A stretch of DNA of 64,000 nucleotides, from contig NC_092582.1 in assembly GCF_037975245.1 (NCBI RefSeq), positions 7,233,001-7,297,000 of the forward strand, read 5' to 3'. Below the pieces are notes generated by a model. The model was not told where the DNA came from. It worked only from the letters and a program-made list of their open reading frames with translations, and searched no databases. Position 1 is the first letter of the stretch. The number at the start of each line of letters is the position of its first letter. Origin of the DNA: Apostichopus japonicus (Eukaryota; Echinodermata; Holothuroidea; Aspidochirotida; Stichopodidae). The position numbers were made by a program, and so were the translations under genes. Of this stretch, positions 1 through 64,000 are shown piece after piece.

Positions 1-662
1 GTCATCCTGGACGTAAAGATGTAGCAAAATCGTAAATTTATGAGACGTCTAATTTTCTTTGGACATGTAGCAATTATTGCACTTCATTATATTTTAGTTA
101 TAATATTTGAAAAGTGTGCTTTAGTTTTCAGGAGGAAAGAGTGGTTGTGTTGTGGATGGGAGGGGGGGGGGGTGTTGCTGCTCATAATCCGATCAAGACA
201 ACCAGCAGTATGTAATTACCTCTGCTTGACGAAAGACTACGTAATAGTTAAAGAAATTTTTCTTCCCCGAGACAGTGAGAACTGCAGAGGGCAACACGAC
301 AATGTTCTCGTTTTGGAAACGCTGAGTTATCTGAGAAAATACCCAGGAAAGAAATTAACAGCTCGGCCATGTGACTCTATTCCAACTAAGTACCACACAC
401 CTCGATTGGAATGTAGCAATAGGGTGTATGGTGGATTCCTCTTCCGTTGGAGTGGGGGGGGGGGGAGGACGTCCGGAAAGAATCCTACCATGTAAAGGAA
501 CACGTTCAGCCATTACAACAGAAGAATATTGCAGAACTTTTGTGAAGATTAAGTAGTTAAATTATCAAGGAATGTAAGCACGTCCGGTCATTGTCAAACA
601 AAAATTGTGTTTTTCCCCGCCTCTCCTTTGACCATTATGCAACAGATCTCTATTCAAACAGA

Positions 663-681
663 AACACACACACACACACAG
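663..681. repeat. (CA)n microsatellite
   Basis: Short AC/CA run, of different length in units 1, 2 and 3. It lies within the stretch deleted from unit 4. Confidence 0.8.
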
Positions 682-1779
682 ATAGGCCATGGTCACACAC
701 TGCCCTCCTCTTCAAGTTTTTTCTTGTCCTAGAAATTATGAAGTAAGTGTGTTCTCCTGTTGAACAATAAGTAAATACTAACAATGCATCCATGCACTGT
801 ACAAATACTAATTACATTAGATCAACTGAATGGGCTACATGGTGTGACTGTTCCAGGGATGCAGTCATTGTAATTGTGCACATTTTTTCTACAAATAAAT
901 GACTAAATGGACATTAATATAGTTTCATCTTTTAAACTGCAAACAGGCTTGCAGTCACTTGCAGGATTACAATCTAAATTAAAATCATATGCAAACAGAT
1001 TGATGATTAGTTTTGTGAGCCATAAACTACTTTAAGGACTTCATGTTTGAAATAAACCCCCTCCCAAAAGAAAATTTGTCATGCGCAATAAATGTTAGTC
1101 CAAACTTCAAGTATAAATTGCATCCAAACTTAAATGTTTTCAGATCTTGACCTCTGTCAACTATTTTACCTTTTCTTTAGAGACCATTGCTGGCCTTAGA
1201 CCTCCATAGCAAACAAGACATTTTTTTAATACTCAAACTGTCATATTACATGTGAAGTTGATAAACAAAGTACTTCTTGATCTATCATGTCTACAAGCCA
1301 ATGCATCACATAGACAAAAATATATAGCATTATCATCACATATGCTTCCTTTGCGTTTGGCAGGGAATTAATATCAAAACTGATATTCATCAGCACATAG
1401 TATACATCTACTGATGGTGACGACTTAAAATACTGCATCAACATAAGACGGATATTCACCATCTTCATTTACCTGCGAACCTGTGCTTGATTGACACATA
1501 TGCAATTAGGGCATCACTTAATATATTGATATTTACAGCATGAATTGATATCCTAGCAATATTGCAGCTAGTACATATTATAACTTGATATCATGAAACA
1601 TTCATATCCCACCAATCCTATCATAGCTCCTTACCCACAGCTCCTATTAAACGCATGTACAACCCATGCAAACCATATACATAAAGGTACAGATTCTGAA
1701 GTAAGGAAAATATAGTAGCATACCTTATACTGCACCAAGTTGTGAAACTTGTATTCAGTGCTAGCTTTTCCACTGCTCA

Positions 1780-2049
1780 TCAAGGGCACATCACTGGTCG
1801 AGTGTCGCAGTTGAAGCAGATGACCAATACTTCAAGGGGAGGGTTGGGAACAAAACTGGCAACCGGTGCAAGAGGGTACGGAGGATTCAATGTATGCTGT
1901 TTGAACATTTCGTCTAAAATTTTGCCATGCACTGACCTCTTCCTCCTTCTTGGTGCTGGAAGTTTCTCTATGCTGACCTCATGAGCCAGATGATACATAG
2001 ATGGAGTTTGATGGTACTGCTCCGTCACATATATTTTCAGTTGAAACAT
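1780..2049 (-). other. Unrecognised coding-like ORF, unit 1
   Basis: An 89-codon minus-strand ORF with coding-like composition (a PRRRKR basic patch, then a proline-rich NPPYPLAPVASF stretch). It is identical in protein in units 1, 2 and 4 and one residue different in unit 3. A consensus acceptor (gcag) falls at 2017 and a possible donor (GTATTG) at 1830, which would give a 62-codon phase-0 exon at 2016-1831. Other exon-like pieces lie on the same strand at 2413-2362 (acceptor gcag, donor GTGAGT) and near 1430-1250. I recognise no family. It could be a piece of an old transposon or a host gene. High identity between recent duplicates is not evidence of selection. Confidence 0.25.
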
Positions 2050-3897
2050 GTGGCTTATTGACCACAGATAGGCATTTTGTCACATATAGGTATTTGTTCA
2101 TGCTTCTTATATAAAAAAAAAGTCTTCTACGGAGGCATATTTGCAGGAAAACTTTTGAAGATGAAAAACATGAAGAACTTTAATAGGTAAATGTAAAGTT
2201 TCCTTAATTAAGGGAAGGAGAGGGGCTAGGGGAGTCTTCAAGTTTGGAATTTGAGAGAGAATGACAAGGTACATGCAACTAGCTATCACTAGCTATCACT
2301 ATCACCCAAAACACATACATGTGTAAAAAAATCTTCTTTTGGAATTTTGATAAATACTCACTAAACCTGTATTTGTTACCATCTCATTTACCAACAACCA
2401 TGCATAGGAATCACTGCAGTAGAGATTAACTACAATAATTACATACTTTTAAAAAAGAAAAGGTGCAGTTTGTAGTTTAACAATGAAAATTGGTGTGCAC
2501 TATGTTTTCAGTTACTGTAAATGCTTTGTTTTTATACAACTGTGTTAAAGTCCACCAATATCGAACAAATAGCATTGTACAGGTAAAGCACATGCCAACA
2601 GATTATTTATCCTTCAACACACTATTTGGTTAAACAAGATCAACATAGCAATATGCAGATTCACAAACATGCACAAAAAATGTAGACCATTCTAGTAATA
2701 TGTAACATGTATATATCCCAGGATTGTGGTGAAATTTCTGTTTCGTTGAAACAAAACGTTGTTTTCCGCACACAAATTTGTCAGCGGAAAACAACGTTTT
2801 TTTTCAGCGGAAAGTACCGTTTTTTGAGGGGGGGGGGGGGGTTGGTGGGAGGAGCAAAGTGCTTACTGAAATGATTAGGCATATGGAAGGATTTAGGAGG
2901 ATGGAGAAGACTGTAGCAGGATAAAATGTAACTCCGCGACTAGACTATTATTAGGATAGCTTAGGTTGTAGCTTAGGCTGTAAGCACAAGTTTAATTTTA
3001 TTTTAACAGCGCCACCTTATTTGGTTGTAGTTTCCGATATGGCGTGAAGGTGAAAAAAGGTGAGCTGATGTGACGATTTGGTCTCGCTAAGTTTCATCCT
3101 TTAGGGGACGGGAGGGGAGTGGGTGTCCTTTGTGATATTTTCACATTACCAATAACAGCGTCCCTTTGCCCTTTAATCCGAAATGTACTTGCAGTCGTGT
3201 CTTGTACACCTGTCCTGTATGATCACTTAAAACCATGCCAGTGTGCACTTGTGACATCATGTAGCCTTGTACTTGTAGGATCCCCACTTTCGCCACCAAG
3301 GGACCAAATTAAGATAGGCCTAGGCCTAGCCTATGCCCAAAAGAATGGCACTGTGTGATATGGTCAGTGATCATAACCCGACTAAAAAATAGGCATATAA
3401 CCTAACAAAACAAGTTACACTTCTCTGAACAATAACATTGGTACCACTATTAGTAGTAGTAGTAGTACTAGGCCCTAAGTAGCCGAATTTCAATTAGGCA
3501 TAGCCTACTGTACGACTACGAGTAGTTAGGCCTAGGCTTACGTAACGGTACAGTAAGGCCTTACGTTAGGCTAGTAAGTAGTAGTAGAACTGGTATCTGT
3601 TATCTTTAACATACGCCTATCAATTTCACTATGACATAAATGCACTTACTACATGAATATTACCCAGGTCGGAAGGGTTGGCAGAGTCCTGGTTGACTTA
3701 TTATCTAATTCGATTCTGCGTATAACCAGGCATTTAACTTGTTTGATGTTGGTTAAAGGCTTACAGCACAATGTATAGTTTATGTTGGCAACAACAATCA
3801 TGTCGGTAGAAATTGCCAATGTCTTTAGAGTTAGCATCCCAGTCGCCTTCTGTGATATCCGACTATCAACAGTCTCCTTGAATGGCTTGCAAGGGTC

Positions 3898-3999
3898 CAC
3901 GATAGTTATCGTGAAATTCATAACATGTGTGATGAAGTTATAACACAGCACGATAACTATCGTGGATCACCATTACCAAGAACCACGATAGTTATCGTG
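3898..3999. repeat. Triple inverted-repeat cluster, unit 1
   Basis: Three copies of the 16-mer CACGATAGTTATCGTG (7-bp arms, 2-bp centre), at 3898-3913, 3949-3964 (opposite centre) and 3984-3999, all perfect in this unit. They could be a protein-binding array or the residue of mobile-element ends; the sequence alone does not decide. Confidence 0.7.
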
Positions 4000-4372
4000 A
4001 CGACACCAGAATCGGGTGTCCATATGTACTTTCGTTCTATCCACTCGCTGAAATAGAGCTATATAGGATTCACGAGCTTGCGATAACTTCGCCACCTACA
4101 CACAGATATAGGGTTCTAAGATATACTCCACAGAGTAAACTAAAAGTAAGTATTTCTCTTCCGACATGTGTTGATGTGTTTCAAAATCGCTAGCATACGG
4201 TCGCCAAAATCTGTGCAGCTTTTGGGAGTTCACTCCCTGTCAATAACGTTGAACACAATCGGTTAAAAATAATCGGTCTAATGAACATACCCCTTGAGAG
4301 ACGATCTCGCCTGCAGGTTTACAAGTGACTTCAGTTAGGAAGCTTGCGGAAATTGCTGGTCGAATCGGATAA

Positions 4373-4915
4373 CAATCAATCAATTCAATTCAATTTTTTC
4401 AATTCATAAGACTTTATTTCAATCTCTTGTATTAAAGTATGCAACTTTGACAATAGACGTGGGTAAATTTACAAGAGAACAAGAGATTGAGGAGTGCCAA
4501 CAAGAAGCTCTGCAGAGCTTGTTTACGTTGACACCCCTTTACAAATAAAATATAGAAAGAAAGCTTAAGTATACAGAGAAAACAGAACAAAGATGGCAAA
4601 GAAAGGAAAATACAAAATCAATGATAGTTTGATATAAAATACTTTTTAAGACGTTTTTTGAAGGTGTTCAAAGTTTTACAACCAGTAATGGTAGTAGGGA
4701 AAGATTTCCAAAGTTTTACGCCGACATAACGAATACCAAGTTGTGAAGACCTAAGTCTAAAGTAAGGAACAGTCAAGTGATTTGGCGCACGGTTAGGATA
4801 AGGATCGTTACGTAACTGAAAATAGTTACGAAAAGTCGACGGAGCATTATCATGTAACCAATTGAAAATAAAAATACCAACATAGTAACGATTTATATCA
4901 TCGATACTAAATCGC
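4373..4915 (-). mobile_element. 5'-truncated non-LTR retrotransposon tail, unit 1
   Basis: Read on the minus strand from about 4912 it encodes the C-terminal part typical of LINE ORF2 proteins: RLRSSQLGIRYVGVKLW, then LNTFKKRLK and a stop at 4618. About 240 bp of 3' UTR follow, ending in short ATTGATTG/AATTGAATT-type repeats. No reverse-transcriptase catalytic region is present. The same fragment sits at the same place in all four units, so it was inserted before the array expanded. Confidence 0.75.
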
Positions 4916-7504
4916 TTTGTGGGTTTGGACTCTCACTTGGGAGCCCAATTACATTGCTGCATCTCTCCTTCTAGTAGGCTGCTCCAACACCAGTCACCCA
5001 AAAAAACATGGACTTTATTGATATTTAGTTTAAACCACTTAATTGTTTTGCCACTTAACCGGTTATTGAAACCCATAAATGTTCTTTACCTCCCACCGCC
5101 AACCACCGTCTGACACGAATGACCGGTTCAAGAGGTTTTAACTTAGGTCCCTTCGTCCTTACTTCATCTAAGTTGAACTTGATCGAACGCTAACTTTGCA
5201 ATCGAGAAAAAAAACCCGGTTGTTGGTTAAATACAACAGACTAAGCTGTAGTCATATTGGTAAACTTGTTATATTATTCATGCAGAATCATAACTGGACG
5301 TTGTTATCCGTGGGTTAAAATATCGAAATCATCACAATTTGGGGACCCCTAAATATACATAACATCTTTATTTATATCATACAATTACTGACATTTATAT
5401 AATAAGAGTATTTCGTGGAATAAACTAAGATTAGATCACAACCGGAAAGAACCGGGATTTTTCCCCCACTCTTTCATGAAGACTTTAGTTTCACTTATAC
5501 ATTCTTTTCTATAAGTAAAACGTCGACGTTATCATTGCTAACCACAAGGGAAAAATTCTAATAAGTTAGAGAAAGAATTTTCTATATAGAACTATTGCGC
5601 AGAATACAAATATGTATGCACATCTTTACACCACCGGCGTTTTGGTTACCGTATGTCCGCTTCAGAAAAAAAGAAAAATGAAACCAAACAAATAGGAAAC
5701 TGAAAGAAACGGAAGCAGTTGTTGCAAGATAAGTCAAGTGCTACGATGAAGGGGACAAAGTGAGGGGCATGTTAGAAAGGGTCAAGGTAAAATAAGGATA
5801 TGAAAACATCAAAATATTTATATGATATTGTGGTCTTTCAAACCCCTTCAGAACCAATAGTGGCACCAAAAAGATGAACTTTGGATCCTCTCTTGGATTT
5901 GCCAATGGAGTGTCCACGAAATATCGAATTGGAACATTTTGGATCCCAAGGGTCCTATCGAGGTGTGGAGAGCGGGGTGCTCGTCATTGCTCAGAATGGA
6001 AATGTAACCGAGTTGTGCACGCATTTATTATTAACGCTGAAAATAATTCACTTATGATTTGTTGGTGTAAAATCTTCTTGGGAAGGGGAGGGGGGGGGGG
6101 GGGTTAATGTCTGTTTTTTTCTTTATCTTTTCGGTTAGATATAAGTGAGGGACAAGGTAGACAATTTATGCCTCAGAGAGTAATACTGTTATAACTGTGG
6201 ATGGTGAAACCCGTGAATATTTGAACGACCGCTCTGATGTACTATAGCTTTGCTCTACAACTCATGGTTTGTTTTTTTGGTTGAAAGTATGTCAGCAGTA
6301 TTGATTACAAATGCATTTCTAAAGTCAAATGATAGACCAATATACTCAAACTTCAACATTTGCTTTGGATTGAATTTTTCTTTCACCCCAACTTGTTTAT
6401 CCTCATTGTAAGATCCTCTTTTTAATCTTTTCTGTAACTGGGAATAAAAGATAGAACCTAAGAGATGAATTTGATACTTTTGATGCTTTCAGCAGTTAGT
6501 GCCAAACTTGTATTCTGGCCAGTTCTGATAACTTTGCACTTTTTTGACCACTACGATCGACCGATACAAACAAAGAAAAAATAAAAAGCATGTGATGACA
6601 CCGCCCTGATGTGGGTTATTCATTTTCATGGATTTGTACCCTTACTCATACTTATTCTTTGTTCTTGTTCTTGTACTTCATGTCTGCTATTGATAAAACA
6701 GGTCCTCGCCACGTGTATAGGCAGTTACATATGGATTCCTAAAATGGCGACGAGATTCAACAAGACAGTCTAGATTTAAATCAGAGAGCCCGCAGTCGGA
6801 TAATAGGATCTAAGAGTTCTTATATAGATTCACTCTATTTCTCTCTAGTTCCCTCTATAACTGATTATTTTGGGGTTACTGATAGATTGGTCACCAGTTG
6901 GTTCACAACGAGACGTGTTAAGGTGCAGTTTCGAATGACCAAATAAATAAAGTGTGGTATACATGTAACACAACCATGGGTGTATGATGAACGCCATCTT
7001 GATTACATCATAACATCAATGTGGCCTTGCTCTTGTTTTTGCTGTTTATCTTTCATAAGTTGCAGGAAAAGTCACCAAAGTCAGACAAGAGACGTATGAA
7101 CCGGTAGTATAAGGTGACTCTTCCCCCTGTACTGCTCTAGCTCTAACTCTAGCTCTAAATATGCATGCGTTAAACTTTAACATAAACATTCTTGTTCTTG
7201 AAAATCACTACCATTCAGGGAGCAATGAATATCTGAAAATGCTAAAAAAAAAATACACACATCTTGCTGTCCCCCGTACAGGGGGGATTTAACCATATTA
7301 TCACGCGGATGGTGCCTACATTGAGCACGGTAGATATGGAATCGATTAAAACAAATATATCCGGCTTTGACATTTTCAACCAAATCGCACCTATTGTTGT
7401 TCTGTTATTAAAGAAACCGGAACATGTGATATTGCGGAATGACCGCAAAGTTGCAACCTAAAGGTAAGACATTTGTTCTCAGGCGTGATCCTATTACCTA
7501 ATAG

Positions 7505-7512
7505 TATAAATA
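7505..7512 (+). promoter_or_regulatory. TATA box, plus gene of unit 1
   Basis: TATAAATA lies 111 bp before the ATG of exon 1, with no splice acceptor between them, so transcription probably starts near 7535. About 50 bp upstream lie GTTGCAAC (7450-7457, C/EBP-like half sites) and ACCGCA (7442-7447, Runx-type core). In this unit only, ATTGCGGAAT (7431-7440) also resembles a C/EBP site. A focused TATA promoter is common for inducible immune and secreted-factor genes. The factor assignments are motif guesses. Confidence 0.6.
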
Positions 7513-7615
7513 CGATTGATTTGAAAATTATTTGTTAAACTAGAAGTGACAGCCAGTACTCAAAAGCTGAATTAACTACATTAGTTACCACACTGTCAAG
7601 TATTCTACAAGAAAA

Positions 7616-8704
7616 ATGGCTTCTTACACAAACGGTACGTTACTGTGTTCATTATTATTTATACATCATATACCATTACTGATTATGCATTACATAGAAT
7701 GCATACTTTTAAATATCTGAATTGTTAACTTTCTTAAAAATTCATTGAAGATCTAACTTTAACCTATACTTTGACTATTAGAACATGGGACTGAATATGC
7801 TATCGTTATTGCCAGTAAGACTAATAATCAGATCATTTTTCAAAGTCTTTCAGAGTCAGATATAATGATGGGAAATACTATATATTTATAGCAAATTTAA
7901 ATGTTAGTAAATATAATATAGGCCTATACTGTATACTGTATAGGCTAATCATGTAGTCTGGATCTGATACATGAACTGAAATGTCACGGATGCAGAAAGT
8001 CTTAAACTTAATGGATCGAATGATTTATTTTGAAAGATTAGTTGACACTCCGACCCTTGGAAGTTAATATTCAAATCAGGAATCCAGTTTCGTCTGAATA
8101 AATACCGATGTACGTGTAAAACTGTAGTCAGGACAATAATGCGTTGTCAGTCCTTCTTGGTTCTTATATATGTGTTGTGTTCAGTGATGTCGAAGAAATG
8201 CAAAGTCGAGAGGCAAATTTCAAGATTCGTCATGTCAACAATAAAGTTTTCGCCATTTTAGCCTTGAAGATTAAATCTTACATCGTAGTACGGCGATTTT
8301 GTTATGAATGTAACGCAAGGTTTGAATGAGACGTAAAGCTGTTAATTGCTCTATACAACATTTCTTTACGTATTTCTCTCTGAAATATTTCTTATCCTTT
8401 TTGAGGTATTTTTCTTTCTTTCATACTCACATTGAAATAAGTTGAACCCATTATGACGATATGACTTAATTTTTTCTATTTCTTAGGAAACAAGATCTTT
8501 GGACTTTTCTTTCTATTGACGTTTATCATTTTGTCTTCATCGCAAACAACGACAGCGACCAGTCATCGTCTTCGAAGCCTTTACCTACGTATGCTAGTTA
8601 GCTGTAACCAACTGAAAGTATCACGTGATGAACTGTCGTCTGCTATTGTGAGTAATATTATGCAGGTGTAGCAGCACAATTAATTCTTCGGCTAACACAC
8701 CCTG

Positions 8705-8801
<97 letters not shown>

Positions 8802-11763
8802 GATTGTCTTTGTCGTTTAGCTCCATTTCATGAACAAAAGTCTGTTCAAAGTATCTCTTTCGAAATTCGGCTTTAGGAATCACAAATGATTTCGAGTTGT
8901 TTAGCATCATGTTTGATCTCTAGAGTTAGGCAAATATGTCACAAAAACAAAAAGGTGAAAAACGCCTACAGTGGAATTACGACCTTTCTAACCGGTTTCG
9001 AACCTCTGGACATCCCATCAGCGTCCATAGCCTGGTGGTTAGGGTGTCCTCCTATAAAGCGGGAGGCCCGGGATTCGAATCCCGAAGGAAGCTGGAAGTT
9101 TTTTCACTGTTCTGAATTTTCCGATTCACTACGATTTCAATTATAGATATTCCGTCAAGTCATGTACAAATTGTGATTAATCATTCAGACGCCGGAGAAA
9201 ATATTCCGTAATTGTGCTATCAAAGTAAAGGACAGCACATTTGAATATTCAAATTAAAATCATTCATTCCCTTTTCAAAAGAGGTAAATTTCTCTCAATC
9301 CTTTCTGAAGGAATTGCGATATCCTTATCAATATTTTTCAATTAAAAAAAAAAAAACATGCAAGAAGTGGAACGAATGCTTTTTCAAAAATTATTCGGTG
9401 ACGTTGTTACGTTAAAATACCATCTATGTAACAGGTGTACATAAGTTTCCCATTATAGAGTAATGAAACTAAAGAATGGAATTTTTGTGAACAACAGTAA
9501 AAGTCAAAAACAAGCAGTTTTCTATTTTGTATCTATCTATATACCAGTGCCCGCAGTCAACGGAACAATTACTTTGAGTACAATAAGCTTAAATTCTTTC
9601 GTCTCTTGTTCGGTTCCATTGGATGCGTGAATACAGAGTTTTTATTACGTCTATTCATGTAAAACTGCCCATGACCTTTCGATAAACTCATAACGTCATA
9701 TTTCAAAATGACGTCAAACTACTATAGTAAATGTTGCTATCGATGGTGGATGCACGTATCTAAACATATGTTGCACGAAACCATATGTACTTCAGGGGTA
9801 GAGGAGTGGATGTGAAAGTGGGGTCGTGGAAGCAGCCCACCACCCCTTGCATGTCTAGGGACAATATGGGTAAAAATAAGATTAAATGCTTTCAAATTCA
9901 AGGCGTGAAAAATGTGCATTCTGGGGGATATCTAGGCTAAAATTAGGTCTGAAAGAAAGGTTTTGCTTTTGACTCTTTATATGTGGTTGAGCAAGGGGTG
10001 TGGGACCCCCACCCTTTCTGAACTTATCACTGATTACTGACCATGAAGTTGTATATTTTTACTACGCAGACTCAAACACGTGATGTAAGTGGAGTAATTC
10101 ATCATTCCTCTGTCGATTCTATTTCTGGTTTAAATGCCCACCTCGGTGACGTCAGCGTGTTTGATCAAGAAGAGGTAAATATTGAATTGACATTCAAATT
10201 GTGACAATGAATTTGTTTAACCCTATATATTGAACTGTTATCGCGAACTATTTTTGGGGGGAGAAAACACTGAAATAAATTAATAGATCTAGTTTGTCGT
10301 CAAAGTAGACTAACGGTAGATCAACTGCTCGTGTGAACGAAATTTAAGTCTAACACAATTTTTCAAATTTAGGACACTTCAGCTAATAATACACACCAAG
10401 GTTATGCTACTACAACGCTTCGCACTGGGCTACGACACAGGGTTAGGCTGATGGCGATGTACATATACGTCAATGGTAGGCAATCACAACGCGAAGAACT
10501 GGCAACTTCAGCTCAACATGTAAGCAAAGCAGATATTACAATACCTGATAGGCCAAACGTAGGCTTGTCAGCCAGTACATGTCAATGGGAGACAACGTCA
10601 CTTGTATCTATCAAATACAGCTTAGTGTTTAAATAGTATTGCTTCAACACTTGAAAGACTATACCAACGGTTGAGCCAATACGTCTGTCAGAGGACTCGT
10701 TAACCCTTTTAAAGAGTTTTTGGTCATCTGTAGACTCTTTACTCTTCCCTCTTTCTCGTCAATTCAACATTGGTGACTTCACTATCTTTATTGTTTTTGC
10801 CTTCTAGATTGGTAATATTCCAGATCTGCTGATCAACCACTTGACGTACCTTAAACTGACTGAGGGCGCTCTCAGACTATATCAACAAGACGAGTTAGTC
10901 CTCAAGATTGTCGATGATTCCCAGACGACATATGAACATCAACTAGAGACAATCATCAAAAACGTTGTAAATATCAGGAAAACAATCAATATCATTGTGA
11001 GTATAGTTTTTTTTTATATTATAAGTAGACTTAAAAATGAAGGCCAAGTATCATATTATTCATCGGATCTTAATTAAGCATTTACCCGAATATACGATTT
11101 TTCCAACAACAACTACGGAACTGCTTTTTTTTTTTAAATATATAAATATATATTTACTATCAATCTATCATGTTTGAAGCATTCAGTTTATTAAAATGGT
11201 TGATTTGAAGGAACTGGATGCATCCTTAGTTTCAGTTAAATATATATTTTACCAACTTCCAGAGTGTGCAGGTGCATGTGGCATTATCTATGGTTTCAGA
11301 ACATTTGCAAATTTGATGGCTGAATTTACTTTACAATAAATTATTTGTCCTTCGCGAGAAAAATCCCAATAAGATTGAAAACAACAAACATAATATTCTA
11401 TAATTTGAAAATATGATGAATAATGTGAATACTTCTGTTACTTTAGCGAAGAATATAGAACCTTTCACACATATACAAGAAATCACAACACATGCAATAG
11501 GCCACGTTGTAATAACTGTAAATGCTTGTAATATTGTTTCAACATTTGGTATCATAACTGTCGACTTCCTAATCCAATATTTCGTTCAGATCCAAATCTT
11601 CGGACGTACCTTTGACTCTGGATCCGTACAAGAGGTGACCTTTGACGCATGTGACATCACTTCCACGACCTGCATAACAAGACGAGGCTTATACATACTA
11701 CAAGAGTTCGACTATTACTTGAGAATAGCAAGACGGAATTTTGTTACTATGGCTTCGTCTTAG
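7616..11763 (+). CDS. Helical cytokine-like secreted protein, copy 1 (six exons)
   Basis: Exons: 7616-7634, 8487-8647, 10070-10174, 10373-10519, 10808-10996, 11590-11763. Every junction has GT/AG; intron phases are 1,0,0,0,0; the product is 264 residues. Residues 8-27 form a signal peptide whose hydrophobic core begins in exon 2. Helical stretches are about 32-60 (helix A), 110-140, 148-171, 184-207 and 234-258. The last ([17 protein letters not shown]) resembles helix D of CNTF/IL-6-type cytokines. Cysteines are C46, C228 and C235; N100 (NNT) is a sequon. The 19-nt first coding exon with phase-1 intron, then phase-0 introns, is the known pattern of long-chain class-I cytokines. Expected role: extracellular ligand of a gp130/Domeless-type receptor (inference). 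The FxxK site-III motif of LIF/CNTF is not visible. The exon model is firm; the family call is moderate. Alternatives are another four-helix secreted factor or a lineage-specific protein. Confidence 0.7.
7914..7950. repeat. Conserved inverted repeat in intron 1
   Basis: GCCTATAC, an 8-bp spacer, then GTATAGGC, in intron 1 of the plus gene. The repeat is present in all four units. A role is unknown. Confidence 0.5.
8703..8799. repeat. (TA)n microsatellite in intron 2, unit 1
   Basis: Nearly pure TA dinucleotide repeat of about 95 bp in intron 2 of the plus gene. It accounts for the apparent (IY)n ORF on the minus strand. Present in units 1 and 2 only. Confidence 0.95.
9021..9093 (+). repeat. 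tRNA-derived SINE head, unit 1
   Basis: It has an A-box-like TAGCCTGGTGGTTAGG and a B box GGATTCGAATCC at tRNA spacing, followed by an unrelated tail. It lies in intron 2 of the plus gene. Unit 2 has a diverged copy at the same place. Best read as a SINE, not a working tRNA. Confidence 0.7.
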
Positions 11764-12970
11764 GCTTCGCCATCCAGTCGTTTGTTGCATTTTGTCCCAA
11801 GTATCGAGAAGGCAACTCACTATTGATGTCAAAAATTTGTGTACTTTTCTGTTTTTCATTATTAGTATGTGCAATTCTGTTATCCATAAAAGCAAAAAAG
11901 TTGTGTATATTGTTTTTTATTAGTTTTAAGGCCTTTTAATTAATGTTCTTTTGCAATATTTACATTATTTTCTTTGAAAAGGATTCCTATGTGCTATTGT
12001 TTCAAGAAAGTAATATAAACATTACTTACATTACTCGTCATTAGTTTCTTCATTTGGTGAAACAATCTAGGAAGAACTTCATAACGAAAGTCTACTTTAA
12101 AATATTTTATAACGATAATATCATAAATATTCATGAATTTATATTAATTTATGATGGAGGTGATTTATAGTTTATACTATAAGTTTCTTTATCACATGAT
12201 TTTTTATGATTATTCGCAACGTGTACAATTTTGGGTCAATGTTACTCATTCCGCCCGGCACGTTGATGGTCTATCTGGGATGGGGGGGGGGGGGGTGGGG
12301 CAGTGTGTATGCCGTAATTTTCAATTTATGCGCAATATCATTGCTTGTGGTATGGTTACACTGTTCCATGTTTATGATGTCAATAGTGACGTCAAAGAAG
12401 AAGAGAAAAAACAACAATTTCTATTACATCCCTATCTCACTGTTTGTTATCATTTGGATTTTTGTTTTGTTTGAAAATCAATCATTATAAAGAATTACAT
12501 ATTTTATTTTTCCTTTCTTCTCTTCTTGACTTTAGTTTGTCTGGCAAAGTTTATCACTAAATTATCCTAAGAAAACTTTTTAGCATAATTACCCTTCTGT
12601 TTAGTTCCATCTTATCGAAAAGGGTATTTAAATCTAAGCTAATTAAGTTTTGTGTGTGGAAAATATTTCAATTTGATTCATAATGTTACTTACTTTCAAA
12701 TGTCCGTCCCTATACAGTTCTATATATTTTTCTTCTAGTGAGAGGCATATTGTGTCTAAGAGTAACGTTATTTAGTCAAGCGTACTGTTTTGTTTCCAAA
12801 AATTGTGTCTTCTTGTTAGTTACAAAATTGTATAACTAATTCAATATTTAATATAATATGCATATTTATTTGTTGGGGTCTAATAAAGTTTACTTCTATA
12901 TTTTGATATACGTTTTGCAAATATGTCGTACATGTTATTGGTATTTTATATACACTGTAAGTAATCGCTA

Positions 12971-12976
12971 AATAAA
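12971..12976 (+). terminator. Poly(A) signal, plus gene of unit 1
   Basis: AATAAA about 1.2 kb after the stop codon of the plus gene. An earlier AATAAA sits at 12882-12887. The distal one is kept in the other units (for example 28820-28825). It lies 33 bp from an AATAAA on the opposite strand, so the convergent transcripts may end on top of each other. Confidence 0.4.
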
Positions 12977-13009
12977 CAGGAATACGGCACTTTAATACAT
13001 CGATATTAT

Positions 13010-13015
13010 TTTATT
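13010..13015 (-). terminator. Poly(A) signal of the antisense paralogue, unit 1
   Basis: TTTATT on the plus strand reads AATAAA on the minus strand, 132 bp beyond the stop codon of the exon-6-like segment at 13147. Its position supports that segment having been a true 3' exon. Confidence 0.35.
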
Positions 13016-13146
13016 TCCACATTTTATCTCTATCTATCTTTTTCCTAATCTCTCTCTTTCACTATTCCAACCACCCCCTCCCCTCTCCCTCTCTCTGTTA
13101 TCCCATATCCCTTTCCGCTAATGATTGAAAGTGGGGTACTTTCCGG

Positions 13147-14305
13147 TTAATATTGAAACAATTCTGACTTGGTGTTAGAGAACACCATTGTGATCATACA
13201 AGGCATTAATCTACTTCTATCCACCCAACCTTCCCCCATTTCTGGAGTACTGTCGTTCTTAAGTTCAACGTAGCTATAGATAAAACCTTGTAAAGACCCA
13301 ATCATGTCAACCTCTTTGTAAGAAACCGTAAAGCACCCCCCAACCCCCAACCCCATTTGTGTTACAAGATTTGTGGGAATCATACACTCAACATGTTTGA
13401 AGGCAAAAGCAGCTACCTGAAAATAATTTTGTACATCTCTCTACATAAAACTAAACTCGGCATGTAAACATAAGGCACAAGGTTAATTCGATTCATAACA
13501 ATTTCCATTGTGGACAAAAAATAAAAAATTGTTTCGTCTTGAAACAATGATGAACGAGTAACAAAGAATAACTTCTGTGTTTTTTGCTTCACAGTTCATT
13601 ACTATACTGTACTAATATCCCTTTAAATAATCGATCCCCACATTCAAACTTCAATTCTACTGCTCCACACGAAGTCATTTTCCTCATTCAGACATTTAAT
13701 TGTCTGCAATTAAACGTTTGCCAAAAACGCTAGAAGTAGCCAGGAAGGTTAGAACCCACATGAAATTTAACTTTGAACAAGTTTAGCAGCTGCAACCATC
13801 ATTAACTATTGGGCCTTATCTTCAGACTCTCTTGATTATAATATTATTGGTGAAGCTTTTCTATCGTGGAGAGAGTTGCTTGAAGTCGAGTAATATAGCC
13901 GACGAAAGATGACAGGGCTGCTTTATAGGTGGTCATATTCTCTGGCTTACTCTTCAGCCCAAATTCATCACTTTGAACAAGTCTGATAGCGTCCTCCATC
14001 ATGAATGTGAATTCGGCATGTTTCACTATCAAGTCCTGAATATCATCAATCTGAAAAAAAAATTAATGCAAAATGTTAACCTTTAACCTTTTACAGTGAG
14101 TGCTGAATTCTCGAAATAGTGCTAATGGCCACCCCATGGCATGTATTCATCGATCGTTTGAGGTTTCATTCGAAATTTGATGACATATGAACAACGTGAA
14201 GTAGTGATTACTCACTGAGATGGTATGATTTTGTTTTATACTGTTCACTGGCATACCTTTAGTACGGGCAGTATGAATATTCATAAAGGTGAAGAACTGT
14301 TTGTA
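13147..14305 (-). CDS. Antisense cytokine-like paralogue, unit 1 (3' exons)
   Basis: Minus-strand exons in order: 14305-14216 (30 codons, acceptor aacag, donor GTGAGT), 14050-13844 (68 codons plus TAA, acceptor after a T-rich tract) and a possible last exon 13416-13147 (89 codons; alternative acceptor at 13311). The middle exon aligns without gaps to all 63 codons of exon 5 of the plus gene (20 identical, including QxDE, LK and TTY), with the same phase. Where that exon has its GT donor, this one reads GA, and translation stops five codons later. The last segment, with R..L and F spacing like exon 6, is then unreachable by that donor. The product would lack helix D. The 5' exons were not found; they should lie above 14305. 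It could be a decaying gene or a truncated form with a new C-terminus. Confidence 0.45.
14216..14218 (-). promoter_or_regulatory. Intact exon-4 donor of the antisense paralogue, unit 1
   Basis: Exon 14305-14216 ends in TCA followed by GTGAGT on the minus strand (14215-14210), a consensus donor in phase 0, matching the end of exon 4 in the plus gene. The intron to the next exon is 165 bp. Confidence 0.5.
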
Positions 14306-16222
14306 CTGTTAGTAAGAGTGCCTTCAATCACGATATGGAAGATTGGCATAGAGTGGTAATAGTATTAGGACATTGTCCTTACTGGCTGGTCGTGGGTGGG
14401 GGGTGGGGTAAGGGTGATATTTTTGTAAATCATGGGTCGATTCTGCAGTACAGTTTTAAAAGTTAGTCTGTCATCCTGGAAGTAAACTTTTAGCAAATTC
14501 GTTAATTTATGAGACGTTTCATTTTTTTTTGGGACGTGTAGCACTTGACTATATTTTACTTAATATATTATTTAAAAGTGTGCTTTAGTTTTCAAGAGGG
14601 GAAAATGGTCATGTTGTGGGTGGGGGGGGGTGTTGCTGTTCATAATCCGACCAAGACAACCAGCAGTATTTAATTACCTCTGCTTGACGAAAGACTACGT
14701 AATAGTTAAAGAAATTGTTCTCCCCGAGACAGTGAGAACTGAAGAGGGCAGCACGACAATGTTCTCGGAAACGCTGAGATATCTGAGAAAATACTTTCTA
14801 AGAAAAGTCACCCATGAAAGAAATTAACAGCTCGGCCATGTGACTCTATGCCAACTAACTACGACCCCTCTATTGAAATATAGCAATAGAGTGTATTGTG
14901 GATTTCTCTTCTGTTGGAGTGGAGGAGGACGTCCGGAAAGAATCCTACCATGTACAGGAACACGTTCAGCCATTACAACAGAAGAATATTGCGGAACTTT
15001 TGCGAAGATTAAATAGTTAAATTATCAAGGAATATAAGCACGTCCGGTCATTGCAAAAAATTGTATTTTTCCCCGCCTCTCCTTTGACCATTATGCAACA
15101 GATCTCTATTCAAACAGAAACACACACACACAGATAGGCCATGGTCACACACTGCCCTCCTCTTCAAGTTTTTCTTGTCCTAGAAATTATGAAGTAAGTG
15201 TGTTCTCCTGTTGAACAATAAGTAAATACTAACAATGCATCCATGCACTGTACAAATACTAAATACAGTAGATCAACTGAATGGGCTACATGGTGTGACT
15301 GTTCCAGTGATGCAGTCATTGTAATTGTGCACATTTTTTCTACAAATAAATGAACATAAATATAGTTTCATCTTTTAAGCTGCAAAGAGGCTTGCAGTCA
15401 CTTGCAGGATTACAATCTAAATTAAAATCATATGCAAACAGATTGATGATTAGTTTTGTGAGCCATAAACTACTTTAAGGACTTCATGTTTGAAATAAAC
15501 CCCCTCCCAAAAGAAAATTTGTCATGCGCAATAAATGTTAGTCCAAACTTCAAGTATAAATTGCATCCAAACTTAAATGTTTTCAGATCTTGACCTCTGT
15601 CAACTATTTTACCTTTTCTTTAGAGACTATTGCTGGCCTTAGACCTCCATAGCAAACAAGATATTTTTTTAATACTCAAACTGTCATATTACATGTGAAG
15701 TTGATAAACAAAGTACTTCTTGATCTATCATGTCTACAAGCCAATGCATCACATAGACAAAAATATATAGCATTACCATCACATATGCTTCCTTTACGTT
15801 TGGCAGGGAATTAATATCAAAACTGATATTCATCAGCACATAGTATACATCTACTGATGGTGACGACTTAAAATACTGCATCAACATAAGACGGATATTC
15901 ACCATCTTCATTTACCTGCGAACCTCTGCTTGATTGACACATATGCAATTAGGGCATCACTTAATATATTGATATTTACAGCATGAATTGATATCCTAGC
16001 AATATTGCAGCTAGTACATATTATAACTTGATATCATGAAACATTCATATCCCACCAATCCTATCATAGCTCCTTACCCACAGCTCCTATTAAACGCATG
16101 TACAACCCATGCAAACCATATACATATAGGTACAGATTCTGAAGTAAGGAAAATATAGTAGCATACCTTATACTGCACCAAGTTGTGAAACTTGTATTCA
16201 GTGCTAGCTTTTCCACTGCTCA

Positions 16223-16492
16223 TCAAGGGCACATCACTGGTCGAGTGTCGCAGTTGAAGCAGATGACCAATACTTCAAGGGGAGGGTTGGGAACAAAACT
16301 GGCAACCGGTGCAAGAGGGTACGGAGGATTCAATGTATGCTGTTTGAACATTTCGTCTAAAATTTTGCCATGCACTGACCTCTTCCTCCTTCTTGGTGCT
16401 GGAAGTTTCTCTATGCTGACCTCATGAGCCAGATGATACATAGATGGAGTTTGATGGTACTGCTCCGTCACATATATTTTCAGTTGAAACAT
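16223..16492 (-). other. Unrecognised coding-like ORF, unit 2
   Basis: Same ORF as at 1780-2049, identical in protein. The nearby exon-like piece is at 16855-16804 (acceptor gcag, donor GTGAGT). Confidence 0.25.
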
Positions 16493-18330
16493 GTGGCTTA
16501 TTGACCACAGATAGGCATTTTGTCACATATAGGTATTTGTTCATGCTTCTTCTAATAAAAAAAGTCTTCTACGGAGGCATATTTGCAGGGAAACTTTTGA
16601 AGATGAAAAACATGAAGAACTAATAGGTAAATGTAAAGTTTCCTTAATTAAGGGAAAGAGAGGGGCTAGGGGAGTCTTCAATTTTGGAATTTGAGAGAGA
16701 ATGACAAGGTACATGCAACTAGCTATCACTAGCTATCACTATCACCCAAAACACATACATGTGTAAAAAAAAATCTTCTTTTGGAATTTTGATAAATACT
16801 CACTAAACCTGTATTTGTTACCATCTCATTTACCAACAACCATGCATAGGAATCACTGCATTAGAGATTAACTACAATAATTACATACTTTTAAAAAAGA
16901 AAAGGTGCAGTTTGTAGTTTAACAATGAAAATTGGTGTGCACTATGTTTTCAGTTACTGTAAATGCTTTGTTTTTATACAACTGTGTTAAAGTCCACCAA
17001 TATCGAACAAATAGCATTGTACCGGTAAAGCACATGCCAACAGATTATTTATCCTTCAACACACTATTTGGTTAAACAAGATCAACATAGCAATATGCAG
17101 ATTCACAAACATGCACAAAAAATGTAGACCATTCTAGTAATATGTAACATGTATATATCCCAGGATTGTGGTGAAATTTCTGTTTCGTTGAAACAAAACG
17201 TTTCCGCTGAAACAAAACGTTGTTTTCCGCACACAAATTTGTCAGCGGAAAACAACGTTTTTTTTTCAGCGGAAAGTACCGTTTTTGAGGGGGGGGGGGG
17301 GGGTGGGACGAGCAAAGTCCTTACTGAAATGATTAGGCACATGGAAGGATTTAGGAGGATGGAGAAGACTGTAGCAGGATAAAATGTAACTCCGAGACTA
17401 GACTATTGTTAGGATAGCTTAGGTTGTAGCTTAGGCTGTAAGCACAAGTTTAATTTTATTTTAACAGCGCCACCTTTTTTGTTGTAGTTTCCGATATGGC
17501 GTGAAGGTGAAAAAAGGTGAGCTGATGTGACGATTTGGTCTCGCTAAGTTTCATCCTTTAGGGGACGGGCGGGGGGTGGGTGTCCTTTGTGATATTTTCA
17601 CATTACCAATAACAGCGTCCCTTTGCCCTTTAATCCGAAATGTACTTGCAGTCGTGTCTTGTACACCTGTCCTGTATGAACACTTAAAAGCATGCCAGTG
17701 TGCACTTGTGACATCATGTAGCCTTGTACTTGTAGGATCCCCACTTTCGTCACCAAGGGACCAAATTAAGATAGGCCTAGGCCTAGCCTATGCCCAAAAG
17801 AATAGCACTGTGTGATATGGTCAGTGATCATAACCCGACTAAAAACTAGGCATATAACCTAACAAAACAAGTTACACTTCTCTGAACAATAACATTTGTA
17901 CCACTATTAGTAGTAGTAGTAGTACTAGGCCCTTAGGCATAGCCTACTGTACGACTACGAGTAGTTAGGCCTAGGCATACGTACAGTAAGGCCTTACGTT
18001 AGGCTAGTAAGTAGTAGTAGAACTGGTATCTGTTATCTTTAACATACGCCTATCAATTTCACTATGACATAAATGCACTTACTACATGAATATTACCCAG
18101 GTCGGAAGGGTTGGCAGAGTCCTGGTTGAATTATTATCTAATTCGATTCTGCGTACAACCAGGCATTTAACTTGTTTGATGTTGGTTACAGGCTTACAGC
18201 ACAGTGTATAGTTTATGTTGGCAACAACAATCATGTAGGTAGAAATTGTCAATGTCTTAAGAGTTAGCATCTCAGTCGCCTTCTGTGATATCCGACTATC
18301 AAAAGTCTCCTTGAATGGCTTGTAAGGGTC

Positions 18331-18432
18331 CACGATAGTTATCGTGAAATTCATAACATGTGTGATTAAGTTATAACACAGCACGATAACTTTCGTGGAT
18401 CACCATTACCAAGAACCACGATAGTTATCGTG
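18331..18432. repeat. Triple inverted-repeat cluster, unit 2
   Basis: Same three sites and spacing as in unit 1. The middle copy (18382-18397) has one arm changed (TTTCGTG). Confidence 0.65.
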
Positions 18433-18805
18433 ACGACACCAGAATCGGGTGTCCATATGTACTTTCGTTCTATCCACTCGCTGAAATAGAGCTATATAGG
18501 ATTCACGAGCTTGCGATAACTTCGCCACCTACACACAGATATAGGGTTCTAAGATATACTCCACAGAGTAAACTAAAAGTAAGTATTTCTCTTCCGACAT
18601 GTGTTGATGTGTTTCAAAATCGCTAGCATACGGTCGCCAAAATCTGTGCAGCTTTTGGGAGTTCACTCCCTGTCAATAACGTTGAACACAATCGGTTATA
18701 AATAATCGGTCTACTGAACATACCCCCTTGAGAGACGATCTCGCCTGCAGGTTTACAAGTGACTTCAGTTAGGAAGCTTGCGGAAATTGCTGGTCGAATC
18801 GGATA

Positions 18806-19350
18806 ACAATCAATCAATTCAATTCATTTTTTTCAATTCATAAGACTTTATTTCAATCTCTTGTATTAAAGTATGCAACTTTGACAATAGACGTGGGTAA
18901 ATTTACAAGAGAACAAGAGATTGAGGAGTGCCAACAAGAAGCTCTGCAGAGCTTGTTTACGTTGACACCCCTTTACAAATAAAACATAGAAAGAAAGCTT
19001 AAGTATACAGAGAAAACAGAACAAACATGGCAAAGAAAGGAAATACAAAATCAATGATAGTTTGATATAAGATACTCTTTAAGACGTTTTTTGAAGGTGT
19101 TCAAAGTTTTACAACCAGTAATGGTAGTAGGGAAGGATTTCCAAAGTTTTACGCCGACATAACGAATACCAAGTTGTGAAGACCTAAGTCTAAAGTAAGG
19201 AACAGTCAAGTGATTTGGCGCACGGTTAGGATAAGGATCGTTACGTAACTGAAAATAGTTACGAAAAGTCGACGGAGCATTATCATGTAACCAATTGAAA
19301 ATAAAAATACCAACATAGTAACGATTTATATCATAGATACTAAATCGCTA
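18806..19350 (-). mobile_element. Non-LTR retrotransposon tail, unit 2
   Basis: Same inherited fragment as at 4373-4915, with the same coding remnant and 3' end. Confidence 0.75.
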
Positions 19351-21761
19351 GGTGGGTTTGGACTCTCACTTGGGAGCTCAATTACATTGCTGCATCTCTC
19401 CTTCTAGTAGGCTGCTCCAACACCAGTCACCCAAAAAACATGGACTTTATTGATATTTAGTTTAAACCACTTAATTGTTTTGCCACTTAACCGGTTATTG
19501 AAACCCATAAATGTTCTTTACCTCCCACCGCCAACCACCGTCTGACACGCATGACCGGTTCAAGAGGTTTTAACTTAGGTCCCTTCGTCCTTACTTCATC
19601 TAAGTTGAACTTGATCTAACGCTAACTTTGCAATCGAGAAAAAAAAACCGGTTGTTGGTGAAATACAACAGACTAAGCTGTAGTCATATTGGTAAACTTG
19701 TTATATTATTCATGCACAATCATAACTGGAAGTTGTTATCCGTGGGTTAAAATATCGAAATCATCACAATTTGGGGACCCCTAAATATACATAACATCTT
19801 TATTTATATCATACAATTACTGACATTTATATTATAAGAGTATTTCGTGGAATAAACTAAGATTAGATCACAACCGGAAAGAACCGGGATTTTTCCCCCA
19901 CTCTTTCATGAAGACTTTAGTTTCACTTATACATTCTTTTCTATAAGTAAAACGTCGACGGTATCATTGCTAACCACAAGGGAAAAATTCTAATAAGTTA
20001 TCTATTGAGCAGAATACAAATATGTATGCACATCTTTACCCCACCGGCGTTTTGGTTACCGTACGTCCGCTTCAGAAAAAAAGAAAAATGAAACCAAACA
20101 AATAGGAAACTGAAAGAAACGGAAGCAGTTGTTGCAAGATAAGTCAAGTGCTACGATGAAGGGGACAAAGTGAGGGGCATGTAAGAAAGGGTCAAGGTAA
20201 AATAAGGATATGAAAACATCAAAATATTTATATGATATTGTGGTCTTTCAGACCCCTTCAGAACCAATAGTGGCACCAAAAAGATCAACTTGGGATCCTC
20301 TCTTGGATTTGCCAATGGAGTGTCCACGAAATATCGAATTGGGACATTTTGGATCCCAAGTGTCCTATCGAGGTGTGGAGAACGGGGTGCTCGTCATTGC
20401 TCAGAATGGAAATGTAACCGAGTTGTGCACACATTTATTATTAACGCTGAAAATATTTCACTTATGATTTGTTGGTGTAAAATCTTCTTGGGAAGGGGGG
20501 AGAGGGGGGTTAATGTCTGTTTTTTTCTTTATCTTTTCGGTTAGATATAAGTGAGGGACAAGGTAGACAATTTATGCCTCAGAGAGTAATACTGTTATAA
20601 CTGTGGATGGTGAAAACCGTGAATATTTGAACGACCACTCTAATGTACTATAGCTTTGCTCTACAACTCATGGTTTGTTTTTTTGGTTGAAAGTATGTCA
20701 TCAGTATTGATTACAAATGCATTTCTAAAGTCAAATGATAGACCAATATACTCAAACTTCAACATTTGCTTTGGATTGAATTTTTCTTTCACCCCCAACT
20801 TATTTATCCTCATTGTAAGATCCTCTCTTTAATCTTTTCTGTAACTGGGAATAAAAGATAGAACCTAAGAGATGAATTTGATACTTTTGATGCTTTCAGC
20901 AGTTAGTGCCAAACTTGTATTCTGGCCAGTTCTGATAACTTTGCACTTTATTGACCACTACGAACGATCGATACAAACAAAGAAAAAAATATAAAGCATG
21001 TGATGACACCGCCATAATGTTGGTTATTCATTTTCATGGATTTGTACTCTTACTCTTACTCATACTTATTCTTTGTTCTTGTTCTTGTACTTCATGTCTA
21101 CTATTAATTAAACAGGTCCTCGCCACGTGTATAGGCAGTTACATATGGATTCCTAAAATGGCGACGAGATTCAACAAGACAGTCTAGATTTAAATCAGAG
21201 AGCCCGCAGTCGGATAATGTGATCTAAGAGTTCTTATATAGATTCATTCTATTTCCCTCTAGTTCACTATATAACTGATTATTTTCGGGCTACTTATAGA
21301 TTGGTCACCAGCTGGTTCACAACGAGACGTGTTACAGTGCAGCTTCGAACTACCAAATTAATAAAGTGTGGTATACATGTAACAATACCATGGGTGCATG
21401 ATGAACGCCATCTTGATATACATCATAACATCAATGTGGCCTTGTTCTTGAAAATCACTACCATTCAGGGAGCAATGAATATCTGAAAATGCTAAAAAAA
21501 AAAAAAAAATACACACATCTTGCTGTCCCCCCGTACAGGGTGGATTTAACCATGTTATCACGCGGATGGTGCCTACATTGAGCACGGTAGATATGGAATC
21601 GATTAAAACAAATATATCCGGCTTTGACATTTTCGAACAAATCGCACCTATTGTTGTTCTGTTATTAAAGAAACCGGAACATGTGATATCGCGGAATGAC
21701 CGCAAAGTTGCAACCTAAAGGTAAGAAATTTGTTCTAAGGCGTGATCCTATTACCTAATAG

Positions 21762-21769
21762 TATAAATA
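21762..21769 (+). promoter_or_regulatory. TATA box, plus gene of unit 2
   Basis: TATAAATA, 114 bp before the ATG at 21876. The upstream GTTGCAAC and ACCGCA motifs are kept; the C/EBP-like site of unit 1 reads ATCGCGGAAT here. Confidence 0.6.
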
Positions 21770-21875
21770 CGATTGATTTGAAAATTATTTGTTAAACTAG
21801 AAGTGACAGCCAGTACTCAAAAGCTGAATTAACTATTCATTAGTTACCACACCTGTCAAGTATTCTACAAGAAAA

Positions 21876-22969
21876 ATGGCTTCTTACACAAACGGTACGT
21901 TACTGTGTTCATTATTATTTATACATCATATACCATTACTGATTATGCATTACATAGAATGCATACTTTTAAATATCTGAATTGTTAACTTTCTTAAAAA
22001 TTCATTGAAGATCTAACTTTAACCTATACTTTGAATATTAGAACATGGGACTGAATTTGCTATCGTTATTGCCAGTAAGACTAATAATCAGATCATTTTT
22101 CAAAGTCTTTCAGAGTCAGATATAATGATGGGAAATACTATATATTTATAGCAAATTTAAATGTTAGTAAATATAATATAGGCCTATACTGTATACTGTA
22201 TAGGCTAATCATGCAGTCTGGATCTGATACATGAACTGAAATGTCACGGATGCAGAAAGTCTTAAACTTAATGGATCGAATGATTTATTTTGAAAGATTA
22301 ATTGACACTCCGACCCTTGGAAGTTAATATTCAAATCAGGAATCCAGTTTCGTCTGAAAAAATAGCGGTGTACGTGTAAAACTGTAGTCAGGACAATAAT
22401 GCGTTGTCAGTCCTTCTTGGTTGTTATATATGTGTTGTATTCAGTGATGTCGAAGAAATGCAAAGTCGAGAGGCAAATTTTAAGCATCTTCATGTCAACA
22501 AGAAAGTTTTCGCCATTTTAGCCTTGAAGTACACGGATTAAATCTTACATCGTAGTACGGCGATTTTGTTATGAATGTAACGCAAGGTTTGAAGGAGACG
22601 TAAAGCTGTTAATTGCTCTATACAACATTTCTTTACGTATTTCTTTCTGAAATATTTCTTATCCTTTTGAGGTATTTTTCTTTCTTTCATACTCACATTG
22701 ATATAAGTTGAACCCATTGTGACGATATGACTTAATTTTTCCATTTCTTAGGAAACAAGATCTTTGGACTTTTCTTTCTATTGGCGTTTATCATTTTGTC
22801 TTCATCGCAAACAACGACAGCGACCAGTCATCGTCTTCGAAGCCTTTACCTACGTATGCTAGTTAGCTGTAACCAACTGAAAGTATCACGTGATGAACTC
22901 TCGTCTGCTATTGTGAGTAATATTATGCAGGTGTAGCAGCACAATTAATTCTTCGGCTAACACACCCTG

Positions 22970-23060
<91 letters not shown>

Positions 23061-26000
23061 GATTGTCTTTGTCGTTTAGCTCCATTTCATGAACAAAAGT
23101 CTGTTCAAAGTATCTCTTTCGAAATCCGGCTTTAGGAATCACAAATGATTTCGAGTTGTTTAGCATCGTGTTTGATCTCTAGGGTTAGGCAAATATGTCA
23201 CCAAAACAAAAAGGTGAAAAACGCCTACAGTGGAATTACGACCTTTTTAACCGGTTTCGAATCTCTGGACATCCCATCAGCGTCCATAGCCTAGCGGTTA
23301 GGGTATCCTCCTATTAAGTGAGAGGTCCGGGTTCGAATCCGGTGGAAGCTGGAAGTTTTTTTCACTATTCTGAATTTTCCGACTCACTACGATTTCAATT
23401 ATATATATTCCGTCAAGTCATGTACAAATTGGGATTAACCATTCAGACGCCGGAGAAAATATTCCGTTATTGTCCCATCAAAGTAAAGGACAGCACATTT
23501 GAATATTCAAATTAAAATCATTCATTCCCTTTCAAAAGAGGTAAATTTCTCTCGATCCTTTCTTTAGAAATTGCGATATCCTTATCAATATTTTTCAATT
23601 GAAAAAAAACATGCAAGAAGTGGAACGAATACTTTTCCAAGAAGTATTCGGTGACGTTGTTACGTTAAAATACCATCTATGTAATAGGTGTACATAAGTT
23701 TCCCATTATAGAGTAATGAAACTCAAGAATGGAATTTTTGTGAACAACAGTAAAAGTCAAAAACAAGCACTTATCTATTTTGTATCTATCTATATACCAG
23801 TGCCCGCAGTCGACGGAACAATTACTTTGAGTACAATAAGTTAAATTCTTTCGTTTCTTGTTCGGTTCCGTTGGATGCGCGAATACAGAGTTTTTATTAC
23901 GTCTATTCATGCAAAACTGCCCATGACCTTTCGATAAACTCATAACGTCATATTTCAAAATGACGTCAAACTACTATAGTAAATGCTTCTATCGATGGTG
24001 GATGCACGTATCTAAACATATGTTGCACGAAACCATGTACTTCAGAGGTAGAGGAGTGGATGTGAAAGTGGGGTCGTGGAAGCAGCCCACCACCCCTTTC
24101 ATGTCTAGCAACATTATGGGTAAAAATAAGATGAAATGCTATCAAATTAATGGCGTGGAAACTTTGCATTCTGAGGGATATCTAGGCTAAAATTAGGTCT
24201 GAAAGAATGGTTTTGCTTGTTACTCTTTATATGTGGTTGAGAAAGTGGTGTGACCCCACCCTCTGCCCTCGATTCCTCCACCTTTTTGACTCAGCGACTT
24301 TATTATACTTCAATCGCTATATCTCAATAATTCATTGAGATAGTGTATTTATCAGTGCATTTCTTGACCATAATTACCTTTTTAAGAAAATTAAACCAAG
24401 ATAGAGTCTCGGGGGGGGGGGGGGGGGTTGAGAAGGGGGAAACGAAAATCATCTCACGATTTAACTGATACTCTCAACAACAGTATCATTCCATCGAGAC
24501 TGTGACGGTGTGACCCGTTGTCTGTCGCCTGAAATTGTTAATTGTTGAATACTTAATATGCAGAATATACAAATGCACATGCCTCGTTCACAAACTGTTG
24601 AAATACTTGAATTACATTTCTGAACTTATCCTTTCGGTGAGATTACTGACCATGAAGTTTTGTATTTTTTTACTACGCAGACTCAAACACGTGATGTAAG
24701 TGGAGTAATTCATCATTCCTCTGTCGATTCTATTTCTGGTTTAAATGCCCACCTCGGTGACGTCAGCGTGTTTGATCAAGAAGAGGTAAATATTGAATTG
24801 ACATTCAAATTGTGACAATGAATTTGTTTAACCCTATATATTGAACTGTTATCGCGAACTATTTTTGGGGGGAGAAAACACTGAAATAAATTAATAGATC
24901 TAGTTTGTCGTCAAAGTAGACTAACGGTAGATCAACTGCTCATGTGAACGAAATTTAAGTCTAACACAATTTTTCAAATTTAGAACACTTCAGCTAATAA
25001 TACACACCAAGGTTATGCTACTACAACGCTTGGCACTGGGCTACGACACAGGGTTAGGCTGATGGCGATGTACATATACGTCAATGGTAGGCAATCACAA
25101 CGCGAAGAACTGGCAACTTCAGCTCAACATGTAAGCAAAGCAGATATTGCAATACCTAATAGGCCAAACGTAGGCTTGTCAGCCAGTACATGTCAATGGG
25201 AGACAACGTCACTTGTATCTATCAAATACAGCTTAGTGTTTAAATAATATTGCTTCAACACTTGAAAGACTATACCAACGGTTGAGCCAATGCGTCTGTC
25301 AGAGACCTCGTTAACCCTTTTAAAGAGTTTTTGGTCATCTGTAGACTCTTTACTCTTCCCTCTTCCCAGGGGCGTAGCGAGCGGGGGGTGTGGGGGGGGG
25401 TGTCACACCCCCCCAATAATTTGGTCGCTGTCGGCAAATTTTGGGTCTGTCGGCAAAAGGTGAAAAGGTGAAGAGAGCGGAAGGGGAAGAAAGAAGGAAA
25501 GCTGAATAGAGAAAAGGAGAACGGGAGCTTCTTCCGTGCCAAACTTGACTTAAAATATGCACCAGATTGCATCTAAGGACGTTTCAAAACTAAAAATTTT
25601 CCAAAGGGGAGGGGTAGACCCCCTACCCTTAGACCCCTCCCCCATTTCAGTCACCACTTCCAGATCCGTCGGCAAATCAAATTTGACTTAAAATATGCAC
25701 CAGATTGCATCTAAGGACGTTTCAAAACTTAAAACTTTCCAAAGGGGAGGGGGACACCCCCTCCCCTTAGACCCCTCCCCCATTTCATTCACCACTTCCA
25801 GATCCGTCGGAAAATCAAATTTGACTTAGAATATACACCAGATTGCATCTAAGGACGTTTCAAAACTAAAAACTTTCCAAAGGGGAGGGGGACACCCCCT
25901 CCCCTTAGACCCCTCCCCCATTTCAGTCGCCACTTCCAGATCCGTCGGCAAATCAAAAATCTCCACACCCCCCAACAAAAACCCCTTCGCTACGCCCCTG

Positions 26001-27643
26001 CCTCTTCCTCGTCATCTCAATATTGCTGACTTCACTATCTTTCATTGTTTTTGCCTTCTAGATTGGTAATATTCCAGATCTGCTGATCAACCACTTGACG
26101 TTCCTTAAACTGACCGAGGGCGCTCTTAGACTATATCAACAAGACGAGTTAGTCCTCAAGATTGTCGATGATTCCCAGACGACATATGAACGTCAACTAG
26201 AGACAATCATCAAAAACGTTGTAAATATCAGGAAAACAATCAATATCATTGTGAGTATAGTTATGTTTTATATTATAAGTAGACTTGAGGCAAACATTTT
26301 TTTTCAACGGATCTTAATTAAGCATTTACCCGAATATACGATTTCCCAGCAACAAACGGAACTGCTCTATTTTTAATATATAAATATATATTTTTATCAA
26401 TCTATCATGTTTGGAGCATTCAGTTTTTTTCAGATATAAATGCAAATTCATTCCATATTCAAATTTCTAATGAACTAAGTAAATTTAATAACTGGTTTTC
26501 TGCCAATAAACTATCACTTAATATTGGCAAAACTAATTATATTGCGTTTAATACTTCCAGAAATTTTAGCTGGGATAAAGATATCACCATGGGTGGTATA
26601 ATTCTAAAACAAGTTTATACTACTAAGTTTTTAGGTGTATATATTGATTATAAGCTTTCGTGGCATGAGCACATTTCTACAGTATGCAGGAAAGCAGCGA
26701 AAAGCGTTGGGATTTTATCAAAGTTGAAATTTCTCCTACGAGAGCGCATATTAAAGACTCTCTACCAAACTCTGGTCGTTCCACACATCTCATATTGTTC
26801 AATTATCTGGTCTGGCACGCCAGAAACCAATCTTCATCCTCTTATTATTCTCCAAAAGAAAGCCATGCGCCACATTTCACGTGTTGCACCTCGTTAACAC
26901 ACAAATCAACTTTTCAAGAATCTCAATTTATTAAAAGTTACCGACATTTTTCGTGTAAATCTTGCCACGTTTGCATATAAGGCATGGAATGGCTTATTGC
27001 CAAACACATTTCATGATTTTTTAACTAGTAACAGTGTGATACATCACCACAACACACGGAATGCTGATAATGCACATTACTTTTCTTATAAAACATCAGT
27101 TGGGAGGCTTCGTCTTAGAAATCGTGCAATAAAGACATAGAATTCCATAACAGAGAGCTTCAAAACCAAAGTATCCAGTAAAATATTCAAAAAGCATCTG
27201 ACCAAAGACGTTATATCCAGATATTAATAAGTCACCCATTCATTTGCACGATAACAAATCATTATCGTAAATATTATCACCATATATAGTATTCATTGAT
27301 TGTCGAATTATTCTATTTTGTATTGTTATGTAAATACTTTTCTTCTTTCCTTTATACAGGGAGTCTTCTACTTTGATAAGCTGTTGTACGCTTTTTGGAA
27401 GACTTCCTTCACACTGTAAATTTACACGTGAAAAACAAATAAATGAATCAAATCAAATATTTCATTCAGATCCAGATATTCGGACGTACCTTTGACTCTG
27501 GATCCGTACAAGAGGTGACCTTTGACGCATGTGACATCACTACCACGACCTGCATAACAAGACGAGGCTTATACATACTACAAGAGTTCGACTATTACTT
27601 GAGAATAGCAAGACGGAATTTTGTTACTATGGCTTCGTCTTAG
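21876..27643 (+). CDS. Helical cytokine-like secreted protein, copy 2 (six exons)
   Basis: Exons: 21876-21894, 22752-22912, 24681-24785, 24984-25130, 26062-26250, 27470-27643, with lengths, phases and splice sites as in copy 1. All exons are open; the product is 264 residues. It is the same protein subtype as copy 1 (FGLFFLL signal core, K50, MASS C-terminus) with a few changes: T to A in the signal core, D96N, Y to F and H to R in exon 5, and S to T in the last exon. Intron 4 carries a hAT miniature element. Intron 5 is mostly replaced by a LINE fragment that ends about 15 bp before the exon-6 acceptor, so splicing of the last exon (helix D) may be altered. Confidence 0.68.
22973..23059. repeat. 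(TA)n microsatellite in intron 2, unit 2
   Basis: TA repeat at the same place as in unit 1, of slightly different length. Confidence 0.95.
23280..23349 (+). repeat. tRNA-derived SINE head, unit 2
   Basis: A better-preserved copy: A box TAGCCTAGCGGTTAGG, B box GGTTCGAATCC, and an acceptor-like pairing of GCGTCCA with TGGAAGC (6 of 7). The anticodon arm does not fold convincingly, so it is scored as a SINE. Confidence 0.7.
24410..24427. repeat. Long poly-G tract
   Basis: Uninterrupted G run in intron 2 of copy 2. Similar G runs of 8-18 occur at matching places across units (for example near 162, 451, 2827, 6091, 12281, 28178), nearly all on the plus strand and variable in length. Confidence 0.9.
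25367..26000. mobile_element. hAT-type miniature element with internal tandem repeats
   Basis: Terminal inverted repeats CAGGGGCGTAGCG / CGCTACGCCCCTG are flanked by the 8-bp target duplication CCTCTTCC (25359-25366 and 26001-26008), the hAT signature. The interior holds three copies of a roughly 139-bp G/C-skewed repeat starting near 25543, 25683 and 25821. No transposase, so non-autonomous. It sits in intron 4 of copy 2 and is absent from the other three units. Confidence 0.85.
26430..27455 (+). mobile_element. 5'-truncated LINE fragment replacing intron 5 of copy 2
   Basis: It encodes the region just after the reverse-transcriptase catalytic motif, through the thumb and C-terminus: NNWFSANKLSLN, then FLGVYIDYKLSWHEHI, then ILKTLYQTLVVPHISYCSIIW. 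In-frame stops at 26895 and further on show it is dead. The 3' end is AATCAAATCAAAT. It replaces about 390 bp of the intron found in unit 1 and stops just short of the exon-6 acceptor. Confidence 0.8.
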
Positions 27644-28996
27644 GCTTCGCCATCCAGTCGTTTGTTGCATTTTGTCCCAAGCATCGAGAAGGCAACTCAC
27701 TATTGATGTCAAAAATGTGTGTACTTTTCTGTTTTCATTATTAGTATGTGCAATTCTGTTATCCATAAAAGCAAACTGTGATATTCATCATAAAATTGTG
27801 TATATTGTTTTTTTTATTAGTTTTAAGGCCTTTTAATTAATGTTCTTTTGCAATATTTACATTATTTTCTTTGAAAAGGATTCCTATGTGCTATTGTTTC
27901 AAGAAAGTAATATAAACACTACTTACATTACTCGTCATTAGTTTCTTCATTTGGTGAAACAATCTAGAAAGAACTTCATAACGAAAGTCTACTTTAAAAT
28001 ATTTTAAAACGATAATATCATAAATATTCATGAATTTATATTAATTTATGATGGAGGTGATTTATAGTTTATACTATAAGTTTCTTTATCACATGATTTT
28101 TTTATGATTATTCGCAACGTGTACAATTTTGGGTCAATGTTACTCATTCCGCCCGGCACGTTGATGGTCTATCTGGGATGGGGGGGGGGGGGTGGGGCAG
28201 TGTGTATGCCGTAATTTTCAATTTATGCGCAATATCATTACTTGCGGTATGGTTACACTGTTCCATGTTTATGATGTCAATAGTGACGTCAAAGAAGAAG
28301 AGAAAATACAACAATTTCTATTACATCCCTATCTCACCGTTATCATTTGGATTTTTGTTTGAAAATCAATCATTATAACGAATTACAGATTTTATTTTTC
28401 CTTTCTTCTCTTCTTGACTGTAGTTTGTCTGGCAAAAGATCATCACTAAATTATCCTAAGAAACACTTTATAGCATGATTACCTTTCTGGATAGTTCCTT
28501 CTTATGGAAAAGGGTATTTAAATCTAAGCTAATTAAGTTTGTTTGTGGAAAACATTTCAATTTGATTCATATTGTTACTTACTTTCAAATATCCGTCCCT
28601 ACAGTTCTATATATTTTTCTTCTGGTGAGAGGCATATTGTGTCTAATAGTAACGTTATTTAGTCAAGCGTACTGCTGTGTTTCCAAAAATTGTGTCTTCT
28701 TGTTAGTTACATAACTATATAACTAATTTAATTAAATAAATAACTAATAGTTTTAAATACGTTTTGCAAATCTGTCGTACATGTTATTAGTATTTTATAT
28801 ATACTGTAAGTGATCGCTAAATAAACAGGAATACGGCACTTTAAAATATCGTTATTATTTTATTTCCACATTTTATCTCTATCTCTCTTTTTCCCAATCT
28901 CTCTCTTTCACTATTCCAACCCCCCTCCCCTCTCTCTCTATATTATCCCCTATCCCTTTCCGCCTATGATTGAAGGATGGGGTACTTTTCCGTTTA

Positions 28997-30153
28997 TTAT
29001 TGAAACAATTCTGGCTTGGTGTTAGAGAACATCATTCTGATCATACAAGGCATTAATCCACCCCTATCCACCCAACCTTCTCCCATTTCTGGAGTACTGT
29101 CGTTCTTAAGTTCAACGTAGCTATAGATAAAACCTTGTAAAGACCCAATCATGTCAACATTTTTGTAAGAAACCGTAAAGCACCCCCCCACCCCCTTGTG
29201 TTACAAGATTTGTGGGAATCATACACTCAACATGTTTGGAGGCAAAAGCAGCTACCTGAAAATAATTTTGTACATCTCTCTCCATAAAACTAAACTCGGC
29301 ATGTAAACAGAAGGCACAAGGTTAATTCGATTCAGAACAATCTCCATTGTAGACAAAAAATAAAAAAATTGTTTCGTCTTGAAACAATGATGAACGAGTA
29401 ACAAAGAATAACTTCTGCTCCCGCTCTTTGCTTCACAGTTCATTACTATACTGTACTAATATCCCTTTATGTCAAATAATCGATCCCACATTCAAACTTC
29501 AATTGTACTGCTCCACACGAAATCATTTTCCTGATTCAGACATTTAATTGTCTGCAATTAAACGTTTGCCAAAAACGCTGGAAGTAGCCAGGAAGGTTAG
29601 AACCCACAGGAAATTTAACTTTGAACAATTTTAGCAGCTGCAACCATCATTAACTATTGGGCCTTATCTTCAGACTCTCTTGATTATAATATTATTGGTG
29701 AAACTTTTCTATAGTGGAGAGAGTTGCTTGAAGTCGAGTAATATAGCCGACAAAAGATGACAGGGCTGCTTTATAGGTGGTCATATTCTCTGGCTGACTC
29801 TTCAGCCCAAATTCATCACTTTGAACAAGTCTGATAGCGTCCCCCATCATGAATGTGAATTCGGCATGTTTCACTATCAAGTCCTGAATATCATCAATCT
29901 GAATAAAAAATTAATGCAAAATGTTAGCCTTTAACCTTTTACAGTGAGGGCTGAATTCTCGAAATAGTGCTAATGGCCACCCAATGGCATGTATTCATCG
30001 ATCGTTTGAGGGTTCATTCGAAATTTGATGACATATGAACAACGTGAAGTAGTGATTACTCACTGAGATGGTATGATTTTGTTTTATACTGTTCACTAGC
30101 ATACCGATAGTACGGGCAGTATGAATATTCATAAAGGTGAAGAACTGTTTGTA
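28997..30153 (-). CDS. Antisense cytokine-like paralogue, unit 2 (3' exons)
   Basis: Minus-strand exons 30153-30064 (30 codons, donor GTGAGT) and 29898-29692 (68 codons plus TAA) correspond to those of unit 1. The last exon-like segment (29158-28997) has lost the AG next to its inner acceptor (now AT). Its longer version is frameshifted in the G-rich stretch near 29190. The C-terminus after the 63-codon conserved block is EKFHQ and stop. The likely product lacks helix D. Confidence 0.4.
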
Positions 30154-31505
30154 CTGTTAGTAAGAGTGCCTAAAATCAATTGAAGAACGGCATAAGGAGT
30201 ATTAGCATTAGGACATTGTCCCAACTGGCTGGTCGTGGGTGTGGGATGGGGTAGGGGTGATATTTTCTAAATCATGGGTCCATTTTTCAGTACAGCTGTC
30301 ATCCTGGTCGTAAAGACTTAGCAAAATCGTAAATTTATGGGACGTCTAATTTTCTTTGGACATGTAGCAATTATTGCACTTCATTATATTTTAGTTATAA
30401 TATTTGAAAAGTGTGCTTTAGTTTTCAGGAGGAAAGAGTGGTTGTGTAGTGGATGGGAAAGGGGGGGGGGGTGTTGCTGCTCATAATCCGATCAAGACAA
30501 CCAGCAGTATGTAATTACCTCTGCTTGACGAAAGACTACGTAATAGTTAAAGAAATTTTTCTTCCCCGAGACAGTGAGAACTGAAGAGGGCAACACGACA
30601 ATGTTCTCGTTTTGGAAACGCTGAGTTATCTGAGAAAATACTTTTTAAGAAAAGTCACCCAGGAAAGAAATTAACAGCTCGGCCATGTGACTCTATACCA
30701 ACTAAGTACCACACACCTCGATTGGAATGTAGCAATATGGTGTATTGTGGATTCCTCTTCCGTTGGAGTGGGGGGGGGGGGAGGACGTCCGGAAAGAATC
30801 CTACCATGTAAAGGAACACGTTCAGCCATTACAACAGAAGAATATTGCAGAACTTTTGTAAAGATTAAATAGTTAAATTATCAAGGAATGTAAGCACGTC
30901 CGGTCATTTTCAAACAAAAATTGTGTTTTTCCCCGCCTCTCCTTTGACCATTATGCAACAGATCACTATTCAAACAGAAACACACACACACACAGATAGG
31001 CCATGGTCACACACTGCCCTCCTCTTCAAGTTTTTCTTGTCCTAGAAATTATGAAGTAAGTGTGTTCTCCTGTTGAACAATAAGTAAATACTAACAATGC
31101 ATCCATGCACTGTACAAATACTAAATACAGGAGATCAACTGAATGGGCTACATGGTGTGACTGTTCCAGTGATGCAGTCATTGTAATTGTGCACATTTTT
31201 TCTACAAATAAATGACTAAATGGACATAAATATAGTTTCATCTTTTAAACTGCAAAGAGGCTTGCAGTCACTTGCAGGATTACAATCTAAATTAAAATCA
31301 TATGCAAACAGATTGATGATTAGTTTTGTGAGCCATAAACTACTTTAAGGACTTCATGTTTGAAATAAACCCCTCCCAAAAGAAAATTTGTCATGCGCAA
31401 TAAATGTTAGTCCAAACTTCAAGTATAAATTGCATCCAAACTTAAATGTTTTCAGATCTTGACCTCTGTCAACTATTTTACCTTTTCTTTAGAGACCATT
31501 GCTGG

Positions 31506-31877
31506 CAGTGGCGTAGGAAGGTACTTTTAAGTGGTGGGGGGGGGGGCTGAAGACTGATGGACGGCCTGGGGGAGGGGTTTAAGGGGAGGGGGTGTCCCCC
31601 TCCCCTTTGGTTTTTTTTTGCATTTCCAGGTGGCCTCAGATGCAATTTGGTGCAATATAGCACACTTCAACATCCACTCCATTTTGTAAACTTAATTTTG
31701 TATTTTCACCTGGCCTTAGATGCAATTTGGTGCTCCAAATGAGATTTTTTTTCTCATTTAGAAATGAAAAAGGGGTTTTCTGACTTGCGAACCGGGGGGG
31801 CGGAATAATACTTCCGCCCCTCCACATTTTTTACTGGGGGGCTGGCGCCCCCCAGCCCCCCGGTTCCTACGCCCTTG
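31506..31877. mobile_element. hAT-type miniature element, unit 3
   Basis: Ends CAGTGGCGTAGGAA and TTCCTACGCCCTTG, with the 8-bp target duplication ATTGCTGG on both sides (31498-31505, 31878-31885). Units 1, 2 and 4 keep the empty site. The interior matches, in reverse, the element at 62382-62749. Confidence 0.85.
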
Positions 31878-32471
31878 ATTGCTGGCCTTAGACCTCCATA
31901 GCAAACAAGATATTTTTTTAATACTCAAACTGTCATATTACATGTGAAGTTGATAAACAAAGTACTTCTTGATCTATCATGTCTACAAGCCAATGTATCA
32001 CATAGACAAAAATATATAGCATTACCATCACATATGCTTCCTTTGCGTTTGGCAGGGAATTAATATCAAAACTGATATTCATCAGCACATAGTATACATC
32101 TACTGATGGTGACGACTTAAAATACTGCATCAACATAAGACGGATATTCACCATCTTCATTTACCTGCGAACCTGTGCTTGATTGACACATATGCAATTG
32201 GGGCATCACTTAATATATTGATATTTACAGCTTGAATTGATATCCTAGCAATATTGCAGCTAGTACATATTATTACTTGATATCATGCAACATTCATATC
32301 CCACCAATCCTATCATAGCTCCTTACCCACAGCTCCTATTAAACGCATGTACAACCCATGCAAACCATATACATAAAGGTACAGATTCTGAAGTAAGGAA
32401 AATATAGTAGCATACCTTATACTGCACCAAGTTGTGAAACTTGTATTCAGTGCTAGCTTTTCCACTGCTCA

Positions 32472-32741
32472 TCAAGGGCACATCACTGGTCGAGTGTCGC
32501 AGTTGAAGCAGATGACCAATACTTCAAGGGGAGGGTTGGGAACAAAACTGGCAACCGGTGTAAGAGGGTACGGAGGATTCAATGTATGCTGTTTGAACAT
32601 TTCGTCTAAAATTTTTCCATGCACTGACCTCTTCCTCCTTCTTGGTGCTGGAAGTTTCTCTATGCTGACCTCATGAGCCAGATGATACATAGATGGAGTT
32701 TGATGGTACTGCTCCGTCACATATATTTTCAGTTGAAACAT
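32472..32741 (-). other. Unrecognised coding-like ORF, unit 3
   Basis: Same ORF as in unit 1, with one residue change (LAP to LTP in the proline-rich stretch). Confidence 0.25.
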
Positions 32742-34289
32742 GTGGCTTATTGACCACAGATAGGCATTTTGTCACATATAGGTATTTGTTCATGCTTCTT
32801 CTAATGAAAAAAAGTCTTCTACGGAGGCATATTTGCAGGGAAACTTTTGAAGATGAATAACATGAAGAACTTTAATAGGTAAATGTAAAGTTTCCTTAAT
32901 TAAGGGAAGGAGAGGGGCTAGGGGAGTCTTCAATTTTGGAATTTGAGAGAGAATGACAAGGTACTTGCAACTAGCTATCACTAGCTATCACTATCACCCA
33001 AAACACATACATGTGTAAAAAATATCTTCTTTTGGAATTTTGATAAATACTCACTAAACCTGTATTTGTTACCATCTCATTTACCAACAACCATTTATAG
33101 GAATCACTGCAGTAGAGATTAACTACAATAATTACATACTTTTAAAAAAGAAAAGGTGCAGTTTGTAGTTTAACAATGAAAATTGGTGTGCACTATGTTT
33201 TCAGTTACTGTAAATGCTTTGTTTTTATACAACTGTGTTAAAGTCCACCAATATCGAACAAATAGCATTGTACAGGTAAAGCACATGCCAACAGATTATT
33301 TATCCTTCAACACACTATTTGGTTAAACAAGATCACCATAGCAATATGCAGATTCACAAACATGCACAAAAAATGTAGACCATTCCAGTAATATGTAACA
33401 TGTATATATCCCAGGATTGTGGTGAAATTTCTGTTTCGTTGAAACAAAACGTTTCCGCTGAACCAAAACGTTGTTTTCCGCACACAAATTTGTCAGCGGA
33501 AATTTTTTTTCAGCGGAAAGTACTGTTTTTTGAGGGGGGGGGGGTGGGGGTGGGAGGAGCAAAGTGCTTACTGAAATGATTAGGCACATGGAAGGATTTA
33601 GGAGGATGGAGAAGACTGTAGCAGGATAAAATGTAACTCCGAGACTAGACTATTATTAGGATAGCTTAGGTTGTAGCTTAGGCTGTAAGCACAAGTTTAA
33701 TTTTATTTTAACAGCGCCACCTTATTTGGTTGTAGTTTCCGATATGGCATGAAGGTGAAAAAAGGTGAGCTGATGTGACGATTTGGTCTCGCTAAGTTTC
33801 ATCCTTTAGGGGACGGGCGGGGGGTGGGTGTCCTTTGTGATATTTTCACATTACCAATAACAGCGTCCCTTTGCCCTTTAATCCGAAATGTACTTGCAGT
33901 CGTGTCTTGTACACCTGTCCTGTATGAACACTTAAAAGCAAGCCAGTGTGCACTTGTGACATCATGTAGCCTTGTACTTGTAGAATCCCCACTTTCGTCA
34001 CCAAGGGACCAAATTAAGATAGGCCTAGGCCTAGCCTATGCCCAAAAGAATGGCACTGTGTGATATGGTCAGTGATCATAACCCGACTAAAAACTAGGCA
34101 TATAACCTAACAAAACAAGTTACACTTCTCTGAACAATAACATTGGTACCACTATTAGTAGTAGTAGTAGTACTAGGCCCTAAGTAGCCGAATTTCAATT
34201 AGGCATATCCTACTGTACGACTACGAGTAGTTAGGCCTAGGCCTACGAACAGTAAGGCCTTACGTTAGGCTAGTAAGTAGTAGTAGAAC

Positions 34290-34940
34290 GGGTACCGTTG
34301 TTTTCCGCACACGTTACTTTCCGCTGAAACAAAACGGTGTTTTCCGCAAACAAATTTGTCAGCGGAAAACAACTTTTTTTTCAGCGGAAAGTAACGTTTT
34401 TTTATTGGAGGGACAGAATCACTTACTGAATTGATTAGGCACATGGAATGATTTTGGAAGGTGGAGAAGATAGGATTTAACTGTAACAGGATAAATCGGC
34501 CATGATTTCAGATGTAACTCGTAAGAAAGGCGGTGCAAAATGCGTGTTCGACTATTAAAACAGCCCTTACTTATACAGCCATTTCCAGCGAAAATCAAAG
34601 ATACCGCCTTTTACAACTTTTTTTTAAAACTATCATTACGCCGACCGCAGTTTTAATACTTTATTAGATAGTCAATCCTTCATAACGCGGGTGTCCCTTT
34701 GCCCTTTTATCGGCCGACCACCACATACTTCTTTAATAATCCCTAATTACACACCCCCAAGCCTCTGTATTATAAGCAGCTTAACTTTTCTGACATGAAC
34801 TCATCCTGCCTGAATTTGGTATCCTAAAATATGCGGAAAATATAGTATACAGGAAGGTGAAAAAAAAGGTGTTTTCCGCAGAATTTTTCAGCGGAAAGTA
34901 ATCAGCGGAAAGTAACGTATGCGGAACACAACTGAAACCT
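34290..34940. mobile_element. Miniature element with 8-bp duplication, unit 3
   Basis: Absent from the other units and flanked by AGTAGAAC on both sides (34282-34289, 34941-34948). Imperfect inverted ends (GTTGTTTTCCGC against GCGGAACACAAC) and internal CAGCGGAAA motifs. It shares sequence with the block near 2740-3200 that is fixed in every unit, so that block is probably an older member of the same family. Confidence 0.7.
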
Positions 34941-35255
34941 AGTAGAACTGGTATCTGTTATCTTTAACATACGCCTATCAATTTCACTATGACATAAATG
35001 CACTTACTACATGAATATTACCCAGGTCGGAAGGGTTGGCAGAGTCCTGGTTGACTTATTATCTAATTCGATTCTGCGTATAACCAGGCATTTAACTTGT
35101 TTGATGTTGGTTAAAGGCTTACAGCACAGTGTATAGTGTATGTTGGCAACAACAATCATGTCGGTAGAAATTGTCAATGTCTTTAGAGTTAGCATCCCAG
35201 TCGCCTTCTGTGATATCCGACTATCAAAAGTCTCCTTGAATGGCTTGTAAGGGTC

Positions 35256-35357
35256 CACGATAGTAATCGTGAAATTCATAACATGTGTGATGAAGTTATA
35301 ACACAGCACGATAACTATCGTGGATCACCATTAGCAAGAACCACGATAGTTATCGTG
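35256..35357. repeat. Triple inverted-repeat cluster, unit 3
   Basis: Same arrangement. Here the first copy is changed (35256-35271, GTAATCGTG) and the other two are intact. Confidence 0.65.
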
Positions 35358-35731
35358 ACGACACCAGAATCGGGTGTCCATATGTACTTTTGTTCTATCC
35401 ACTCGCTGAAATAGAGCTATATAGGATTCACGAGCTTGCGATAACTTCGCCACCTACACACAGATATAGGGTTCTAAGATATACTCCACAGAGTAAACTA
35501 AAAGTAAGTATTTCTCTTCCGACATGTGTTGATGTGTTTCAAAATCGCTAGCATACGGTCGCCAAAATCTGTGCAGCTTTTGGGAGTTCACTCCCTGTCA
35601 ATAACGTTGAACACAATCGGTTAAAAATAATCGGTCTACTGAACATACCCCCTTGAGAGACGATCTCGCCTGCAGGTTTACAAGTGACTTCAGTTAGGAA
35701 GCTTGCGGAAATTGCTGGTCGAATCGGATAA

Positions 35732-36274
35732 CAATCAATCAATTCAATTCATTTTTTTCAATTCATAAGACTTTATTTCAATCTCTTGTATTAAAGTATG
35801 CAACTTTGACAATAGACGTGGGTAAATTTACAAGAGAACAAGAGATTGAGGAGTGCCAACAAGAAGCTCTGCAGAGCTTGTTTACGTTGACACCCCTTTA
35901 CAAATAAAATATAGAAAGAAAGCTTAAGTATACAGAGAAAACAGAACAAAGATGGCAAAGAAAGGAAATACAAAATCAATGATAGTTTGATATAAGATAC
36001 TCTTTAAGACGTTTTTTGAAGGTGTTCAAAGTTTTACAACCAGTAATGGTAGTAGGGAAGGATTTCCAAAGTTTTACGCCGACATAACGAATACCAAGTT
36101 GTGAAGACCTAAGTCTAAAGTAAGGAACAGTCAAGTGATTTGGCGCACAGTTAGGATAAGGATCGTTACGTAACTGAAAATAGTTACGAAAAGTCGACGG
36201 AGCATTATCATGTAACCAATTGAAAATAAAAATACCAACATAGTAACGATTTATATCATAGATACTAAATCGCT
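35732..36274 (-). mobile_element. Non-LTR retrotransposon tail, unit 3
   Basis: Same inherited fragment as in unit 1. Confidence 0.75.
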
Positions 36275-38856
36275 TTGTGGGTTTGGACTCTCACTTGGGA
36301 GCCCAATTACATTGCTGCATCTCTCCTTCTAGTAGGCTGCTCCAACACCAGTCACCCAAAAAACATGGACTTTATTGATATTTAGTTTAAACCACTTAAT
36401 TGTTTTGCCACTTAACCGGTTATTGAAACCCATAAATGTTCTTTACCTCCCACCGCCAACCACCGTCTGACACGCATGACCGGTTCAAGAGGTTTTAACT
36501 TAGGTCCCTTCGTCCTTACTTCATCTAAGTTGAACTTGATCTAACGCTAACTTTGCAATCGAGAAAAAAAACCGGTTGTTGGTTAAATACAACAGACTAA
36601 GCTGTAGTCATATTGGTAAACTTGTTATATTATTCATGCACAATCATAACTGGACGTTGTTATCCGTGGGTTAAAATATCGAAATCATCACAATTTGGGG
36701 ACCCCTAAATATACATAACATCTTTATTTATATCATACAATTACTGACATTTATATAATAAGAGTATTTCGTGGAATAAACTAAGATTAGATCACAACCG
36801 GAAAGAACCGGGATTTTTCCCCCACTCTTTCATGAAGACTTTAGTTTCACTTATACATTCTTTTCTATAAGTAAAACGTCGACGGTATCATTGCTAACCA
36901 CAAGGGAAAACTTCTAATAAGTTATCTATTGAGCAGAATACAAATATGTATGCACATCTTTACCCCACCGGCGTTTTGGTTACCGTACGTCCGCTTCAGA
37001 AAAAAAGAAAAATGAAACCAAACAAATAGGAAACTGAAAGAAACGGAAGCAGTTGTTGCAAGATAAGTCAAGTGCTACGATGAAGGGGACAAAGTGAGGG
37101 GCATGTAAGAAAGGGTCAAGGTAAAATAAGGATATGAAAACATCAAAATATTTATATGATATTGTGGTCTTTCAGACCCCTTCAGAACCAATAGTGGCAC
37201 CAAAAAGATCAACTTGGGATCCTCTCTTGGATTTGCCAATGGAGTGTCCACGAAATATCGAATTGGGACATTTTGGATCCCAAGTGTCCTATCGAGGTGT
37301 GGAGAACGGGGTGCTCGTCATTGCTCAGAATGGAAATGTAACCGAGTTGTGCACACATTTATTATTAACGCTGAAAATAATTCACTTATGATTTGTTGGT
37401 GTAAAATCTTCTTGGGAAGGGGGGAGAGGGGGGGTTAATGTCTGTTTTTTTTTCTTTATCTTTTCGGTCAGATATAAGTGAGGGACAAGGTAGACAATTT
37501 ATGCCTCAGAGAGTAATACTGTTATAACTGTGGATGGTGAAAACCGTGAATATTTGAACGACCACTCTAATGTACTATAGCTTTGCTCTACAACTCATGG
37601 TTTGTTTTTTTGGTTGAAAGTATGTCATCAGTATTGATTACAAATGCATTTCTAAAGTCAAATGATAGACCAATATACTCAAACTTCAACATTTGCTTTG
37701 GATTGAATTTTTCTTTCACCCCCAACTTATTTATCCTCATTGTAAGATCCTCTCTTTAATCTTTTCTGTAACTGGGAATAAAAGATAGAACCTAAGAGAT
37801 GAATTTGATACTTTTGATGCTTTCAGCAGTTAGTGCCAAACTTGTATTCTGGCCAGTTCTGATAACTTTGCACTTTATTGACCACTACGAACGATCGATA
37901 CAAACAAAGAAAAAAATATAAAGCATGTGATGACACCGCCATAATGTTGGTTATTCATTTTCATGGATTTGTACTCTTACTCTTACTCATACTCATACTT
38001 ATTCTTTGTTCTTGTTCTTGTACTTCATGTCTACTATTAATTAAACAGGTCCTCGCCACGTGTATAGGCAGTTACATATGGATTCCTAAAATGGCGACGA
38101 GATTCAACAAGACAGTCTAGATTTAAATCAGAGAGCCCGCAGTCGGATAATGTGATCTAAGAGTTCTTATATAGATTCACTCTATTTCCCTCTAGTTCAC
38201 TATAGAACTGATTATTTTCGGGCTACTTATAGATTGGTCACCAGCTGGTTCACAACGAGACGTGTTAAAGTGCAGTTTCGAATGACCAAATAAATAAAGT
38301 GTGGTATACATGTAACACAACCATGGGTGTATGATGAACGCCATCTTGATTACATCATAACATCAATGTGGCCTTGCTCTTGTTTTGCTGTTTTATCTTT
38401 CATAAGTTGCAGGAAAAGTCACCAAAGTCAGACAAGAGACGTATGAACCGGTAGGATAAGGTGACTCTTCCCCCTGTACTGCTCTAGCTCTAACTCTAGC
38501 TCTAAATATGCATGCGTTAAACTTTAACATAACCGTTCTTGTTCTTGAAAATCACTGCCATTCAGGGAGCAATGAATATCTGAAAATGCTAAAAAAAAAA
38601 AAAATACACACATCTTGCTGTCCCCCCGTACAGGGTGGATTTAACCATGTTATCACGCGGATGGTGCCTACATTGAGCACGGTAGATATGGAATCGATTA
38701 AAACAAATATATCCGGCTTTGACATTTTCGAACAAATCGCACCTATTGTTGTTCTGTTATTAAAGAAACCGGAACATGTGATATCGCGGAATGACCGCAA
38801 AGTTGCAACCTAAAGGTAAGAAATTTGTTCTAAGGCGTGATCCTATTACCTAATAG

Positions 38857-38864
38857 TATAAATA
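38857..38864 (+). promoter_or_regulatory. TATA box, plus gene of unit 3
   Basis: TATAAATA, 114 bp before the ATG at 38971, in the same context as the other units. Confidence 0.6.
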
Positions 38865-38970
38865 CGATTGATTTGAAAATTATTTGTTAAACTAGAAGTG
38901 ACAGCCAGTACTCAAAAGCTGAATTAACTATACATTAGTTACCACACCTGTCAAGTATTCTACAAGAAAA

Positions 38971-41900
38971 ATGGCTTCTTACACAAACGGTACGTTACTG
39001 TGTTCATTATTATTTATACATCATATACCATTACTGATTATGCATTACATAGAATGCATACTTTTAAATATCTGTATTGTTAACTTTCTTAAAAATTCAT
39101 TGAAGATCTAACTTTAACCTATACTTTGAATATTAGAACATGGGACTGAATTTGCTATCGTTATTGCCAGTAAGACTAATAATCAGATCATTTTTCAAAG
39201 TCTTTCAGAGTCAGATATAATGATGGGAAATACTATATACTTATAGCAAATTTAAATGTTAGTAAATATAATATAGGCCTATACTGTATACTGTATAGGC
39301 TAATAATGCAGTCTGGATCTGATACATGAACTGAAATGTCACGGATGCAGAAAATCTTAAACTTAATGGATCGAATGATTTATTTTGAAAGATTAGTTGA
39401 CACTCCGACCCTTGGAAGTTAATATTCAAATCAGGAATCCAGTTTCGTCTGAATAAATACCGGTGTACGTGTAAAACTGTAGTCAGGACAATAATGCGTC
39501 GTCAGTCCTTCTTGGTTCTTATATATGTGTTGTGTTCAGTGATGTCGAAGAAATGCAAAGTCGAGAGGCAAAATTTCAAGTTTAGCCATGTCAACAATAA
39601 AGTTGTCACTATTTTAGCCTTGAAGTACACGGATTAAATCTTACATCGTAATACGGCGTTTTTTATAAATGTACGCAAGGTTTGATAGTGACATAAAGCT
39701 GTAAATTGCTCTTTACAACATTTCTTTACGTATTTCTTTCGCAAATATTCTCTATCCTTTTGAGGTAGTTTTCTTTCCTTCATACTCACATACGTTCAAG
39801 CCATTATGACAATATGATTTAATTTTGCTTTTTTTTTTGTGCTATTTCTTAGGAAACAAGTTCTTTGGAATTTTCTCTCTATTGGCGTTTATTGCTTTGT
39901 CTTCAACACAAACAACGACAGCGACCAGTCATCGTCTTCGAAGCCTCTACCTACGTATGCTAGTTAGCTGTAACCAACTGCAAGTATCACGTGATGAACT
40001 GTCGTCTGCTATTGTGAGTAATATTATGCAGGTGTAGTAGCACTATTAATTCTTCGGCTAACACACTCTATATAGAATATATATTACTTTGAGCCCAATA
40101 ATACGCTCAATTTGTTTTTGTTTCTTGTTCGGTTCTATGAAACGCTTGGATGCGTGAATACAGAGTTTTAGTTGCGTCTATTCATGTTAAACTGCCCATG
40201 ACCTTTCAATAAACTCATAACGACATATTTGACGTCAAAATGACGTCAAAGTACTATAGTAAATGCTGCTATCGATGGAGGAGGCACGTATCTAAACATA
40301 CGTTGCACGAAACCATATGTAATTCAGGGGCGGATCCAGGATTTTAAGGAGGAGTGGATGTGGAAGTGGGGTCGTGGAAGCAGCCCACCACCCCTTGCAT
40401 GTCTAGGGACAACAGTATGGGTAAAAACAAGATGAAATGCTATCAAACTTGAGACGTGAAAATTGTGCATTCTGAGTGATATCTAGGCTAAAATTAGGTC
40501 TGAAAGAAAGGTTTTGCTTGTAACTCTTTATGTGTGGTGGAAAAAGTGGTGTGACCCCACCCTCTCCCTCTCATCCTCCCCCTTTCTGACTCTGAGACTT
40601 GTTAATACTTCAATCGTTATATCTCAGTAATTCAAAGGGTAATAAATAATCAAACAAATTACGAAGCTGACACTGCGTTTAATTGACATAATTTCCTTTT
40701 TAAGGAAATTAAATTAAGATAGGGTGTCGGGGTGGGGGAGGGTGAGAAGGGGTAAACGAAAATCAAACGATTTAACTGATACTCTCAACAACAGTATCAT
40801 TCCATTGAGACTGTGACGGTGTGACCGGTTGTCTGTCGCCAGAAATTGTTAATTGTTGAAGACTTAATATGAAGAATGTACATGCACATGCTTCGTTCCC
40901 AAACTGTTGAATTATTAGAATTACATTTCTGAACTTATCCCTTTAGTTTGATTACTGACCATGAAGTTGTATATTTTTACTACGCAGACTCAAACACGTG
41001 ATGTAAGTGGAGTAATTCATCATTCCTCTGTCGATTCTATTTCTGGTTTGGATGCACACCTTGGTGACGTCAGCGTTTTTGATCAAGAAGAGGTAATCAT
41101 TAAATTGACTTCAAATTGTGACAATGAATTTGTTTAACCCTATATATTGAACTGTTATCGCGAACTATTGTTTGTGGAGAAAACACTGAGATAAATTAAT
41201 AGATTTATAGTAACCTATGTCGTGAAAGTAAGCTAACGGTAGATCAACTCCTCGTGTGAACGAAAGTAGGCTAACACAATTTTTTTTCAAATGTAGGACG
41301 CTTCAGCTAATCATACACACCAAGGTTATGCTACTACAAAGCTTCATTCTGGGCTGCTAAACAGGTTTAGGCTGCTGGCGATGTACATATACGTCAATAG
41401 TAGGCAATCACAACGCGAAGAACTGGCAACTTCAGCTCAACATGTAAGCAAAGCAGATATTACAATACCTGATAGGCCAAACGTAGGCTTGTCAGCCCAT
41501 ACATGTCAATGGGAGACAACGTTACTTGTATCTATCAAATACAGCTTAGTGTTTAAATAGTATTGCTTCAACACTTGAAAGACTATACCAACGGTTGAGA
41601 CCTCGTTAATCCTTTTAAAGAGTTTTTGGTCATCTGTAGACCCTTTACTCTTCCCTCTTCCTCGTCATCTCAACATTGCTGACTTCACTATCTTTCATTG
41701 TTTTTGCCTTCTAGATTGGTAATATTCCAGATCTGCTGATCAACCACTTGACGTACCTTAAACTGACTGAGGGCGCTCTCAGACTATATCAACAAGACGA
41801 GTTAGTCCTCAAGATTGTCGATGATTCCCTGACGACATATGAACATCAACTAGAGACAATCATCAAAAACGTTGTAAATATCAGGAAAACAATCAATATC

Positions 41901-42439
41901 ATTGTGAGTATATTTATGTTTCATTTTTATAAGTAGACTTAAAAATGAAGGCCAAATATCATTTTATTCAACTGATCTTAATTAAGCATTTACCCGAATA
42001 TACGATTTTCCAGCTACAATTACGAAACTGCTTTCCCCCAAAAGATTGAAAAAGACAAACATAATGTTCTATAATTTGAAAACATGATGAATAATGTGTA
42101 TACTTCTGTTACTTTAGCGAAGAATTTAGAACCATGAACACATATACAAGAAATCACAACACATGGAATAGGCCACGTTGCTTTGAAATAACTGTAAATT
42201 CTTGTAATATTGTTTCAGTATTTATTCTCATAACTGTCAACTTCCTAATCCAATATTTCATTCAGATCCAAATATTCGGACGTACCTTTGACTCTGGATC
42301 CGTACAAGAGGTGACCTTTGACGCATGTGACATAACTACCACGACCTGCATAACAAGACGAGGCTTATACATACTACAAGAGTTCGACTATTACTTGAGA
42401 ATAGCAAGACGGAATTTTGTTACTTTGTCTTCGTCTTAG
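38971..42439 (+). CDS. Helical cytokine-like secreted protein, copy 3 (six exons)
   Basis: Exons: 38971-38989, 39853-40013, 40988-41092, 41297-41443, 41715-41903, 42266-42439. All GT/AG sites are present, phases are 1,0,0,0,0, and the product is 264 residues, all open. It is a second protein subtype shared with copy 4: signal core FFGIFSLLAFIALSS, Q50 in place of K50, D82 in place of N82, LLNRFRLLAMYIY in place of [13 protein letters not shown] in exon 4, and C-terminus LSSS. The sequon at N100 (NHT), all three cysteines and the helix-D sequence are unchanged. Intron 2 is shorter than in copies 1 and 2. Function as for copy 1. Confidence 0.7.
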
Positions 42440-43769
42440 GCTTCGTCATCCAATCGAAGTATCGAAAAGGCAACTCACTTTTGATGTCAAAAGTTTGTGT
42501 AAGTTTTTGTTTTTCATTATTAGTGTGTGCAATTCTGTTATCCATAATAGAAAACTTTGTGATATTCATTCATAAAACTTTTGTAAAACATTGTGTTTTT
42601 TATTAGTTTTAAGGCCTTTTAATTAATGTTCCTTAGCATTTTTATTATATTTTTTTAAAGGATTTCTACGTGCAATTGTTTCAAGAAAGTAATATAAACA
42701 CTACTTACATTACTCGTAAGTAAATTCTCCATTTGGTGAAACAATCTAGGAAGTACTTTATAACGAAAGTCGACTCTAAAATATTTTATAACGATAATAT
42801 CAGAAATATTCATGAATTTATATTAATTTATGATGGAGGTGATTTATAGTTTATACTATAAGTTTCTTTATCACATGATTTTTTTTTTATGATTATTCGC
42901 AACGTGTACAATTTTGGGTCAATGTTACTCATTCCGCCCGGCACGTTGATGGTCTATCTGGGATAATAATTCTGGGATATCTGGGATAGTAATTTTCAAT
43001 TTATGCGCAATATCATTACTTGCGGTATGGTTACACTGTTCCATGTTTATGATGTCAATAGTGACGTCAAAGAAGAAGAGGAAAAACAATTTCTATTACA
43101 TCCCTATCTCACTGTTATCATTTGGATTTTTGTTTGAAAATCAATCATTATAAAGAATTACATATTTTATTTTTCCTTTCTTCTCTTCTTGACTGTAGTT
43201 TGTCTGGCAAAAGATCATCACTAAATTATCCTAAGAACACTTTATAGCATGATTACCTTTCTGGATAGTTCCTTCTTATGGAAAAGGGTATTTAAATCTA
43301 AGCTAATTAAGTTTGTTTGTGGAAAACATTTCAATTTGATTCATATTGTTACTTGCTTTCAAATATCCGTCCCTACAGTTTTATATATTTTTCTTCTGGT
43401 GAGAGGCATATTGTGTCTAATAGTAACGTTACTTAGTCAAGCGTACTGCTGTGTTTCCAAAAATTGTGTCTTCTTGTTAGTTACATAACTATATAACTAA
43501 TTTAATTAAATAAATAACTAATAGTTTTAAATATGTTTTGCAAATATGTCGTACATGTTATTGGTATTTTATATATACTGTAAGTGATCGCTAAATAAAC
43601 AGGAATACGGCACTTTAAAATATCGTTATTATTTTATTTCCACATTTTATCTCTATCTCTCTTTTTCCCAATCTCTCTCTTTCACTATTCCAACCCCCCT
43701 CCTCTCTCTCTATGTTATCCCCTATCCCTTTCCGCCTATGATTGAAGGATGGGGGTACTTTTCCGTTTA

Positions 43770-44920
43770 TTATTGAAACAATTCTGGCTTGGTGTTAGAG
43801 AACATCATTCTGATCATACAAGGCATTAATCCACCCCTATCCACCCAACCTTCTCCCATTTCTGAAGTACTGTCGTTCTTAAGTTCAACGTAGCTATAGA
43901 TAAAACCTTGTAAAGACCCAATCATGTCAACATTTTTGTAAGAAACCGTAAAGCACCCCCCCACCCCCTTGTGTTACAAGATTTGTGGGAATCATACACT
44001 CAACATGTTTGGAGGCAAAAGCAGCTACCTGAAAATAATTTTGTACATCTCTCTCCATAAAACTAAACTCGGCATGTAAACAGAAGGCACAAGGTTAATT
44101 CGATTCAGAACAATCTCCATTGTAGACAAAAAATAAAAAATGGTTTCGTCTTGAAACAATGATGAACGAGTAACAAAGAATAACTTCTGTGCTCTTTGCT
44201 TCACAGTTCATTACTATACTGTACTAATATCCCTTTATGTCAAATAATCGATCCCACATTCAAACTTCAATTCTACTGCTCCACACGAAATCATTTTCCT
44301 CATTCAGACATTTAATTGTCTGCAAGTAAACGTTTGCCAAAAACGCTAGAAGTAGCCAGGAAGGTTAGAACCCACAGGAAATTTAACTTTGAACAATTTT
44401 AGCAGCTGCAACCATCATTAACTATTGGGCCTTATCTTCAGACTCTCTTGATTATAATATTATTGGTGAAACTTTTCTATAGTGGAGAGAGTTGCTTGAA
44501 GTCGAGTAATATAGCCGACAAAAGATGACAGGGCTGCTTTATAGGTGGTCATATTCTCTGGCTGACTCTTCAGCCCAAATTCATCACTTTGAACAAGTCT
44601 GATAGCGTCCTCCATCATGAATGTGAATTCGGCATGTTTCACTATCAAGTCCTGAATATCATCAATCTGAATAAAAAAATAATGCAAAATGTTAACCTTT
44701 AACCTTTTACAGTGAGGGCTGAATTCTCGAAATAGTGCTAATGGCCACCCAATGGCATGTATTCATCGATCGTTTGAGGGTTCATTCGAAATTTGATGAC
44801 ATATGAACAACGTGAAGTAGTGATTACTCACTGAGATGGTATGATTTTGTTTATACTGTTCACTAGCATACCGATAGTACGGGCAGTATGAATATTCATA
44901 AAGGTGAAGAACTGTTTGTA
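43770..44920 (-). pseudogene. Antisense cytokine-like paralogue, unit 3 (frameshifted)
   Basis: Exon 44920-44832 is 89 nt because one T of a TTTT run is missing, giving a frameshift relative to the 90-nt exon of units 1 and 2. Exon 44666-44460 (68 codons plus stop) is intact. The last exon-like segment 43931-43770 has lost its inner acceptor (AT for AG), as in unit 2. Confidence 0.5.
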
Positions 44921-46534
44921 CTGTTAGTAAGAGTGCCTTAAATCAATTGAAGAACGGCATAAGGTGTATTAGCATTAGGACATTGTCCCAACTGGCTGGT
45001 CGTGGGTGTGGGATGGGGTAGGGGTGATATTTTCTAAATCATGGGTCCATTTTTCAGTACAGCTGTCATCCTGGACGTAAAGACTTAGCAAAATCGTAAA
45101 TTTATGGGACGTCTAATTTTCTTTGGACATGTAGCAATTATTGCACTTCATTATATTTTAGTTATAATATTTGAAAAGTGTGCTTTAGTTTTCAGGAGGA
45201 AAGAGTGGTTGTGTAGTGGATGGGAAAGGGGGGGGGGGTGTTGCTGCTCATAATCCGATCAAGACAACCAGCAGTATGTGATTACCTCTGCTTGACGAAA
45301 GACTACGTAATAGTTAAAGAAATTTTTCTTCCCCGAGACAGTGAGAACTGAAGAGGGCAACACGACAATGTTCTCGTTTTGGAAACGCTGAGTTATCTGA
45401 GAAAATACTTTTTAAGAAAAGTCACCCAGGAAAGAAATTAACAGCTCGGTCATGTGACTCTATACCAACTAAGTACCACACACCTCGATTGAAATGTAGC
45501 ACTAGGGTGTATTGTGGATTCCTCTTCCGTTGGAGTGGGGGGGGGGGGAGGACGTCCGGAAAGAAAATACAGTAAATCAACTGAATGGGCTACATGGTGT
45601 GACTGTTCCAGTGATGCAGTCATTGTAATTGTGCACATTTTTTCTACAAATAAATGACTAAATGGACATAAATATAGTTTCATCTTTTAAACTGCAAAGA
45701 GGCTTGCAGTCACTTGCAGGATTACAATCTAAATTAAAATCATAGGCAAACAGATTGATTATCAGTTTTGTGAGCCATAAACTACTTTAATGACTTCATG
45801 TTTTAAATAAACCCCCTCCCAAAAGAAGATTTGTCATGCGCAATAAATGTTAGTCCAAACTTCAAGTATAAATTGCATCCAAACTTTAATATTTTCAGAT
45901 CTTGACCTCTGTCAACTATTTTAACTTTTCTTTAGAGACTATTGCTGGCCTTAGACCTCCATAGAAAACAAGATATTTTTTTAATACTCAAACTGTCATA
46001 TTACATGTGAAGTTGATAAACAAAGTACTTCTTGATCTATCATGTCTACAAGCCAATGCATCACATAGACAAAAATATATAGCATTACCATCACATATGC
46101 TTCCTTTGCGTTTGGCAGGGAATAAATATCAAAACTGATATTCATCAGCACATAGTATACATCTACTGATGGTGACGACTTAAAATACTGCATCAACATA
46201 AGACGGATATTCACCATCTTCATTTACCTGCGAACCTGTGCTTGATTGACACATATGCAATTAGGGCATCACTTAATATATTGATATTTACAGCATGAAT
46301 TGATATCCTAGCAATATTGCCGCTAGTACATATTATAACTTGATATCATGAAACATTCATATCCCACCTATCCTATCATAGCTCCTTACCCACAGCTCCT
46401 GTACAACGCATGTACAACCCATGCAAACCATAAACATAAAGGTACAGATTCTGAAGTAAGGAAAATATAGTAGCATACCTTATACTGCACCAAGTTGTGA
46501 AACTTGTATTCAGTGCTAGCTTTTCCACTGCTCA

Positions 46535-46804
46535 TCAAGGGCACATCACTGGTCGAGTGTCGCAGTTGAAGCAGATGACCAATACTTCAAGGGGAGGGTT
46601 GGGAACAAAACTGGCAACCGGTGCAAGAGGGTACGGAGGATTCAATGTATGCTGTTTGAACATTTCGTCTAAAATTTTGCCATGCACTGACCTCTTCCTC
46701 CTTCTTGGTGCTGGAAGTTTCTCTATGCTGACCTCATGAGCCAGATGATACATAGATGGAGTTTGATGGTACTGCTCCGTCACATATATTTTCAGTTGAA
46801 ACAT
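46535..46804 (-). other. Unrecognised coding-like ORF, unit 4
   Basis: Same ORF as in unit 1, identical in protein. Confidence 0.25.
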
Positions 46805-48612
46805 GTGGCTTATTGAACACAGATAGGCATTTTGTCACATATAGGTATTTGTTCATGCTTCTTCTAATAAAAAAAAGTCTTCTACGGAGGCATATTTGCA
46901 GGGAAACTTTTGAAGATGAAAAACATGAAGAACTAATAGGTAAATGTAAAGTTTCCTTAATTAAGGGAAGGAGAGGGGCTAGGGGAGTCTTCAATTTTGG
47001 AATTTGAGAGAGAATGACAAGGTACATGCAACTAGCTATCACTAGCTATCACTATCACCCAAAACACATACATGTGTAAAAAAAAATTTCTTTTGGAATT
47101 TTGATAAATACTCACTAAACCTGTATTTGTTACCATCTCATTTACCAACAACCATGCATAGGAATCACTGCAGTAGAGATTAACTACAATAATTACATAC
47201 TTTTAAAAAAGAAAAGGTGCAGTTTGTAGTTTAACAATGAAAATTGGTGTGCACTATGTTTTCAGTTACTGTAAATGCTTTGTTTTTATACAACTGTGTT
47301 AAAGTCCACCAATATCGAACAAATAGCATTGTACAGGTAAAGCACATGCCAACAGATTATTTATCCTTCAACACACTATTTGGTTAAACAAGATCAACAT
47401 ATCAAAATGCAGATTCACAAACATGCACAAAAAATGTAGACCATTCTAGTAATATGTAACATCCGCTGAAACAAAACGTTGTTTTCCGCACACAAATTTG
47501 TCAGCGGAAAACAACGTTTTTTTCAGCGGAAAGTACCGTTTTTTGAGGGGGGGGGGTGGGGGTGGGAGGAGCAAAATGCTTACTGAAATGATTAGGCACA
47601 TGGAAGGATTTAGGAGGATGGAGAAGACTGTAGCAGGATAAAATGTAACTCCGAGAATAGACTATTATTAGGATAGCTTAGGTTGTAGCAATTAGGCTGT
47701 AAGCACAAGTTTAATTTTATTTTAACAGCGCCACCTTATTTGGTTGTAGTTTCCGATATGGCGTGAAGGTGAAAAAAGGTGAGCTGATGTGACGATTTGG
47801 TCTCGCTAAGTTTCATCCTTTTGGGGACGGGCGGGGGGTGGGTGTTCTTTGTGATATTTTCACATTACCAATAACAGCGTCCCTTTGCCCTTTAATCCGA
47901 AATGTACTTGCAGTCGTGTCTTGTACACCTGTCCTGTATGAACACTTAAAAGCATGCCAGTGTGCACTTGTGACATCATGTAGCCTTGTACTTGTAGGAT
48001 CCCCACTTTCGTCACCAAGGGACCAAATTAAGATAGGCCTAGGCCTAGCCTATGCCCAAAAGAATAGCACTGTGTGATATGGTCAGTGATCATAACCCGA
48101 CTAAAAACTAGGCATATAACCTAACAAAACAAGTTACACCGTTCTCTGAACAATAACATTGGTACCACTATTAGTAGTAGTAGTAGTACTAGGCCCTAAG
48201 TACCCGAATTTCAATTAGGCATAGCCTACTGTACGACTACGAGTAGTTAGGCCTAGGCATACTTACAGTAAGGCCTTACGTTAGGCTTGTAAGTAGTAGT
48301 AGAACTGGTATCTGTTATCTTTAACATACGCCTATCAATTTCACTATGACATAAATGCACTTACTACATGATTATTACCCAGGTCGGAAGGGTTGGCAGA
48401 GTCCTGGTTGAATTATTATCTAATTCGATTCTGCGTACAACCAGGCATTTAACTTGTTTGATGTTGGTTACAGGCTTACAGCACAGTGTATAGTTTATGT
48501 TGGCAACAACAATCATGTAGGTAGAAATTGTCAATGTCTTTAGAGTTAGCATCTCAGTCGCCTTCTGTGATATCCGACTATCAATAGTCTCCTTGAATGG
48601 CTTGTAAGGGTC

Positions 48613-48714
48613 CACGATAGTTATCGTGAAATTCATAACATGTGTGATGAAGTTATAACACAGCACGATAACTTTCGTGGATCACCATTACCAAGAACCA
48701 CGATAGTTATCGTG
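48613..48714. repeat. Triple inverted-repeat cluster, unit 4
   Basis: Same arrangement. The middle copy carries the same TTTCGTG change as unit 2, one of the marks linking the left parts of units 2 and 4. Confidence 0.65.
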
Positions 48715-49087
48715 ACGACACCAGAATCGGGTGTCCATATGTACTTTCGTTCTATCCACTCGCTGAAATAGAGCTATATAGGATTCACGAGCTTGCGATA
48801 ACTTCGCCACCTACACACAGATATAGGGTTCTAAGATATACTCCACAGAGTAAACTAAAAGTAAGTATTTCTCTTCCGACATGTGTTGATGTGTTTCAAA
48901 ATCGCTAGCATACGGTCGCCAAAATCTGTGCAGCTTTTGGGAGTTCACTCCCTGTCAATAACGTTGAACACAATCGGTTAAAAATAATCGGTCTACTGAA
49001 CATACCCCCTTGAGAGACGATCTCGTCTGCAGGTTTACAAGTGACTTCAGTTAGGAAGCTTGCGGAAATTGCTGGTCGAATCGGATA

Positions 49088-49630
49088 ACAATCAATCAAT
49101 TCAATTCAATTTTTTCAATTCATAAGACTTTATTTCAATCTCTTGTATTAAAGTATGCAACTTTGACAATAGACGTGGGTAAATTTACAAGAGAACAAGA
49201 GATTGAGGAGTGCCAACAAGAAGCTCTGCAGAGCTTGTTTACGTTGACACCCCTTTACAAATAAAACATAGAAAGAAAGCTTAAGTATACAGAGAAAACA
49301 GAACAAAGATGGCAAAGAAAGGAAATACAAAATCAATGATAGCTTGATATAAGATACTCTTTAAGACGTTTTTTGAAGGTGTTCAAAGTTTTACAACCAG
49401 TAATGGTAGTAGGGAAGGATTTCCAAAGTTTTACGCCGACATAACGAATACCAAGTTGTGAAGACCTAAGTCTAAAGTAAGGAACAGTCAAGTGATTTGG
49501 CGCACGGTTAGGATAAGGATCGTTACGTAACTGAAAATAGTTACGAAAAGTCGACGGAGCATTATCATGTAACCAATTGAAAATAAAAATACCAACATTG
49601 TAACGATTTATATCATAGATACTAAATCGC
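49088..49630 (-). mobile_element. Non-LTR retrotransposon tail, unit 4
   Basis: Same inherited fragment as in unit 1. Confidence 0.75.
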
Positions 49631-51986
49631 TTTGTGGGTTTGGACTCTCACTTGGGAGCTCAATTACATTGCTGCATCTCTCCTTCTAGTAGGCTGCTCC
49701 AACACCAGTCACCCAAAAAACATGGACTTTATTGATATTTAGTTTAAACCACTTAATTGTTTTGCCACTTAACCGGTTATTGAAACCCATAAATGTTCTT
49801 TACCTCCCACCGCCAACCACCGTCTGACACGCATGACCGGTTGAAGAGGTTTTAACTTAGGTCCCTTCGTCCTTACTTCATCTAAGTTGAACTTGATCTA
49901 ACGCTAACTTTGCAATCGAGAAAAAAAAACCGGTTGTTGGTGAAAAACAACAGACTAAGCTGTAGTCATATTGGTAAACTTGTTATATTATTCATGCACA
50001 ATCATAACTGGAAGTTGTTATCCGTGGGTTAAAATATCGAAATCATCACAATTTGGGGACCCCTAAATATACATAACATCTTTATTTATATTATACAATT
50101 ACTGACATTTATATTACAAGAGTATTTCGTGGAATAAACTAAGATTAGATCACAACCGGAAAGAACCGGGATTTTTCCCCCACTCTTTCATGAAGACTTT
50201 AGTTTCACTTATACATTCTTTTCTATAAGTAAAACGTCGACGGTATCATTGCTAACCACAAGGGAAAAATTCTAATAAGTTAGAGAAAGAATTTTCTATA
50301 TAGATCTATTGAGCAGAATACAAATATGTATGCACATCTTTACACCACCGGCGTTTTGGTTACCGTACGTCCGCTTCGGAAAAAAAGAAAAATGAAACCA
50401 AACAAATAGGAAACTGAAAGAAACGGAAGCAGTTGTTGCAAGATAAGTCAAGTGCTACGATGAAGGGGACAAAGTGAGGGGCATGTAAGAAAGGGTCAAG
50501 GTAAAATAAGGATATGAAAACATCAAAATATTTATATGATATTGTGGTCTTTCAAACCCCTTCAGAACCAATAGTGGCACCAAAAAGATCAACTTTGGAT
50601 CCTCTTGGATTTGCCAATGGAGTGTCCACGAAATATCGAATTGGGACATTTTGGATCCCAAGTGTCCTATCGAGGTGTGGAGAACGGGGTGCTCGTCATT
50701 GCTCAGAATGGAAATGTAACCGAGTTGTGCACGCATTTATTATTAACGCTGAAAATAATTCACTTATGATTTGTTGGTGTAAAATCTTCTTGGGAAGGGG
50801 AGGGGGGGGGGGGTTAATGTCTGTTTTTTTTCTTTATCTTTTCGGTCAGATATAAGTGAGGGACAAGGTAGACAATTTATGCCTCAGAGAGTAATACTGT
50901 TATAACTGTGGATGGTGAAAACCGTGAATATTTGAACGACCACTCTGATGTACTATAGCTTTGCTCTACAACTCATGGTTTGTTTTTTTGGTTGAAAGTA
51001 TGTAATCAGTATTGATTACAAATGCATTTCTAAAGTCAAATGATAGACCAATATACTCAAACTTCAACATTTGCTTTGGATTGAATTTTTCTTTCACCCC
51101 CAACTTATTTATCCTCATTGTAAGATCCTCTTTTTAATCTTTTCTGTAACTGGGAATAAAAGATAGAACCTAAGAGATGAATGTGATACTTTTGATGCTT
51201 TCAGCAGTTAGTGCCAAACTTGTAGTCTGACCAGTTCTGATAACTTTGCACTTTATTGACCACTACGATCGACCGATACAAACAAAGAACAAAATATAAA
51301 GCATGTGATGACACCGCCCTGATGTGGGTTATTCATTCTCGTGGATTTGTACTCTAACTCATACTTATTCTTTGTTCTTGTTCTCGTACTTCATGTCTGC
51401 TAATTATCAAACACGTTCTCGCCACGTGTATAGGCAGTTACATATGGATTCCTAAAATGGCGACGAGATTCAACAAGACAGTCTAGATATAAATCAGAGA
51501 GCCCGCAGTCGGATAACATGATCTAAGAGTTCTTCTATAGATTCACTCTATTTCTCTCTAGTTCCCTCTATAACTGATTATTTTGGGGCTACTTATAGAT
51601 TGGTCACCAGTTGGTTCACAACGAGACGTGTTAAAGTGCAGTTTCGAATGAAACTTTAACATAACCGGTCCTGTTCTTGAAAATCACTGCCATTCAGGGA
51701 GCAATGAATATCTGAAAATGCTAAAAAAAAAAAAATACACACATCTTGCTGTCCCCCGTACAGGGGGGACTTAACCATGTTATCACGCGGATGGTGCCTA
51801 CATTGAGCACGGTAGATATGGAATCGATTAAAACAAATATATCCGGCTTTGACATTTTCGAACAAATCGCACCTATTGTTGTTCTGTTATTAAAGAAACC
51901 GGAACATGTGATATCGCGGAATGACCGCAAAGTTGCAACCTAAAGGTAAGAAATTTGTTCTAAGGCGTGATCCTATTACCTAATAG

Positions 51987-51994
51987 TATAAATA
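51987..51994 (+). promoter_or_regulatory. TATA box, plus gene of unit 4
   Basis: TATAAATA, 108 bp before the ATG at 52095, so this copy may still be transcribed. Confidence 0.55.
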
Positions 51995-52094
51995 CGATTG
52001 ATTTGAAAATTATTTGTTAAACTAGAAGTGACAGCCAGTACTCAAAAGCTGAATTAACTACATTAGTTACCACACCTAGTATTCTACAAGAAAA

Positions 52095-55000
52095 ATGGCT
52101 TCTTACACAAACGGTACGTTACTGTGTTCATTATTATTTATACATCATATACCATTACTGATTATGCATTACATAGAATGCATACTTTTAAATATCTGTA
52201 TTGTTAACTTTCTTAAAAATTCATTGAAGATCTAACTTTAACCTATACTTTGAATATTAGAACATGGGACTGAATTTGCTATCGTTATTGCCAGTAAGAC
52301 TAATAATCAGATCATTTTTCAAAGTCTTTCAGAGTCAGATATAATGATGGGAAATACTATATATTTATAGCAAATTTAAATGTTAGTAAATATAATATAG
52401 GCCTATACTGTATACTGTATAGGCTAATCATGTAGTCTGGATCTGATACATGAACTGAAATGTCACGGATGCAGAAAGTCTTAAACTTAATGGATCGAAT
52501 GATTTATTTTGAAAGATTAGTTGACACTCCGACCCTTGGAAGTTAATATTCAAATCAGGAATCCAGTTTCGTCTGAATAAATACCGGTGTTCGTGTAAAA
52601 CTGTAGTCAGGACAATAATGCGTCGTCAGTCCTTCTTGGTTCTTATATATGTGTTATGGTTAGTGATGTCGAAGAAATGCAAAGTCGAGAGGCAAAATTT
52701 CAAGATTCGCCATGTCAACAATAAAGTTGTCACTATTTTAGCCTTGAAGTACACGGATTAAATCTTACATCGTAATACGGCGTTTTTTATGAATGTACGC
52801 AAGGTTTGATTGTGACATAAAGCTGTAAATTGCTCTTTACAACATTTCTTTACGTATTTCTTTCTCAAATATTTCTCTATCCTTTTGAGGTATATTTCTT
52901 TCCTTCATACTCACATACGTTCAACCCATTATGACAATATGATTTAATTTTGCTTTTTTTTTTTTTGCTATTTCTTAGGAAACAAGTTCTTTGGAATTTT
53001 CTCTCTATTGGCGTTTATTGCTTTGTCTTCATCACAAACAACGACAGCGACCAGTCATCGTCTTCGAAGCCTCTACCTACGTATGCTAGTTAGCTGTAAC
53101 CAACTGCAAGTATCACGTGATGAACTGTCGTCTGCTATTGTGAGTAATATTATGCAGGTGTAGTAGCACTATTAATTCTTCGGCTAACACACTCTATATA
53201 GAATATATATTACTTTGAGCACAATAATACGCTCAACTTGTTTTTGTATCTTGTTCGGTTCTATGAAACGCTTGGATGCGTGAATACAGAGTTTTAGTTG
53301 CGTCTATTCATGTTAAACTTCCCATGACCTTTCAATAAACTCATAACGACATATTTGACGTCAAAATGACGTCAAACTACTATAGTAAATGCTGCTATCG
53401 ATGGAGGATGCACGTATCTAAACATACGTTGTACGAAACCATATGTACTTCAGAGGTAGAGGAGTGGATGTGAAAGTGGGGTCGTGGAAGCAACCCACCA
53501 CCCCTTGCATGTCTTGGGACAACAATATGGGTAAAAATAAGATGAAATGCTATCAAACTTGAGACGTGAAAATTGTGCATTCTGAGGGATCTCGGTAAAA
53601 ATTAGGTTTGAAAGAAAGGTTTTGCTTGTAACTCTTTATGTGTGGTCGAGAAAGTGGTGTGACCCCATCCTCTCCCTCTCATCCTCCCCCTTTCTGACTT
53701 TGAGACTTTTTAGTACTTCAATCGTTATATCTCAGTAATTCAAAGGGTAATAAATAATCAAGCAAATTACGAAGCTGACACTGCATATAATTGACATAAT
53801 TTCCTTTTTAAGTAAATTAAATTAAGATAGGGTCTCGGGGGTGGGGGAGGGTGAGAAGGAGTAAACGAAAATCAAGCGATTTAACTGATACTCTCAACAA
53901 CAGTATCATTCCATTGAGCCTGTGACGGTGTGACCGGTTGTCTGTCGCCAGAAATTGTTAATTGTTGAAGACTTAATATGAAGAATGTACATGCACATGC
54001 TTCGTTCCCAAACTGTTGAATTACTAGAATTACATTTCTGAACTTATCCCTTTAGTGTGATTACTGACCATGAAGTTGTATATTTTTACTACGCAGACTC
54101 AAACACGTGATGTAAGTGGAGTAATTCATCATTCCTCTGTCGATTCTATTTCTGGTTTGGATGCACACCTTGGTGACGTCAGCGTTTTTGATCAAGAAGA
54201 GGTAATCATTAAATTGACTTCAAATTGTGACAATGAATTTGTTTAACCCTATATATTGAACTGTTATCGCGAACTGTTGTTTGTGGAGAAAACACTGAGA
54301 TAAATTAATAGATTTATAGTAACCTATGTCGTGAAAGTAAGCTAACGGTAGATCAACTCCTCGTGTGAACGAAAGTAGGCTAACACAATTTTTTTTCAAA
54401 TGTAGGACACTTCAGCTAATCATACACACCAAGGTTATGCTACTACAAAGCTTCACACTGGGCTGCTAAACAGGTTTAGGCTGTTGGCGATGTACATATA
54501 CGTCAATGGTAGGCAATCACAACGCGAAGAACTGGCAACTTCAGCTCAAGATTAAAGCAAAACAGATATTACAATACCTGATAGGCCAAACGTAGGCTTG
54601 TCAGCCAGTACATGTCAATGGGAGACAACGGCACTTGTATCTATCAAATACAGCTTAGTGTTTAAATAGTATTGCTTCAACACTTGAAAGACTATACCAA
54701 CGGTTGGGCCAATACGTCTGTCAGAGACCTCGTTAACCTTTTTAAAGAGTTTTTGGTCATCTGTAGACTCTTTACTCTTCCCTCTTCCTCGTCATCTCAA
54801 CATTGCTGAATTCACTATCTTTCATTGTTTTTGCCTTCTAGATTGGTAATATTCCAGATCTGCTGATCAACCACTTGACGTACCTTAAACTGACCGAGGG
54901 CGCTCTTAGACTATATCAACAAGACGAGTTAGTCCTCAAGATTGTCGATGATTCCCTGACGACATATGAACATCAACTAGAGACAATCATCAAAAACGTT

Positions 55001-55565
55001 GTAAATATCAGGAAAACAATCAATATCACTGTGAGTATATTTATATTTCATATTATAAGTAGACTTAAAAATGAAGGCCAAGTATCATATTATTCAACGG
55101 ATCTTAATTAAGCATTTACCCGAATATACGATTTTCCAGCTACAATTACGGAACTGCTTTTCCCTAAAAGATTGAAAATGACAAACATAATGTTCTATAA
55201 TTTGAAAATATGATGAATAATGTTTATACATCTGTTACTTTAGCGAAGAATATAGAACCTTTCACACATATACAAGAAATCACAACACATGGAATAGGCC
55301 ACGTTGCTTTGAAATAACTGTAAATGCTTGTAATATTGTTTCAACATTTAGTCTCATAACTGTCGACATCCTAATCCAATATTTCGTTCAGATCCAAATT
55401 TTCGGACGTACCTTTGACTCTGGATCCGTACAAGAGGTGACCTTTGACGCATGTGACATCACTACCACGACCTGCATAACAAGACGAGGCTTATACATAC
55501 TACAAGAGTTCGACTATTACTTGAGAATAGCAAGACGGAATTTTGTTACTTTGTCTTCGTCTTAG
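52095..55565 (+). pseudogene. Helical cytokine-like protein, copy 4, broken exon-4 donor
   Basis: Exons: 52095-52113, 52979-53139, 54097-54201, 54406-54552, 54842-55030, 55392-55565. Promoter and all other splice sites are kept, but the exon-4 end, CAACAT then GTAAGC elsewhere, reads CAAGAT then TAAAGC here. The donor GT is gone and the next codon is TAA (54553-54555). Read-through would give a 144-residue protein with signal peptide, helix A and the exon-4 helix only. Exons 5 and 6 are otherwise intact (last codon of exon 5 is T instead of I). It may be a pseudogene, a truncated secreted form, or rescued by a cryptic donor or by skipping exon 4 (which would keep frame). Confidence 0.65.
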
Positions 55566-57192
55566 GCTTCGTCATCCAATCGTTTGTTGCATTTTGTTCC
55601 AAGTATCGAAAAGGCAACTCACTTTTGATGTCAAAAGTTTGTGTAAGTTTTTGTTTTTCATTATTAGTGTGTGCAATTCTGTTATCCATAATAGAAAACT
55701 TTGTGATATTCATCATAAAACTGTGTATATTGTGTTTTTTATTAGTTTTAAGGCCTTTAATTAATGTTCCTTAGCATTTTTATTATATTTTTTAAAGGAT
55801 TTCTACGTGCAATTGTTTCAATAAAGTAATATAAACACTACTTACATTACTCGTAAGTAAATTCTCCATTTGGTGAAACAATCTAGGAAGTACTTTATAA
55901 CGAAAGTCGACTCTAAAATATTTTATAACGATAATATCAGAAATATTCATGAGTTTATATTAATTTATGACGGAGGGGATTTATAGTTTATACTATTAGC
56001 TTATTTATCACATGAATTTTTTATGATAATTCGCAACGTGTACAATTTTGTATCAATGTTACTCATATCCGCCCGGCACGTTGTTGATAAAATACGCGGC
56101 AATTCGGGGTTGAGGGACGCTCTTTCACTTGGCCATTACACTTGCGAGTTTTCTCTCTAGCATAGGTTTACAATTTCTTAAGTATGTAAGGTCGCACTCG
56201 AAGACAATTTCACAGCAGTAGCGAATTCCGAGATAGCCTAATGCTGGCAGGTTTGTTGTACTGCTACTACTAAGGTCACAACATGCGTAAGGAAAACATG
56301 AAAAGCAGGGGGGGTCGGGTGTATGCCGTAATTTTCCATTTATGCACAATATCATTACTTGTGGTATGGCTACACTGTTCCATGTTTATGATGTCAATAG
56401 TGACGTCAAAGAAGAAGAGAAAAAACAACAATTTCTATTACATCCCTATCTCACTGTTATCATTTGGAATTTTGTTTTGTTCGAAAATCAATCCTTATAA
56501 CTTATTACATCAATATTTTTCATTTCTTCTCTTCTTGACTTTTGTTTGTCTGGCAAAAGATCATCACTAAATTATCCTAAGAAACTCTTTATATCATAAT
56601 TACCTTTCTGTTTTGTTCCTTCGTATGGAAAGGGGTATTCAAATCTCATCTAATTAATTTTTGTTTGTTGAAAACATTTCAATTTGATTCATAATGTTAC
56701 TTACTTTCAAAATCCGTCCCTACAGTTCTATATATTTTTCTTCTAGTGAGAGGCATATTGTGTCTAAGAGTAACGTTATTTAGTCAAGCGTACTGTTTTG
56801 TTTCCAAATATTGTGTCTTCTTGTAAGTTACAAAATTGTATAACTAATTCAATATTTAATATAATATGCATAGTTATTTGTTGGGGTCTAATAATGTTTA
56901 CTTCTATATTTTGAATACGTTTGGCAAATCTGTCGTACATGTTATTGGTATTTTATATATACTGTAAGCGATCGATAAATAAACAGGAATACGGCACTTT
57001 AATACATCGTTATTATTTTATTTCCACATTTTGTCTCTATCTCTCTTTTTCTCAATCTCTCTCTCCACCTTTCACTGCTTAAACCTCCCCCCCCCCCCCA
57101 CCCCCTCTCCACCTCTCTCTCCACCTCTCTCTCTCTGTTTTCCCCCATCCCTGTCCGTCTATGATTGGAGAAAGGGGGTACTTTTCCGTTTA

Positions 57193-57354
57193 TTATTGAA
57201 ACAATTCTGACTTGGTGTTAGAGAACACCATTCTGGTCAGACAAGGCATTAATCCACCTCTATCCACCCAACCTTCCCCCATTTCTGGAGTACTGTCGTT
57301 CTTTAGTTCAAAGTAAGTATAGAGAATTCCTTGTAAAGACCCAATCATATCAAC
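57193..57354 (-). pseudogene. Remnant last exon of the antisense paralogue, unit 4
   Basis: Corresponds to the exon-6-like segment at 13311-13147 and keeps its inner acceptor (aaatag) and stop. The rest of the gene is missing because the array ends about 25 bp further on. Confidence 0.45.
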
Positions 57355-57494
57355 CTATTTGTTAGAAATCGTAACGCAATGTCCGCCCTAGCAGGTACGT
57401 TAGAGAGGCAAAAATTTAAATAGTAATGGACTCTGGCAGTAACCGAATTTGTCACATTTCGGCTTCCGTATAATTAGCAGTAAGTCAACTAAAA

Positions 57495-57741
57495 ATGCGA
57501 CAACTAAAAATGGAAAAGTTAGCAGAAAACGTGAGACAAATTGCCGATATTCTAAGAGATGAGAGCTATCCAAGTGGTTTCACAAAAATAAAACAGAGAA
57601 GGATCTTACTGAAAAAGGGTCAGTTTTTCAGACTGGCTGAAAATGGAACTCTTGCATACCGAAATTGAAGGAAAGTTTTGCTATCTTGGGCTTCTCAACT
57701 CGCCCAAATCGAGGCAGCTCATACTACTGGCATCTAAGGTA
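57495..57741 (+). pseudogene. Degenerate integrase, N-terminal zinc-binding region
   Basis: A 57-codon ORF (57495-57668) reads like the stretch before the HHCC zinc finger of Gypsy/Ginger-type integrases: ILRDESYPSGFTKIKQRR, then KKGQFFRLAENGTLAY. In another frame, EAAHTTG (57711-57731) matches the first histidine block of that finger, so at least one frameshift separates them. It starts about 115 bp beyond the end of the tandem array. Confidence 0.55.
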
Positions 57742-59335
57742 ATGTCTGTAACTTACAGTATAGGATACACACTATGCCTATGGTTGTTAAATGGCGAACG
57801 GCCATTCCACAGTTAAAATATACCCAGGCCTCTATAGGCCTGATTGGTGCACAAATCATGATATTCTTTTACCACGTTTGGTTAGTTGTAAAAACTCATT
57901 CTCAAAAGTCAAGCAATTGCTTATGCAACAATATAATCAGTTCTATGCTTGAGAAAAGTTGTTAGTGTATGAACAAAGTTATTATGGCCTAGTTCTTTTC
58001 ATTTTGTTTTCCCAATCAATTTTGTCATAACAAATTTTTGTGAAAAATATCATAAATTTCCACCTTTTATCGCTCTGCCTATCTTAGAAGTTAACAATCA
58101 TAACCAAATCATACTAAAGCTTACAGAGTTAGCCCAGCCTTTTTCTAGATGAAAGTGGCACTAATACTGTACGTTACGTAACATATTCATGTCATTTATT
58201 TGGTTGGTAAGATATTGAAGGCCTGATAGTATTTTTTTAGGTGTGCCATATTCACTACATGCCAACCTCACTGCAGAAGAAAACTTCATAAACATCTATA
58301 ACCCAATAGTGGCCATGCAATATGTACAATAATGTGAATATATTCCTTTCAAACACTGGTATAGAGTTGTAATTCAATTTTTGTGGCACTTTAGCTAGAA
58401 TTACCAATCCTGCAGCCCATATAATTGTTTTTTTTTTTGGGGGGGGGGGGCAAAAAACTTGATATCTCCTTGATCATTAATTTTCTTATCTCTTTGAAAG
58501 TGCTCATCTTGGCATAGATAAACCAGACAACAGAATATGTCGAGATTCTGTTGGAAAACTATCAACGTTGATGTAACAAGGTTTGTTCAACAGGATGTCA
58601 AAGCGTCATTGTCCTGTAGACCTACAAAAAAGTATCCATAGCATACCTGTAACTGGATTATGGAAACAGGTAAATTCTCAAACTGTTCTAATTGTACAGG
58701 TTGTCCGCAGCATACAGTGAAGGTTAACTTTAGATAAAGTCACTCTGTCTGGACAAATTGAAAATTTACAAGTTTAAAGGTAGCCTGTATAGGCCCTAAA
58801 TTTTGGTCACTTTAATTGTCAGAAGTTTTCAAAAAGTACTTTCCTGGGGGTAATATCCCTTTAAATTGTGCCAGACATTCTAAATGATGACACTAGCTGA
58901 TTGAATGTCCCAGTGAGGTAAATTTCCTCCAGGGTAGTATTAAACATACTTTTTTTTTACCAAAGTGAAAATCTGGCATATTTAGGGCCAATACAGCATA
59001 CCTTTAAAGTCACACTTTGGCATAACTGCAGAGCAACCATCAATATAGGCATATAATTATGAGTTGGAAAAAGTGGACATACCACTTTTCTGGTTTAGTG
59101 GTTTAAGCGATTGTAAATATATGGTACAGTATGGTTTAAGTCACATTTTCATGTATGCAATGTATGCAATTGGCCTAAATCCACCAACACCCTGTTTCTA
59201 TCAGATAGTCCACTATTTTTTATCTAGATCTGTGTACAGAATGAAGCAATGGAATAGAACAACAGTCAAGGCAAAGCCTGCATCTTGTAAATGTTTTTGA
59301 AATTAGCACCTAAATGCTGTCTTCTTTCTTAACAG

Positions 59336-59493
59336 GTTGGTGTTGATCTTAATGGTCCACTGCCAGTGACAGCTGCCAGCGACTGTACATACTAACACTG
59401 TCTGACTTCTATTCAAAGTAGCCTGGGACTATAAAAGGCAGTGCCTGACAAGACTGCAGCATCAACTTCTAATTTCATTACTGATGTAATGAG
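59336..59493 (+). pseudogene. Degenerate integrase core fragment
   Basis: VGVDLNGPLPVTAAS, then after two stops AVPDKTAASTSNFITDVM, resembles the start of the DDE integrase core in Gypsy/KRBA2-like proteins (VGxDLxGPLP, then VPLPDKTA). It is bounded by an acceptor-like aacag and a donor-like GTAAAC, so it may be an exon of a once-domesticated gene. It is no longer open. Confidence 0.6.
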
Positions 59494-62381
59494 GTAAACA
59501 TATCTAAAACATTTAATAATTTTCTGTAGTTAGTGCCAACAATGAATGGCACCATATCTGTTATTTGTACCATGCAAATAATTGATAGTACATGACAGAA
59601 TGGTCAACACTGCTGTCACGTTTGAGTATAACTATTTCCACATAGGTGTAAAGCATACAGAAAGGTCATGAAGATAGGTGAGAACCGAGAAAGTGTACTG
59701 TAAATCTTTGCAGGTGTAGTTCTCATTAATAAGTTTATCTGTAAATGTTTCTTTTCCCATATTTACTTGCAAAGATTCCACTTCTGGTTCTTAAGTGGCA
59801 TATAGCCAGACAATTGTCTTTATTTGGTTTACATCCCCAAAAAGAGATTTTTCCTGGACCTGTTTCACTGAAGCAGACACAGTTTATTTGTTCAAACAAA
59901 TGATGAGAAAATAATTAAGACCACATTCCACAGCTAGACATCACCTATTGTGTGTTGTTTTTCAAAAAAGTGTTGGATAGTGTGCGAACTTATTACTACT
60001 TCGCTGTTTGGACAGGAGCTTCGACGAGATTAGAGAGATAATGTATCAACTGAGTTTTGGTACCATTTCTCGGTTAAGCCCCTTGCGGAAAATTGCTAAA
60101 TGTGATTGTGTGTGTATTGGTGGGGGGATATTTTCTGAAACCTGGGGAAGGGACCCCTTTTCTTTGGCAAAATAAGGCAATAAGGTCTCTTTGATTCAAA
60201 TGATGTATAATACTACATTTACTATAAGAATGGTTAGCTAGCATTATTTTTTTTTTGCATTTGGTTCTTACAGAGGGTGTTTTGAACCCCCATGAATCCT
60301 TATTCAGGACAACTAATGTTTGATTGGCATTAAACAGTCAGACCATGCACACATACATCAATTGAGCACCAAAAGGCATCAAACTTCAGTTGTATCCTAG
60401 CTTATTCTAATTTGATAAATGTCTGATATTTAAATTAATCAATATGTCACAAAAGTTGTATTGGCACATTCTGGTTAAAAAAATTCAGTTTTTGTAGTAA
60501 AATGTATGATATAACGCCAAAATTATGACATGCAATCTCCAATAAGAAAAAGTTGAGCCCATAAACATGTAGGTGTCACAATTAACCCAATGCCTAAGCA
60601 TAGTTCAGTTGTACACTAACAGTCTTCAATCAACCAATATGGTGAATGTTAATTATCTTTGTAGTGGAGCTTAAACATAAACCTTTCAAGGTGATAATTG
60701 ATTTTATATATGACTTACAGTGTGACATTCACTACTCGTTATATTGCTTTCAACTTTTATTTTGCACAAATTTGGTTGTACTGACAGTCTCATCTCTGAC
60801 CACCAATGGAGGGAGTATCTATGAAGTTAACAGAAGACCCCAGAAGACATGTCTAGACAATTTTCTTGGCAGTTAACTTGTTGCCGACGATAATCCTGTC
60901 TTTCACTCTAACATATCATGAGAGAAAATTTCGTCGGCTGCTACACGTTTAAGCAAAGACAGGCCATGGACTTTACACTGCCATTCGTTCGGTGCAAATC
61001 CATATATTTTGCATTTCAAGTTGACGCGATGTGACGCTCGAAATTCCCTCATTACTTCTTAAAATAACAAATAAGAAGTCGTGTTTCTTGGTTCTGGAAA
61101 TTGTGTTCAAGATATCTTCTCATAGAGAAAACATAACCGAACATAGTCTGTATCAAGTTGCACATTAAAGCATTATACAGGTAATCCTACTATTTGTGGA
61201 AAGCAGTTCAAGGGGGGAATTCTATAGGGAAACTTCTGCATGGTTTTATTGAGGTTTACCAAACTCCAAAGAGGCTGCTCTTCCTGTGGATTATGAGGGT
61301 TTTCAAGTACATATTGTTTGAAGAAGAGTGACAGTAGTATATCATTCTAATTAAGTCAAACCTCCCTGCTTGAAGGATGCTCTAGAAAGCATCGATTATA
61401 TTTAGTTGCCTCAGAGCTACAAAGGGAGAGTCATCATTCCAGTTAAATTTCCTCATGAATTATCCCATGTATAATCATTTTTTCCACTCTTTGTTTTTGT
61501 TTCTTGTATGTTTGCAGCTCTTTTGAAGAGGGATATCTTTCTAATATATCTTTTCTAATTTGAACCACGTTTGTCCATGAAGAAAAATTTCATAATTAGA
61601 AAAAAAAACGATCATTTATCACTGGAATTGCCTGGCATGCCATTTGTCTATAAAATGAATATTTGCTTCACGCATGGCCATCACAACGGGGTTTAGGGGG
61701 GAAGGGGATGGGGGTGGGCATATGGCCTTCCACCTTGTTAAGAGGGAGAAAACCTTGACTCGACGATTGAGTGAGAAAAATAAGGAAATGTAAAAAAGTA
61801 AAAAAGTGGTAATGAAAGTCAAGAAACAGGTGTCAGGCCCATACGGGCAGGGTTGGGGCAGTGATGACATTTTCAAGGACAGGGAAGTATCTTCCAGCTA
61901 CCTCATGGTTGTTATTAACAAACAAAAATATTTTGGAACTCATCACAGATAGGTCACGGACTTAAGAAGACCCCTCATCAGGACACAAATCGATAACTTA
62001 CCATTCCACCCCCCCCCCCTCCTCCCTCGCACTCACAACTCTGTGTATGGGCCTGAGTGTTGTATACAACATTGCCGAGTTCGTTTAGGATGTAACTTGA
62101 AAACATCCTAGGTTGCCGTCATATAATGAGCTTTACGCACGGATGAAATTTCATATTGGCTAGGCAACTCTCGTAGACCTATGAAGTACAATTAACATAA
62201 TTGCCAAATCTTACCCACTGTGTGACGGCAAAATGCGGCTACAATGAAGTTTGAACTCCTTTAAGTTCGTAATCTTTTACCCCTGACAATTATCATTTGT
62301 TGTTGTAGCTGTTTCTTTCCCGTACCCGCCCTATGTTGGGAAGGGAGTTAAGTTGATGCGATCTCTCCCTATGTAAAGATG

Positions 62382-62749
62382 CAAGGGCGTAGGAACCGGG
62401 GGGCTGGGGGGGGGCAGCCCCCCCCCGTGAAAAATGTGGTGGGGCGGAAGTATCATTCCGCCCCCCCCCCCGCTCCGCAAGTCAGAAAACCCCTTTTTCA
62501 TTTCCAAATGAGAAAAAAAATCTCATTTGGAGCACCAAATTGCATCTAAGGCCAGGTGAAAATACAAAATTAAGTTTAAAAAATGGAGTGGGTGTTGAAG
62601 TGTGCTATATTGCACCAAATTGCATCTGAGGCCACCTGGAAATGCAAAAAATTCCAAAGTGGAGGGGGTCACCCCCTCCCTTAGACCCCTCCCCCAGGCC
62701 GGCCATCAGTCTTCAGCCCCCCACTCAAAAGTACCTTCCTACGCCACTG
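62382..62749. mobile_element. hAT-type miniature element, right flank
   Basis: Ends CAAGGGCGTAGGAACC and GGTACCTTCC..CGCCACTG, with the 8-bp target duplication TAAAGATG on both sides (62374-62381, 62750-62757). Same family as 31506-31877 in opposite orientation. It is G/C-skewed with no transposase. Confidence 0.85.
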
Positions 62750-64000
62750 TAAAGATGACTATGAACGAAAAATAGTGGCCGAATACAACATGCAATGTAT
62801 ACGGAGGATTGAATAGCAGCAATCACAACAACATGATTAACATCTTTTAAAGATGGAAGACTTGTTACCTTTTTTTTCCCTTCTATTTTTTTGTTTTTTA
62901 GCAACGCACAACGCCTCATGTATGTCATAAACATCTAACTATGTATGCATCTGTTTTAATGATTGGTATAGTCGCGAGTTCCTGCTATGAGGAGGATCTA
63001 AAATGCATAAATAATGAAATTCATTGCCTATTGAATGTCGAATTGCCTACATTTTATGCGGGACCAAATATACTATGAAGTATTTGCGCACATTCTGTAC
63101 CAAGACATTTCGTCCGGCCGGACGATATTTGCTGTGAGGTGGGGACACAATTTTCAGCAGATAATGTCCGACCGGACTAAATATGCTGGTACAAAGTGTC
63201 TCTGCGGACATTTTGTACAGGGGACACTCTGTACTGTGACACCAGTATGTTGATATCGCTATGACAAGAATTGTATTGTAGAATGAATGCAGCGTCATAC
63301 CAGCCTAATCGGTATAATAGGAGTTGTACGGACACTTCCTAGAAAGACTATAATAGCGTGCATTATCTACTATAATAACCCATAGCGATGCAGTGTTAAC
63401 AGGGGATATCCCTCACGTTATTGTGTGCCGAGTCAAATTTGAAACTGACGCCCTTCGCAATACCAAAGGCGATGATTGACAGGGATTGTCAAAATGACTT
63501 TTTGAATCTACTCGTGCACAACGACCATCGTTTCTGAAAGGGAATGGGAAGGGGTGAGGAGGGGGACATGGTATTCTGAACCTTAGCTTTTTTTTTTGTA
63601 AAAACAAATCCCAACGGAGCTAATAATGAAACGCGGGAGCTCTTCGAGAGAAAGAGGTGTACGATTATCTCCAAGTATTGTGCTATTTTTTTCTCAAAGT
63701 GGATTAAATTAGCCAACAATGGAACAAGTTTTCGTTGCGTGTGTCTGTGTGCGTTCGTATTACAGATGTACATGCCTATGAGGTACATCATTCGAACGCT
63801 CTTATTGATTTGAAAGGGAGGGACTGGGGTAAAACTCTCAGCCTTAGAACACCGGCCCCACCATTCTCATTTATTACCTTAACGCAAACCACCTCAGACC
63901 ACAACCTCAGTCCAGCCCTCTATTACGTAGTTACAGCCCTTATTTATTTCTTGTTATAGCTTGCATGTAATGAGATTATATAAAACTTACCAAGTCATTG

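Follow-up and report, generated by a model that had tools for sequence, protein, structure and literature searches.

A 64,000-nucleotide stretch of contig C22 of the echinoderm Apostichopus japonicus (hereafter, the window) carries a multi-exon gene repeated in tandem, here called gene A, and raises the question of whether this gene encodes an invertebrate long-chain class I cytokine. A sequence-only reading of the window had proposed four six-exon copies (A1–A4), and all four joins indeed gave exactly 264 codons and a stop codon, with no internal stop. Its outer limits were also base-exact, the start (7616) being the ATG of A1 and the end (55565) the stop codon of A4. The near-identical copies are spaced 13–17 kb apart, the intron phases of the six-exon join are 1,0,0,0,0, and the splice sites are canonical throughout, with the sole exception of the exon-4 donor of A4, in which the GT has been lost. 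Across all six exons, dN/dS was 0.31–0.64 in the six pairs of A1–A4.

The array extends leftward of the window and comprises at least nine copies (C22:7175405-7288562); exons 2, 3, 5, and 6 were intact in all nine, and exon 1 was examined in the four window copies only. When the whole genome (671,581,487 bases in 35 contigs) was searched, 54 matches were obtained for gene A, 24 for gene D, and 23 for gene C, the latter two being the diverged relatives described below. All of these fell within C22:7.149-7.313 Mb except two D matches (E 0.9 and 1.4); in other words, no match to the gene family with E <0.8 was found outside the C22 cluster. The local expansion that had been claimed was thus borne out, with at least nine tandem copies of gene A and two diverged relatives alongside. 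Chance can be set aside as the source of gene A, since its exons are repeated at least nine times in tandem and reappear, with their order kept, in two diverged genes on the opposite strand.

Table 1. Features of the gene A array and of the receptor locus; positions without a contig name are those of the window.
Feature	Position	Strand	Description
Window	C22:7233001-7297000		
Copy A1	7616..11763	+	exons 7616-7634, 8487-8647, 10070-10174, (10373-10519, optional exon 4), 10808-10996, 11590-11763; 264-codon join, canonical splice sites
Copy A2	21876..27643	+	exons 21876-21894, 22752-22912, 24681-24785, (exon 4, 24984-25130), 26062-26250, 27470-27643; 264-codon join
Copy A3	38971..42439	+	exons 38971-38989, 39853-40013, 40988-41092, (exon 4, 41297-41443), 41715-41903, 42266-42439; 264-codon join
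Copy A4	52095..55565	+	exons 52095-52113, 52979-53139, 54097-54201, (exon 4, 54406-54552, donor GT lost), 54842-55030, 55392-55565; 264 codons provided that the missing donor is disregarded, 215 residues without exon 4
Exon 4 of A1	10373..10519	+	additional helix-like exon, similar to the part of exon 2 (8487-8647) that carries helix A
Exon 5 of A1	10808..10996	+	carries helix-like zones B and C, joined by a short turn; helical-moment windows, aligned in A, B, C, and D
Exon 6 of A1	11590..11763	+	zone D, preceded by a CD loop in which two cysteines are invariant
Gene B exon-5-like piece, copy 1 (relic)	13859..14050	-	matches A exon 5 (31.7% identity, E 1.8e-9); donor lost, reads GAAAAG
Gene B exon-5-like piece, copy 2	29707..29898	-	similarity to A exon 5
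Gene B exon-5-like piece, copy 3	44475..44666	-	similarity to A exon 5
Gene B exon-3-like piece	220..330	-	matches exon 3 of gene D (38.9% identity, E 4.6e-5)
Gene B diverged exon-3-like piece	14678..14782	-	56.8% to the B exon-3 query
Gene B exon-3-like piece	30519..30629	-	sequence match
Gene B exon-3-like piece	45286..45396	-	sequence match
Class I cytokine receptor exons, gp130/LIFR type	C2:4454586-4466484	+	Ig exon, Cys-x-Trp exon, WSNWS exon, fibronectin-like frames

The diverged genes C and D lie on the minus strand and keep the exon order 2, 3, 5, 6, with AG at the acceptors and GT at the donors (the exon 5 donor of gene C reads ATG followed by gtacgt), and their proteins share 39% and 29% identity, respectively, with the 215-residue form of A1. 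Exons 3, 5, and 6 of both genes were located by search (exon 3 of D with a gene B query), and exon 2 of each was recognized by eye; in the whole-protein alignment that included this eye-read exon 2, residues L, L, and Y of the first helix-like zone (zone A) were invariant. No exon 1 was found for C or D, whose first intron was assigned phase 1 from the length of exon 2. Interspersed among the A copies, on the minus strand, is a fourth member, gene B. Because the donor of its exon-5-like piece has been lost in all three window copies and its exons 2, 4, and 6 were not found, gene B is probably a relic.

The window also contains other elements. An open frame at 26322-26897 (+) lies in intron 5 of copy A2, and another at 4618-4932 (-) has copies at 35976-36290 and 49333-49647; these frames, which resemble pieces of non-LTR retrotransposons, gave no Pfam match up to E 0.1 (two were scanned). 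A 105-codon open frame occurs in all four units (3649-3966, 18082-18399, 35007-35324, and 48364-48681; -), and the one copy scanned likewise gave no Pfam match up to E 0.1. A 207-nt inverted repeat (31597-31803 and 62462-62668, 93% complementary, arms 30.7 kb apart) is probably a dispersed element.

The product had been read as secreted and mostly helical, and its anatomy agrees with both. A hydrophobic run follows the short start in A1–A4, and similar runs open exon 2 of C and D by inspection; this N-terminal stretch suits a signal peptide and supports a secreted product, the mature chain of which would be about 184–190 residues, the cleavage site being approximate. A helical-moment scan of the A/C/D alignment gave four helix-like zones, A to D, at mature positions of about 1–20, 61–97, 100–126, and 154–184. 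They are separated by a Gly/Pro-richer stretch (about 34–60), a short break near 93–100, and a non-helical stretch (about 127–150). Zones A, B, C, and D map on exons 2, 5, 5, and 6, and exon 3 carries the long loop between zones A and B. The four-row alignment shows two invariant cysteines in the loop that precedes zone D, and within the zone-D motif itself R, G, L, Q, E, and F do not vary. The long-short-long order of the loops is what an up-up-down-down bundle needs, but the scan was not statistically decisive: 15% of windows lay above the shuffled 95% line, and the maximum was not above the shuffled maximum.

Neither single-sequence nor profile searches against Pfam and PDB gave a cytokine match. 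Among the Pfam-A matches listed for A1, A3, and a B exon, and among those for the four alignment members, there was no cytokine family, so that the gene A family is not assigned to an existing Pfam cytokine family. The profile-profile comparison with class I cytokines, which the sequence-only reading had proposed as a check, yielded only a 14-column match of helix D to CNTF at E 0.16, which is not significant, and the sequence of the last helix is also similar in IL-10.

Without exon 4, the exons measure 19, 152–164, 105–111, 186–189, and 171–174 nt, with intron phases 1-0-0-0; the 19 nt come from A only, and the plan, in which exons 2–5 of the five-exon form carry helix A, the AB loop, helices B and C, and the CD loop with helix D, was measured in A, C, and D. 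The EPO, IL-6, and G-CSF genes have matching exon sizes and the same phases 1-0-0-0, and in vertebrate long-chain cytokine genes the first coding exon is small and is followed by a phase-1 intron. According to the available part of PMC6389648, the G-CSF genes of carp consist of five exons separated by four introns, like those of human and mouse.

The sequence-only reading had also suggested looking for a gp130-type receptor in the same genome, and exons of a class I receptor were indeed found on contig C2. Two weak Pfam matches at one place led to the exon reading ELPAPVTNVECQSRDMLAFWCTWQPGEDSLLDTQYRLQYRG, which scored over the cut-off for LIFR_D4 and below the respective cut-offs for IL6Ra-bind and EpoR_lig-bind, and was the only place reported by the genome search with LIFR_D4. 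Its 51 PDB matches at E ≤1 comprised 46 class I cytokine receptors, one cellulosome protein, and four constructs of ETV6. A WSNWS motif occurs in an exon about 7.6 kb downstream; eight of the nine PDB matches of this exon were class I receptors, led by the thrombopoietin receptor (E 0.003, against 0.11–0.96 for the rest), and it gave no Pfam match up to E 1. Upstream, an Ig exon exceeded three Ig cut-offs and resembled Lep_receptor_Ig below its cut-off, and further frames between and downstream resembled receptor-homology and fibronectin halves by eye, with one fn3 match below cut-off. Together, these exons are parts of a gp130/LIFR-like class I receptor gene, with provisional joins. As for other places, an EpoR_lig-bind match at C2:10129050 (E 0.04) was rejected as a receptor because it lies in a large frame with zinc-finger sequence, presumably Gli-like, and weak receptor matches occurred at C11:11997856 (E 0.13) and C9:19095237 (IL6Ra-bind, E 1.8).

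Exons for downstream components were also present. FERM F1 and F2 both exceeded their cut-offs in one frame at C12:27409742, and we take the matched models to be of the JAK type. Three collinear STAT_bind exons were found at C4:25122506-25128002 (E 0.007–1.3, none over cut-off). Class I receptor, JAK-type FERM, and STAT_bind exons thus all occur in the same genome as gene A. Meanwhile, one genome search with Tissue_fac reported two places, one over the cut-off on C23 and the other at C12:322927 (E 0.22). The C23 match was rejected as a class II receptor: it falls in a fibronectin repeat frame that fn3 matches better and that we assume to be titin-like. No class II receptor was recognized in this search.

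Could the resemblance to cytokines nevertheless be convergence? The gene would then encode a secreted helical protein peculiar to this lineage, with a different function, for example an antimicrobial, lipid-binding, or reproductive one. The lack of a significant match to any cytokine fits this explanation, as does the quick tandem growth of genes for secreted proteins, which is common in marine invertebrates. Convergence would, however, also have to produce a five-exon, 1-0-0-0 layout that splits the helix pairs as long-chain cytokines do (vertebrate phases as generally known) and the long-short-long loop order, in a genome that contains a class I receptor gene; we regard it as unlikely.

Another possibility concerns the product rather than its class, namely, that the six-exon form of 264 residues is real and that exon 4 adds a fifth helix, which would be compatible with the cytokine reading. 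The join is open in all four window copies and the exon-4 donor is kept in A1–A3, but these are the only three of the nine array copies in which both the open frame of exon 4 and its GT donor survive; the donor is lost in the other six, two of which also have a stop inside the exon. In addition, a search of phase-0 pieces of 24–80 codons gave no convincing exon 4 in B, C, or D, and a 125-nt exon read by eye in C was discarded, since a piece of that length would disrupt the reading frame. Between two copy lineages, exon 4 showed 10 replacement and 1–2 silent changes (pN 0.090; pS 0.028–0.056), compared with 6–8 replacement and 7–8 silent changes in the other mature exons (pN 0.014–0.019; pS 0.054–0.062). 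Exon 4 therefore lacks the excess of silent changes that the other mature exons show, although the counts are small and pN (0.036) was lower than pS (0.057) in the A3–A4 pair; the signal stretch is likewise fast-changing (pN 0.07–0.10). When exon 4 was aligned with the helix-A part of A exon 2, the local score was 37, which was reached by 0.3% of 2000 shuffles, and this resemblance was absent for C and D. We infer that exon 4 is a duplicated helix-A exon that is now optional, decaying, or skipped. Because exon 4 has decayed in six of nine copies and exons 2, 3, 5, and 6 are intact in nine of nine, the conserved and working product is more likely to be the five-exon form of 215 residues, and the 264-residue product is distinctly unlikely. 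Of the model first proposed, the open six-exon join held in every window copy, but its length is probably too great by exon 4.

A class II type of helical cytokine, related to IL-10 and the interferons and signaling via a class II receptor, is a very unlikely identity for the protein. Of the two Tissue_fac places, the one over the cut-off, with its better fn3 match, is unlike a class II receptor. Nor are the introns all of phase 0: the first is of phase 1 in A and, as judged from exon-2 length, in C and D. In the type I interferon genes of fish, all four introns are of phase 0 according to the available part of PMC4929537, a difference that speaks against the interferon branch.

The original claim of a long-chain class I cytokine is therefore favored by the gene layout, the order of helices and loops, a weak likeness of helix D to that of CNTF, and the receptor, JAK-type, and STAT exons, but no sequence search returns a cytokine. 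We consider it likely, but not proven, that A, C, and D constitute a family of secreted four-helix long-chain class I cytokines in Apostichopus japonicus. The mature protein would fold as an up-up-down-down four-helix bundle and may use two of its faces to assemble class I receptor chains; the natural receptor candidate would be the gp130/LIFR-like gene on C2, JAK/STAT signaling would follow receptor assembly, and the role of the ligand may be immune or regenerative. More broadly, we lean slightly toward the view that the array is the missing ligand family of the echinoderm gp130/LIFR-like receptor: IL-6/CNTF/G-CSF-type ligands and their five-exon plan would predate the chordates, the family would have grown here to nine copies or more, and exon 4 would be what remains of an additional helix-A segment gained by duplication and now being lost.

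A sequence-search survey from 2026 (PMC13203501) reports, in its available part, IL-6 only in vertebrates and IL-6-like ligands as not found in most invertebrates, yet the IL-6-receptor-like genes that it includes from an echinoderm, a hemichordate, and a sea squirt are placed close to those of vertebrates. For Ciona, class I receptors are described in the accessible portion of PMC1963337. Among the literature matches listed, none described an echinoderm class I ligand, which is weak evidence of absence, as bioRxiv preprints and most subscription papers were outside the scope. A single genome that combines a candidate ligand with exons for a receptor and for JAK-type and STAT proteins opens the origin of this class of cytokines to direct testing. 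Furthermore, the combination of exon layout, helix order, and receptor presence offers a route to ligands where sequence search is blind.

Among known systems, the IL-10 family and type I interferons share with gene A the helical bundle type and the presence of several exons, and IL-10 has a similar last helix; gene A differs from the type I interferons in its phase-1 first intron, the introns of the fish genes all being of phase 0 as far as PMC4929537 is available. The Unpaired (Upd) proteins of Drosophila, which in the available parts of PMC7378365 and PMC13203501 use the gp130-like receptor Domeless with JAK/STAT downstream, may be comparable as helical ligands of an invertebrate; unlike their host, that of gene A is a deuterostome, so that gene A may represent a separate or more vertebrate-like branch. 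CNTF, CLCF1, IL-6, and G-CSF are alike in form to the predicted product, a secreted protein of about 180 mature residues for which the helical-moment scan suggests four helix-like zones, with the AB and CD loops long and the BC turn short. As in the G-CSF genes of carp, human, and mouse (available part of PMC6389648), there are five exons, and the helix-D motif of gene A resembles that of CNTF, WGLKVLQELSQW, although the match is not significant. In contrast to these four cytokines, with which it has no detectable sequence homology, gene A has an LQEF core in helix D, a cysteine pair of its own in the CD loop, a tandem array, and an extra exon 4.
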